From Nereocystis luetkeana (lineage: Eukaryota; Sar; Phaeophyceae; Laminariales; Laminariaceae): a stretch of DNA of 64,000 bases. Below are positions 1-64,000 of this stretch, one piece after another. Within the stretch, counting starts at the first letter, position 1; the number at the start of each line of letters is the position of its first letter. The DNA is taken from the NCBI GenBank assembly GCA_031213475.1, contig JARUPZ010000003.1, positions 10,443,963 through 10,507,962 of the forward strand. The letters run 5' to 3'. The notes below the pieces were generated by a model. The model ran no database searches, was not told the DNA's origin, and saw only the letters and a list, made by a program, of their open reading frames with translations. A program made the position numbers and the translations under genes.

Positions 1-1640
1 AGGGTCTGCGTCTGACGACACCCGCTCATCGAAGCGAGTTGCGCAGACAGACTTCCAAGTATAAGCAACGAGCGAATGCAAAGCACTCATCACCGAGCCT
101 GCAACTGGGCATCGTGCATAGAAGGAAAGGCGCCATGAGCTGGATGGATGGGTGCACGGGGAACGAGCGCACGATCTATGACAAACGAGGAACGAACGCA
201 CAGTAATGATAAATGCAAGGTTTTTGCGTCTGACGGCACCTGCTCATTGAAGTGAGCGAGCGAGCCCAAGGACTTGGCTTCGGCGGGAAAAGGCGTGACA
301 GATCAACAGCAGTGCGACAAAGCAAAAATGCCACCACCGAGCTTGCATGTGGGCATCGAAATGGGGCGCTATATACCTGCTGGATGGTTAGACGGTTAAA
401 TGCGGACAAAAGGCACTGTTTTTTTTTTTGTGCCGTGGAAAAACACTGGTTTTGCTTCAACATACGTACGAAATACTGACGTGTGCGTGTGCGTATCGAA
501 AAATTGACAAACTGAAATAAGGAGCTCGACCCAACTTCCGGTATTAATATTAATAGGTGAAGCACACAAAATAAAACATCTTACGAGTACTTGTGTGGTG
601 AAAGTTCTGGAGGCTGTTGCCAAAATCGGAATACTTGTGGAAAGAGGAACGCCATTTTTAATGAGTGTATGATAGAGCAAAGTTGCCAAGGAGACGACTT
701 TTTCACCCCTTTTGACCGACAGCAACTTTGGCTTGATTTGCCTTGACTGACACGAAAATACTAGGTTTAGGTGTCAAACACTCGCACGCTTTTGCCGTGC
801 TTGGCAGGTCTCCTGACATCTTTGTAGTGGAGGGGAAGAAGGCTAAAAACATGTATTAGGTATTAGGGCTGCGGTGCATTGGACGAACGGTGAAATACCT
901 CGGGAGGTTCCATGTTCAACTCAGCAAGAGCAAGGAACGAGATAACGGGTATATCAAGGTGTATCGAAAGTTTTGGAAGCTTTTGGAGGCCATTCTTTAC
1001 TCTGTGCCTACAGCACAACAACGCAGTATCTCTGTGGCGTGGTTCTGTGACCACAGGGCGTGTGTCTCTCTATTAATAGAATTAGAATCGGTACGGACAC
1101 TGGTTGTGCTGGATGTCGACGGGTAGAAATAACGGTCTTCAATGTGAAGAACACACACATTGAATAAAACGAAGTTTGGGAAGTGGAGGACTACAGGGCG
1201 AGGCTATTGACAAACATTGAATATAACCGAACAACATCCAGCGTTTGTCGTGCATTGGGCATTGATTGCAAGCAAATGGCTGTAACGTTTTGGGGGGCAC
1301 TGGGAGGTGGGACGTCGCTGGGAGGAAAACGAGAGGGCTCGTACGTAGAAAGCAAATTAGGGAAAGGCGTAAAGGCGTGCAGCCATCGTCAGGGGTCAGA
1401 GAATACTTGTACAGCAGCACTAGTATCGGAACTCGCTGTGAATAAATGGCGTTTCAGAGATGAAGCGCGGTAGTGTTACTATTAATATGATACTTGTTGT
1501 ACGAAAAGGTGTTCATGTACTTTTACGTACGTACATGTATGCGCAGAAAGCGCCACAACTGCAGTGAGTTTGCAGAATTCGAGGTGAGTCGACGAGCGAA
1601 GGAAATGCTGGAATATCCCCGCGATAAAAACCAACGCACG
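1..1640. other. No recognisable gene
   Basis: Short open frames only, none with a familiar motif. A degenerate repetition of GACG(A/G)CACC(C/T)GCTCAT(C/T)GAAG occurs at about 13-37 and 232-257. Confidence 0.5.
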
Positions 1641-1645
1641 AACCG

Positions 1646-1835
1646 TAGCGGTTAGGGGGGGAGGTGTACTCGATAGGAGAGATGTACTCGATCTCATGCA
1701 TAGCCGTAGTCGTGTGGGGGGGGGGGGGGAGCGCCCGCTATGTGACCCCGGATTTGAGCTATACTATTGGGAGGGAGCTGGAGAGTAGGGCGAGAAAAAT
1801 AAATGGGATGGAGAACATCAAATAACACAAAAATG
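1646..1835 (+). repeat. Repeat E copy interrupted by a repeat D fragment
   Basis: ACCGTAGCGGTTAGGGGGG, then a 60-base D fragment (TACTCGATCTCATGCATAG), then GGGGGAGCGCCCGCTATGTG and GACCCCGGATTTGAGC, ending near AAATAAATGGGATGG. D sits inside E's G-run. Confidence 0.75.
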
Positions 1836-2527
1836 AAACAAAACGGCCAAATGGCGCCAGCCCACTATTTATGTTACTATTAATAGTCGAATGACAAGCC
1901 AACTAAAAAAAGAAGCCCGCAAGTCCAACGCACTCCCTCACAGGCCTCATAAATGTGCCAGGTATTAAAGGTCTTCTACGCCACCTATCGTTGCGCTCAC
2001 CCAATGAATATACTGCTGTACATAGCGGCACGCTCTGTACTTTTAGTTGCCGGTGCTGCCTGCTGCTCTGCGCCTGCTGCTTCTGCTCGCTGCACACGAT
2101 ACTTGAACCCTACATGATACGACGTACTCTAAAATACAATACCTGGCACTGCTGTCTGTTTGCACCGTAAATATTCAGTAACAATCTATTAATAGTGAGA
2201 ACATACACCCTAGTACGAAGTTCAGTTCTCCAAAACCAGCGAGGGGGGGGGGGGGGGTTGGGGGGCATGGCAAAAAATGGTGGCTTTGGAAAGCTCTCCA
2301 CGTCGATATCACAAACGCGTCGATCGGCGCTTACAATCTCTGCGTTGTTGAGAAAAGCAATAGGGCCGTGCACTCGCAGCCTCAATCAGTATAAAGTGTA
2401 CTTACTCCGTCAGCAATCACTATACTGGGTTGCATCAGTATACTGGTCGTCGCGCAGCCGCGCCATGAAACACTCTCATTTGTAATGTTACTTTGTCGCT
2501 CCCATTCTTGGGACAGGCTATTTATCG

Positions 2528-2756
2528 TTAACCCTTTTAGGACCCCAGTCCCGTTTTGGGGACAAACTATTAATACATATAATTAGAGTGTTTTGTCCTC
2601 ACGTACCGTAGCGGGAAGGGGGGAGAAGAGCCTGCTATGTGACCCCGGATCTGAGTTACGAGTTGGAAGGAGAGAGAGAAGAAGATGTGCGAAGATAATG
2701 AATGGGATGAGAAGGAAAAAAAAAAACATATGGGAGTGCGGTTCTGAAAGGGTTAA
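2528..2756. mobile_element. MITE family B, copy 1, split by repeat E
   Basis: Left half TTAACCCTTTTAGGACC...TTTTGGGGACAAAC and right half GCGGTTCTGAAAGGGTTAA, separated by a copy of repeat E (2603-2740). TTAA at both outer ends, as for piggyBac-type elements. Confidence 0.75.
2603..2740 (+). repeat. Repeat E copy, inserted in a family B MITE
   Basis: ACCGTAGCGGGAAGGGGGGA, AGCCTGCTATGTGACCCCGG, ATCTGAGTTACGAG, ending near AATGAATGGGATGAG. Confidence 0.75.
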
Positions 2757-3424
2757 TAATAGTCGGCTCTCGCTAGAAAAAAAATCACACACACAAACAC
2801 ACACAAGAGAGCCCCAAGACTCTTGTTCCTCTTTTCTCCCCTCTCTCCATCCGAAACAAATAATACGTTGATGGCTTACCTCGCGACAAAAATATGGCGT
2901 ATTTCTTAGACGCACGTAATAACAAAAATATTATACCGACAACATCTACCGGCACGTTCAATCGGTAAATAGCTACTGGTACATACTGCCAGAAGATTGC
3001 TACAGCCTGTAGATACTGCGCCAGTGCCTATTAAAAGCCATACCAACAAAAAATCAGCCTTGAAATTCGTCCGAGAGGGTGTCTTACCTTTTGACACGTG
3101 TGATACGGCGGCCGGTAAGCCTCAGCTGAGACGAGTTGCAAACGTCAACCTTTACAAATTAAGTCACCTGGTGCCGGTACGCCGGTACTGCCGTAAATAC
3201 GGACCTGTTATATACCCTGGTATACATGTATTCACCAGGGCACTAACTAGCTGCTGCCCTGTTGCGCTTGGTGCAACATTTTGGTTCAAATGGCTGTTAC
3301 CCGCAACACTCGCCGAAGGCGATGTGCGGCTAGTCGCCACACGGCTTTTTGGCGCCGCAACTTTCCGCCGCCGCAGGCGGCGTCATTGTTGTGGCGTCTG
3401 ATTCGCAGAAGGCGTTCTTCTTTG

Positions 3425-3545
3425 GGGGGCGGGGGGGGGGGGGGGGGGTGTACTCGATAGGAGGGATGTACTCGATCTCATGCATGGCCGTAGTCGTATG
3501 ACCACAGACCCTCGCATCCCTACAATGCCGGGACGGAGCAAGGGA
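3425..3545 (+). repeat. Repeat D, 5' part
   Basis: Long G-run, then TGTACTCGATAGGAGG, ATGCATGGCCGTAGTCGTATG and ACAATGCCGGGACGGAGCA. Confidence 0.8.
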
Positions 3546-3559
3546 GGGTTGTATACATA

Positions 3560-4860
3560 ACCGATGGAAATTGTTTTGGGCCCTGTTTTCCGTTCCCCGA
3601 AGGCGGAGTTTTGTTTCTGGGCAGTTTTTGATACTTCACGATTAGTTTATTTGTTCATCGTTATTTCTGTGATAGCTCCGCACGTTGCACTTTCGAGTAC
3701 TTCCTGTTCGGACACACTACCCCGCTGTACCTCTTTTTGTAGGTTTCGGTGAAGTCGCTTGCAATCCCTTCCCTCGGGAAACCGAAACACCGCTCGTACG
3801 TACAGCTGTACTAGGTACACCACATCATGACGCTCTGTTTTTAGTTTTTAGGCTCGGGAAACCGTTATTAAGAGACGTATAAAGTACAAAATGCATTGCG
3901 AAGTACCTGGTACGTGATTTTCGGGCCTTTTCTCACAGATACGTTGAAAAAAATGCCCCCCGGCGGCACTCCGGGGGCTCTGCCGCAACACAGCTTGAGT
4001 TGCTTGAGGCGCTGCGCGCAACAGACGCTCAAGCACTAACTAATGCTCTGCTGCAATCTATATTCGCAAGGGGTGAGAGGGGGGGGGGTGGGGGGGGGGG
4101 GGGGGGGGCAATCGTTGACACGTTGATATATCGGTGCGATTCCCCCATTTCCCCTGCAGGTTGTTGATGTCTGTTTTTTTCCCCGTGATATTACGTTTTA
4201 GCTTTTTTCTTCCACTCCAGAATTATTATTAAATTATTAGTCATGGAGCCTCCTGTGTAAAAATCTCCTGTGTAAAAATCACACTCCATCCTATTTGCTA
4301 CTGCACGACCAGGTATATAACACACAACGCACCACGCATTATGAGGCACTAAATATCAATACTTGCAGTACTCGGGGTACGGGTATACGGGGACAATGAT
4401 ATCATACGCAAATACTGCTGTACCTCTTCACGGACGGTAAAATATACCAGTACCAGGTACCACTCATACCTGGAACAAAAACCTTTCAAAGGAATTACAG
4501 CAGTATGTATCCAGTGTTTGTCGCGGCGTCACCACGGATATGTGACCTTGTCTGTCCCCTTGACGTTTGCTTTCACCAACACGAACGACAAAAGGCAAAC
4601 GACGACTCGTTCAAGCAGGTGCTGGTGTAAAACACGGGGATCGGGGGCTAGGTAAGCTTCACCGCGTGAGCCAAAAGTCGTGAGGGTCCAGTGTGTGAAC
4701 AGAGTATATACCGCCGTGCTCTCGATGCAAATACTACTCGCGCTGCTGCTGGACTTCGTGCTGTGATGATTTTATGTACTCTTGGATATTCAAACCGTAC
4801 AGAAACCAAAAACCTGAGGCAAATTTCAAGTGGTTTGTTCCCCCACAACGGGACTACAGC
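3560..4860. other. No recognisable gene; long G-run at 4078-4109
   Basis: Contains GGAAACCG(A/T)-type small repeats, a G-run broken by one T, and two TACC(A/T)GGTA words. Frames are short. Confidence 0.5.
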
Positions 4861-4867
4861 CCTCCTA

Positions 4868-4975
4868 TTACCCCTTTTAGGACTGCAGTCTCGCTCTGGA
4901 GACAATTGGGGACATATTACTTGGAATTTGAGTGGTTTGTCCCCAAAAACGGGACTGGAGTTCTAAAAGGGTTAA
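4868..4975. mobile_element. MITE family B, copy 2
   Basis: Inverted arms with CCCCTTTTAGGACTGCAGTC and GGGACTGGAGTTCTAAAAGG, ending in TTAA on the right. Another half-arm lies just upstream at about 4820-4860. Confidence 0.8.
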
Positions 4976-5026
4976 TATCAATATTAATACCATCAATATT
5001 TGTATTATTAATAATACCGGAGTAGT

Positions 5027-5185
5027 AACCCTCTCATTAGGACCGCAGTCCCGTTTTGGGGACAAACTACTTAGAATTCGAATAGTGTGTGGTTTGTCCC
5101 AAAAACGGGACTGGGACGAACTACTCAGAATTTGAGTGGTTTGCCCCCAAAACGGGACTGCGGTTCTGAAACCAAACGGGGTTAA
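5027..5185. mobile_element. MITE family B, copy 3, composite
   Basis: Three arm segments with GGTTTGTCCC and AACGGGACTG words. The middle one appears duplicated, giving about 159 instead of 97 bases. Confidence 0.75.
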
Positions 5186-5189
5186 TCTT

Positions 5190-8100
5190 TCGTGATATAT
5201 ACAGCTGCAGTACGGACCGTCGATGCACAGCCTTGCGCGTCGTGCCAACACGCAGCTCCGCGAGTTCAAGACACAGCAGAAGCCCACACCACACGAGTAC
5301 ATGGTAGTGCAAATACCGGTAGTACTTCAAGACACGCGCGACCCTATCTATGCATCTGTCTGTGTGTATCATACCACCATGATGCATGCATTGTCTGTTG
5401 TTGGTTGTTGGTGCTGCTGTTTCATAATACATAATACCTGGTGCACAACAGCGAGCACATTGGTGTTGACTATATTCTGTACTCAAAAAGTGCAACGAAA
5501 AAAAGTTCAGCGCACGACGAGATGGGAGACCGACTTCGCCCACTAAACAGCAGAGTGCTGCTGCTGTCGAGGCTGCCGCTCCCGCCTGCCTGCCTTCTGC
5601 ACGACATAGATACATCATGGTGGCAGCAATGTACACACAACACTACTCTCTCTAGTATTTTCACGTTATCATACCGCAGCTTTACAGCCAGTAGATTACG
5701 ATAAAGACGTACTGCCAGTACATCCTCCTGCCTGTGCCAGTGTCTACCAAAGTGCTATACCTAACAAATCCCAAAGCACCACTGACCAAGAGCAGCCAGC
5801 ACCAGCAGAGTACAGCTGCAACCGCTCTTGCTGCTGCGCAAAACCAATGGTATCGGTCATTGCCGCGGCTATACACGAGAGGGAGGGAGGGAGGGAGGGG
5901 CTCATGCCCTGTGCCCCCTTCGCCAAGTAGTACACAGAGTACTCGATGGATTATCAATACCCTGGTATCATATCGTAGTAATGGTATTGATGTATAAATA
6001 TTCATGTAGTAGTACAGAGTAGAGGTGGTAACAGAGTAATAATAGTAGTAGTTGTAGTACGTGGTATTAATAGTCGTACTACAGTTGTATTATTAGTCAC
6101 AGACCCACCTGCTGGCGTGCTTGCCAGTCAGAGTCAGTAAGTCTCGGGCTGGGCATCATGCACGCCCCGGCCACGACCACGCCGTCGCTCGTGCGACACA
6201 GCAGCGCTAGCGGAGAGACAGGCACGCACATCTCGTTGTGTCTAACTTCTTCAAGCCCACATCTACTGCTGCTGCTGCTACACTGCTGGCTGCTGCTACA
6301 GCAGTACTGATGCTGCTGCTACTGCTGCTGTGTCTGTCTGACTCCATCGTCCCTCCTGTCCTGGCTTTTCGATGTTCAGGAACGAAGATCTTCACACTAA
6401 AAGACAGAGACTCACCTCTCACCTCAACCTGGAGTGAATTGGCAACAAAAGCCCGCCGTTAGTTAGCTGAAACTTATAGTTCCTTCCCGCCTGCCGCCCA
6501 AGAGGTCCCCGCAAAAGCTGACAAGGCGCGCCCGGAGAGGGGGGGACGGGAGGGTGGGCGATTGATGCTTGTAACCTCGACTACAGCAACTACTGTTTTC
6601 TCTTTGCTGCTACTGCTGCTTCTGCTGCTGCAGTGTTGTGGTCACCCAGTGGAGCTGACGGTACAGCATCAAACTTGCAAACCACAGACAGAAGTCAAAA
6701 CATAGTCAGATACCCAGATACCAGGTACCAGATACGTACCCACTTTCCATGATTCGTCCTTTGATCTTCCGAGATCTCGCATATGATCATATATCTCACA
6801 CCACATCACGAATCAAATTTCAAAATCACAGCATCTACGATCACAAAATCGCCAAACAATAATAATAGGAAAAATCGACGTAAAAATATCACAGCATCAC
6901 AGCATCTACGACGACCATTTTTTTTGTGGCAAAAACAAACACTCGTACACGAACAAATACAAACCTAGAATAAATAACAAATCCGTCACCAGGCAAGGAC
7001 GGTTTTTAACGACGATTATATGCTTAGTCTTGCATGTAGGTGGCAGGTCGTACCACCAGGCACAATCACATCCACACAGCAAGAAGACTACTGCCGCTCG
7101 CTGCTTGCTGTAATTGTCCGTAACTTAGCTGTGGTGGGTAAATCCGTTAAGAGAACGCATGCATGTGCAATCACATATTTTCTGCAATCGGGGAGACGAA
7201 AATTTAGCTAAAAAGGTGGAAAAGACTCCGAAGGGAAAGCTTGTACTACGTACTGCTGTACTCGTACCAGTATGCATTTTTTTTCTTTACAGACTCTAAT
7301 AACAGCACGCCAGCTGCGAGTTCAACCGATCGGTCGATACTCGACCTTGCAAATATGCGTGAAGCATTCGCGCGTTTTCCATTATCAATGGCTATATATT
7401 TTCTGAATTCGGGAATAATAATAGACGAAATCGGCAAAAAAAATACCGCAGACAAAAAAATCTGTTTGAAATGGTATATCTTTGACAAAGAAAGGCTTGC
7501 ACAACCACCACCTGCACCTTTCTTTCTGTCCGGTAACCTCGTGTATATGTATTATTGCGCACAGCCAGCACATTGTCAACACAACAAACAGCGAACACGA
7601 CAACAAACAACGAACCACAGAACAACAGTAAAACAACAACGGACTACTGCGTAATAAGTAACACCGCCCGTGCAAACACCACCAACAAAAAAAAGTGTGT
7701 GTCACGATTGACACAGCATCCGACTTGCGCAAAGACAACTCGATAACACCTTTCATCGATGCTGATCCCCGAGAGAGTGGCAACGCCACACAACCCACCT
7801 CTCGGTGTACCTCCACACCCACCCATACCACAGAAAGAGATGACTTGCTGGAGGACTATGTACCGTCCCAAGCAAATACCACAAAAAAAATAATGGCAGA
7901 AAGCAGGTCACCGACAGGGTGTCAGTTTCAAGATCAACCGCCGTGTGTGCCTGCCTGCTGTGGTTTTCCTGTGTTTTTCCCATTTTCTTCGGTTCCTTTT
8001 TTTTTACCCCCCCCCCCCCCCCGCCCGAAACCCCCCGCGCTCCCCTATATACCGATTGCTGCTACTTACGTAGTACCGCTTTGCTATATGATGCTCGTGT

Positions 8101-8755
8101 ACTGCTGTGTATATACTCTGTCTGGTAGTAGTATGTGCGCGTTTTCTCATTCTAATCTCGTTTTCTCCCTTCACTTCATTCAGTTTTTTCATTCCGCGAA
8201 CCACAGACAACCACGACGACCCTCGAAGAAAAAAAGCTCCCCTCGCTACAACAATACTTTATAATCAGTCGAACTCACAGCTCACAGCTCACGTACTCCG
8301 TTCGCAATTTTATAAAATACTGCTGTACGTACCCAGGGCTCAGGGTACACTCTTTCAATGTTGACTATTATTAGTACTATACTGTGGTACGATATAACTA
8401 CACGTAATTTATGCCGCAGGTAGACTGATGCTGATGTGTGTCAGTGGTTCCGTTCGCTCGCGCCGTTCGCGCGGTCGAACGCTCGTAGTTCGCTCACAGT
8501 CGATCGCGCCGATTGCTCGTTCGCGACCGACCGCGCCGATGGCATCCGGCCGCCCGGCGTTTTATTTCTGTCTGTGCTGGCGGCTATTTGTGAGCCGCCG
8601 TTGCCGGTCGTGCGCCGTCGCCCGTTTCGCCCGCATCGCCCGCCCGCTCTCGTATAGCACCCAAGCCATGAACACTATTTTGAACAACAACTACTACTGC
8701 TTAATACGTCGCGGCGACTCCTGCTATTGATCTCGCTAACAATACTAATATTAGA
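5190..8755. other. No recognisable gene; triplet-rich DNA
   Basis: Scattered (CTG)n stretches (6255-6335, 6605-6640), AT-rich parts near 6780-6970 and a CG-rich stretch with TCGC words at 8450-8660. The open frames here lack motifs. Confidence 0.45.
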
Positions 8756-8760
8756 GATCT

Positions 8761-8809
8761 ACCCTAACCACCGAGCTATCTGTCAGCGTTATAGCTCAGT
8801 GGTTATGGT
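8761..8809. other. Hairpin with a tRNA A-box word on each strand
   Basis: ACCCTAACCACCGAGCTAT and ATAGCTCAGTGGTTATGGT are inverted copies (two mismatches over 19 bases) around an 11-base loop. Each strand reads TAGCTC(A/G)GTGGTTA, which fits the internal A-box of tRNA genes. No acceptor stem, anticodon arm or B-box was found, so this is not a tRNA gene but may derive from two inverted tRNA 5' halves. Confidence 0.55.
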
Positions 8810-8949
8810 GTTGTTTCACAAACAAAAAAAGATGGGCGTACTCGTATCTCGAATAAAAAAAACACCATATTATTAGTCTGTTGTACGTACTACCTGGTAC
8901 TCTCTACTACGTCGTGTGCCAGACACGCCCCCCCCCCCCCCTATATGTG

Positions 8950-9060
8950 CATACGACTACGGCCATGTATGATACCGAGTACACCCCCCCCCCTCCCCGC
9001 TGCATGAGATCGAGTACATCTCTCCTATCGAGTACCCCCCCCTCTCCCCGCCCCGTCACC
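8950..9060 (-). repeat. Two repeat D fragments, reversed
   Basis: Two successive minus-strand 5' ends of D (GAGTACATCTCTCCTATCGAG), each ending in a C-run. Confidence 0.7.
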
Positions 9061-9906
9061 TCACCCCCTCCCCCCCTCCGTTGCCTGTGACTATACTGTA
9101 TAGGAGTGGTAATCGGTATTTGTAAGTCACGCCCTTACAGCATAGCCACAGACGACGAGGAGGGAGGGCGTGCCCATGTCATGCATGAGCACACACCCTC
9201 GTCCATAGTGCACCCCCCCCTCGGCTATAGTTACACCCCCCCCCCGCCCCTTCCACCTCGTCTACAATAGTGTACATACACTACCCCTTCATCGTCTGTG
9301 GCTCTGATGTAAGGGCGTGAGACTTGCAACTACTATACCCCGGCCTCCACCACTCACTCATAGATACTCTCTGCTACTACAGCAGTGTTGTACTACTACT
9401 ATTACTAATACTCCTCATTCTCATCCTCCTGCTCTACTGCTACTACAGTATGCGTACTGTTGGTACTATTGCTTCTACTACCACTACTACAGCATGCACA
9501 GGTATGAAGCAGTATGGAACTAGGGGCCGAAAAATCCTCCTGTCTGTGCAGGAGAGTGTTTGAGGTTCTGGTTATGGTCTGGTCTGGTCTGGTCACTCAC
9601 ACACAAGGTGCTTGGATGTATCGTTCCTTGTATTCGTTGCCTTCTCGCTGGTCGGGTGCCTTCTGAACGAAGGGGCGAGGGCATCGTCATCCAAGCTGGC
9701 GATAACGCCTGCCACGTATAATGAGGGGACGTTCGCTATGAATCATAACGCCCCAACAGGGAAGCGGGGATACCGCAACAAGTATTACTACCACTGCTGT
9801 GCTACCACTACTACTGCTACTTGTTCACTGTACTTGATACTACTGTCTACTATTAGTACTACTCGTATTTACCGGCAGATCACGACTACTACGGCTGACT
9901 TTACTA

Positions 9907-10024
9907 TTACGGGGGACCATAGTAAATAGGACCAAATATTGTTGGCAAAAAAAGCGAAATATATACTCGCAGGTTTTTGTGCGTACCTTAGGTCTTACCA
10001 GGTATTTAATATGGTCCCCCGTAA
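9907..10024. mobile_element. MITE family A, copy 1 (TA-flanked)
   Basis: Inverted ends TTACGGGGGACCATAGT with TA on each side, as in Stowaway/Tc1-mariner type MITEs. The right arm carries an extra CCAGGTA compared with the other copies (see 9996-10004). Confidence 0.85.
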
Positions 10025-10032
10025 TAATGTGA

Positions 10033-10155
10033 GTACCAGAGTGGAGAGAGGGGGGGAAGCCTGCATTGTGACCCCGGGTCTGAGGTGCGAGTGTACTGTA
10101 GGGAGGGAGAAGGGGAAAGAAGGGCGACACCAATAGATGGGAAGAAAGAAATATA
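10033..10155 (+). repeat. Repeat E copy
   Basis: AGCCTGCATTGTGACCCCGG and GTCTGAGGTGCGAG, with a G-run before and an AATAGATGGGAAG tail. It follows MITE A copy 1 directly. Confidence 0.65.
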
Positions 10156-10689
10156 ACATACCGGGTAGGTACAGCAGTCTTTTCATATCATGCCCACCGC
10201 CCCCCTGCGCCCACCCTCCTTGCTGCGGCGATGCTCTCTCGTCTTTCTCGTCGTCGTGTGTTTCGGATGGCCAACGCCGAAATAAAGACTACCTTAGTGC
10301 TGAACGCACACCATCATGCGTGTGCGGATGTTTTGTCTTCATATGCACCACTGTGACGTCCTTTCCCAGAGGGTTTATCTATAACCTATAGTACATCACC
10401 AGGTCGGTTGATGGTGTGTAATTGGTGATTGATGACAAGCGAACTGTGGATAACAAACTCACGCAATTATTTATCATCCTCTCTCTCGTCTTGCAATCTT
10501 TACCAGAAGGCGGGGGGGGGAGGGGGGGGTGTTAGCGGGGGGTGTTTTGTCTTTTGAAATGCACTGTAACCAAACAAACAGATATACTTGGTACTTCTAA
10601 GTCTGCCATGTTCAAGTAAGTTGGAGACGGGGTGAGTCCGGACCTCACGGAAATACGACCGATATATTTATACCATGCATTATACGAGT

Positions 10690-10848
10690 ATGTACGTATA
10701 TGTATATGTATGCATGCATGTATGTATGTATGTACGTAGGTGTGTATGTATGTATGTATGTATGTATGTATGTATGTACGTATGCATGTATGTATGTATG
10801 TATGTATGTAAGTATGTATGTATGTACGTATGTATGTATTTATGACTC
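10690..10848. repeat. (TATG)n microsatellite
   Basis: About 155 bases of TATG with single changes to TACG or TGCA, ending where LINE sequence begins. Confidence 0.95.
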
Positions 10849-12119
10849 GGCCCCTCAAACATCACAAGTGGAAGTGCCATGCGGGGCACGTGAGCTGCAA
10901 GGTACAGACCGTGACAGGTTTGTCTTCGAAGGTTGGCTGGTTCGCCCGTACGGAGTGTGCCGTGGTAAACGTACAGGGGGTCTCCCACAGGGGAAATCAT
11001 CGGTTCGGGGTAGTCCCCCGAGAAGGGAATGGACCGCCCCGGAGGAGAGCGTTCCGCCTCACAGGCATACTGCCAAAACTACAACAACGTTTTGACGGCG
11101 CGGCAGAGTGGAGTGTCCTCCGGAGGGGACAGTTGGCAAGATCGTGGTGGTCAACGATTTCGGAGGAGGACGACCAACAGACAAGAAAGTGGGAGAGAGA
11201 AGAGGCAGAGACAGTGTGCACGTGCTGCGGGCTGGCTCTGGCAGAGTTAGCAGCGGGGCCGGGGGGCATTCACATTCGTGTACCCGTCCCGTGCCCCCAC
11301 GAAGGGTTTGTACACTCCAGCTGCATGCTGAAACGAGCGGATCGCCTCGCGAGAGGGCATACAGACCTGAGGCCCTGCGTCGCGTGCAGCAGCGAGTGGA
11401 CGAGGGGAAGACGACCTCAACACCCGGCAGAGCTTGCTAGTAATAGTGTCCTGCCAACCTACGAGTCAGGGTAAAGATGGGTGACGTTAAGGAGCTCAGT
11501 ACAATTCTCCGACCTCCTTCAACGACACGCCCCAGGACCGGGGCCGGCCAGTTATCTCACAACCGGCGTTCACAGCTCTTTCGAGCTCATGGTACGTGCC
11601 CACGGGAGGAGCCCAACCTCTTCGTTCCTCTTGTGCACGCTCTTCAGTGGTGCTCTGGGTCTGCCTCAAGCGGCCTACCTCGATTCCCCCCGCTGGAGGG
11701 AATGGAAAGTGGCTGTCGGCCGCTACCGTACGCCGTTCGTCGCGTTCGGGATCCGATCACAGGATATCCTGCTCCGGTTACCAAACCGACGGCTCTACAT
11801 TGGGCCCCACGTTCAAGAATACTTGGCGGGCCTCGACACCGAGTGGGAGGAGCGTCCCACAAGATGTACCCTCGGGGTTCAAGACGCGCTGGAGGAGGGT
11901 ATCGCGCCCCCTCCCTTTCCTGTGCAGGCGGCGCCCCCACCGAGAGGAACGGAATCGACGAATGAGAACGAACCGAGGTTGAAAAGACAGCTTGAGCAAG
12001 AACACGAAGCTCCGGGCTCCTCAGAGAACCACCAGGACGAGGGAAGCGGGAATACCATGCCAGAGGAACAGCTCGGAACGCCCCGAGCAGGGTCGGAGGC
12101 CGCGTCGACAACACCCTAG
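10818..12119 (+). pseudogene. LINE ORF1-like frame with C4HC3 finger
   Basis: One frame runs from 10818 to 12119 with a single TAA at 11472-11474. The first 218 codons hold CTCC, then PCPHEGFVHSSCMLKRADR and LRPCVACSSEW, giving the C-x2-C, C-x-H, H-x2-C, C-x2-C order of a RING-CH-like zinc finger. The second part (about 212 codons, ending at 12119) is not recognised. It has a compact region around DSPRWREWKVAVGRY and an acidic, Pro/Glu-rich tail. The upstream codons before 10846 are TATG-repeat and not part of the original protein. Confidence 0.6.
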
Positions 12120-12318
12120 GTGTTAGTTCCAAGCAACGGGGGGGGGGGGGGGCGATCGCAAGGGATAGAAGAGGCCGATCGAAGGAATCTGGGGGAGGAT
12201 CACGAGCAGCCAGTGCTTGACGAGGGCCGGACACTATTAATAGTACGGAGCGAAACCCCGGGCAGGGGGGTAGTGCGCCACCTTCATCAGCAGACCGGGG
12301 GGGGGGAAGGGGAGTGTT

Positions 12319-12452
12319 AAAGGATAGACCACTAAGCTACTCAGTCAGCTCAAGCCCCTGAGGATGTTATCGGCGGGAGGCCGTACTGAGCCCAATGGTA
12401 CTTCTAATGTTCGTTTTATAAAGGATAGATCACTGAGCTACTCAGTCAGTGT
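12319..12452 (+). repeat. Short tandem duplication before pyrimidine block
   Basis: AAAGGATAGACCACTAAGC / AAAGGATAGATCACTGAGC, each followed by TACTCAGTCAG, about 100 bases apart. Confidence 0.65.
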
Positions 12453-13050
12453 TCCACCTTCTCCCCCCGTTCCCCTGGCTCCCCCCGCCCCCTCCCCTCC
12501 CCCGGTTCTCCTTGCTCCTTCCGTCCTCCTTTCCCCCCCGCTCCCCCTGCTCCCCCCGACTCCCTGTTCGTTTTATAAAGGAAGAAAGTGGAACAGGGGA
12601 ACCAGGGAGAGTGGGGGGGACCGGGGGAGCGGAGGGAGTGGAGGGGGCGGTTGAAGCGGAGCAAACGGCGGGAGGAGATAGGGCGGCGCCCCGGCTAGCA
12701 GGTCGGGGGAAGGAGAGGGGGACAGGGTGAGCGGGGGCGGGCAGGAGAAGTGGGGGGAACGGCGGGAGAGGGGGGAGCGGGAGGTGTGGAAGTAGCTGAG
12801 AGAACAAAGGGGGCGGGGGGACTAGGGAGAGAGCGGGGAGTGGAGAGAGCGCGGCGGACCGGGGGATCAAGTGGGCTGGAGAGGACGGGAGGGGCAGGGA
12901 CGGGTACAAGGAGCAAAACTAGCGGAGAGGGGGGGAGTATAGGGATGGTAGAGGAGAAGCGGAAACCGGAGGAATGCAAACTAGTGGTGGAGAGGGAAGC
13001 GAAGGGAGGGGAGCGAGCTAGAGAAGTGGAGGGAGAGGAGCAGACAACGA
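12440..13050. repeat. Pyrimidine block followed by purine block inside LINE
   Basis: About 120 bases of almost pure C/T (12445-12565) switch, across a second copy of GTTCGTTTTATAAAGGA, to about 460 bases of almost pure G/A. The word also occurs at about 12410. The two blocks are broadly complementary, so a long imperfect hairpin or triplex is possible. The open frames through it are low-complexity Gly/Arg/Glu sequence. Confidence 0.7.
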
Positions 13051-13174
13051 CACGGGACATCGGACACCAAACGGCGAAGCGTCGGCATGAGGATCTCCCA
13101 GGGCGCAGGGGAGGAGAACAGGGAACGGGACGCGCCCCCGGGCCTTCATTGGCGACGCCACAGGTGGAGTGGCA

Positions 13175-13430
13175 TGCGGGGTCTGCGGTGTGACACTTCA
13201 GCCAGGGCATCGGGCGGTACGTTTTCCATGTGGGCATGGGCACCACGTGCTCCACACTCGTTGTGTGGTTTAGACCCTAGCGAGAGGCACGGCATCGACA
13301 CCACTCCGCTGTCCATCCGCTGTCGACTGCGGAGCCCGGCATCCCAGACGGGACGCACTGGAGGCAGCGGTCCTAGCCGACCCGGGTCTTTGCAATCGGG
13401 CGGCGCGGATGGGAGGGGGGACCATAGGTG
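13175..13430 (+). pseudogene. LINE ring-like finger upstream of reverse transcriptase
   Basis: In one frame CGVC, then VRFPCGHGHHVLHTRC and LRCPSAVDC give a C-x2-C, C-x-H, H-x2-C, C-x5-C arrangement like a RING finger. This is followed by HPRRDALEAAVLADPG and a stop near 13430. One stop lies inside (after TRCVV). It probably formed the N-terminus of the polymerase protein. Confidence 0.55.
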
Positions 13431-15600
13431 ACTAGAACCTACGCAGCCAGGGGCTTTGGTACGGATGGGACCATGGGCATAGGACCACCACTCGATGCCG
13501 TTTCCTTGGAGGACCTGAGACAACGTTTCGCAACCGGGACAACAGCGCAGCCGCAGCTGGCAGGAGCACATGCACGCCTGAGCGTTCACATCCTTGGCAT
13601 CCTCAACCACGCCATGGGAGAGCACCGGCTGAACCGGGACTCGGCGACACCGGACTCGCTCCTGCGGGCGATAAAATTATGGTACCTCATACCAGCCCTG
13701 CTCCACTCACCGGACGGCCGGATAAAGAAGCGACAGACGTTCGCGCTGGTGTAGAGCGGGGGCATAGTGCTCCTGCTCCCATGGCTGATAGCGTACACCG
13801 GAAGAGGGGACTTGAGACAACGGGATGCCGCCCATGAAGCTTCGGAAGAGGCGAAGCTTGAACAAGCGTCGTCGGCGTGTCGCCACGCCGGACGAGTCAA
13901 AGTGACAGCACGCAACCTTCTGGCAGAGCCACGATCAGCGGGGAACGAGGAAACGTGGAACACATTGGTGGTCAAGTTCCCCCTCGAAGACCGCGCCGCA
14001 GTGTCCGCGGCGGCGGCTGCAGTGCTGGCGAGCGCCAAAACGCCCCTGTGGTGCCCTGACGATGAGTATGCCTCGGAGGTGCTCTTCGACGTCATCAGCT
14101 CCCAGAGCGCACTCTCAGGCCCCAGAAACGACGGTCAACCATTTGCTCATCTACAATCCATCATTCAAACCGATATCGGCAGAGACAAGTTCGGAAGGGG
14201 CATGACAGCCTTCTGGCGGAGAATCGTCGACGAGCCGGACGCGTTCCCGCCAGAGCTCTGGCAGCTCTTCCTGCATTCGAGCCTCACTGCGTTGGGGGGA
14301 AAGTACCGGCCGGTTTGCGTGGGTATTACATGGAGGAGGCTCATCACCGCAGTGGCTATGCGACAGTGGCGGCCGCGGTTGAAGGAGGTGAATATAGAGG
14401 GGAGGCAGTTTGGAGTCGCCGTACCCGGAGAAATGGAGCATGTGGGATTGAGGGCTAGGATGCTACACGAGACGGGCAACTGGCTCGTTCTCACGGACTC
14501 TTCAACGCCTTCAACACCGTAAAAAGAACGGCGATGCTAGAAGAGGTGACAAACTGCGCGCCAGCGCTCGCGCGTTTATCAGTCGCCAAGTGCTACGGCA
14601 CAAGACCAGCCGAGCTGTGTTTTTCCGGATGGACTTAGGGGAGACCAGGACGACCGCTTGATCCTGCGATGTCCAGCAAGGCGATCTCATGGGACCAGCA
14701 ATGTTCTTCCTGGCGTTGCGACCGGGGCTAAAGTGATTCCGGGAGGAAATCGAGGGGCAAGGAGTGGAAGCCTTCGCCTACATGAACGATATCTCTCTCG
14801 GCCTTACAGGGATCACGGCCAACACGGTTAGAGCAATCGCCTTCCTCCGGTGAGAGCTAGATGGCATCGGTATTGTGGTCAACGCCGCCAAAACAGTGGC
14901 ACTACCACCCAGAGGGCACGCCCCGACGGCGGATGAGATTTCACTCCTTGAAGGCGTCGAGGTTCGCATCGCAGACGAAGGAGGGGTGACGGTAGTGGGT
15001 GTCCCGATCGGCACGGAAGAATACGTGCGGGGGCTAGCAATGGAGGTAATGAGGGATGGGGGCGCGGACCGCCTTGCACGCTGCCTCGCTAACATGCCCA
15101 ACAAACAAGCAGCGGCCCTCATCGCCGCCGAATTCTCGGGCAGCGGACGAGTTACGTACCTCGAAAGGGCTGTGGGCCCGGGTTTGTCCCTCGAAGAATG
15201 TAAAAGAGCAGATAACGGGGCGCAGTGGACGTACGAGAAAATCCTCGGAGTACCGGGAGCGGCGGAAGTGCAATCGTTTTTCCAGGAGGGGTGCCCAGAT
15301 AGTCAGCTGACTCTTAAACCTTACCAGCAGGCCCAAGCACGCCTTTCTACGGGAGGGGGAGGGTTAGGGCTGCCGTCGACAGAAGCAAGGAGAATGTCGG
15401 CATCGGAATCCATCGGGAGCAGGGTGGGGACCTTGCCGGAGGTCCAAGCAGACCTCACAGGCCCGTTAGGCGATAAATTGCGGAGGGGGCTCGCAGAATC
15501 GAGCATTATTGCTCAGCTGGGAGACAGCTTGCGGGAGATCAGGGACACATGGAGGGTGACAAAGAAAGCGGTGGCGGGCATCTTCCCCGAATCTTGGTGA
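13428..15600 (+). pseudogene. LINE reverse transcriptase
   Basis: From 13428 to 14522 one frame (one stop, at 13752) encodes the N-terminal region and first RT blocks: GGKYRPVCVG, RRLITAVAMRQW and QFGVAVPGEMEH. A frame change occurs at the block A position, where LVLTD is followed by an FNTV-like sequence. Then come block B (QQGDLMGPAMFFLAL), block C as AFAYMNDI, a degraded form of the usual YxDD, block D around VVNAAKTVAL and block E around VVGVPIGTEEY. Several stops interrupt 14630-14860. The last 241 codons (14875-15600) are open and lead toward the CCHC region. Confidence 0.85.
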
Positions 15601-15654
15601 GAATGAGGTCCAGGCGCAGAGCGGGACCTGGCCCCAAGACCGCCAGAGGCCGAC

Positions 15655-16365
15655 ATGGTGGCTGCGCATGACGCCGTAACCACACATTCGAGCAAAGCCC
15701 AACAGAAGTTGAGCAAGCTGGTGAATCAAGGTCGGCACGCGGCCCACACTGCTTCGCTGGAGGAGCTACCGGAGACAGCACACACACCCGGATCGGGCGA
15801 CCCGATGGGTGGGACCGAAACCAAAGCCCTCGCCAAGGCTCGCCAGAGGAGCCTACAGGGGGCAGGAGCCACGGCATGCCTTCAGGTGAGACCAACAGAC
15901 TCACTCCGAGTCATACCCGCAGCAGCGTTCGTGGGCATGGGAAGGCGGTTCATGGGGATAGAGGAACACGTGGCAGTGAGGTGCCCCTGCTGCGATATAG
16001 TTGACGTCGACACCCGCCACGCGTGCATCTGTCCTAGAGCAGGGGCGCAGGTAAAATCAACACCAACCGCTTGTCCAAGCGTTGTCCCGTACGTTGAAGC
16101 GGCTAGGAATTCGACACCAACTGTAGAGCGGCGAACTGTTCACCGCAGACCGGACTCTGCGGATAGACATAGTCGCCAGGAGAGGAGGTCTGCGGGACGC
16201 TCCCAACAGGGAGCATAGGGAGAAATCCATCCTGCTGCACGTCACCCATGCTGACCCTCAAGCGCAGATACACCTGCGAGGAGGCAGTACTGATCACGAT
16301 GTGCAGCTGCCTCTCCCTCCGAGGTGCGCAAGCGCCAACACTACGCTCGTCCGGGACATGTTGCG
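15655..16365 (+). pseudogene. LINE CCHC finger and restriction-like endonuclease
   Basis: CPCCDIVDVDTRHACICPR gives C-x2-C-x8-H-x3-C, the finger before the endonuclease of RLE-type LINEs. After a frame change, FTADRTLRIDIVARRGGLRDA and KSILLHVTHADPQAQ match the PD-(D/E)xK core, although the second acidic position (LLDV in such enzymes, as I recall them) is His here. The domain breaks off after VRKRQHYARPGHV at about 16362. Confidence 0.75.
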
Positions 16366-17745
16366 GCGCCAAAGCTCGAGCAGGTGGCCGTTTGTACGCC
16401 AGCGCTTACAGGGTTCGTCGCCAAGTGCTATGATGAGAGACCCACCTCAGGGTTCTTCCAGACGGACTTGGGAGAGTGGACTAGGCTCGAATGCTCCCGC
16501 GAGGTGTAGCAAGGAGACGCCATGGAACCGGCTCGGTTCTGGCTGCCGCTGCGACCGATGCTTGTGAGGGTTCGGGAGGAATACACTCGCTGGGGGTCGA
16601 AGCCTACCATGCGTACCTCGACGACATCACTATCGCTGCCCAAGATATAACACCCGGCACGGGGGGGGTGGTGCCCTTTCTCCAGCGAGAGATGACGGCT
16701 CGGGGCATGGACCTCAACTCGGGCAAGACGGTTGCCTTGGTCCCGAAGGGACACGTGCCTACACCGTACATATCACTTTTGGCAGGAGTTGGTGTCTGCA
16801 ACGCGGACGAGGAGGCGATTAAGATGGTTGGGGTGCCCGTCGGCATTGACGAGTTCGCGATAGAGAGTGCCATAGGGATCGTGTAAGGCGGGGGGGTGGA
16901 AAAACTCGCGCGTATGTTGCCACGAATGCCGGATAAACAAGCGCCCAATCTCAGTCACCGGCTCTATGGTGTAGCGAACGGCCTATGCCGAACGAGTGAT
17001 AAGCCCGAAGCTGTCCCTACCAGCTTGTCGACGGGCAGATATTGGCACATGGTGAATGCTCGAACACCCTCTCGAGCTTCCCGGAACGGCGGAGGAATCC
17101 TTGTTCTTCGAGGAGGGGTGCAAGGCGGAACAGCTCACACTGCTACCTCACCAACGAGCAACGTGTCCCGCCTGTGATGATGCAAGCGACGCCAAGACTC
17201 GACGTGCGCGTTTGTTTCACCGCGTAGGCACACAGTTCAGCCCAACACCAGCCGTCGGTCCACGCGACTTCCCGCTTCCTGAAGCGGGCGTCCGTGTCGC
17301 CACCGAGTGGAAATCGGTGCGCTCTTCAACGCCGACAGGGACCTACATCTGGGCATTGTTATCAAGAGGAGAGGCCTCCGAGATGCGTCGGCATCGGACT
17401 TCCTACACAAAATAATATTAATCTACGTCACATACGCGGACCCCCAAGCGGGGTTCACCTTCTTGCCGGAAGTGCTGACTAGGATGAATCAGCCGCCTTC
17501 TACTTTTTAGGCGCGAAATCGCAACCATTACGCCCGCCCTGGGCATGTGTCCTTCGACGAGCGCAGCCAGAGACTTATCACCATTGCGGTGGCAAGCTTT
17601 CGACGTCTTGGAAGGGACGGTCGCGCGTTCATCGATCAGCTTGCGACAAGCGTGATCGGAGGGAAAGGAATGCCGCGGCCGCCGGCTATGGATCGATCCA
17701 TTACTTCACGCATGCATTCAGATGGCCAAGGCTCGCGTTAGTTTA
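16366..17745 (+). mobile_element. Second, partial copy of the same LINE (RT palm to 3' end)
   Basis: Begins inside RT just before FVAKCYDERP, aligned with SVAKCYGTRP of the first copy, then QQGDAMEPARFW, AYHAYLDDITIAA with an intact-looking YLDD, NSGKTVAL, VGVPVGIDEF and MPDKQAP. A degraded CPACDD finger and the endonuclease follow (NADRDLHLGIVIKRRG, ILIYVTYADPQ). It ends with NHYARPGHVSFDERSQRL and FIDQLATSVIGGK, then a stop at 17741. It has several stops and frame changes. The join to the first copy keeps orientation but repeats the RT, which suggests recombination between two copies or an insertion with truncation. Confidence 0.75.
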
Positions 17746-18294
17746 AAGTTCGATACTCTCCTTCTCCTCCTCCATCATTTATTAAAGAAACATAACTAAC
17801 CGGCCAAAATGTTCGAATAGAAAACCCCAACACAAATACACGACGACGATAACGAATAGCAGACAGATACGCGAAATACGTTAAAGAAAAAAGCTATGAT
17901 CGTTTTCATCGAACACCCAGGAGGCTCTCGAACGCGCAGACCACAGCAGCACACATACTCCTTCCAGATATGATGCTACCGCTCGTGAAGGGTAAACATC
18001 GTGACCTCCTACTGTGGGACAACTTGTCCTTGGTGTTCCAACACCCGCCTGAGAGTAGTAGTGGAAACCCCGTAACAAGGTCCCCTCCCCCCTTCAGTCC
18101 GGCGGACTTAAGACCTTCTTCGAAAAAATCGGAACGCAAAGGCGAAGTGGCCCAAATAATGACACCATGGCGGTAGGGCTACACTTCTGAGCAATCCCAC
18201 GGCGGTAGGGCTACTTATATAGGATCTGAATTTTCTGAGAATTTTCAGAGGCCCTCCTCACTCGAGGAGCTCGACGCCCCAATACTTGCAGGAA

Positions 18295-18570
18295 CCGATT
18301 TTTGAAAAAAGCTTCGCAACCCCCACGCATGGGAGCTATTCTATTTTGAAACAAGCTACGCGACCCCCATCCATAGGAGCTATTATATTTTGAAAAAAAC
18401 TGCGCAATCTCGATGCACGGGAGCTATCATGTTTTGAGAAAAAAACAACGCAACTTCCGTGCATGGGAGCTATTATATTTTGATAAAGCTATCAGTACGG
18501 AACCTCCATGCATGAGAGTTGTTTTTGTTTTCAAAGCTACGCAGCCTCCATGCATGGGAGCTGCTATGCA
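18295..18570 (+). repeat. Minisatellite, ~55-60 base unit, about five copies
   Basis: Each unit contains GCGCAA or a variant, then TGCATGGGAGCTATTATATT and an A-rich spacer. It follows the LINE block. Confidence 0.8.
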
Positions 18571-18864
18571 TGGGATATAGGCGTGATAACGAAAACTAAT
18601 CGTAAAATATGTTCAAGCCGGACGGATCCAAACATACTGGGCCTATAGTTTGAGAGCTGCAATGATTGAGAAAAACCTCAACAACTGCCACAGTACGGCC
18701 CTACTAGTACTACTACTAGTACTACAGACCAAAGGGCAACGATGTGCGTTGCCCTGCTGTTCCCCAGTGTACCGCTTATACGTAAGTGCTCAATATGAAG
18801 GTCGGACACTCGCACGAGGAGGCCTCCGCGGAAACCCAAGGGACGGAGGAACGCTCAGGTGTCT

Positions 18865-18989
18865 CAACCCTTTTTAGAACCGCACTGCTGTGCGTGAACC
18901 TAAACCTGACTCTGGTACGAGTCCCGAAGTTTTTTTTTTTTTTTTCTTGTTCCCAAAACGCGAGCGCGGTCCTAGAGCGGGACAATTAA
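18865..18989. mobile_element. MITE family B, degenerate copy
   Basis: Arms CCCTTTTTAGAACCGCACTG and CCCAAAACGCGAGCGCGGTCC with TTAA at the right end. The middle is replaced by other sequence with a T-run. Confidence 0.55.
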
Positions 18990-19390
18990 CCTTCCTCTAG
19001 GGACTTCTGAGGGGAAGATTGACGACAGCAAGTGGCGGTTACAGCAACGGCCACCGCGTGATTGGGGGGTGATACAATGGTTGGTGTCCGAGTTTCAATG
19101 GTTGAATACGAGGAGGCGTACGACACGGGCGTAAAACATGGCCCTACTATCCCCTCCTTCTGGGCGCTAACGCTGTGCCCGCAGACGGCTGATAAGACCA
19201 GATGCATCATTGTTTCGGTCGCTATCTTGAGGTTCTAAAGAGGTCAAGAGCGACATAGCCCAAAACGGTCCTCATACTTAGGTATAAAATACTGTTTCAT
19301 TGGATTCGAACTGGTTGCTATTATACTACTGCTGTAGTACATACACCATCCAAAGCATGCTCGATTGACTATCTACTTTTGGCCCACCAA

Positions 19391-19392
19391 GG

Positions 19393-19441
<49 letters not shown>

Positions 19442-19450
19442 ATCTCTCTC
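19391..19450. repeat. (CT)n microsatellite
   Basis: Almost uninterrupted CT for about 55 bases. Confidence 0.95.
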
Positions 19451-20439
19451 GAGACTCAATACATTAGTTTCAGTGTGGGGTTTTGCCTTGACGGCTGCCC
19501 GGCGAGGGGCAACAGAGATGTCGTGCCGTTAAACCGACGCGTTCGACATCATCAGCAGCAAGTAATACACCGAAAATACTCCTGCTTTGCGAACTTTTGA
19601 GGCAGCACGCGGCAACCCCAACCCGTTCCCCCGTCAGCAAAAAAACGCAGCAAGACCAACAACGCAATGCACCCACTCACGCAGCAAGACCAACAACTCA
19701 ATGCACCCACTCACTCACCTCACCAGCCGGCCCACACCTCATCCATCCAACCAACCACCAACATGCAGGTACACAAACCACGAAAGAGGGAAGCGCGACT
19801 TTCCTCCTCCGCCCTCCCCCCCCTTACCCCTCCCCCCTCGAAAGGGACGTGTGGTCAATAGTCAAATGTCTAAGGCAAGCAACAAATGAGTACGCTCCCC
19901 CCCCCCCAATCCTTCTATGCACGCTCCAAGTAGGCTAATCCAGGAATTAGATAAAACTCTTCCCTCCCGCAGACGCCGCTACCCTGCAACTAGTACTACT
20001 GTAGTACTACAGTACTCTACTACCGCCCACTGCTGCTACAAATACTGCTGTCTCATCCTCCCGAATAAGCACCTCGTACAGATAGTTATTAGTAGTGCTG
20101 GTAGTAAATAGCACCACTGCTGCTGTGGGCGGACCGTTACGTTCTTCATATGTACCTATGAATAGTATACCTCAGCGGTCCTTCCATTTACGTCCACAGT
20201 GGCTCGTATCACCAACGGTGGTACACTTAGCATTACGTCCAAAATGGCACGTGCCATCAATAGTGGTACTACAAGTAGTACAATTTCCGGGCCTGCGGAC
20301 TTCCCACCCTTCTCGTGCGTACTCGCTCGCACTCCGACCGCAAACGCACGGTGCACTACTACTAACCGCTGCGGTGTAGGCTTTGTTTTGCTCCCTCAAG
20401 ACTTGGCATTAACACCGTACAGCGCGGCGTGTTGAGTAG

Positions 20440-20690
20440 GGTACCGAGATGTACCCTTGGGGTTCCCGGGTACTTACCCAAGTACGTACCCTATAGGGGC
20501 TGAACCTACCCGAGGATTACCCAAACAACCAGGTTTCGTGCCTGGGTTCCCCAGAGTACGTAACTACCCGAGTATATGCTCTAGGGGTGCTTACCCGAGT
20601 ATATACGCTAGGGGTACCCGGGTACCTACCCGAGTATGGACCGAACCACCAGGTTTCGTACCCAGGCACTGCACTCCGGAGTATCAGTAC
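20440..20690. repeat. Degenerate repeats of TACCCGAGTATA words
   Basis: Irregular copies of ACCCGAGTATA and CTAGGGGT, with CCACCAGGTTTCGT twice. No gene is seen. Confidence 0.5.
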
Positions 20691-20920
20691 ACCACTATTA
20701 AACATCCCCTAAGACAGTACTCTTCTGTTGTCGGGAGAGCCGAGTTTGTAGATGCAGTGGGGTGTGCGCAACAACGCAACGCAACGCAGCACAACGCACA
20801 ACGTGAGTCGCGTTGTCGGCACCAGGCCTTACCGTATTGTATAACATCCGTAACCCCTCCTCCCCCCCCCCCCCCCCTGTCTCCCCCCATAATATATACC
20901 TGGTACCTGGTATATACATA

Positions 20921-21432
20921 GGTTGGGTTGGCGTCAGTTGGCGACGACGCTGTAAAACACGCCTTTCACTGCGTGGAAGAGACAACCAGGGTACCGTTTT
21001 TTTTTGTGTTTTTTCGGCGGTCACCACCGTCACCACGGCTGGCGGTCGAGTTAGATTATTTTCGTGCGGGGAGAACCATTACCCCGCACAAAAAGGGATG
21101 ATCGTATCACGTAGGGTGTATATGGTGAGGCACCCACGAGGCAGTTACAGGGTAAAATCCATTGCCGTCTCAGGAAGTGGCCACACCAGAATACAAATCA
21201 ATGCATTGACGCTGTCATCCATCAGCAAGAAAACCCGCATCAAAAGCCGTTCTTAGTAGGATGCAGCTATTAGCTCACCCTTCTTGCGACTCGCTCAACA
21301 CCTCACGGCGCTTCGCGCTTGATGCAAGCAAGCAATGTCTGCCTGGTCGGTGAAAACCCGACATGCTCCGTCGCGGCATTGTGTAGGGATGCGTGATAAT
21401 GAGTACCCCTCCCCGCCCCCCCCCCCCCCCCC
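20921..21432 (-). repeat. Composite repeat: module F followed by module D
   Basis: 20921-21178 is module F (GGTTGGGTTGGCGTCAGTTG to CCATTGCCGTCTCAGG). 21200-21432 is module D in reverse, ending in a C-run. The same pair in the opposite orientation is at 32448-32985, so the two modules travel together. Confidence 0.7.
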
Positions 21433-21880
21433 GCTCCTCCTCCAAGGAAAAAAAAAAGAGGGCGGCATGAACGAAAAAAACTCGGCGGCGGGTGGCGAAC
21501 AACCAGAAGAACAGAACCTCCTCCTCAAGTTCCACCCGATGTATCTACGACCAATGCAGACACACGCAGCACGGAACACCCCCAATGATACTACATGCAA
21601 AACACTCTTGCTTGCACGGAGTAACAAGAAACAGGAAAGTTTGCGATCCAGGCTGGAACACAAATGGCAAAATCGGTGCGGCGTTCTACAAACAAAATGA
21701 GTGTGTGACGACAAAACATGCCGAATTTCTTGTTGCCCCTCGAAAAACTTCAGGCTGGCTTTCTTGGCGGCTCCTCGGTTTCTTAGTGCAATAACCTATC
21801 AATAGCCTAGTACATAGCTGTCCTGCATAGGGCATCAGGTAGTCAGAACAGAACCCCCCTCAGCCCCCCCCCACGCCCCC

Positions 21881-21960
21881 ACGGCTACGGCCATGCATGA
21901 GATCGAGTACATCTCTCCTATCGAGTACCCCCCCCCCCCACTCCCCCCCCCCCCACCCCC
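21881..21960 (-). repeat. Repeat D fragment, reversed
   Basis: CATGCATGAGATCGAGTAC, CTCTCCTATCGAGTAC and a C-run. Confidence 0.75.
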
Positions 21961-21999
21961 CATTGTCGCTACACCTTTTTTTTTTCAGGGGGATTTTCG

Positions 22000-22150
22000 G
22001 TAGGGTCTACCGATATACCCGGGGGATTTTTGGCGGGCGTACCGAACTCGCCGAACTGTCGGTTACCGGCATCGATTTCGTACCGAACCTCACCGGAGTG
22101 TTCGGTGGGGGATTTGCGGGCGTACCGAAAACTCCGGCAAAAGTTCGGTA
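22000..22150. repeat. Short repeats of GGCGGGCGTACCGAA words
   Basis: Two or three degenerate units with GCGGGCGTACCGAA and GTTCGGTAGG, partly palindromic. Confidence 0.45.
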
Positions 22151-22580
22151 GGATAAATTAGCCGATTTATCGAGCAAAACATAAGACCCGCAGGTACCCT
22201 TTGGAACGCACCCTACCTACTTTTACGTAGCACACCCTTGCAAATTTTCGAATATTGTTTTTTCCAGGCAACTTCACCGCATCTCTACGAATACTCCGAC
22301 GCAAATTAATGGGTGCCCATACGCACTAGACAAGATCAATCGAGGCACCATCAACATCAATAATGTTTGGGGGGGGGGGGGCTATCACACAGGAGGGGAA
22401 ACGTGCCCGAGGACCGAAAACAAAGCGATTTTTCACGCCATGATCTATTAATAGATCTATCTGTGGGGGCAGACAGGCAGATCCCTGATCTGTGTACTGT
22501 TAGCTATTTTTTGCCGGGTGGGGAGCCGTACAAAATATGCATGGCCGATATAGGGGCATGTTTCCTCGGTTGGGGTGATA

Positions 22581-22850
22581 CTGTACTGTACACAGATCCT
22601 GCAACAGAATCTCGCTAAGGCAGGGTTGTCATCTAGAGGGTGTCTAGACGATATTTCTGTAGATCGCGATCTGTCAACGATTTTACAGCATCGGCCACGG
22701 GTAGCAGCCAGAATGGGATCTGTACTGTACAGATCCTGCACAACGTTTCGTGGCGGCAGGTTATGAACTGCACGCAGATCATCTAGAGTGCCTAAACAGT
22801 AGATCGTATCTGCCAACCACTACAGCAGATCGGCCGCAGAAAGCGCGGGG
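22581..22850 (+). repeat. Diverged tandem duplication, period ~139
   Basis: Two units, each with CTGTACTGTA(CA)CAGATCCTGC, ATCATCTAGAG-like and CAGATCGGCC/CATCGGCC words. Many GATCTG-type palindromes. Confidence 0.65.
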
Positions 22851-22859
22851 GGGGGGGGC

Positions 22860-24180
22860 TGCCGGGATAGGGTTTGATGTTGTGTGTGTCCGGACTGCGA
22901 CATGTATGTGCTGTTACAGAAGGAGCTGTCAAGACACGCAAATCGACATGGCGCAATGTTTGCAATGCTGCCTGCACGCTCCCTCTCTCCTATCAAGCAG
23001 ACGCTCGACAGGAAGAGCACACCTACATACCTGGTCGTCGTTTCACTACTGCTGTAGGTCGCTAAACCGCAACCAAGTCAGAGAAAAGGTTACTACGAGC
23101 AATAATAGGCGCCACCACAAAATAGAAAAAAAAAAAACATAAAATAGTACCTATTTATAAATAGTATTCTTTATATAACGGGGGGAATGCTCGCAGACCT
23201 CGACCGAGTCTCGGCCGCACCACTCGCACGTTGACGCTGCGTGCACAGGAACTCACGCCACAGCAGACGAAACGTGTGTAGCTGTCGTCAACCTATTAAT
23301 AGTGTGCGTTGGCGAACGGCGGACGTACGTCTGAAGCTCGAGGCAGCTCGAAGTATGAACCCGGTACCATGGTAGAGCACCAGACCTCGTAACGCAGCGG
23401 TCGCGCTCACACGTTCCACGTAGACAGGGGTACCTTACAGGTCTCACAAAAATCGCACGCACCGAGAAACGCACGGGTGTGAGACTCTCGCAGAGGCTAT
23501 CCGGGCGTCGAGTATACGGGAAGGGGGCCCCCGCTATCAGGGAATTGCACAGGGGGGGCGGGGGAGGGGGGATGGGGGGCCACCCCCCCCCCCCCCCCCC
23601 CCCCGGCTTCCCCTTGCACTCCCCCCCCCCCCCTCTGCCCGCCCGCCCGCCGCGCGAAGCCTCCCACAACAAACTGTGAGCTCCACGGTGCGTACCAGCC
23701 ACTTCGTGCCGTGCTCATGTCAATTCGGCGAAGTCAGTACTGTATACGCTTCCCACCCCATCCCACCCCAGTCCACCCCAGCCCACCCGGCCCCGCTTGA
23801 CTCCACCCCACCCCACCCCCTGCACGCTCGTGTCGATCCGGACACGAAGAGCCACATAGGCTGCGATTCATCACCCACAAACCAATCAAAAGAGGGGCGT
23901 AGTACAAACGAAACAACTAAAATCTAACAATAAAAAAAAACAAAAAAAAGGCGGTGTGTACGTACGAGTAAGGGTGTGTGAAACAGGTATATATATGTAT
24001 ATATATTCCCTTTCCCCTCTCTCCCCTCCAGAACAAAGAAACAAAAAAAAGCGCGGCCACCGTTCTCTCTCTCTGCCTCATCCAATCACTTCCCCACCAA
24101 ATAACTCTTACAGCTTCCGAAATCCCACCACTACACCCTTTTCCAAATGGCTCGCTTGAGCGATTTCCTTCGTCGTTCGT
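22860..24180. other. No recognisable gene
   Basis: C-runs at 23581-23604 and 23620-23635 and short frames only. Confidence 0.4.
23750..23825. repeat. CCACCCCA-type short tandem repeat
   Basis: About seven degenerate units of CCACCCCA(G/T). Confidence 0.7.
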
Positions 24181-24184
24181 ACCG

Positions 24185-24390
24185 CATTGGGGGCCGCAGC
24201 GCGTTGCATTTCGCCGCATTGCGTCGTGTATTGTGCCGCATTGCGCCGCATGGCGTCGCACGTGCTGCGCTGCCTCTACATCGCGCTGCGGTCAAATTTT
24301 GACGCACTGCTTAGCCGCATTGCGCTGCACTACACCGCATGGCATCGTATTGCGCCGCATTACACCGCATTACGTCAAAGCCTTAAGTTT
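24185..24390. repeat. Degenerate GCGCCGCATT repeats
   Basis: About fifteen irregular units of roughly 10-13 bases around CGCATTGCG. Confidence 0.65.
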
Positions 24391-24479
24391 GCGTATCCTT
24401 GCATTTAAACCACGTCAAATCACGGGGGACGAGCCCTGTGTGTCATGGTAGCCCCCTGACCCCGCTGTCTTCTCGAAAT

Positions 24480-24666
24480 CCGCCGCCCCCCCCCCCACCC
24501 ACGCCTCCGCCCCCCCCCCCCCCCCCCCCCCCCACCACCACCACCACCACCACCTACGTTACTGAGAGCCGAAGACGACGAAGATAGCAACAACGATGAC
24601 GGGCCTGCATCGCCAGGAAGGTCGCGCCCGTCGTGTGGGCTACCCCCGAGACTTCGGCTACCACCC

Positions 24667-24701
<35 letters not shown>

Positions 24702-24720
24702 GCCGCCGCCGATGCTGCTG
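24480..24720. repeat. C-runs with (CCA)n and (CGC)n triplets
   Basis: Two long C-runs, (CCA)n at about 24533-24553 and (CGC)n at about 24668-24710. The open frames here are low complexity. Confidence 0.85.
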
Positions 24721-24975
24721 CCGCCATTGCCTCCTGGCTCTCTCGCCAAAAGTCGCTGCGTGTCCGCCGTCGACTGCCTGCGTTCTCGCATCGTCCCTGA
24801 CGCCCCTTGACAGGAAAAAAAAAGCGGGATGGGGACCACCAAGGGGCGAGGTTTTCCGATCAAGACAACGTACGGTACCACTATACGTATGTCGGGGTTA
24901 CGAACGCCAGCAACGCGCTTAGCCTGCGCCAACCCTGTGAACACCAAGACCACAGTCAGAACTTGAAAAATCAAG

Positions 24976-25250
24976 ACTTACGTCAATGCCTATGTCAATC
25001 AAGACTTATGTCAAGCTACGTCGAGACTGACGTCAAAACTTACGTCAAGACTGACGTCAAGACTTACGTCAAGACGTACGTCAAGACTTACGTCAAGACT
25101 TACGTCAAGACGTACGTCAAGACTTACGTCAAGACGTACGTCAAGACTTACGTCAAGACGTACGTCAAGACTTACGTCAAGACGTACGTCAAGACTTACG
25201 TCAAGACGTACGTCAAGACGTACGTCAATACTTACGTCAATACTAAATAC
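24976..25250 (+). repeat. 12-base minisatellite with TGACGT half-sites
   Basis: Twenty or so units of ACTTACGTCAAG / ACGTACGTCAAG. Both strands stay open because 12 is a multiple of three. Each unit holds a TGACGT core on the minus strand. It lies right after the end of the DHHC gene. Confidence 0.9.
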
Positions 25251-25460
25251 TGCGCTGCATGAAAGGAGAAGAACATTGAAAAATGCGCCCGCATCCCCCC
25301 CTTCTCCCCCCCCCACCTAATAAAAGGCGAGAGGGGGCGGGGGGGAGGGGGGGGGGGAAGGAAGGGGAGGAGGGGGAGGCGGAAGAGGAGCAACTCCTCC
25401 TCCTCCTTCTCCGCCGCCTCACCTCCGAGCTGGTCCCTCCCCGCCGCCGCCAACCCCAGT

Positions 25461-25848
25461 CTAACAAACCCTCCTCCTCCTCCTCCTCCTCCTCCTCCTC
25501 CTCCTGACCCGAACGACGCACCCGAGTAAAACTCCCCTAGCTCGACGTCGCCGTCTGATCCCGAGTCGTCGCCATACCGATCCTCGTCCTCCACCTCCCC
25601 TCCCCTCTCTCCCCCGCCCCGACCCCCACCGTTCCGGAGCAGCCCATCCCTCGCGCCCCCCCCCCCCCCCCCCCCCTCCACCGCTACCGCCGGAAACTTT
25701 GGCCACGGCGGCCGCGGCCAGGCCGCAAGGGTCTCGGCAGCGGTAACCCATGACCTCCTCCCAGATGTCGGCCGGGAAAGTGACACTCGTCGGCAGGAAG
25801 AAGTCGAGGGCCAAGCGGCGCCCGTTACGCGTGCCTCCGAAGAGCTCG
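25461..25848 (-). CDS. DHHC gene exon E: C-terminal tail, frame uncertain
   Basis: The acceptor CACTCAG precedes a C that completes Asn, giving NELFGGTRNGRRLALDFFLPTSVTF-type sequence, like the region after TM4 in other DHHC enzymes. The tail then runs into a 20-base C/G homopolymer at 25658-25677. Before it the frame is clearly coding. After it this frame becomes Arg-rich and stops at 25461, while a neighbouring frame reads an acidic stretch (EVEDEDRYGDDSGSDGD) and stops at 25232. The acidic frame looks more like protein, so either the run length is wrong in this sequence, or it varies between alleles, or the tail really is shifted. Confidence 0.75.
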
Positions 25849-27409
25849 CTGAGTGTGTGTGTGTGTGTTTTTCAAAATGGTTTTTGTAAGTTTCATTTTC
25901 AAATATTTTGTCGGGGGGTTTAGTGGAAAGGGAGCAGGGCAGGGCATGGGAGGGAGGTGGTACGCCGGGCGTGGTGGGGGTGGGGCGGGGGCGGGGGGCG
26001 GGGGGGGGGGGGGTGAAGAGTGAGCAAAGATTCAAGGAGAACAAAAACCGATTTCGGGTGCGTCAAGCCCTTTTTTTCGCCTAAATAGTACCACGTTTGT
26101 CTCAGAATATATAAAAAAAAAAAAATCGGATTAGACACAGATATACACACTGGCATCACTATTTAAATATTTCGCGAAAAAGTGGCGCTACCGCGAAACA
26201 AGCGCGTCGGCTCCGCACAGGGTGGTTGGGTGGGTGGGTGGGTGTGATCGCATTTCAGCGGCTCGACTCTTCCGGAAAACGTCCCTGGGAAAGTTTCTCA
26301 ACATAAATGGTTTCCCAATAGAATACCGAAACAACGAGGTGTTTTTTTTTGGGGGGGGGGAATATATATCATATTCTGGCTCGATACCAGCCTTCCGACT
26401 CGTTTACAACAATCGACCTCAGCACCCCTTTCACCCCTTTTACCGCTGTCAACACCTCAAGGGCAGCTGTGCCGTGTTGGGGACAAACCACTCACAAAAA
26501 CTCCCCCAAGTAAGTTTTCCCAAAAACGGCACTGCGGCGGCACTAAGAAGGGACAACCCTCAGCAGGGGAAAACGAGAGAGAGAGCTTAAAATCGATCGC
26601 ACTCTTCCCCGTGCCAACTACTGTAGGTGCGGCGGGGCACTCAGTCAAGGGACCTCACCGCGAACTCCTACAGAGCATCTTCGAGTGGGAGGGGATGGGG
26701 GCAGAGGGAGCGGGGGCAGGGGGCGGGGGGGGGGGGGGGGGGTACTCCATGGGAGAGATGTACTCGATCTCATGCATGGCCGTAGTCGTATGACCACAAA
26801 CCCTCGCTCGCATCCCTGCCATGCCGGGACGGAGGAGCCAGTCGGGTTATCCCCGACCAGGCAGACATTGCTTGCTTACACCAAGCGCGAAGCAAGCGCC
26901 GTGAGGTGTTGGGCGAGTCGCATCAAGGGCGAGCTGCATCCTCCTACTAAGAACCGCTTTAGAGGCGGACTTGCATATGGATGACAGCTTCAATGAGGGC
27001 GCGGGGGGGGTGGGGGGGGGGGGGTTGGAGAGGGATAGGAGCGAGGGTTGGAGGTGGGGTGGGGGGGAGTGGGGTATAGACGATTGCATGTGCATGCGTG
27101 TCCAGTGCCCCCCGTCACGTCCATAAAGCGGCGAGGGGGGACAAACGTACGCTTCATTTTTTGCGAATGCTTTTGCCTTGCATGGATGCATCGTGCGGCA
27201 GCGACCACACAAAAACAAAGACACACCCACCCACAACTGCTGATGGACGCGCGCGGGGGGGGAGGGGGGGGGCGGAGCACTACATAGTAATAAACACAGC
27301 AGTACTAAACACAGCAGTACTACTGGTAGTGGATAGGGCCGTGAGCTTGCTGGACCTACATGGCTGGGTACTCACACGGAAAGACATACATATTACTCAG
27401 AACCAAACA

Positions 27410-27474
<65 letters not shown>

Positions 27475-27500
27475 CCTCTCTCTCTCTTTCTCCTCCGCCT

Positions 27501-27537
<37 letters not shown>

Positions 27538-30500
27538 CCGCGTCTCACTTGATATCGATGTCTGTAGACGGGGAGTGGTGTTCCCCCTTGAGGCGGTCGA
27601 TGTGCGTTTGGTTCGTCGACACCGTCTCCCACTGATCGCACACCATGCACATCGTGAACATTCCGAAAAGGACGGCCTGGCCACCCCAAAACAAGAAAAA
27701 AAAAAAAAAAAAGTAAATGGAAGGAACAAACGGAGGGTCCCCCGACGAGAAGCAAAAACAGAAGAAGAAAACAAACGATAGTGACGACGACGCGTGCGAG
27801 GGAGCACAGGAGAGGAGATGAGGAGGGGGGGAGGCGACGCTGTTGTTACAACGTATGTTTTGCTACGATGTACGTGTCTACTGATACGCGTCTGCTGCCC
27901 GGAAAGCGTCGGCTGCCTGGTTACACCACGCCTGCTGTCTACGCGGGGGAGCATGACCGAGACAATAAAAGGCTGTCGGCGTTACGCACAGCACGACTAC
28001 CACTTAACACCATAACATACACTCACCCTTGCGGCGTCCCCCAACCCCCCCCCCCTCTCCCCCTCCCTTCCGTTCCCCTTCCCGGCCCTCCCCCGCTTCC
28101 CTCTAACCCCCCCCACCAGATACATATTAATACTACCCCCTGGAATCCACACTAGAAAAAGAACAAAACATTCGAAGATGTCATCCATAAGCAAGTCCGC
28201 CCTCACACTTAGGATGCCGTTCACCCTTCATGCGGCTCGCGCAACGCCTCGCGGCGCTTTGCGCTTGGTGCAAGCAATGTCTGCTTGGTCGGTGAAAACC
28301 CGACGTGCTCCGTCTCGGCATTGAAGGGATGCGAGGGTCTACGGCTATACAACTACGGCCATGCATGACATGAGTACCCCCCCCTCCCCTGCCCTCAACT
28401 CCCCCCCCTCCGGTCTCCCCCCAAAGCCTCTCCCTTACCTCCACCACAAGGAACACCACAAGCATGTTCTTAGAGTTGTTGCCGCAGCTCGGGGGCTCCC
28501 TTACGCAGGCCATGAAGCGCCCGATCGCGAGAACGAGCGCGTAGACGGAAATGGCGAAGACGTAACTTATGAACTGCAGGAAGAACTTGTGGTTGCCGAT
28601 GCCCACGCAGTTGTTGACCCAGGGGCAGTGGTGATCCATCTGAATACCAGTTTGTTTGATTTTTTTTTGGGGGGGGAGACACGATACAACGAGTCCAAAT
28701 GTAGATACACGTCAGAACAGCGTAACGAAAAATAGCCACCAAATGTCGGTACACATCCGTATATGTCAGCACACGTCGGCACATGACGACACGCGTATAT
28801 ATTTTGATCCGACCCGATAAATTGCGGCCAAATTTCAGCACAACGAGGGCACATCACGGCGCGCGTACATACGTCGTGCCTGCACGATTGATACAATGCG
28901 GTCATATGTCGGTACACCACATCCCGGCACATGACCGACACGCGTATATTCTGCGTCGACACGACAAACTGACGCGAAACGTCGGTACACAAGAGGCACG
29001 CAGCGGGGGGGATTGAGGAAGGGGAGAAGGGGTGGGTGGGTACTCACCCATGTCATGTATTGCCTACGCTGCCGGGACGGAGCACTAGGGATTTCCACCG
29101 ACCACGAAAACACTGCTATGTACCAGGTGTCAGGTACGGGTATACTATCTTACCTTGGCCATACAGCGGCGGCAGATGGAGCGAGATGACCGAAGCCAAC
29201 GACCGACCGACCGACCGACGACCGACCAACAGGCTGACCGACTAACCGACCGACCGACTAACAAACCGACCGGCCGATCGACCGACCGACCAACCAACCA
29301 ACCAACCAACAGACCGACCGACAGACGGGGGTCTACCAGCGCAAAAACTCGTGAACGACAGCTACAAAATATCCTGCCGAGCGAGTCCCTAGTTCCAATT
29401 GAACACCGACAGCCGACAGGCATCCAAACCCGTCTCAAGGATCGTACCTTGACCACACAGCGGCGGCAGATGGAGCAGTGGTGCGCCCTCACGGGCTTGT
29501 AAGCGGAGCACTTGCGGCAGAACCGACGGGTGTCCGCCGGCAGGGACGCCCCGTTCACTCCCCCGCCCCCCGCTTCCACCTCTGAGGCAGGCGGCTGGAC
29601 CAACAAAAAAAGGGGGGGGGGGGGGGGGAACAGAGGTCGAAGGATTTAGGGTTACAATTTTGTCATCACTCGCGTTACTGACCCTTGCAACCAACCACAA
29701 ACGTGCAAAACCAAAGACGAATTAACTACAGTATATCCCCCCAAGTCAATTAAGAAAAAGCGGTCAAAGCCATTAAATCACAAAGGGAACACAGCAACAA
29801 CAACAACAACAACAACTGCTGTACGTACGTACCTGGTACGTAGAATGATCCCTTAAATTTTAATACCACAACAATCAATGCAAGCAGAACGATCATACTT
29901 CATCATCAAGTGTTATATACCGGTATGTACTTCCAAGTGCACATCACCAATACACAGTTTGTCACCGAAACGTGGTTACGGGCATATCGTAATCCGAGGT
30001 CTGGCACGAATCAATTTCCGAGCCGATTTTTTTCCGATTTTTTTCCGAATCACAATATCTACAGTACGTACGTAGGGCTGGGCACTGGCACGGCATCTAC
30101 TGGCAGTAGCAATCTACTGACTATAAATAATACGCAAACCCACTAGATCCGTTTCGGGAGGAGATAGAAAGATAGTATAGAGGAGAGACAGTATACCGCT
30201 GCACTCCCGTGTACTGATTGATTGTGAAGACAATAAAGCCCCTACTGACGGAGCCAGCCAGTGTCAAGCGCCAACAATATCCGGAGCACGTAAATACCAC
30301 CACCGTGAGCGTGTGGGTGCTCTCTAGTAACACCCCAACCGACTTTCATATTTCCGGACAGTGTGGTGAGCTTAAGCTTTATTTTTACTATTTTTACCAA
30401 TCCGGCGGAGAACATATATATATATAAAAAAAAAAATCCGGACAAAGAAAAGGCGCGTCCGTCAGTGTGAGCCGACGGACAAGGCGTCCATCACTAGTCT

Positions 30501-33500
30501 GCCTACCAGTACATATTTGACGAAGCAGAAGGTTCCGGGTGGGACCCTCGGGATGGACTTTTCCATGTCTCGATCACCCCCCCCATTTCTCCAAGGCTTT
30601 AGGTGATGACTACACCACACCACCTGTTTATATCTGTACCACACATACTACTAGCTGCTCTGACTACCGGTAACGAACGCCTACAGCTCATTCCATGCGT
30701 TGCTTCGGATCAACAGAGGGCTTGAGAAAAAAAAAAAAGAAGGACCCTGGGGCCGTTTGTCCAATGCTACTATTACGGGGGACCATAGTTAATAGGACCA
30801 AATTTTGTTAGTATAAATGGTTAAATATATAGGTTTTTATGTGTACGACAGGTCCTATTAACTATGGTCCCCCGTAATATTAATACAAGAGTGTATTTTT
30901 CAACATGGCCGTGAGATCGAGGATTTCGTGACGACTCATACGAGCAAGCCGTGTGTGATACTTACATCGCGCGTACACGGGTTTCGAATTGCCTCATGCA
31001 TGTGACATCGTTTCTTCTCGGACACCTGGTGCACCACATACATACATACATAGAACTGCATACTTAGATCACAACCCCTGGGCGTGCTCGGTTGGTGCAT
31101 CCCTGGCCTCTCAGAGCTCCCACTTCGAAACCGCCTCCTTTCATTACTTGCCGGACCTTTCCAGCAGTTCTTTGTTTTCTCGGTCATTTCTTTCTTTTTT
31201 CTTCTTTCGTTTTGTGTGCGTGCGTGTTCTCCGAGCACGGCATCGCGGGAGGACCCGGCACCGTCGCGCGTGCCAGCGGGTGCTGGCGGGTAGAGGGGGG
31301 GGTCGCAAGGAGCGCGGTCGCCGCTTTCGTGCCTAGGCGTCGCGTGTGCCTCGAGACACGAGGGATGCAAGAACGGGCTTTTTTGTCTGGCTTCGATTTA
31401 TGATTGCTGATAGAGTATGTACGAGTTTATAAAGGTCGTTCGGGACGGCAAGATAATATTCAAGCGGTGCTTATTTTTGCGACCACGCTGAAGTTGAAAG
31501 AGGGAGGTGTGCAGTTTGAACACCAACGCTATCGAGCTGGCGAACGACGGCCACGGTGAGCACCGGGCTTCACGCGGGGCGGGCGACGGGGCTGATTTTG
31601 GCAGAGAGTGATAAAAGCTTTACCCGGACCGAATCGGTAGCGAGGTGGTCGCGAGAGGGGCGGGCGGCGTACGAGGCTGAGAGAAAAGCTCTTCTGTGCG
31701 ATTTTTTTCTATTCTTCTTTTCGATCGGGTGTAAGGTGTTCCAATCAGGCAGAAAAATATTACACGAGAGGGGACGGGCATTTTTCTTCCTTTCCGAGTT
31801 TTCGGTTTCGTTTTCATTGTTTTTGCTGCTGTGCCGTGCTGTGCTTTCGCTTTCTTCGTACATACAGTACAGACATAGAGCATATCGGAAGAAGAAAATA
31901 AGTACAGACAGTAGTACCCTACCTGGGGTGTATGTACGTACGTACGTACGACATCCGCGACGCGAAGCGTATATGTGGCATCCAAGCTGACGTCGGAGCT
32001 GTTTTCTCCTGAAGCATGGCGGCGGGCCTCTTGGCATTATCAAGTCGCCGGTTTGCAACTATTACGATCCTTGAAAACACTAAACTCAATCGTGGACCTC
32101 TGTTCGCTTCGCGTAATTTGATGTACTTTTTTCCTTCCTGAGCGAGCGTAGCGGGCGGCGTAGGCCGCCCGCGGAGCGAAGCGCCTTGCACACACATACA
32201 TACATGTGATACAAGCTGTGGTCTTCAGAGGACGCCCGGGGCTTGTCCCCTACTCTCCTAGGTCGATAAGGATATTAACCCTTTTAGAACCGCAGTTCCG
32301 TTTTGGGGACAAACCACTCAAATTTCAAGTAGTTTGTCCCCAAAACGGGACTGCGGTTCTAAAGGGGTTAAGGGCATAACGGATGCTGCTTGCTGCTGGG
32401 AACAACGCCCACAGCAGTCATTCCAGCAGTCTGCTCTTTTTTTTTTTGGGGGGGGGGGTGTACTCGATAGGAGAGATGTACTCGATCTCATGCATGGCCG
32501 TAGTCGTATGACCATAGACCGTCGCATCCCTACAATGCCGGGACGGAGCATGTCGGGTTTTCACCGACCAGGCAGACATTGCTTGACATTGCTTGCACCA
32601 AAGCGCGAAGCGCCGTGAGGTGTCTGGCGAGTCGCATAAAGGGTGAGTTGCATCCTACTAAGAACCGCTTTCGAGGCGGACTTGCATATGGACGACAGCT
32701 TCAATGAGTTTATTTAATTTCCGATGTAGGTAATTCCAGAGACAGCAATGGGAGTACTATGTAACTGCCTCTTGGGTGCCTTACCTTGAACACTACGTGA
32801 TACGATCATTCCCAATTATGCGGAGTAAAGGTTCTTTACCTCGCACAACTGATCTAACTCGACAACCAGCTGCGGGCGACCGCCACAAAGAAAAATAATA
32901 ATACAACGGTACCCTGGTTGGCTAGCTCACGTACTGAGCGGCATGTTTTACAGTGTCGTTGCCAACCGACGCCAACCCAACCTATACAACATGCGTAGGC
33001 GTGCTCTTTTTTTGGGGGGGGGGGGTAATCATTAATATTCACGTATTTCACTCGTGTCGGCGAGGGTGGTCATATCACATATCCCGGCACGTCCTACACA
33101 ACAAAATCTATCAAATGTGAGGAGACGGTCGTCCGCTTTCGGCGTCGTCAGTCACCCACGCACACTATTAATAGTACAGATACATTCAGTCTAGGCCGCC
33201 GTCACCTGCCAGTCACAGGCCACAGGCCATAACAGGCCACAACAAGCCACAGGCCCAACAGTCGCCTCTGACATAATAACACATCAGGCATACTTCGAGA
33301 AGTAAACATATATAAAAACGAGAAGAAAAAAAACAGAAAAACGCACACACAGCCGTGGAATCGAGAGGATTACTTCGTCGAAACCCATCTTCGCGGGGTG
33401 GATACTCGTTACTCGTGATACTTCGATCGCGCGTACGTACTATATACGAGTATCGACTGCGACTCTGGAAAGAAAATGTGAGGGAAGTTACAAACTGATA

Positions 33501-35746
33501 TTTTTATACACAAACGGTAATTACATTCCTCTCCAGAGTTACATCTGTGTGAGACCTGCTAGATGGTACTCTGTCCGGTAATATAAGGAACGCTGGATAC
33601 TCCTATTATATTCCAAACGGGGCTAATATTTACGACCCGAGTGACATACACAAACAAACAAAGATACGGGTGGGTGGGGGGGGGCGGAGGGAATACTTCG
33701 TACCAGGTATAAGTTAAGTACGTGCAACCTCGGAATTGATTTTTAGAATCCCCCCCCCCCAAAAGGCACACATCCACTACGTACGTATATGCACGGACTT
33801 GTATTTCCTGCATAACACGATATGAAACCCGTATCACAGCAGTACGCGCGATCGAAGTATCACACGCAGCTTACAAACATGTTAATTTCGACGAAATCCT
33901 CCATCTCCACAGCTGTTGTTTCTTCAACTTGGAAAGTGGGCAAACACGATCGATACATTATGGGAGGTCGATGTTTTAACCCCTTGGCTTGACCACCCCA
34001 ACACACGACTTATATTAATATTAATAGCAGGTTCGAGGCCAAGCGACGGCCGCCACGCCTCCGAAAAGACCGGGACTCTTACTCGTATACACCAGGTATG
34101 CCAACACCCCGCTACCAGTACGATAGCATCACTGCGGCCGAAAATATAAGACACGTTTGATAATAACACCATGGTCCAAACGGGTACTATATATTACCCG
34201 CCAGAGCGGTATCCTATACGGGCACCTCTCTGGTCGGCAATGTAACCCCCGTTCGATACTCATATCAGAGTCCAGACGTGGATTATATTCCCGGCCAGAC
34301 TGGCATACACCTGATACCGTACTTGGTGGAGGGTGGAGGGGGGAGCACGACAGGAAGGAACTCTTCTTTGTAGAACACGAGCCTGTCAAGAGAATATCAC
34401 AGGTCAGCGACGCCTTCAACGACCCCATGCTCCCCACCTGGCCACCCCTCGCCGATGCCACGCCGACCTCGCACCCCGCATACCCTAGACCTGAACCCGC
34501 CGAACTGATTACGGGTACAAAATAAGCCGCCGGCGGGGCCCACGAAGCCCACCGAACACCCTGATCCCACGCGATTTTATCCACGATATAAATGGTCGGG
34601 GTTTCTACAGAACGGCCGCACAGCAAAAAGCGGGAACGGCACCAAGACTATTTACGGGGGACCATAGTAAATAGGACCAAATGTTGTTAGTAAAAATAGG
34701 TAAATATGTAGGTTTTCGTCTGTATCATAGGTCCTACCTGGTATTCACTATGGTTCCCCGTAATAAAATAATAGCGCCAGACTCGAGTTTTTTTTCCACA
34801 GGCTCGCGCCCACAAGTAGTTCCCTGGCATGTCATGTGGCTGTACTCCACAGGACTCGTATCTGCAAGTAGTTGCATCCCGTACGGGGAGGAGGGGGGTG
34901 TACTCGTGGCATACACGGCCGTATCCGCGTGTGACCGTAGACCCTCGCATCCCCACACGCAATGCCGGGACGGAGCAACGCCGGGTGGTCACCCGCCAGG
35001 CGGACGCTGCTCGCACCAAAGCGAGCGAAGTGGCCGCGTGGTGCCCCGGCGAGTCGAATGGAGGCGAGAAGAACCGCTCGTGAGGCGGATTTTGGGCACC
35101 TGGTGCGTACTTTCTTGCGTACATGTATCACAGCGTCGAAGGGATTGATTTGTGTACCGATGTGGCCAAGTCCAGGCACAGCGCGGGGGGGGGGGGGGGG
35201 GGTAAACTCATGCCATGCACGGCCGTAGCCGTTTGACCAACAGACCCTCGCACCCCTACAATATGCGGGGGCGGAGCACGTCTAGTTTTCTCAGACCAGG
35301 CAGGGGCGAGGGGGAGAGAGGGAAAGGGGGGGGGTGTACTCGATAGGAGAGGTGTACACGATCTCATGCATGGCCGTAGTCGTATGACCAAGGGGGGGTG
35401 TACTCGATAGAAGCGATGTACTCGATCTCATGCATGGCCGTAGTCGTATGACCATAGACCCTCGCATCCCTACAATGCCGGGACGGAGCATGTCGGGGGG
35501 GGTTATCTCACCACGGCATTGGAAGACACCGCTCCGGGGTCCGTCAGCATCGCTCTCGCGTGGGACACGTGCGCCAGGCACGCCAGCGTGTTGAAGGCCA
35601 CGGTGTGCGCGATGCCGAAGAAGGAGCCGCCCATCCACGGCCTGAGCACGCCCGACGTCACGGCGTACTGCGCGTAGCCCACGAGGCTGTACGTGATGAC
35701 GGCGCACACGAGGCCGCACGCGTCAAGGTTGCACCATACGGCCGCC
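25461..35746 (-). CDS. DHHC-type protein S-acyltransferase (palmitoyltransferase) gene, five exons, 5' partial
   Basis: Joining five minus-strand exons (35746-35512, 29594-29448, 28639-28439, 27676-27549, 25848-25461) at GT-AG sites in matching phases gives a continuous zDHHC protein. Known role of the family: transfer of palmitate to cysteines of membrane-associated proteins, at endomembranes or the plasma membrane. Visible parts in order: two hydrophobic segments, a DPG motif after the second, a cysteine-rich domain (CRKC, HHC, CRRC), the catalytic DHHC followed by PWVNNCVG, a third hydrophobic segment, a fourth spanning the exon C/D junction, then NELFGG, comparable to the segment after TM4 in other members. 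The TTxE region appears as STNQT. The N-terminal cytosolic exon with the start codon was not found. The tail ends in one frame at 25461, but a 20-base C/G run makes that end uncertain. Introns are packed with dispersed repeats. I am sure of the family; the substrate is unknown. Confidence 0.9.
25465..25504. repeat. (TCC)n microsatellite in DHHC tail exon
   Basis: About thirteen TCC units. In the acidic frame of the DHHC tail it reads as polyglycine. Confidence 0.9.
26429..26560. mobile_element. MITE family B, degenerate copy
   Basis: GGGGACAAACCACTCA and AAAACGGCACTGCGG arms remain, with short insertions. Confidence 0.5.
26724..26997 (+). repeat. Repeat D, full-length
   Basis: G-run, GATGTACTCGATCTCATGC, ATGCCGGGACGGAG, GACCAGGCAGACATTGC, AAGAACCGCTTTAGAGGCGG and the 3' end GATGACAGCTTCAATGAG. 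Confidence 0.85.
27411..27536. repeat. (CT)n followed by a C-run, just downstream of DHHC exon D
   Basis: About 60 bases of CT, further CT-rich sequence, then a C-run of about 30 bases. On the minus strand this lies within the first 140 bases of the intron after exon D. Confidence 0.95.
27549..27676 (-). CDS. DHHC gene exon D: TM4 and TTxE-like region
   Basis: 128 bases, 42 codons plus two bases. The acceptor is GGCCAG after a poly-pyrimidine stretch and the donor is AA/GTGAGA. It encodes AVLFGMFTMCMVCDQWE, the fourth membrane segment, then TVSTNQTHIDRLKGE, which matches the cytosolic segment after TM4 that carries the TTxE motif in this family. The exon is too short to stand out as an open frame and was found by looking for the expected sequence. 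A C-run and a CT-repeat lie just downstream on this strand. Confidence 0.88.
28170..28388 (-). repeat. Repeat D, reversed, 50 bases after DHHC exon C
   Basis: TGTCATCCATAAGCAAGTCCG through GGTCGGTGAAAACCCGACG to a C-run. It starts the intron after exon C. Confidence 0.8.
28439..28639 (-). CDS. DHHC gene exon C: catalytic DHHC and TM3
   Basis: 201 bases, phase 0 at both ends, 67 residues. It opens directly on MDHHCPWVNNCVG, which holds the catalytic cysteine of the DHHC tetrad, then GNHKFFLQF and a long hydrophobic TM3, a soluble loop with PPSCGNN, and the start of TM4. The acceptor is ATTCAG and the donor GTAAGG. The methionine at the first codon is internal, not a start, because the cysteine-rich exon B joins in frame. 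Confidence 0.93.
28685..29000. repeat. Degenerate repeats with CGGTACAC and CGCGTATAT words in DHHC intron
   Basis: The intron between exons B and C carries several degenerate repeats of roughly 60-90 bases built from words such as GTCGGTACAC, GGCACATGAC and CGCGTATAT. No coding sequence was seen in them. Confidence 0.45.
29015..29110 (+). repeat. Repeat D, diverged fragment
   Basis: GGGTGGGTACTCACCCATG, GCTGCCGGGACGGAGCA and CACCGACCACGAAAAC. Confidence 0.5.
29154..29186 (-). pseudogene. Partial copy of DHHC exon B 3' end with its own donor
   Basis: Reading the minus strand, this reproduces the last 33 bases of exon B (SICRRC-x-AK) with few changes and is followed by a consensus GTAAG donor, stronger than the real GTACGA. 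It lies about 265 bases into the intron, on the far side of a GGTC-type tetranucleotide tract (29199-29335). It has no acceptor of its own and is most likely a slipped or copied exon fragment. Whether it competes as a splice site cannot be seen here. Confidence 0.7.
29199..29335. repeat. (GACC/GGTC)n tetranucleotide tract in DHHC intron
   Basis: Runs of GACC with single-base variants (CAAC, GATC, GGCC), about 135 bases. It separates exon B from the partial copy of its 3' end at 29154-29186. The same arrangement occurs in the peroxiredoxin gene at 53581-53705. Confidence 0.9.
29448..29594 (-). CDS. DHHC gene exon B: cysteine-rich domain
   Basis: 147 bases, phase 0 at both ends, 49 residues. 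The acceptor is GTCCAG and the donor is GTACGA. After a Gly/Ala-rich linker it encodes RRFCRKCSAYKPVRAHHC and SICRRCVVK, the zinc-binding Cys/His pattern that precedes the DHHC tetrad. Reading straight into exon C gives VVK-MDHHC, the family's usual spacing. A 33-base near-copy of this exon's 3' end lies downstream in the intron at 29154-29186. Confidence 0.92.
30773..30877. mobile_element. MITE family A, copy 2
   Basis: 105 bases, near-perfect inverted ends TTACGGGGGACCATAGT / ACTATGGTCCCCCGTAA, TA on each side. It lies in the large DHHC intron. Confidence 0.9.
30903..30978. repeat. Half of element H
   Basis: GCCGTGAGATCGAGGATTTCG followed by GTGTGTGATACTTACATCGCG, one arm only. Confidence 0.55.
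31060..31210 (+). repeat. Dispersed repeat G, copy 1
   Basis: GGCCTCTCAGAGCTCCCACTT, CCTTTCCAGCAGTTCTTTG, then T-rich sequence. A second copy is at 36826-36975. Confidence 0.7.
32275..32371. mobile_element. MITE family B, best copy
   Basis: 97 bases, almost perfect palindrome: TTAACCCTTTTAGAACCGC on the left, GCGGTTCTAAAGGGGTTAA on the right, TTAA at both ends. Confidence 0.92.
32448..32985 (+). repeat. Composite repeat: module D followed by reversed module F
   Basis: D runs 32448-32708 (G-run to CTTCAATGAG). F in reverse runs 32733-32985. The unit is bracketed by TGCTCT plus a T-run plus a G-run at 32432-32459 and again at 33002-33025, as if a 20-30 base target had been duplicated. Confidence 0.75.
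33348..33917. mobile_element. Long-TIR element H, copy 1
   Basis: Ends ACAGCCGTGGAATCGAGAGG and, inverted, ACAGCTGTGGAGATGGAGG. The arms extend about 90 bases each (CTTCGTCGAAA, TGATACTTCGATCGCGCGTA). About 570 bases in all, with a family C MITE inside. No coding sequence. Confidence 0.7.
33577..33656. mobile_element. MITE family C copy nested in long-TIR element H
   Basis: Arms around CTGTCCGGTAATATAAGGA and GGGGCTAATATTTACGACC, the degenerate inverted repeat of family C. Confidence 0.55.
34133..34300. mobile_element. Two MITE family C copies side by side
   Basis: CGGCCGAAAATATAAGACACG ... CCAAACGGGTAC ... CCCGCCAGAG, followed by a second, more degraded unit ending CCGGCCAGACTGG. Confidence 0.5.
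34652..34763. mobile_element. MITE family A, copy 3
   Basis: Same inverted ends. The right arm holds an extra CCTGGTA at the same site as copy 1's insertion (34735-34743). Confidence 0.88.
34885..35093 (+). repeat. Repeat D, diverged full-length
   Basis: GGGGGGTGTACTCGTGGC, AATGCCGGGACGGAGCA, GCGAGTCGAATGG and AAGAACCGCTCGTGAGGCGG. Confidence 0.7.
35185..35497 (+). repeat. Three repeat D fragments in a row
   Basis: 5' parts at 35185-35300, 35325-35391 and 35392-35497, each starting with a G-run and TACTCGAT-like words. The last stops 14 bases before DHHC exon A. Confidence 0.8.
35512..35746 (-). CDS. DHHC gene exon A: TM1, TM2 and DPG motif
   Basis: 235 bases, first base completing a codon and ending in phase 0. 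The acceptor reads CGCAG and the donor GTGAGA. It encodes 78 residues with two hydrophobic stretches, one starting near LDACGLVCAVITYSL and one near FFGIAHTVAFNTLACL, then LTDPGAVSSNAV. DPG after TM2 is a family signature. The intron that follows is 5.9 kb and begins within a few bases of a G-run repeat fragment (35392-35497). An upstream exon carrying the start codon must exist but could not be recognised. Confidence 0.85.
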
Positions 35747-36009
35747 CTGCGTTGTATTGTGTACCATGCGTTGTGTATTGTGTATGTGTGTATCAAAGAG
35801 AGGGAAGATGGGGGGTGGTAGGGAGGGAGTGAGGGAGAGCGGGGGGAGTGGGGCCGGGGGGGTAGGAAGACAAGACACAAAGACAGACAGACAGGAAAAG
35901 AGGGTCACGGGTGAAGGAAAGTGGGTGCGGTATGGTGGTGGTGGTGGTGGCCGTGAAAAATGTGTGTGTCGAGTGTCGAGGGTGATGAGTTATGGAGTTC
36001 GGGTTTTCA

Positions 36010-36600
36010 CGTCAAGAAGGCGTTGTCACCGGCCTGGGGAACGAGCCCCGTATCTACAGTTGACGTCCAATGAAATTAGGCAACCGACAGGACTTGTATA
36101 GACGCGATGGCGAGAGCAGAGCCCTTACGGGGGGGGAGAAGGCGTTGTCACCGGTCTGGGGAACAGTTGACGTGCAATAAAACTAGGCAATCGACAGGAC
36201 TTGTATAGATGCGATGGCGAGAGCAGAGCCCCCACGGGGGGGGGGAAGGCGTTGTCACCGGTCTGGGGAATAGTTGACGTCCAATGAAATTAGGCAACCG
36301 ACAGGACTTGTATAGACGCGATGGCGAGAGCAGAGCCCTTACGGGGGGGGAGAAGGCGTTGTCACCGGTCTGGGGAACAGTTGACGTGCAATAAAACTAG
36401 GCAATCGACAGGACTTGTATAGATGCGATGGCGAGAGCACAGGACTTGTATAGATGCGATGGCGAGAGCAGAGCCCCCACGGGGGGGGAGAAGGCGTTGT
36501 CACCGGTCTGGGGAACAGTTGACGTGCAATAAAACTAGGCAATCGACAGGACTTGTATAGATGCGATGGCGAAAGCAGAGCCACCACGGGGGGGAGGGGG
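36010..36600 (+). repeat. ~107-bp minisatellite, about five copies
   Basis: Units start AAGGCGTTGTCACCGG and contain ACAGTTGACGT, TAGGCAAT/CCGACAGGAC, TTGTATAGATGCGATGGCG and a G-run. One unit has a 27-base internal duplication at about 36440. It lies 5' of the known part of the DHHC gene. Confidence 0.9.
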
Positions 36601-36825
36601 GGGAGGCTACGGTAGGAAAGACGGTAAGCGCGGTCGGCCACAAGAAGATAGTCTTGAGGTACGATTATCTCCGAGAGAACGATCAACCCCAATGTTGAAG
36701 GTGAGCGGCGCCCCCGATAGACTGCCTCGTAACGTAGACTAACCATGTGACATCCGAGCTATATATAATTTACCTCAAGCACGGATGTAACGTAAACCAA
36801 GGCTAGCAATATCGTATAGCATGTT

Positions 36826-36975
36826 TTCCCCAGCGGGCTCGGCTGGCACATCTCTGGCCTCTCAGAGCTCCCACTTGAGAGCCGCGTCCTCCCTACTACT
36901 TGGCGGAACCTTCCAGCGCTTCTTTGCTTTCTTTGCTCTTTTTTTCGTTTTGTTTTCGTTCTTCCGAAAAATCAC
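36826..36975 (+). repeat. Dispersed repeat G, copy 2
   Basis: GGCCTCTCAGAGCTCCCACTT, ACCTTCCAGCGCTTCTTTG. Further similarity (GCAAGACGCTTCGCTCCGCG) continues near 37075 and, inverted, near 32160-32190 beyond copy 1. Confidence 0.7.
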
Positions 36976-37767
36976 ACCCAGCTTAGCTCAGCTTAGCATT
37001 CAAGCTAAAATATATCCCACAGTTTATTTTCGTTTTTTTTTTTTCATTTCGAGGATAGATATTTTACATGCAAGACGCTTCGCTCCGCGGCCGTCATTCG
37101 CTTAAAAGGAAGAAAAATATGCAAATGCAGCGCGGGCGAGAGGTCTGCGGATGATGGTAGGTGCACAAACTGGCGACTTGCAAACGCCGGGAGCTTCTAC
37201 GTATACGAGTATACGAGATTTCCATTTGAAAAAAAAAAAATGTATACGAGTAAGCCGGGCAGATTTCGATGTCTTCGGTCGTATTGACACAAGCGAGCTG
37301 TGCAGACGCTCGACGACATGCTGGCTCTCGCCAACTCTGGATGCTGGCTTGCGTTATCGCGCTCTGATCGCCGCGTACTTCTACTCGCTGTGCTGTGCAG
37401 GGCATACGGGGTTGTGCTGCGATGCGCTTGGGGCAGATGCTCGACGACAGCATGCTCGTATGTATATACGTACGTACGAACGTACCAAAAAAAAAAAAAA
37501 CGAAAACAGATTCAAAGAGGGCAAAGACTCGCCGGGCAAGTAATAGGAAGATGATACCAAATTCGGCATAAGAAAGCTCAAGGATCGATCCCCAACAACT
37601 ATTAATGGTATTCTCGTCGGCAATTACGGCGGAGGGGGGCTGTGAGGTGAGGTGGGAGAACATACCGAGCGAGGCAGCTAAGGGTCGGATTATTGTACAG
37701 TACCTGGTAGTATTCAAGCCATTCCCACCACAGGCAATATCAAAGTTGAAGCTTGTAAAGATGCGAT

Positions 37768-38006
37768 GGGGAGGGGTGAGCTCGATCTCATGCATGGCCG
37801 TAATCAATCGTAGTCGCATGACCCTAGACCCTCGCATCCCTAGAATACCGGGACGCAGAACGTCGGGTTTTCACCGACCAGGCAGACATTGCTTGCTTGC
37901 ACCAAGCGCGAAGCGCCGTGAGGCATATCGCAAGAGGGGTGAACTGCATCCTCCGACTTAGAACCGCTTGTGAGGCGGACTTGCATACGGATGACAGCGT
38001 CAAAAT
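37768..38006 (+). repeat. Repeat D copy
   Basis: GAGCTCGATCTCATGCATGG, GGTTTTCACCGACCAGGC and GGATGACAGCGTCAA. Confidence 0.8.
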
Positions 38007-38215
38007 GGGTCAATGGGGGGGGGAAGGGGGATTTCATCTGTTGCTTGCCTTAGTTATGTGACCATTGACCGCGCACCCCTTTCGAGACGGAGTGGGGGGT
38101 AGAGAAGATACATCATATATGTGAGTCGAAAGGTTGACAACGAGGACGTACGTATACCTGTACGTGAGGAGGTGGGAGAACATACATACTGCTGTCGGTA
38201 AAAAAAGTACCACTT

Positions 38216-38296
38216 TGGACATGAATATAAGGGCCGTTTGGTATTCATATTTATATATAAACGATCCTTATATTTCCGACCAGAGTGCCGATAGCC
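38216..38296. mobile_element. MITE family C copy
   Basis: AATATAAGGGCCGTTTGG / AACGATCCTTATATTTCCG inverted arms followed by ACCAGAGTG. Confidence 0.75.
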
Positions 38297-39090
38297 CATG
38301 TCGAGCTTCGGACTGCACTGCTGGCGTTTCGGGGGGAAAATACGAAAATACTTGGAAATACTTGGAAATACGGTGGGATACTTTTTTGGCAAGAGGAGGT
38401 GGAAATCGAGTGTGGGATACTTTCGGCAGAGGAAAAGGAGTCAAGATGGGTTAGTGGCGATGGGGAGGCTACAGCTTACAACCGGGTCGGGGGGGGGGGG
38501 GGGGGGGGGCGGGGGTAGCCGAGGGGGTCTGCGAGGTCGTGGTAGCGCAGTACAACCAGGAGTGGTACAAGCAAGGAGCAAAGTACCGACCGGCACCTAC
38601 ATGCCAGTATGGGTAGGTAGGGGGGTAAAACTTTGAGAGGCCTAATTTTTGTCACCCACCAGGGATTACCGTAAGATATTTGTAAGATATTTGTACTACT
38701 CGTATAACGTGGTACTCGAGTACAAACCGGTACTCGAGTACAAACCGTATGTATAATGCTACATACGAGTGCACTCACTTACCAGTGTGTGGTACTGGTA
38801 TTAATAGTTATTAATATTAATAAGGCTGATACCTGGTACCTGGTACCTCATAGCACGTCTTATCACAATGCACCAGCACCGCAGCAAATGTCGGCGAGAG
38901 GGTCTCACAAGCAAAAACGAGCCTAATAACGATAAAAAAAACGTGCGCCAAATTATACACCAGGTTAGCGTACCAGCACTTGGCTGGTCCGTTGTATACC
39001 AGATAATAGGTGGTTACCTGGTGTAACGCACTTTATTACATTAATATCACCAGAGTATTGCAGTAGGTACAGCCGCTACAGCAGTAGTGA

Positions 39091-39175
39091 CTACTAGGAC
39101 CGCAGTCCCGTTTTGGGGACGAATTACTTAGAGTTTGAGTGGTTTGTCCCCGAAACGGGACTGCGGTTCTAAACA
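39091..39175. mobile_element. MITE family B copy
   Basis: AGGACCGCAGTCCCGTTTTG / AACGGGACTGCGGTTCTAA arms without the outermost TTAA bases. It lies in the interval between the two host genes. Confidence 0.85.
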
Positions 39176-40177
39176 AGTAGAATTGATACAACAACAATGG
39201 TGGTGTCTGCTTGATACATACGTATGCCAATTAATGTCCGTCGCTCACAGGAGGTACCTACGAACCTATCCGGAGTATATCTGTACTAAACACTACACAG
39301 CACAGTACAGCAGTACACGTCGCTCGTGCTGACCACGTATGTACGTATGGTATGTGCACGTTGTGTCACGTATGGCGTATGCTACGAGTATGTTATTGAT
39401 CGTCAACGGAACAGAGAGGCCAGGTTGGCCCGTTCGTTCGTTCAAACACGTGCGACGTGCCTAGTGCCTTCCTTAGGGTTTTAGGCCCTCTTCGTTGCCT
39501 CCTCTGTCCTGTCGAGCACTCTAATAGTAGCATAAAAAGTGTGCGTGTGGTCGGGTACAGACTGAAGGTCTATGATCACGCAGCTGCGACAAACCTCGAG
39601 CAGCCGCACCGATAGCAACCTTTTTCTGTGCGACAGGGGTATATGCCCGCCAGGATGCCGACAGAGACAAAACGCGAACCTTGCTAGCTAGTATAGCACG
39701 AGAGAGAGGAGCACGCAATCTGAACCCTGATACGTACCCGTCTAGATGTGTAGCAGCACCCGGCAGAACGTACTCGTACTAAAAAGTGGTGTTGACGCTC
39801 AAGGAATAAATTTGGAAAGCTATTTTTATAGCAAAATATGGGCGAGAGGTGTCAGCCGTAGAGCAAAGCATAGCATACACCTTCTTCCTTCGCGTGCAGT
39901 TTCGCTATCTCACCCTTCCTTCGTTCCGCACATCGGTCGTCTGCCCATCGCTCCACCTCGTCCACTGCTGCCGAAGCTCTGCTGGCGCAAGCAAGCACCT
40001 ATAGCTGCAAGCGAGAGAAGAACATCACCTCAAACGGAGAGTCGAAACGCCAAACACGTTGTAAATCCGGGAGGTATGGGAATAAATCCCCGTTTTTATT
40101 CCCCCGCTTCCTGTCAGGTCCCACTTCTACTCTCTACGCTGCGTCTTGTGTGCGCTGTTCCAGGCTCCACTACAGCT

Positions 40178-40300
40178 ATGATGATGCTTCTGTTACGTGC
40201 ATCCGTCCTGCTTCTTCCGCTGCTGGGTACTGCTTCGGGCTTCGTGGCCCTTGCTCCCGTGGGTGGCCTTCAACAACGACGCAACTCTGCTAGCGCGGCG
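40178..40300 (+). CDS. PrxQ exon 1: signal peptide and plastid transit leader
   Basis: Three consecutive ATGs open the exon. I chose the first; the frame is open upstream, but that part shows no protein character. It encodes [17 protein letters not shown], a hydrophobic signal peptide, then [10 protein letters not shown], where cleavage before Phe would fit the heterokont ASAFAP rule, then a short Arg/Ser-rich transit part ([10 protein letters not shown]). The donor is GCG/GTATGT, phase 0. Joined to 53397 it gives [13 protein letters not shown], a normal start for a mature PrxQ. A small extra exon between them is possible. It could also belong to another plastid protein. Confidence 0.65.
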
Positions 40301-43300
40301 GTATGTATTTCATTTATTTTGCCGCACTACTGCTGTGCTCATGATAAAATGCTACATGCCGTATACCTGGTATACGAAATCTCGGCTGCCGCTGCTGCTG
40401 CTGCTTTTGTGTGCTGCTGTAGTGTGCATTAGGTAGTATCAATAGTAGGTTGCTGCGTCAGCGCGCGTCTCTTATGTACGGTTGCTGTGATGATGTTGCA
40501 TGCCGACCATCTGTTTTTTTCGCAGTGCTCCCTTTCAGACGTTCTTGCGTTGTCGAGTTATCGATGTGCGGGATGTTTATGCCGTAACACCCTCTCAGGT
40601 ACCCGATTAAAGAGAGCCCCAGTGAAATACGGAGATAATAAGAGCGGTTTCGTCGGCTTGTCACGACTTGTGACACCTATATAGGAAGAGCCCTTTGGAA
40701 CAGGCCAGTCTAACCGCTCTCATCTCCAGTGGCGCTCTTATCTCAGATTGCGTATCATATACCAGGGTACCAGGTACCTGGTAGGTTCTACAGCAATAGT
40801 ATAGGCGTCATGATCAACTAGACCAAGACGTTTTGAGGGACTTGGTTCACCGCGAGGAGGACCTCGAGGAGGACGGGGTGAAGATTGACCCACTAACTTG
40901 CGTACGGAGGTCAGTATGGGGTATATCCTGGACGCGGGCGATGGAGGCATTGTGTCTAAGTCGGCGGAAGGCCTCGCGAAGATGATGACCGTCGTTGTGA
41001 CCGTTTTCGAACCAGCAGGCCTCACCGTATCCCAAAACGGAGACTATGCTGCTGCAGGCACGGAACCAGGCACCCCAGACCTCACCGCTCGTCATCGAAG
41101 CAGCGGCGGAACGGAGGTAGAGACGGACGATGCAGTGTTTTGTAACTGGGCGGTCTTGTCGTCGCAAACGATGACGGTATGCCAGAGATCATACAACGGA
41201 TCCGACTCGCATGGGCATGCTACATTCGGTTCAAACGGGAGCTGTATGATATGGAGGATGTCCCGTTCACTCTTAAAGTGCGCATGCTACGGGCCGAGGT
41301 GATAAAGACCCTTGGCCGGGAGCACTTCACTGAGCTCCGAGCGACAAACCACAAAGTCGTCCGGCGGATCATTGGCTCCCAGCGCCAACAACGCACCGAC
41401 CACCTCATGCCGTACGCCAAGGCCCTTGGAAGGGCACAATTCGAGAGCGTTGAAACGGCCATCCTCAAACGACGCCTCCTCTTTGCGGGACCGTACAGCG
41501 GACGACTAATGAGCGGCTAACCCGTCGGGTGGTGTTCGGGACGATGGCTGGTGGGGAGAACCCAGGACGAGGCCGACCGGAAAAGAACTGGGCCCAATGT
41601 CTAGCAGTTGACCTCAGGGTTTTTCAAGCCACCGAGGGGTCCACGGAAAGATCCCCTCTGCTGTTCGGAGTAGAAACGGTGTTATGGCCGAGGACGGCTA
41701 ATAAGAGCGGGAAGTAGTACCGGGGGGTCGTGGAAGCGGCAGACTGTTTCATGGCGACGTGGCACAGGGACGAGGTGCAGAGAAGCCGGTTTCGCCTCGC
41801 AGCTGAGGACGCCAAGAGCGGCGGCAAGGGGTGGGGGGAGGGGGGGAGGACAGCCGTACTGATCCAGCTGTCGACGAGTGCATTAACGAAATGATAGATC
41901 AGGTGGCTAGGTATCCGTGCGACTAGCCCTTGAATTCTTGCAGTTTATGTTTGTTTCTTGTGGAGTTGTCGAACGGGGGGGGGGGGGGGGGCGCGACAGC
42001 GGCAGCACTGTCGCTTAACACCGCTATTGACGAGAGTAGGAAAGAGACGGCAAAGGGTGTGGCTAAGTTCCCGAATCGATTTTCTAGTATCGACGGGCAC
42101 CCATGTTACATGCCGCCTGGAGTGCGTCTTTCTCTTTTCTTCTTCCTCCTTGCTTTTTTTTTGCCGTGTATCTCCCGTTGTTTCCTTTCCCCTCCCCGCC
42201 GTCACCATGCCGGTATCTCCCTCTCTCCTTCGTGTTGCTTCGCCCGTGCAGCAGCTATCTGTCCTCCTTGAGTACGTATGCTTTCCTTCTACATGGCAGC
42301 CTTTCTGATTTCCTTGCCCCTGAGTAGGTTTAGCAATCTGGGAGAAGGGATCTTTAGGGATGTTTTTGACTTGAAAAACGCGTAACGTGGTCCGCACTTC
42401 GGAATCGTCGTCTGCAACTGAGAAACTTCCTGGTTCGATGCAAACGCGGCGCAGCCGCGTTTATGGCGAGTTTTGGCCCGTGTCGGCTGCGGTTTGGGGT
42501 CAGGGTTAGGGTTAGGGTTAGGGTTAGAGTCAGGGGTTGGGTTGGGTCTTCGCCCGTACCTCGATCCCGACAGGAACCAAAACACCTGAACAGCCTACCA
42601 ACCTAAAGATCCCTTCTCCCATATTGTTAAAGGTCCTCTTGCACCTTTTGCATAACGTTTCATTTCAGGATCGTTTTTGTTCTGTGCTTGTCTTTTTGTT
42701 CTTGTTTTCTGGTCTTGCTTGTGTTGTTGTGTTCTCGTACGAGTGGCGTACCCGGTACGCTGGCATTTCACTTGCTTGACCCATGAATTCGAAATTCTTT
42801 TTTGTTCTTGGTCTTCCTCTCTCTCACGGTCTATGGCCACATAATTTGTATTTTTGTAGAACGAGGAATCGGGACGGACACTGGGTTGTACCAGTACTGA
42901 TGAAGCTGGGTAGAAAGGACAAGTTAATGTGAAGACAACACACACCACGGACTCCTTGATTTGAGAGGAAACATGGGAGCATCAACAACATGTACACAGA
43001 GATACAGCTGTAGACTATAGGCCAACGAATAAAAAATAAGCTATTACATGTATACTCGCAGCAGTATCAATAGGAACACGAGGCTCACTTTAGAGGGGGG
43101 CGCTCAGAAAATTGGATGAATAAACCGTGGTCAGCGGCGAACACTACACACTAAATCCATTCCAATAGCCCACGCTCAAGGTTGTTCAATGGTGTCACAT
43201 CACATATAAGGTCATAAAGGCTTGCGCGTATCGCGATTAGTCTAGATGCTGTTGTTCAGCAGTAGTATCGCGAACAGCACCTTACATTCTAGGCGGGCGC

Positions 43301-46300
43301 TCAGAAAAAGGGATACATGAATAAACCGTGGTCAGGGGCGAGCACTGTACTAAATCCAATACGATAGCCTACGCTCGAGGTTTTTCAAGGATGGTGTCAA
43401 ATTATGTTTTCAGGTTCTACCGGGTAAAGACTTGCGCATGTCACGAGCAGTGGGTGCTTCTGTTCAGCAGTAGATAGTATCGCGAACAGCAACAGCTGCA
43501 GTGCTACCGTTTCATATGATATGTAGTAGGGAGCTCCCAATAGTGTCGGTACGTGCCACCCATGGTAACCGGCACTATCCGGGACACCCGGTATTGTTGC
43601 GAATAGGATCGGTATATATCGGTACCATTGGGGGTTTGAGATGCCCTCGATGGTGCCGGCGTCAAAGAGCGAATGAGGTTGTACGAACACACACAAACAC
43701 ACACTAACGTATGTGCCACCGCAAAACCCTTCTGTTGATAGCACCGCAGTCTTGTTGTGGGGACAGACTGCTTATAACTTGACTGGTTTGTCCCCCAAAC
43801 GCGACTGCAGTCCTAAAAGGCCCGCCAAGAAATCCTGACGGCCGTACTGCTGCAGTTCACCCGCTGCACGGACATGGTGTTTGCCTCTACCGGTCGTGCC
43901 GCGCGGTACAGAGTACATACACCTACGGAATATTCGACAGGAAAACTGGGCCAGGCTGGACTTCTCCTTCGAGAATGGGCGCGTTCCGCACTAACTTCGG
44001 AATAGCGACTCCCGAATTTCGTAGTTCGGTGTTTCCCTGTGAACAACAGCAGCCTGCCTTTCTTGTTGCTCGATTTTTTAGTAGGTTTCCTGCACTGTAG
44101 GGGGAGTGCGCTCATATGTACGCTGGGGTGCCATCATAAGTATGTGTGTTGTGTCGCTGGTACCCTTACTGCTGTTCTGACGCGCCTCTCTAAGTGTGTC
44201 TGTCTCTCTCCCCTCACATCTACAGCAAGCCGGGGAGCAAGGCTGGAGGGGTTTTGTAGTGACGTGGGCGCCTAAACCGGCACTATTCAGAGCCCCGTAG
44301 GGAGGGCAACCGGCAATATTGAGAGCCCGCTCGTAATAATACCGGTACCGGTATTGTTGAGGGTCCCAGTCGTGGCAAGTCATTTTACCGGCATTATTTG
44401 GAGCAGTGGCACTATTCCACCGGCACTATTGGGGACCCCCCCCCCCCACTGCTGTGTGGCATTGTTGTACCACGGCCTCGTTTCCGCTCGTCGGCTTACC
44501 GCGTGCTTTGTCGCCTTCAGCTGTTAAGAGACTGCCAGATCAATACAACAACAGTAAAGCGCGGGGCGATCTCCAGCGCAACATCGCTTTGTGCTGGCTG
44601 TGTCTCCACTTGGCTTGCGACGATAAAATGGCTGCCGCGCAAGATCGAGGATTTTACAGGGATGCGGTCGAAATTGACAACGTTGACCAATCACGTGCAG
44701 TGTGGTGTACAGCCCAAGCCGCGGCTCTTCGATTTGTGCCTCGTATTGAATGATCGAGATGTTTGCTACATTTCATACCGTGCACATACCTGGTAAAAAG
44801 GACCGGTCAAGTTCAAGTTCACCCTTGCAATTCGCTGCGCTTGCTTTATTTATGGCCTCGATGCTGCACATGCGGTTGAGTTCCATATACACTTCTTTTT
44901 TTTCTTTTTCTTTTTTCGTATGTAAGATGTGCTTTTCAGTTGCGGCGCGTTCTGTTTTGTAACAGGCACGTATGATTTTCGTTGTTTTTTTCCTGAGGTA
45001 ATTTCTTCCACTCCAAGATTGTTTTTTGGAGCCTGTCCTGTGACCGCGGACCAGTTTTTTTTTTTGCCATGATGTTTTTGTGAGAACAACATTGGACAAA
45101 CTACAGTGGTACGGGAGGTCTGCCTCACTACCATGCTGCCCTGAACGCCAAAGGTCTCAGTAGACGGCCTTGTTCTTCTACCCTATTTTTTGCTGCGCCC
45201 CCACTCCGCTCCGCCTCCCCTTTCGTCTGTATCTTGTTGCCGCCTGCCCTCGGCCAACGCCCGAAGGGGAAAGCTTGTGTGCACTTCGTTCGGATTAAAA
45301 AGTTGCCGCCAGACCTCCCGCCTCTCCCGGCACTTGCCAGTGTGCCCGGCGTTCGGTGCATTCATCACACGATCGACGTTGTTTTGTTACTGTTGACGTT
45401 ATTTGTTTGCTCACGTTTTCGAGCTGACAGCGCCTCCATGTCTGCACCGTTCAGATTCATTAGCACAATGGGAAGTATGCGCTTGTGTATATGTGGCCAT
45501 GTACGTACCAGGTAAACAGCAAGCGATGCCCGTCCTCCTTTCTGATACTTGAGAGGAGGGTGGTGACAATAAATGCGATTGCATTTGTGCCCTCCGACTT
45601 GAATCGAATATTATTTCCTACTACCGCAGTAGTAGTGTCTCTCCTATCACTCTGACCCAATTAATATCCCGCTTTCCATCCTCGAAGGCTCCTTCCTACT
45701 ACTGTACTTGCACCTTCCTCCCTTTAGCAAACCCTCGTTTGCCCTACTCCTCGTCAATATTCCACCCTAAGATATGGCGATTTTCGTTCTTTGTTTTTTG
45801 TTTTTTCCATTATTTACCTATTCGTTATCTTTTCCATTTAGTATCTTTATTTTCTCCCTTCCTTCTATGCGTAGTCGTAACTCAGATCTGGGGTCACATA
45901 GCAGGCTCTTCCCCTCCCCCCTCCCCACTACCTACGATTCGTGCCTTGCATTTTCTTATCGAGCAAAAAGACTTTTGCCCTTCCTCCCCTCGTTGGCTGG
46001 CACAGCAGCAGTAGTAGCATGGTAGCATCATCGACTGCACGAAGCACTCCCGTATTTTTTACCAGGTAGGGATGATGGCGGTGATGGCTTTCTTGTCCGA
46101 ACTTGGTTGGAAAGGTTGCACTGCTATGTACAACGCCCGCACAGCATGATGCCATTCGTTCTGCTTTTGCAGTGCTCCACTTTTGCTGCAGTAGATCGCT
46201 TTCAGAAACAGGAAGGGGGGGGGGGGGGGGGAGGGGTACTCGATAAGAGAGATGTACTCGATCTCATGCATGGCCGTAGTCGTATGACCATAGATCCTCG

Positions 46301-49300
46301 CGTCCTTACAATGCCGGGGTGGAGCATGTCGGGTTTTCTCCGACCAGGCAGACATTACTTGCACCAAGCGCGATGCGCCGTGCCGTGAGGTGTCCGGCGA
46401 GTCGCATGAAGGGTGAGTTGCATCCCTACTAAGAACCGCTTGAGAGGCGGACCTGCCTATGGATGACAGCTTCAATGAGTTAAATTTAATTTCTGGTGTA
46501 GGGGGGGGCGGGGGGCGGGGGGGGGGGTATATATCATGCATGGCTGTAGTCGTATGACCATAGTCCCTCGCATCCCTACAATGCCGGGACGGAGCACGTC
46601 GGGTTTTCACCGACCAGGCAGACATTGCTTGCACTAAGCGCGAAGCGAGCGCCGTGAGGTGTTCGGCGAGTCGCATGAAGGGTGAGCTAGCTGCATCCTT
46701 TCCAACGTCCTGGCGGGGGACCGGGTGTGAAAATTGCGACTTCTTCTTACATTTTCTCCCGGGCCGTTCTTGGTTTGTTTCCCCCTGCTGAAAATGGTCT
46801 TGAAATACTGTTTTTTGTTTTTGTATTGACAAGGCTCATCCTTATCGGAGAGCGTTTTTTCCATAACTTCCAAAAATTGGAAATAATTGGAGATGTGCAT
46901 CAATATACGGAGGCGTTTTGTCACTATTCGTGAAATTCTACAGAGGCAGAAAAAACAAGTTCGTTAAATTTCACATATTTGAAAAAATAATCAGGGAAAT
47001 ATGGAAGATGGAAAAATTGCGCGAAAAAAATGTGGAAATTATGGAAGAAAGCTCTCCGATAAGAAAATGACCTTAAGTCAGCAGTTCCCTTTTTTTCGCG
47101 GTCGCATTGTCGCAATACCTGGATAGCGTCAGCCGCCGACGTTCGGGTCGAGTCTTACCATTGATACTGGTGACACTAACGGAAGTGTTTTCAGCAACTC
47201 TCGCCCGCGCGATAAAAGTACCACCATCGAAAATTGCGAGCAACTCCCCGGTTGCTATTGTTGCTTTTAGTGTTTTATTGTTTGGTATCGTTGTTGTTCG
47301 CGATTGCTTGTTGTTGTTGTTGTTGTTGTTGTTTTTGTTGTTTTTGTTGTTTTTGTTGTTGTTCGTTGTTGCTTGTTGCTGCTGTTGTCTTTGATTGAAA
47401 CCGCTCACTCTCTACATCCAGCGACAACAACATCCAGCGAACCCCCGTGTCCGTGCTGGTCCTTCCTATTTTCATACATTTCAGCAATTACTGCCAGAAG
47501 CATACCCTATAGAGCGTGGAGTTGACACAGGGAAAGAGAGAGGGGTGCGATCGATTGTTTTTCGGCGCTCTCTCTTGTCTTCCCTTAAAACGGTGACCGG
47601 TAAGAGGTGCTAAAAATCGAACGTTACGTTTTCGGAAGCCTTTCTCTCTCGACCAGACCTTAACCGAGAATACCTTGCGATTCGGTCATTGACAACCTTC
47701 CCGTGCTATAAAAAAACAAAAAAAATCCAGCGCTGAAAAACGATCACACTGGGGTGCAAATTCAACGCATTTATTACGTTATTTTGGTGTGTTTCGCGCA
47801 AATATTGAGACCAATTTTCCTAATTCCACCGTTTCTGGACCCTTTTAGAACCGCAGTCCGTTGTGGGGGGCAAAACACACTAAATTTTCAAGTAGTTTGT
47901 CCCCAAAACGGGACTGCGGTCCTAAAAGAGCCAAGTGCTGTCGCGTACTGTTTGAGCCTCTATTTTCTCAACTCCCATTTTCTCAATTTAGTGCCGCGCA
48001 CTGTTTGAGCCTGAGTTCTTGACTTTCGACTTTCGTAAGCGGTATCGAGGACTGGTTTTCGATGCACGTGCCTATTGTCTCCCAATTTACTAGCTGTTGT
48101 GTTGCGTATTTCTGTTCGAATGCTGCTTGCTTCTGTTGTTTTTTGCTCCCCATTTCTCACGTGGTGTCGCTTATTGTGTGAACATCAATATCTCAAGCCC
48201 CAATTTCGTACATGGTGTCACGTACTGTTTTCATTCATGAAATCCCTATATTTGAAGTGTTGGCACGACACCACTAAAGGAATTGGGGTCAACATTGCGA
48301 TAGCACTTCTAGATTTTTAGGGAGTTCAGTAACCCAGGCTCCACATTTCTGCGCGAATGGAGGCGTCTTGGGCCTCGGGTTCGTCTGCCCCGAGGCCGAT
48401 GCCCCACCCGGGGGTAAAAAGGGCTAGCTCCAGCCAAAAAAATGGTGCAAGTGCTCCATAGATGCTGCTTCTTGTCCGGGTTCAGCGTGAACTTGGCGAA
48501 AGTGCCAGCAAGGACGGCGCATTCTCGAAATGCGGTCGCAAATAGCGCAGTGGAAATTACCAAGGCTTTTCACGGGTCATGACCCGACCCGTGTGTAGGG
48601 TTCGGAAGTTTTTTCGAAATCTCATAGGTCGGAGCGGGACTGGTCGGGTCGGGTCGGGTCGGGTCGGGTCGGGTCGGGTCGGGTCGGGTCGGGTCGGGTC
48701 GGGTCGGGTCGGGTCGGGTCGGGTCGGGTCGGTTCGAGTCCGGTCAGGAGGTCTTCAATTTCCCACGGGTCAGGTCGGGTCGGGCCACCCTTACCCGACC
48801 GGACCCGACCCGATCTGACGAGATTCCATCCGACCCGTGAACAACATAGGAAATTATGTACGCCTCGACCGATGCGTTCGTGCTCACGTGGGCCTGGCGA
48901 GGACACAATCCGCTCCGCTGCGCCGGGTTCCTGTAAAAGGCGAGCCTTTTTGGCCATCATCTACTGCTCCGCGCAGGAATATGACACATCGTCAACGAAG
49001 TACCATAACACAAAACTGACAAAAAACATTCTTAAACCGGCACGGTATATTGAAATTGGTGTAGGATTCACGCTGCTATGATGATACTGGTGGGATATTA
49101 TTTGCTGGTATTGCGTGCTGCTGTATACCATTGTCGGCGAAAATATAAGGACCACTTGGTATTCATAATAGTGTATGAGCGGTACTTATATTTCCGCCCA
49201 GGGCTATGGTATATACCAGTAGAGTGAGTACCGCGAATGGACAACACTATCGGCGACATAAGGCTCGCCTTTTACAGGAACCCTTACCCGACCGGACCCG

Positions 49301-51281
49301 ACCCGATCTGACGAGATTCCATCCGACCCGTGAACAACATAGGAAATTATGTACGCCTCGACCGATGCGTTCGTGCTCACGTGGGCCTGGCGAGGACACA
49401 ATCCGCTCCGCTGCGCCGGGTTCCTGTAAAAGGCGAGCCTTTTTGGCCATCATCTACTGCTCCGCGCAGGAATATGACACATCGTCAACGAAGTACCATA
49501 ACACAAAACTGACAAAAAACATTCTTAAACCGGCACGGTATATTGAAATTGGTGTAGGATTCACGCTGCTATGATGATACTGGTGGGATATTATTTGCTG
49601 GTATTGCGTGCTGCTGTATACCATTGTCGGCGAAAATATAAGGACCACTTGGTATTCATAATAGTGTATGAGCGGTACTTATATTTCCGCCCAGGGCTAT
49701 GGTATATACCAGTAGAGTGAGTACCGCGAATGGACAACACTATCGGCGACATATCGTCCGTGCTTGTATAATCTGCGTAGATTTTACGCTTCCGCTTTTC
49801 GTGGTCTGTATTCTTCTGTTTTTTCGTCATGGTTTCGGCTGTTGACACTCACCCTACACATCGTCCGATGGCAAATAAAATAATAACAACAACGCAAACC
49901 CGTACAAATCATACATATATTTTATACAATTGTGAAATACGTCAGCTGTGAGTTCGACTAATTGAATAGTTGATACTCAGCTTTGCAAGCTTCGTAATAC
50001 GTCTCGTCTATACCCCATTTTTACCCATCTTAACAATTTGTGTGATAAGCCGTTCGCGCGTATTCTGTATTTATAAAGTTAAGAACAAAACTACAGCTGT
50101 GAGATCGAGGAATTGGTCGAAACTCATATTTGCAAGCAGTGTGTGATACTGCGATCACATATACGATGTATATATATACGATCGTACGATGTTATACATG
50201 CCTGGTATCATACCTGGCATATGATACTTGGAAGACCACTCTAAAGACCCGCACACCCCGGAGCGCGCGCGATCGAAGTATCACACAAAACTTGCAAACA
50301 CATCTATATCATGCACGTGCGTATGAGTTTTGAGGAAAAATTAGACATCGACAAGATCTCACAGCTTTGTGCATACAGTATGCACCAGCTTTAAAGCACT
50401 CTGTTTACTACGGTAACTGCTTGCCTTGGATGATTCCAGTGAGTCGTCTGTCGCGGCAGTTTTTCAAGTGTATCGCGTAATTTACTGTAGGCGCGAATCG
50501 ACGAGAGGGAAGGAAGGGCTGGAGTCTTGTCGCGATAAAAATGCAAGGCACAAACATAGTGCGGGGGGGGGGGGAGCCTGCTACGTGGCCTCGGATCTGA
50601 GTTACGACTATAGGAAGAAGAGCCACAAGAAGGGGCGAAAGCTAATAAATGGGAGAAAAAAAGAACTAAAAAACACGGTGGTGCAGATTAGCGTGGTGAT
50701 GATATTTTTCTCCATGCAGTGTATTGACTACCGGTGACGTTCGTATTTTATACAAGTACACCAGTTTTATGTTGGTGTGCCAGTGAGAGGATGGCAAATT
50801 ATGAAGGCATCACGATTCAGATTTTGGCACGGTGAAGAATATCACGAGGTTATGTACCACATCACCATCAGTGTCGACTATAATACGCGTGACACTGCTG
50901 TGCGATATCTGCCTGCTGAAATTATACCAATAAAAGTTGATGGCAAGTTTTATCACCACCATGCAGATCCGGTATGGTGAGAATGTTACGAGATTACCCC
51001 ATTGTCACCACTGCTCTGTCGACTACGTGTGTACTCGTATGGTGTCTGATTTCTGTGATTACGGCAGTGAAAGTTCATGGCAAATAATATTTTACCACCA
51101 TGCAGATTACGCTTTCACGCTTGGTGGTTTGTTGGTATTCATGTGTTCAAGGTTATCGCCACACATGAACGCGGTTTCTCAAGGAAGAGCTACGTACTGC
51201 TACTGCTACTGCTGTTGCTGCTGCGGTTACTGCTGCTGCTGTTACTGCTGCTGCTGCTGTTGTTACTGCTGCTGCTGTTAC

Positions 51282-51312
<31 letters not shown>

Positions 51313-51377
51313 ACTGGTGCTGCAGCGGCTGTTGCTACTACTGGTGCTGCGGCGGCTGTTGCTGCTACTGTTGCTGC

Positions 51378-51410
<33 letters not shown>

Positions 51411-53311
51411 GGCTATTGCTCCTACTGCTGTTGCCGCTGCTGCTGCTGCGGTTGTTGCTACTACTGCCGCGGGTGCTGTTGCTACTGCTGCCGCCTTCTG
51501 CCGTCGCACTGTTAATAGTACACGAAGTAATATCTAAATATCGAAGATAGTACAGCTGTCGCTGGGAACTCGCGCAGCAGGATATTCACAACTGTCGTCA
51601 ACGTGTGTGCTTTCGTGGATGGTAGACGGCGTAACAGTCGTCGTTGTTGTCTCGTCGACACTGCAAAATCCGTTTTGCTGTAACAGCAGTCTGCTGTTGT
51701 TCGGTCACAAGACAGGAGGCATCGGATCAGGCTCCAGTACGCTACTGCTGTACTGGTATTGCTGTAGTACCATACACAAGACCGAAGACATCCGGATCAG
51801 GGACCAGGCTCAAATACGTCTCAAGCTGCTGTGCTGTGTGCGAGTATTATTAGTACGAGTATTCATAGTACGGCGTAGTACCACACACGACAACATTATA
51901 CTGCCGCCGCATGCTGTTACGGGAGACCATAGTAAATAGGACCAAATACGGCTAGTAAAAATAGGTGAATGTATAACAGTAGTTTTTTGTGTGTACTGTA
52001 GGTCCTATTTACTATGGTCCCCCGTAATATTACATACGTACAGCAGTACCACTACGTGTGGTGAAAGCAACGGTAATGACAACGGTCGCAATATTGGCCA
52101 CCTGGACCTCGCTCCCATCGCCTTTACTGCCCCCTCCGCACCCATCCTTTTGTCTGTCTGCTTGTCCTTCCGTCCGCCCGTCCGTCCGTCCGTCCTTCCG
52201 CCGGTATGTCCTCCATCCCCCCGGAAAACGGATGCCATTCTTGCGATTGCACCTTGCATGCGCGAACGAAACTGCAAACGCAAACTCAAATGGAAATAAA
52301 CCTGCAAATGCAACACTCCAATGTCCGGACAAATCGCCGCGGTCTGCTGGTCGAACGAACGATCTTCCCGGACTGTACGCAGGGCCTGAAAATGGGAATG
52401 GAACACCTTAAGGTAAGAAGGGGAGAGGAGGAGGGGAGGGGGGGGGGGGGGGGGGGAGGTGAGCAGAAGGGAGGGGACGGAGGCGTGCTCGTTTTTTGCT
52501 CAACTCAAGCCGTTTGGCTATTTGATCACGCATCCCTTTCGACACGAAGCACCGGGGGAAGGGGGGGTATGGAAGACGGCAATAGTTTGGGGCTAGGGTG
52601 GAGAGGTGGGGAGGATGGAGGGGGGGGGGGGGGGGGGGATCGGTACTCGCCGGCCTCATTTATTTTGCTTGGGGTGCGCACGCGGCGCAAGCCTCCCGTC
52701 TCCCGTCCCACGCAAACAAGCACCGTTCGTGGCTGTCACAAAGGCCAGAGGTTGGCTCGCGGCTGCTTCAAAAGTATGAAGGTTTTGAGGGTGGTGTGCT
52801 TCAACAGCAGCAGTAGCAGCAGCAGAGCGAAAGACGAAGCAGTTTTTTTCAGGGATTTCCATGGGACCCCTTTGGCTCAACCCGGCTGCAGAACGCAATC
52901 CCTTAAAATCGATCCAGCTCCAGCTCCAGCTCCAGCTCCAGCTCCAGCTCCAGCTCCAGCGAATTTAGACGCCCCAGAGCACGTGCCATGGAGTCCGGCC
53001 AGGGCCCGCACGTGCGCGGTAGTGTACCGGCGGACCTTCTGCGTGCACGGAGGCTGGAAGGGTCTCCTGAGAGGCGTGTGGTGTGCAAATACGCGTACCA
53101 GGCAGGTATATGAAAAAGATACGTCTGATGCTCGAACATCTTCCTACCCTGTCCCGCAAAGTAATGACCTTTTGGATATTATAATATGATCGATAGTATC
53201 CAAACGATCCTTGTATTTTGTGAATTTTGTTTCTCGCCCGAAACCGCTACGTACACTTCCATGTTTTTTTTGTCGTTTTCCGTCCGAAAACTTTGAAACT
53301 CGAATTGTGTG

Positions 53312-53342
<31 letters not shown>

Positions 53343-56159
53343 TCGTTCTCACAAATATCGGAAACGCTTCACAAAACAAAACTAAAACTACTGTAGGTCG
53401 GCTCTGACGCGCCGGCGTTCGCGGTGAGTGATCAAGACGGCGCTGAAGTGACCCTGGCATCGTTCAAGGGCCAGAAGAATGTCGTCGTCTACTTCTACCC
53501 CAAGGACGCCACGGTGAGGGAATGTTACAGTTAACACAACGGCATGCCATGTACCAGGGTGCATAAATATTGTACAAACATTCGGTCGGTCTCTCGGTCG
53601 GTCGGTTGGTCGATCGGTTGGTTGATTGGTCGGTTCGGTCAGCCTGTCGGTTGCCTCGTCGGCCAGTCGGTCTGTCGGCAGGTTGGTTGGTCGTTCTGTC
53701 AGTCGGCCGGTATGCATGCACGTAGGTCTGATTTTACCTCGTTGCAATTCATCTAGTTGTCGCTTTCAGGGGCCAGAATACAATATGGGGTGTGTGTTTT
53801 ACCCCGAAGCGCGCCACGGCGAGGGAGTACTAATGTACAATAGAGCAATCACTACGCCGGGCGTTGGGTAGGTCTTTGCGTCTGTCTGGTGCTTTTTGTA
53901 GCGTTCGCTTTGTTTTTTAGTTTATCGGCGGTCAGAAAAACGTAGTTGCGTTATTTTTATCCCCAAGGACGCCATGGTTAGTGTTGCGTCTCCGCGAAAA
54001 AATCAAGTTGGTCTTTGATTTAAGTCAATTGATATTTCAAAATCAATGTTGGTATTTAAAAACAATTGATTTCTGAAATTAATATAGATATGCTTACCGT
54101 AGGGTGTGTATATTTATTGGCTGTGTTGGCTTTATGCGTCTGTTTAAGTACTGTGGAGTAGTGTTTTTCAGGGCTGTTTTCGCGGGTCCGGTCAAACCTC
54201 GCGGGTCGGGTGGGCCGGGTCGGGTCACCTATGCCGACCCCGACCCCGACGCGTGAGATTTCGAAGACCTCCTGACCCGATCCGACCCGACCCGACCCGC
54301 CCCGACCCGACCCGACCCGACCCGACCCGACCCGACCTGACTCGGCCCGTGAGATGTTGAAGACCTCCTTAACCGATCCGCGGACCGGGTCATGACCCGT
54401 GAGCTGCCATGTGTTCTGTTTGCCTTGCCTTGCTTTGCCTCGCCTCTAATCCCTTCCTTCGATTCGCGACCCATGCTCTGCTTTTGATTCCCACTCCATG
54501 TCGATGTCATTGTCCGCCGGTATGGTTGCCCACCGGTGACATAACATGGGCGACAATTGTACCGACTTTTCCGCTGCTCGAAAACCTCCGCGGGTTTCTT
54601 GCTGCTCATCGACTGGCGGCGACGCCTCTTCGCTGCGGAAATCTGGAATATTTGGGGCCTGCTGATAGTCGGGCTGCACGAAAGAGGCCATCACGTAAGT
54701 ATGCGGTTACACCGAGCGCCATGGTTGAAGGTTTGTCCGTGCTGTTGTTGTTACTATTACTGGGGGCCATGGTAAATAGGACCTACGGTACGCACAAAAA
54801 CTTATATATTTACGTATTATTACTAACAGTATTTGGTCCTATATACTATGGTCCCCCGTAATAGTAGTGGCGGTCTCCATGGCCCACGTATTGGCGGTCG
54901 TTTTGGAAATACCGTCATGCGTGGCCCCTGTGGGTTGTGGTGGTGTTCCTACTACTGCTGCTGCTACTGCTGCTACTGCTGCTACTGCTGCTACTGCTGC
55001 TGCTGCTGCTGCTGCTACCATGAATACTGCTACTGCTCTGCTTCCATGTTTACTACTGCTACTACTGGTACTATTTCTACTATTTAGTGCCACAGTGTTC
55101 CTACTACTGCTGCACCTATAACACCACTCCTGTTCCTTTATGTCGTGGTTTGATGGCGGCGAATTATACTATAATATTCCTGTTCCTTTGTGTCGTGGTT
55201 TTATGGCGGCGGAAGAATGAAGTTTCGAGACCCACAAAAAGGAGGAAGCACCGTCAAGAGTACCTACGTACGCACTCTCTTGTTCACGCTTGAGCACAGA
55301 GGGAGGATTGCTACAGCAGTACGTCGTAGTAATGCCGTGCCCTATATTGGCTAATGGCAGTAAAACAAATGCTGCCGCAAGCCCTGAAAGAAATGCTGCT
55401 GGTACAGCTCATATATACTATGTACATATATCATGTATATACAGCGATCGATTTATCACGCCAAGCTTGCAAATACGAGTTTCGAGTAATTTTTCGATCT
55501 CACAGCTGCGACTTTTTTCATTGTTTTTTTCATATACCAGGGTACAGCGTATGACCGCGAATAGGAAAACGCCTACCAGGTACGGATTAATGATATGAGG
55601 TTCACTTTTTGGAGGATGGAGGACGCTACGAAAGAAAATGGAACCTACGGTATGTAAGAATTCGCGCTCAGCGGCTATAAATAGTGCTACACTCAAGTCC
55701 TTCGTAATTGATGGCCTATGCTCATGCTCAGAGTGGTTCAAGGATTGTTTCACATTAGGTGCGGAGCCTTGCTCGCAGCAGTCGTGTTCCTTGTAGGCGG
55801 CCCCACACTGCTGTGATTTAGTGTATTCGTAGGGATGCTTGTAGCCCAAGAACGGTTCAATAGGATAGTGAGGTTTTGTGCTGCATGGTGTGGCGGGTTG
55901 CTTGGATACGAAGCCGTCATTGTACGTAGGCAGCTTCTGGACCCGCCCGTGCTGTTGAATTCTTTACGCTAACCCGAAGGTGTACTTTAGCGCCAAGTAG
56001 CTACGGCATGCTCCCATTGCTGCTGCTGCTGCTGCTGCTGCTGCAGTGCCGTCACAGACAATGGACGAAGCAATAGTCACCGATTGCACATGTATGCTTC
56101 TGTTCGAACTTCGGACGCACAAATGGCGTTTGTAACGACCCACAGAATTTGAAGAATAC

Positions 56160-56207
<48 letters not shown>

Positions 56208-59200
56208 GTCATTTTTGCGGCATTGTACCCGCAGCATGGATGAAGAGACAAGAAACGCCGATTGCATGCCCATGCCTTTGTTGGGGCGTGGGAACGATGT
56301 TTCGTCAGACCCCCCCCAATAAAACTAAGATATACCTGGTATGGAATTAAATATATACCCTGGTATACGGTATGAAACGCCGAGGATGTGCAGCAGTAGT
56401 TTACAGCAGCGATGCATGCTCATGTTTCGAGGCGAGAGGGCGAACTTGCAGTGCAGCAATATTTGTGTGCCCACCAAACGGATGAAGAGACAAGAAGAAA
56501 TGCCGAGCACGGATGCTTCATATTATAGCTTTATGTTTGGACGAGAGATGGATGCTTTGTGAGAACCACAGGAGGAAGGAAGATACACGCACACACATGC
56601 TTGCTAATAAAGAAGCTCTGAGATTGCACAAATACCTGGTATGCTTTTTACCCTTTTAGGACTGCGGTCACGTTTTGGCGACATATTACTTGGAATTAGA
56701 GTGGTTTGTGCCCCCAAAGGGGATTGCAGTTTTGCCCTGAAAGGGTCAATGCTCGAACTCTGACAGAGAAGGGTGTTTCGCAGTACAGCTACAGCTACAG
56801 TATTTCTGCTGCTGCTGCTGCTGCTGCATGTACCCACAACAAGAACGAAGGGACAAGAAACGCCGAGCGCATATATCTACCTTTGCAGTGTACATGTCCG
56901 AGCGAGAGAGGGAGAGGGGGAGGAGGGGCATTTGACCAAAAATACGACTGAAGAGATGACGGAACAGACAAGAAACGCCGCTTTTGTGCACTGACTGAGC
57001 TGGTTTCTCGCACGCAACAGGTTTGGGAGCACGAAACAAAATACATGCATGGTGGTACGGATGTTCTTCCCGCCTTTGAGCAACCAACCAACCAACCAAC
57101 CAACCAACCAACAACGCATCGAAAAAGGCTAAAATAATATTATTAGTTACATCATGAAAACAACTGTGCGCCGTTCGATCGTTGTGCAAGCAGTCGATCG
57201 CGCATCCGGTCGGATCGTTGTCGTAACTTGTGTGTGTTTGTGTGTTTGTTTTTTTCTGTTTTTCTGTTTTTCTGTTTTTGTGTTTTTTGTGTATTTTTTC
57301 CCCAAGATTTTGTTTCAGTTTTTGATTGTTTCGTTGTTGTTTCGGTTTTTGCTCGGTTTTTGTGTTTTTTTTACCGTGTTTTCATTTTTATTTCAGGTTA
57401 TTGTATCACACCAATGATGTTTTTTTTTTTTAATTCTTACTCGTTCTTGGTTTCGTTTTTTTTTTTGTTCTACCGTGTTTTTCGTTCGATTCAGGTTTTT
57501 ATGTCAACAGGTTTTTCTTTTTTCTTACGTACCGATAATCATTGTTCGCGATTTGTGTTTTGTTTTTTTTTCCTTTTGATTCGTTTTCGCTTTTTGTTTT
57601 TCGTTTCTCGTTTTTTTTTTTTCGCGCGCGGGCGACAGATTTCGCGACTTGAAGAGCGAGTACGACGCGTTGGACTGCGTAGTCCTGGGCGTGAGCGCCG
57701 ACAACGAGGCCAGCCACACCGACTTCATCGCCGACCTGGGCCTGAACTTCAGCCTCCTGGCGGACACCAACAGGTGGGCGCACAACACACGACGCATGAC
57801 ACACACAGCACACTATATACGTATCCACAACGCATCGAAGACAGCACACGCGCAAGGATCCGCGAAGACACATATTAACAGCCCCTACCAGGTATTACCA
57901 ACTATTGATGGCAACAGCTTGCGATTCAAAAGCGGCCGCGAACACCTCGGACATGCAGGCGTCGGTCAGCTCGCAAACTCGATGTGGAGAGCAAAAGCAC
58001 AACAGGTGTTTTGCAGCTCGGTTTAACCCCTTTAGAACCGCAGTCCCGTTTTGGGAACAAACTACTTGAAAATTGAGTGGTTTGTCCCCAAAACGGGACT
58101 GCGGCTCTAAAGGGGTTAAGTAGTTTTACCTGGTAGTAATGGGCGAGAGGCAGTACGTTATATACTACCTGGTACCTGGTAGGTACCTGGTAGACAGTAT
58201 ACTGGGCGTAGTGGTAATGATGTTTTTGAAGGGACTGGTCGCTCCCGTGCGCCAATTTTGTTTCGTTGCGCGTGTGTCCCCCCCCAATCGTGGAGAAGGG
58301 TTGTAATTTTATCGGAAAGGGATGTGTTTTCCTACCGGCACGTGTCGTCACTCTGACCGCTTGAGTAATAATTAGGAGTACCCGAACCTCCCTCACCTTC
58401 CCGGACACGAAGTGGTGGCATGGGTTATGTATACCGTATCACACTATCACACTGGGTGATAGGATATCACCCCCCTCCCCCCCCCCCGGGACGAATTTCA
58501 AGGCCCGGTTTCCTGCAGAACATGGGGGGGGGGGGAAGGGCAGAGGGCACACACAAAAAACGATAATGGTGGTGGCTTTGGAAATATTTCGTCGGAGACG
58601 GTTGCATAGACGCATCGCTTGGCGTATTCAGTACGCCCTCCCCCTCTTGTGAAGAGAAACCCAGAAGCGTCCGAGGGGGTGTGTTATCTTACCACCCTAG
58701 TGTTATAGTGGTGTGCGGTACCGCTCTGGGCGAAAATACAGGGAGCGTTTAGACATTTACTATGAAGACCAAGCGGTCCTAATATTTTCGCCCAGAGTGT
58801 GATAAACGGTGGTGCATTGCTGTAAGGTTGGGCGGGCGACGAACCGGCTTGTGTAGCCGGTGTAGTTTCTTCATACTCTCCGTGATCGGACTTGATATGG
58901 TATCGTCGAAAACCGTGGTTTGACCCCTTTTGACCGACCGACCGACCCCCTACGCTACAGCTGTTACAGGGGGGGCATATGTAGTGAGAATCAGAACCCA
59001 CGATGGACCCAAAAACCACGTATCCCTCTACTAATAGTATGTTTACGTACCATATTTGTTTGTGATTACTACAGTACCTGGTGTGTTCTCTCGTAATACG
59101 AAGCGTATTGAGGCCAAAAGAGGCGTTTACGCCGCCCAAAAAACAAGAGCGGCCCCCTACGTAGCAGCTGTTTTTGCCTCCGCCCCCCCCAATGTTTATG

Positions 59201-60045
59201 CCTGGTCGGTGAAACCCGACGTGCTCCCCCCCGGCTTTGCAGGGGTCCCAGGCAGGGTCTATGATCATACGACTACGGCCATGTATGAGATGAGAACCCC
59301 CCCCCCCCACCCCGCGCACCCTCGCCACCCCTCGCCCCTCTCGTGCGATCAAACGCGTTTTTCCCTCTTCTTGTATCGCCCGGCCATCGCCTCCGCTGCG
59401 AGGGTTAGATAAAATGGTTGTATAGACCTTGGCATAGGGTTAGAAAAAAAGGTTGAAAATGTCCTTGGCTTTGAATCCCCCACCCCGAGCCCTGAACCCT
59501 GTAGCCCCGACCACCCGGGAAGTTTCTTGGGGGGAAGATGTCACGAGGAGGTAGTGTGGGCTATCAGGCATCGTGTCAACTCTGGTTCTGGCGTGGACAC
59601 TACTTTGTCCTCCACCGCCGCCGTCGCCGCTGTCACGTTTCTCTTCCGCCTCATTTCTCCCCCTTCTCCTCCACCGCGGCTGACTGACGGACCGACCGAC
59701 CGACTGACCAACGGATCGACCGACCGACCGGCCGATCGACCCGACCCGACCGACCCACCGACCGATCCACCGACCGGTCGATCGATCAATCGACGGGTGC
59801 ATGCCGGAACGTGAAACGAAAAAACAACGTACTCGTATCTAGCTACTTCGAAGTATACACGTGTCTTTTAACGATAAGCGTTGTTTTTGTCTCGTCTACA
59901 TCGAAATACAAAATATGTTTGAAAAAAAAAAAACAGGGATCTGATCAACTCTTACGGGGCCATCAAGGAAGAGGACGCCGCGAAGATCCAGCGGAGCACT
60001 GTGCTCATCGACAAGGAGGGCAAGGTGGCGGCCGTGTGGAATCCG
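40178..60045 (+). CDS. Plastid peroxiredoxin, PrxQ/BCP class, five exons found, 3' partial
   Basis: Exons 40178-40300, 53397-53513, 54669-54694, 57639-57773 and 59937-60045 join at GT-AG sites with matching phases into 170 codons. Family role: thiol-dependent reduction of hydrogen and alkyl hydroperoxides, here probably in the plastid. The leader is a signal peptide followed by ASGF/VALAP, a heterokont plastid-import signature. The mature domain has VGSDAPAF near its start, FYPKD, the PxxxTxxC catalytic motif as PKDATSGC, FRDL, LGVSADN, LLADTN and [11 protein letters not shown] with the conserved Arg. The residue five after the peroxidatic Cys is Ile, so the usual alpha2 resolving Cys is absent and the enzyme would be of 1-Cys or atypical type. 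The last 15 to 20 codons lie in an exon not found before 64000. The link of exon 1 to the rest over 13.1 kb rests on phase and biology, not on overlap. Confidence 0.85.
40840..41930 (+). mobile_element. 5'-truncated LINE tail of a different family, inside PrxQ intron 1
   Basis: Spread over three frames: [18 protein letters not shown], then [65 protein letters not shown], and a tail with [16 protein letters not shown]. The AGIVSKS context and the terminal GRPxxxW...DL segment are typical of the C-terminal end of an RT protein without a restriction-like endonuclease. At least two frame changes and a stop. The palm YxDD is degraded. 5' truncation is usual for LINEs. Confidence 0.75.
42490..42545 (+). 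repeat. Short interstitial TTAGGG tract
   Basis: GGGTTAGGGTTAGGGTTAGGG with TCAGGG and TTGGGTTGGG variants, four exact units. The unit matches the TTAGGG telomere type. Confidence 0.85.
43085..43495 (+). repeat. Tandem duplication, period ~200
   Basis: Two units with GGGCGCTCAGAAAA, ATGAATAAACCGTGGTCAG and GTTCAGCAGTAG...TATCGCGAACAGC, moderately diverged. Confidence 0.8.
43737..43821. mobile_element. MITE family B copy
   Basis: CACCGCAGTCTTGTTGTGG / AACGCGACTGCAGTCCTAAA arms, diverged. In PrxQ intron 1. Confidence 0.8.
45776..45925 (-). repeat. Repeat E copy, reversed
   Basis: Reading the minus strand: GAGCCTGCTATGTGACCCCAG, ATCTGAGTTACGACTACG, with a purine-rich tail. Confidence 0.7.
46215..46697 (+). 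repeat. Two repeat D copies head to tail
   Basis: 46215-46479 is full length. The second (46500-46697) starts in a G-run right after TTTCTGGTGTA, the linker that joins D to F elsewhere, so it has taken the place of module F. Confidence 0.8.
47308..47370. repeat. (GTT)n microsatellite
   Basis: GTT units with TTTTTGTTG variants in PrxQ intron 1. Confidence 0.9.
47838..47931. mobile_element. MITE family B copy
   Basis: CCCTTTTAGAACCGCAGTCC / AACGGGACTGCGGTCCTAAA arms. In PrxQ intron 1. Confidence 0.85.
48640..48735. repeat. (GGGTC)n pentanucleotide tract
   Basis: About eighteen uninterrupted GGGTC units. A reverse-complement tract is at 54270-54345. Confidence 0.95.
49128..49206. mobile_element. 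MITE family C copy, within duplicated unit 1
   Basis: GGCGAAAATATAAGGACC / GCGGTACTTATATTTCCGCCC inverted arms. Its twin is at 49618-49699. Confidence 0.8.
49618..49699. mobile_element. MITE family C copy, within duplicated unit 2
   Basis: Same bases as 49128-49206, carried by the 493-bp-period duplication. Confidence 0.8.
50092..50370. mobile_element. Long-TIR element H, copy 2
   Basis: Starts ACAGCTGTGAGATCGAGG and ends in the inverted form AGATCTCACAGCT. Inner arms GTGTGATACTGCGATCAC and GATCGAAGTATCACAC. Half-elements with the same words are at 30903-30978 and 55436-55515. Confidence 0.7.
50555..50690 (+). repeat. Repeat E copy
   Basis: G-run, AGCCTGCTACGTGGCCTCGG, ATCTGAGTTACGACTATAGG, AATAAATGGGAG. 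Confidence 0.7.
51195..51510. repeat. Interrupted (CTG)n/(TGC)n tract, ~310 bases
   Basis: Mostly CTG with TAC, TGT, CGG interruptions, the longest pure run about ten triplets. All frames stay open as poly-Leu/Cys/Ala. In PrxQ intron 1. Confidence 0.95.
51917..52027. mobile_element. MITE family A, copy 4
   Basis: Inverted ends TTACGGGAGACCATAGT / ACTATGGTCCCCCGTAA. It lies in PrxQ intron 1. Confidence 0.9.
52914..52960. repeat. (CAGCTC)n hexanucleotide repeat
   Basis: About eight CCAGCT units. Confidence 0.9.
53397..53513 (+). CDS. PrxQ exon 2: N-terminal thioredoxin-fold segment
   Basis: 117 bases, phase 0 at both ends, 39 residues. The acceptor is ACTGTAG and the donor is ACG/GTGAGG. It encodes [35 protein letters not shown], the first strands of a BCP/PrxQ domain ending just before the catalytic SGC. 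Two degraded partial copies of its 3' half lie in the next intron, at 53765-53826 and 53926-53976. Confidence 0.93.
53581..53705. repeat. (GGTC)n tetranucleotide tract in PrxQ intron
   Basis: About 125 bases of GGTC/GGTT/GATC units, starting 67 bases after the exon 2 donor. It lies between exon 2 and the first degraded copy of that exon's 3' half. Confidence 0.9.
53765..53826 (+). pseudogene. Degraded copy of PrxQ exon 2, 3' half (copy 1)
   Basis: The stretch from TTCAGGGGCCAGAATA to GCCACGGCGAGGGA aligns base by base with exon 2 from TTCAAGGGCCAGAAGA to GCCACGGTGAGGGA, including the first intron bases. The donor GT has become GC. It is preceded by a new pyrimidine-rich CTTTCAG. It is unlikely to be used as an exon. 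Confidence 0.75.
53926..53976 (+). pseudogene. Degraded copy of PrxQ exon 2, 3' half (copy 2)
   Basis: GGCGGTCAGAAAAACGTAG through CCCCAAGGACGCCATGG matches the GQKNVV...YPKDA part of exon 2 with one extra base that breaks the frame. A T-rich stretch ending TTTTTTAG precedes it, and GTTAGT follows where the donor would be, so it keeps splice-like edges. Its frame would not continue into the microexon. Confidence 0.7.
54225..54350. repeat. (CGACC)n pentanucleotide tract
   Basis: CGACC units with variants, the reverse complement of the tract at 48640-48735, within PrxQ intron 2. Confidence 0.9.
54669..54694 (+). CDS. PrxQ exon 3: 26-base microexon with peroxidatic cysteine
   Basis: TCGGGCTGCACG onward encodes SGCTKEAI plus two bases of a Thr codon, between an AG acceptor (GCTGATAG) and a consensus GTAAGT donor. 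It supplies exactly the TSGCTKEA catalytic motif missing between exon 2 (PKDAT) and exon 4 (FRDLKSEY), with both phases correct. No other stretch of this 4.1-kb interval was seen to fit. Confidence 0.85.
54757..54861. mobile_element. MITE family A, copy 5
   Basis: Inverted ends with TA flanks, internal part in the opposite orientation. It lies about 60 bases after the PrxQ microexon. Confidence 0.88.
54948..55018. repeat. (CTG/CTA)n triplet tract
   Basis: CTACTGCTG units, about 70 bases. Confidence 0.9.
55436..55515. repeat. Half of element H
   Basis: CAGCGATCGATTTATCACGCC, TTGCAAATACGAG and TTCGATCTCACAGCTG, a single inverted arm. Confidence 0.5.
56159..56203. repeat. (TA)n microsatellite
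   Basis: About twenty TA units. Confidence 0.95.
56649..56748. mobile_element. MITE family B copy
   Basis: ACCCTTTTAGGACTGCGGTC arm on the left and a degraded right arm ending AAAGGGTCAA. In PrxQ intron 3. Confidence 0.75.
57639..57773 (+). CDS. PrxQ exon 4: core of the peroxiredoxin domain
   Basis: 135 bases. The acceptor is GGCGACAG; the first base completes Thr. It encodes [37 protein letters not shown] and SLLADTN, then AG of an Arg codon before GTGGGC. GVSxD and LLAD are strongly conserved in PrxQ. The Cys in LDCVV is not at a known resolving position. Confidence 0.93.
58023..58119. mobile_element. MITE family B copy, well preserved
   Basis: 97 bases with TTAACCCCTTTAGAACCGC / GCGGCTCTAAAGGGGTTAA ends and TTAA on both sides. 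In PrxQ intron 4. Confidence 0.92.
58721..58803. mobile_element. MITE family C copy
   Basis: CTCTGGGCGAAAATACAGGG / GGTCCTAATATTTTCGCCCAG inverted ends, the clearest termini of the family. Confidence 0.8.
59187..59311 (-). repeat. Repeat D fragment, reversed
   Basis: CCTGGTCGGTGAAACCCGACG, ACTACGGCCATGTATGAG and a C-run. Confidence 0.7.
59683..59795. repeat. (GACC)n tetranucleotide tract in PrxQ intron 4
   Basis: GACC/GATC units over about 110 bases, between exons 4 and 5. No exon-end copy was recognised beside this tract, unlike the other two. Confidence 0.85.
59937..60045 (+). CDS. PrxQ exon 5: C-terminal part with conserved Arg
   Basis: 109 bases. The acceptor is AAACAG and the first base completes Arg. 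It encodes [29 protein letters not shown] and VAAVWNP, ending in phase 0 at GTGAGA. The Arg of QRSTVLI belongs to the catalytic site in this family. The remaining terminal helix (about 15 residues) needs one more exon. Confidence 0.92.
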
Positions 60046-63000
60046 GTGAGAGGAAGACGGGTACGGAGAGGGGCCGGGGTGTGGGGGGGCAGGCAGGCCG
60101 CGCCCATTTTCGGTTACGAGTAGTTGGGTTTTTTCTTTTTTTTCGAAAGACCGGCGGTGTCATTTTCGTTTTTGTTTGCTTTTTTCGAGAGACCCCGGCG
60201 GCCTTTTGTTTTCTCTTCATGAAAGAAACGTGTGACGTCAGCTGACGAGTGTGGGGACTTTTATTTATTTCAATTCGATTTTTTGTCGTTTTTTTCTAAA
60301 TTTAATTTGCATCTGATTGGCCGAAGAAGAGTGAACGACCAAGCGGGCAAAAATTAGAAGGTTTGGATATGAGTGAAAAGTCTTTTGAGACTTTTTTCGT
60401 GTAATTTTTTTTATTTCAATTTGGAATTTTGGAGTTCTTCGGTCTTGATGTAGCATGTTCATGGTGGGGCAACACCCTCGGTGGAGTCTGGGGCGATTAT
60501 CGGCCACTTCGGTGACCACGATCGAGGGGATAAAACGCGAACCTCAACGAGAGGTGACCGGAGCAATAGCCGCGCCCACGCCCATAGGCCATAGGACATC
60601 GTACCCCGGCCGTGGCGCCTCAAAAGTAATCATGGCGGCCGCAAGCCCATTTTTTCGGCCTGCTCGATCGGCATACAGTCATGAAAACCGAGCAAACGAA
60701 CAAAAAAACTGAGAATACGCTCGAGACCTCGATAGCTGCATCACCGCTGCTGTTCCGCACGTGGCGCTTGAGGGCTCCCTCCGCCCACCCAAGACATCCT
60801 TAGAGTGATACCTGCCTATCGTGCGCGACCAGAAAGAAAAAGAGGCTGGCGGCGGAGCGCACGCGACAACGCAAACCTTCGCTCTCGTCTACGCGCGTCG
60901 CTGTTTGTCGGCTGGGTGTTGTGTGGCGCGGCGCGTTCTTCCAGGTTTTTTTATTGGCAACTAGTACGTTGTTCCCCGATAGGACCCAAACACGTTTTTT
61001 TTTCGAAATCAAATTAAAATTCATTGAAATGTTTTTTTTTTCCAAATAGTATTCCCCGTTAAGATGGGCCCTAAGACCTATACCAATGGAAACGCGAAGT
61101 TCAAAAGTTTTTTTTCAAATATATCGCTTTAAAAACACAGCAGAAATTTTTCTCATACCGCCGCTGTGGGAAAAAACGAGAAAAATGTTTGATTTTTTTT
61201 TTTTTTCCCCCAACGGCTGCAGGCGGCGCAATTTGTGTTTTTCTGGTCGCAAATTGTCAACACGGTGACCGAAACCAGCTCGTGCGACGATCGACTCTCG
61301 ATCTCGACATAGACTCAGCCCACGGCCAACCCGCTCGGTATCTGGCAAGCCCAACGAATATAGATGACGGTCTCGAAGATATCAGGTGGATCCATGGTCT
61401 AGGGGGCGAGAGCTTGCCGGCGGCGTCCTACGGTATCCTCCCAAACCTGAAAAAACGTCTATTTTTTGCCATTCGAGACGGATGGAGAAGTTTTGTCTTC
61501 TGTTTTGTGCAAACCAGCGGCCAAATGTTTTTTTATCACACGCCTGGTCAGCTCCCGCCATATGACACCGGCAATGGTGTGAAGACGGTGACCCTGGGGT
61601 GGGTCGGAGCCCCTAACGAGCGCACTCCGTTCAGAATTCATGACGCAATCGTTGGGTTTGTTGATCAATGTCTGTCGAGGACTCGGAATCTCGCCGCTTC
61701 GAGCCAAATATCAGCCTGAGTTTTTCTCGAGCCGATGTTGGCCTAACATCGGCCCCAGATTTGCTTTTTTTGGGCTTTTCCAAAAGTTAGGAACTTTTTT
61801 TTTTTTTAGGTGGCCCATAGGAAGCGTGTTCTGAATTTTGTTTTGGCGGATATCTTTGAAATTCAAAGTTTTTATTGCAACTTCGCTGTACCATTGACAT
61901 AGGTCTAAGCTAAAGCTTTTTAGTTTTTTTTCAGCCGATCGCACGCAAAAAAAATGTGTTTTTGTTTGAGGGCTTTTTAGCAGCAACCGACGATAGTGCC
62001 ATCGCTTGCGGAAGCATCGGGGCCTTTGAAGTTTCTAGGGTTTTTGCAAAAATCAGGTATACCTGGCCACTTTTCGGCCAAAATCAGTTACATGCTGAAA
62101 ACAAGTACAAAACACACCCCAGGAGCCCTGCTATTGGCCAGGCTGACATCGTCACTGCTTTTGGCCAACTGTGAACCAATCAGAGAGGCCATACGTACAC
62201 TGTTTCTTCTCTCCGTATGCGTCTGCCCTCTCTCGGTTGAAATTCTTCTGTATTCACTTATAAACTCTGTATTTGTACGTAATAGTACCTCTATCTATAC
62301 ATGCATACATGCGTACGCTGGTTCCACTTTTTCTTCTTTGGGGTGCATGTGCGACGTGCTTCAGTTGTTAAACACTTGTTGCGATGTGTACTCTGTTGTT
62401 TTTGTTAAGATCATGGACAGCGGGACACTTTGTATCCCTGGGCAGGTCTGCCTATTAAGCCGGTACTCATTGGCACTCACGTCGATGTTCGCTTAGAGAT
62501 AGAAGAGCCACTTCATTCCTTTCGTGCACGACGGAGACTGAGACCACGCTCGTGTCTCTCTGGAAAACCCCTGGTTTTCCACCTAAGATACGCCTTCCAA
62601 GTACTACAAATACGATCCCAGTGCCAGAACCCAGGTAATTACCGGGCTTTCAACCTCATACAAAGCAGTATCATAACATTTTCTCTATGGTGACAGCAGC
62701 AGTTTATACAGCACCATGGTATTTGTCTGCACTCTGCACCACCCCGCGTCGAGGTGGTCTCAGGTTTGGTACGGCAAGACAATATCGTGCCGAGCAGGCG
62801 GTTCCGCGAGGACGGTCTAGAATATTTAAAGCTGTCAAGGGGGGGGGGGGGGGGGTGCCAGAGTAAATACTCATGGCGCTCCCGCCGTGGCGAAACAAAC
62901 GAAGCCTATTAATAGCGACTCTATGCAGGTCCAAGCGGAGCCCGTGGTATCTATTCCCAGAAGCAAAGCAATTCAGATTTTTGAGGCCACAGGGCACGCT

Positions 63001-63158
63001 CAATGCTTTAGGCGCATTCTATTTTTACCGGACTTTCATGGACACTACACCGGTCGTGGCGCGCGTTTTTTACTTGGCTTTAGTATGTACCTGATTTTTG
63101 GCTCAAACGGATCAGGTATACCTGATTTTGGCATTTGCCCTATTTACTATGTACCAAG

Positions 63159-63208
<50 letters not shown>

Positions 63209-63480
63209 TCCCGCAAACATCGTACTGCGTTACCTTGCCGTCAAGCACCTTGATTTCGCACAGAGGTGCGATCGTTTTACGGCGCGATGGTCTTTTCGAC
63301 GACGGCGAGGGCGCCAACCAATACTGAACAACATTATTATCTTCGGGAAAAAACTCTCATTGAACCAATACCGACTCTCGGGTAAATTACCGGGCCTTTC
63401 GTGAGGGTCTTTCAAAGCAATACCATAGCATGGGATTGGAAATGTGCACTTAAGAAACTCCTCTGTTGGCTAAGGCTCGC
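60046..63480. other. Unassigned region; should hold or precede the PrxQ last exon
   Basis: No convincing terminal PrxQ exon was seen. A 176-codon open frame (61189-61719) shows no known motif and is within what chance allows. T-rich stretches are frequent. CCTGATTTTGGC-like words recur near 62060 and 63100. Confidence 0.4.
63161..63206. repeat. (TA)n microsatellite
   Basis: About twenty-two TA units. Confidence 0.95.
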
Positions 63481-63489
63481 GCCGTAATG

Positions 63490-63860
63490 TCAGGCCAACG
63501 TTGAGCGTAGGCTCTTATTACGGGGGCCCATAGTTAATAGGACCAAATATTGTTAGTAAAAATGGTCAAACATACAGGTTTTTATGTATACCATAGGTCC
63601 TGTCAACTATGGTCCCCCGTAATAGATGCTACTATTAATAATTGGGATATAGAGTGGCGTCCCTCGCTGAGCATAAAGTACTCATGCCAACGTCGAGCAT
63701 AGACTCTTGAACGCTATTATCCGTCGAGCATAGACTCTTGAACGCTATTATCATGGCATACTGTCATGCCAGCGTTGAGCATAAGCTTAAATGCTGTTAT
63801 ATAAAATATAGAGTGGCGTCCCTCCCCGAGCATAAAGTGCTCATGTGCCTGCAAATTCTT
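63490..63860 (+). repeat. Short tandem array interrupted by MITE A copy 6
   Basis: Units with CCAACGTTGAGC/CGTCGAGCATAG, CTCTTGAACGCTATTAT and GAGTGGCGTCCCTC, each seen two to four times. Confidence 0.7.
63518..63622. mobile_element. MITE family A, copy 6
   Basis: Inverted ends with TA flanks, inserted into a short tandem array (63490-63860) whose units contain CTCTTGAACGCTATTAT. Confidence 0.88.
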
Positions 63861-64000
63861 AATTGTTGGAAAAAAAATACTCGGGCTGGAAGATTCAAAT
63901 TTCAATACCATATTCTGAACACATGTCGCGTAAGAGATTAATTAGGTGGTTTTAGGTTAGTCGAGGAGGGAGCCAGCCCCGTCAGACACGATTTTTCGGG

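What the first reader, a model, noticed from the sequence alone, without database searches (positions are those of the whole stretch)
3904..58192. TACC(A/T)GGTA is about fifty-fold enriched and behaves like an inserted micro-footprint
By eye the exact 9-mer TACCTGGTA or TACCAGGTA occurs about 26 times (for example 3904, 4451, 6719, 8891, 9996, 20897, 20904, 29830, 33701, 34735, 37701, 38830, 38837, 40768, 40775, 44787, 45506, 46060, 55574, 56333, 56633, 57886, 58127, 58166, 58173, 58184). About 0.5 is expected by chance in 64 kb. Two MITE A copies carry it at the same internal TA where the other copies have only TA, so CC(A/T)GG plus a second TA was gained. That is the pattern left by excision of a TA-targeting transposon, or by another TA-directed micro-insertion. 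It often occurs in tandem, which suggests repeated hits.
Basis: partly seen in the sequence, partly recalled or inferred. Interest (0 to 1): 0.78.

Follow-up and report, generated by a model that had tools for sequence, protein, structure and literature searches.

The report
Genome-wide transposon-excision-like scars at TA
This eukaryotic genome carries roughly two hundred thousand copies of a tiny seven-letter insertion that behaves like the scar a cut-and-paste mobile element leaves when it jumps out, yet the element that made the scars was not identified.

Summary
It is genome-wide: 88 copies in 20 sampled 10-kb pieces, extrapolating to about 205,000 in 465 Mb. The tandem 16-mer occurs 15,917 times, its reversed control twice.

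It is a gain of 7 bp, CC(A/T)GG plus a second TA, at a pre-existing TA. One inverted-repeat site of 'MITE A' is empty 32,141 times and filled 613 times; other repeats show it too. In the 100 inserts listed for that site, CCAGG and CCTGG lead a ragged series (CCAGGG, CCGG, CTGG, CCAG, CCATGG, CCG), and 29 do not fit it. Flanks show a symmetric, selective target preference.

Best reading: excision footprints of a TA-targeting cut-and-paste transposon, like Sleeping Beauty's TAC(A/T)GTA but two bases longer; each scar makes a favoured new target. Excision is inferred: 22 of 22 junctions read were scars, and no element is proven. The only candidate is an old family with ends CCAGGGCTCTT, 3 of 10 ends following TA.

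The parts
3904..3912 (.). TACCTGGTA unit
   Evidence: exact match
4451..4459 (.). TACCAGGTA unit, next to a TACCAGTA-type shorter insert
   Evidence: exact match
6719..6727 (.). TACCAGGTA unit in a run of TA-separated short segments
   Evidence: exact match
8891..8899 (.). TACCTGGTA unit
   Evidence: exact match
9996..10004 (.). TACCAGGTA unit inside a MITE A copy; 4 of 6 window copies lack it
20897..20912 (.). tandem of two units (TACCTGGTACCTGGTA)
29830..29838 (.). TACCTGGTA unit in a palindromic TACGTA context
33701..33709 (.). TACCAGGTA unit
34735..34743 (.). TACCTGGTA unit inside another MITE A copy, same internal site as 9996 but with central T
37701..37709 (.). TACCTGGTA unit
38830..38845 (.). 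tandem of two units
40364..40372 (.).
40768..40783 (.). tandem TACCAGGTACCTGGTA directly after a 6-base variant TACCAGGGTA
44787..44795 (.). TACCTGGTA unit
45506..45514 (.). TACCAGGTA unit
46060..46068 (.). TACCAGGTA unit
55574..55582 (.). TACCAGGTA unit
56333..56341 (.). TACCTGGTA unit, with a TACCCTGGTA variant nearby
56633..56641 (.). TACCTGGTA unit
57886..57894 (.). TACCAGGTA unit
58127..58135 (.). TACCTGGTA unit
58166..58181 (.). tandem of two units
58184..58192 (.). third unit, 2 bases after the tandem (TACCTGGTACCTGGTAGGTACCTGGTA)
9903..10027 (+). MITE A copy carrying a unit
   Evidence: alignment of 6 copies
34647..34766 (+). MITE A copy carrying a unit
30768..30893 (+). MITE A copy, empty TA
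51914..52029 (+). MITE A copy, empty TA
54755..54866 (-). MITE A copy, empty TA
63516..63624 (+). MITE A copy, no insert (the site reads TG, not TA)
48560..48607 (+). end of the only candidate source family (here CCAAGGCTTTTC... after TA); link to the scars unproven

Best explanation
TACC(A/T)GGTA is the repaired scar left when a TA-targeting cut-and-paste DNA transposon jumps out. Steps: (1) an element inserts at a TA and duplicates it (inferred; the duplicated TA is seen). (2) The transposase excises it with a staggered cut that leaves a few terminal bases of the element on each flank (inferred from the insert series). (3) Terminal bases such as CCAGG can pair with themselves across the break except for one central A:A (or T:T) mismatch; repair gives CCAGG or CCTGG, so the middle base is A or T (inferred by analogy with Sleeping Beauty, whose consensus scars are TACAGTA and TACTGTA). 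Imprecise joining gives the minor forms CCAGGG, CCGG, CTGG, CCAG, CCATGG and CCG (these forms are shown; how they arise is inferred). (4) The scar puts TAs five bases apart, the favoured target spacing, so scars attract further hits and build tandems (preference and tandem excess shown; cause inferred). The source element is now rare, mostly excised or lost (inferred).
For: Gain at TA: 613 filled versus 32,141 empty at one MITE A inverted-repeat site (0 control hits); the listed filled places lie on many contigs (the first 100 of 386 reach C9, the first 100 of 227 reach C15). Counterparts without the unit, outside that site: L007:7420 (12 spanning alignments to neighbouring units of a tandem repeat), L011:2188 and L020:1087 (one repeat family, two different TAs), L022:6552 and L022:6570 versus L004, and a different TA of MITE A at L011:8899 (22 of 112 sites had any spanning alignment). 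Ragged series at one TA: of 100 of 1,291 matches listed, 41 are exactly CCAGG/CCTGG; CCAGGG/CCCTGG 9, CCGG 4, CTGG/CCAG 3, single CCATGG, CCATG, CCAGGGG and CCG, pure tandems 3. Between TAs in 264 kb: CCWGG 115 vs 2.3, CCAGGG 7 vs 0.7, CCGG 16 vs 4.0, CCAG/CTGG 26 vs 8.2. Symmetric target preference: total 1.03 bits vs a null maximum of 0.26 in 500 draws; a TA five bases away in 28% vs 7% of sides, and most of those 5-mers are not near CCWGG (5 of 58 are one base off, 41 of 958 in background). A score from the flanks ranks the hit MITE A TA at the 96.7th percentile, the never-hit TTAA-MITE TA at the 14.5th and two TAs beside a scar at the 91st-92nd (training includes a few MITE A sites). Near-miss copies: 92 vs 51.5 expected, mainly transitions. 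Clustering: variance/mean 5.4 over 20 pieces. Precedent: passages.
Against: No proven source: 22 of 22 junctions read individually were scars or mutated scars, none occupied. The inverted-repeat scans gave no CCWGG-ended element. The one candidate family, ends CCAGGGCTCTT, is old (66% mean column identity) while the scars look young, and only 3 of 10 ends follow TA, 4 with a one-base shift. The dominant scar is 5 bases, outside the 2-4 bp stated for Tc1/mariner. 29 of the 100 listed inserts do not belong to the CC..GG series (T-rich 10, CTCC-type 7, CTAGG 3, CAG 2, others 7), so other processes also insert at this TA. At MITE A the middle base is biased, 386 A to 227 T, which plain mismatch repair does not predict. 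One tested TA was never hit (0 filled, 5,933 empty); target preference can explain it, but so could a younger age of that family. The near-miss excess is absent for C to T at the second C, where C to G is up instead (11 vs 5.0).
Confidence: 0.75

Rival explanations
1. A direct TA-directed micro-insertion: some nuclease or repair process cuts at TA and adds CC(A/T)GG-TA in one step, with no transposon excised.
For: No source element is proven, and the gain at TA itself is all that is directly seen.
Against: No such activity is known to me. The series with sides trimmed or extended is what joining of two transposon ends gives, and the symmetric target preference is typical of transposases.
Confidence: 0.15
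2. A functional palindromic motif, such as a binding site for a regulator, kept or multiplied by selection.
For: It is palindromic apart from its middle base and very abundant.
Against: It sits as a 7-bp gain in under 2% of the tested ends of a dispersed repeat. Single-base variants are mainly transitions and affect the outer TA at least as much as the CC core. It is present at about 0.8% of TAs in the sample.
Confidence: 0.04
3. A heptamer microsatellite (TACCTGG)n growing by slippage.
For: Tandems of 2-3 exist; bacterial contigs do show degenerate heptamer arrays of this kind.
Against: 91 of 102 clusters are single units, and single units appear at a TA with no prior copy.
Confidence: 0.02
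4. Spread by copying of a few MITE A or other repeat subfamilies that already carried the unit, rather than many independent events.
For: Some listed inserts are clearly duplicated, e.g. three CTAGG and four CTCCGAG in one stretch of contig C2.
Against: Both A and T forms, many lengths, more than one TA of MITE A, and other repeats are hit; 25 of the 27 window units have no paralogue in the window across them.
Confidence: 0.04

Closest known systems
Sleeping Beauty (Tc1/mariner) excision footprint TAC(A/T)GTA
   Same: Palindromic scar between two TAs, outer letters fixed, middle letter A or T; precedent seen in passages of PMC4378557 and PMC7827188.
   Different: Here CC(A/T)GG, five bases instead of three; very abundant in one genome; source element not identified.
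Tc1/mariner and pogo-type footprints in general (ZB, Passer)
   Same: TA target, TA duplication, short variable scar; palindromic AT target preference reported for ZB (PMC7913693, passages).
   Different: Footprints are given as 2-4 bp for Tc1/mariner and 0-4 bp for Passer (PMC9976928, passages); the dominant scar here is 5 bp.
Mos1 mariner
   Same: Element ends are CCAGG... next to TA (recalled, from no call).
   Different: Its recalled 3-base scars TACCATA/TATGGTA are only weakly enriched here (47 vs 35).
Bacterial heptamer tandem repeats containing TACCWGG
   Same: Same letters, in 40 contig stretches returned.
   Different: They are runs of three or more units (so searched for), many with degenerate neighbours such as TACTTGG and TACCAAG, not isolated gains at TA.

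Membership tests
Tc1/mariner (incl. pogo) transposon footprint | TA target duplicated on both sides of the insert | tested here: met
   Empty TA versus TA-CCWGG-TA at MITE A and other repeats.
Tc1/mariner (incl. pogo) transposon footprint | Footprint of 2-4 bp between the TAs | tested here: not met
   Commonest insert is 5 bp: 41 of the 100 listed, and 115 sites in 264 kb. 3- and 4-base forms are minor.
Tc1/mariner (incl. pogo) transposon footprint | A source element with terminal inverted repeats matching the scar | tested here: inconclusive
   No CCWGG-ended inverted-repeat element in 276 kb; 22 of 22 junctions read were scars. Among 56 clusters of TACC ends in 331 kb, one real repeat family begins TA-CCAGGG, but only 3 of 10 of its ends follow TA. 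The same clustering recovered MITE A and two TA-CAG families.
Tc1/mariner (incl. pogo) transposon footprint | DDE transposase of the source element | tested here: inconclusive
   PF03184 (DDE_1) 28 matches, PF13358 0 matches; in the 10 PF03184 loci fetched none shows CCWGG ends. PF01359 did not complete.
Tc1/mariner (incl. pogo) transposon footprint | Symmetric target preference around TA | tested here: met
   102 sites versus 14,469 TAs; the test folds both sides together, so it assumes symmetry; unfolded sides look alike except perhaps at -6.
Miniature inverted-repeat element (MITE) | Terminal inverted repeats around an internal stretch | tested here: not met
   The insert is 5 bases plus a TA.
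Simple tandem repeat | Head-to-tail array as the usual state | tested here: not met
   91 of 102 clusters are single.
Protein-binding motif under selection | Constraint on core positions, tolerance elsewhere, conservation across relatives | tested here: inconclusive
   Near-misses look mostly neutral; conservation across relatives not testable, no relative is held.

The most novel reading that the evidence does not exclude
A 'ghost' transposon known only from about 200,000 scars: a TA-targeting element, perhaps of a new cutting geometry with a five-base self-pairing overhang, that leaves almost the same 9-bp palindrome each time. Because the scar places TAs at the spacing the transposase prefers, scars seed further scars. 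The element itself is now lost or so mobile that it is almost never caught in place.
Probability: 0.4. Interest if true: 0.85.

Novelty: new variant of a known kind. Interest (0 to 1): 0.7.

Why it matters
Excision footprints are usually studied in laboratory assays. Here one genome seems to hold an archive of roughly 200,000 of them, with thousands of empty sister copies of the same target for comparison. That would let target choice, cutting geometry and end-joining be read statistically from natural history, and would show that transposons can shape a genome largely through the scars they leave. It also warns that a highly enriched palindrome need not be a regulatory motif.

Tried and rejected
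Source element. (a) TA-flanked inverted repeats in 276 kb at 17 of 20 and 13 of 14 matches: L011:7874-9526 and L015:3378-8719 do not extend beyond the scar letters and look like chance pairs; the other CCWGG hits are pairs of tandem units. (b) Two repeats containing TACCWGG were rejected because homology runs on upstream of the TA. (c) Clustering of TACC ends in 331 kb: one search showed 12 of 56 clusters; one search went through all 56. Five hold members that start CCWGG without a following TA; one is a real repeat family, TA-CCAGGGCTCTT (L017, L021, window 48558). Four copies align from exactly that base on, and L021 has TA at both ends, but only 3 of 10 family ends follow TA, 4 with a one-base shift. 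It is kept as a weak candidate, not rejected. (d) Longer inserts between TAs (L018:9716, 26 bases; L029:563; L023:5576) read as pairs of units with a decayed inner TA; GGCAGGCG, the arm of the L018 hairpin, shows no such context elsewhere in the sample. (e) Ten PF03184 loci: only L028 has clear inverted repeats, beginning CAGTGGGG. (f) Interrupted repeat copies: the one case with CCTGG at both borders (L009, 222 bases) is two neighbouring MITE A copies, each scarred.

Other dead ends: Pfam on 10 window ORFs gave nothing above curated cut-offs; Rfam and tRNA scans were empty; viral contigs patterns 0 hits; searches for the literal letters gave papers with no visible bearing, judged from listings (20 of 119; 5 of 5). 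Orienting 112 sites by their middle base showed no clear flank asymmetry; -6 differs somewhat and was not tested.

Not answered: the genome-wide count of TACCWGGTA; PF01359; TACCWGGCAGGCG; and CCAGGGCTYTTCRCGGGTCA, meant to test the candidate family.
Full report
WHAT IS THERE. One-base variants are not comparably enriched: the commonest has 4 copies in the window. The window is G000:C3:10443963-10507962 of an unnamed 465-Mb genome in 1,987 contigs for which no relatives are held. ARAGORN and Rfam found nothing in it, and Pfam found nothing above its curated cut-offs in 10 window ORFs. Chromosome-sized contigs and retroelement domains point to a eukaryote.

GENOME-WIDE. Twenty 10-kb pieces, taken at position 3,000,000 of contigs C1-C20, hold 88 units against 1.6 expected. 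That extrapolates to about 205,000 units (bootstrap 95% 123,000-316,000), about 0.8% of TA dinucleotides in the pieces. The pieces range from 0 to 22 units, variance/mean 5.4. The tandem 16-mer TACCWGGTACCWGGTA occurs 15,917 times against 2 for the reversed control; about 3,300 adjacent pairs would be expected from random hits.

IT IS A GAIN AT TA. In the window 2 of 6 MITE A copies carry CC(A/T)GGTA at the same internal site, one with A, one with T; three of the others have TA there and one TG. Genome-wide the empty form GGTCCTATTWACTATGG has 32,141 matches, the CCAGG form 386 and the CCTGG form 227, all with zero reversed-control hits: 1.9% filled. Each MITE has two such ends, so these are sites, not elements. 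Of 112 sites with enough flank in the fetched sequence, 22 had any alignment spanning the site. Counterparts without the unit include L007:7420 (12 alignments to neighbouring units of a tandem repeat), L011:2188 and L020:1087 (the same repeat family, different TAs), L011:8899 (another TA of MITE A), and L022:6552 and L022:6570 against L004. At three other L004/L022 places both paralogues carry the unit, and several of the 22 alignments are too gapped to judge.

A RAGGED SERIES AT ONE TA. A gapped pattern at the MITE A site matched 1,291 times (680 + 611); the first 100 were listed. Tally of those 100: CCAGG 31, CCTGG 10, pure tandems 3, CCAGGG 8, CCCTGG 1, CCAGGGG 1, CCGG 4, CTGG 2, CCAG 1, single CCATGG, CCATG, CCAT, CCAA, CCGGG, CCG and CC, and three compound inserts that begin CCAGG: 71 that could belong to the series. 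The other 29: CAG 2; CTAGG 3 and CTCC-type 7, partly local duplication; T, TT, TTA or TTAA 10; seven others. Between TAs in 264 kb the same forms stand out: CCWGG 115 vs 2.3, CCAGGG 7 vs 0.7, CCGG 16 vs 4.0, CCAG/CTGG 26 vs 8.2, while CCTGGG is not enriched (1 vs 0.7). This is what joining of two staggered transposon ends would give.

TARGET PREFERENCE. With the insert removed, the flanks of 102 sites differ from 14,469 background TAs out to seven bases on each side, the fifth excepted: A or G, then C or T, then A, then T, and T-A at -7/-6; total 1.03 bits against a null maximum of 0.26 in 500 draws (both sides folded together). A TA five bases away occurs in 28% of sides vs 7%, and most of the five-base spacers are not decayed CCWGG: 5 of 58 are one base off, against 41 of 958 in background. 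A scar creates exactly this spacing. A score from these flanks puts the MITE A TA at the 96.7th percentile of all TAs and two TA contexts next to a scar at the 91st-92nd (the training set includes a few MITE A sites). It puts the TA of a second MITE family at the 14.5th percentile, and there I found 0 filled against 5,933 empty copies. That zero is a result against 'any TA will do' and would also fit a younger repeat.

AGE AND DECAY. Copies with one mismatch number 92 against 51.5 expected beside 115 intact ones. The excess is mainly T-to-C (15 vs 4.6), A-to-G (16 vs 4.1) and C-to-T at the first C (10 vs 3.9); at the second C there is no C-to-T excess but C-to-G is up (11 vs 5.0). This suggests recent, roughly neutral decay, about 0.04 changes per base if all arose at once.

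HOW IT MOST LIKELY WORKS. Sleeping Beauty cuts leave three-base 3' overhangs (PMC7827188, passages), and its consensus scars are TACAGTA and TACTGTA (PMC4378557, passages). The middle A/T can be explained by an A:A mismatch when CAG pairs with itself (my inference). CC(A/T)GG fits the same logic with an end such as CCAGG. Tc1/mariner footprints are given as 2-4 bp (PMC7913693, passages) and Passer's as 0-4 bp (PMC9976928, passages), so a dominant five-base scar is unusual. In the Ectocarpus transposon survey (PMC12477816, passages) the words 'footprint' and 'excision' do not occur in the main text.

WHAT IS MISSING. No source element is proven. TA-flanked inverted-repeat scans of 276 kb gave no CCWGG-ended element. 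Among 56 clusters of TACC ends in 331 kb, one real repeat family begins TA-CCAGGG: four copies align sharply from that base on, L021 has TA at both ends, but the copies are old and only 3 of 10 family ends follow TA. It is the only candidate and a weak one. From the first 100 listed of 1,506 places matching TAGGTCCTACCWGG, I read 20 stretches not in the list: all 22 junctions in them were scars or mutated scars, none occupied. PF03184 has 28 matches and PF13358 none; ten PF03184 loci were fetched and none shows CCWGG ends. The middle base at MITE A is biased, 386 A to 227 T, unexplained.

VERDICT. TA-directed gain of CC(A/T)GG-TA on a genome scale: shown. Membership in Tc1/mariner: not claimed, because the scar-length test was not met and the source-element test is inconclusive. 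Searches for the letters themselves and for genome-wide excision footprints (and the 15 listed of 333 and of 336) showed, in their listings, no report of such a genome.

Noticed in passing
window 9903-10027, 30768-30893, 34647-34766, 51914-52029, 54755-54866, 63516-63624: MITE A: about 125 bp, inverted repeats starting TTACGGGGG, 36 of 46 matched ends preceded by TA, often within TACTA; over 32,000 exact matches to one end site genome-wide. TATTAATA (TA-TTAA-TA, 70 vs 1.8 in 264 kb) may be its own footprint.
   Followed up: partly
window 32275-32372, 39085-39182, 43729-43826, 47838-47935, 56647-56744, 58023-58120: A second MITE family with ends like CCCTTTTAGAACCGCAGTCCCG, some copies flanked by TTAA, piggyBac-like by appearance (recalled); 5,933 exact end matches genome-wide.
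   Followed up: partly
L028 2052-4663: Pogo-type element (PF03184) of 2.6 kb with matching ends CAGTGGGGGGCCCTATATAG and TA on both sides; a relative with one recognisable end in L026.
   Followed up: partly
L014 6005-8058; L032; L020 6349-6570: TA-flanked elements with ends CAGTACCGGCCCGC (2.05 kb, another end in L032) and CAGCAGTGGGCGCC (222 bp).
   Followed up: no
window 48560-48800, 54169-54420; L021 3025; L017; L012; L007; L020: Dispersed old family with ends like CCAGGGCTCTTCACGGGTCA and internal GGTCGGG repeats; it contributes to the enriched GACCCGACC words and is the only candidate source of the scars.
   Followed up: partly
L036-L075 (bacterial MAG contigs): (TACCWGG)3 runs in 40 bacterial contig stretches, several per MAG in Chitinophaga, Acidimicrobiia and Deltaproteobacteria, many as degenerate heptamer arrays.
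   Followed up: partly
window 48787-49753: Two tandem copies of a 493-bp unit with 100% matches, either a very recent duplication or an assembly artefact.
   Followed up: no
MITE A site, genome-wide: CTCCGGAG, CTCCGAG and CTCCGAAG inserts at the same TA, possibly scars of a second TA element, though some are clearly copied.
   Followed up: no
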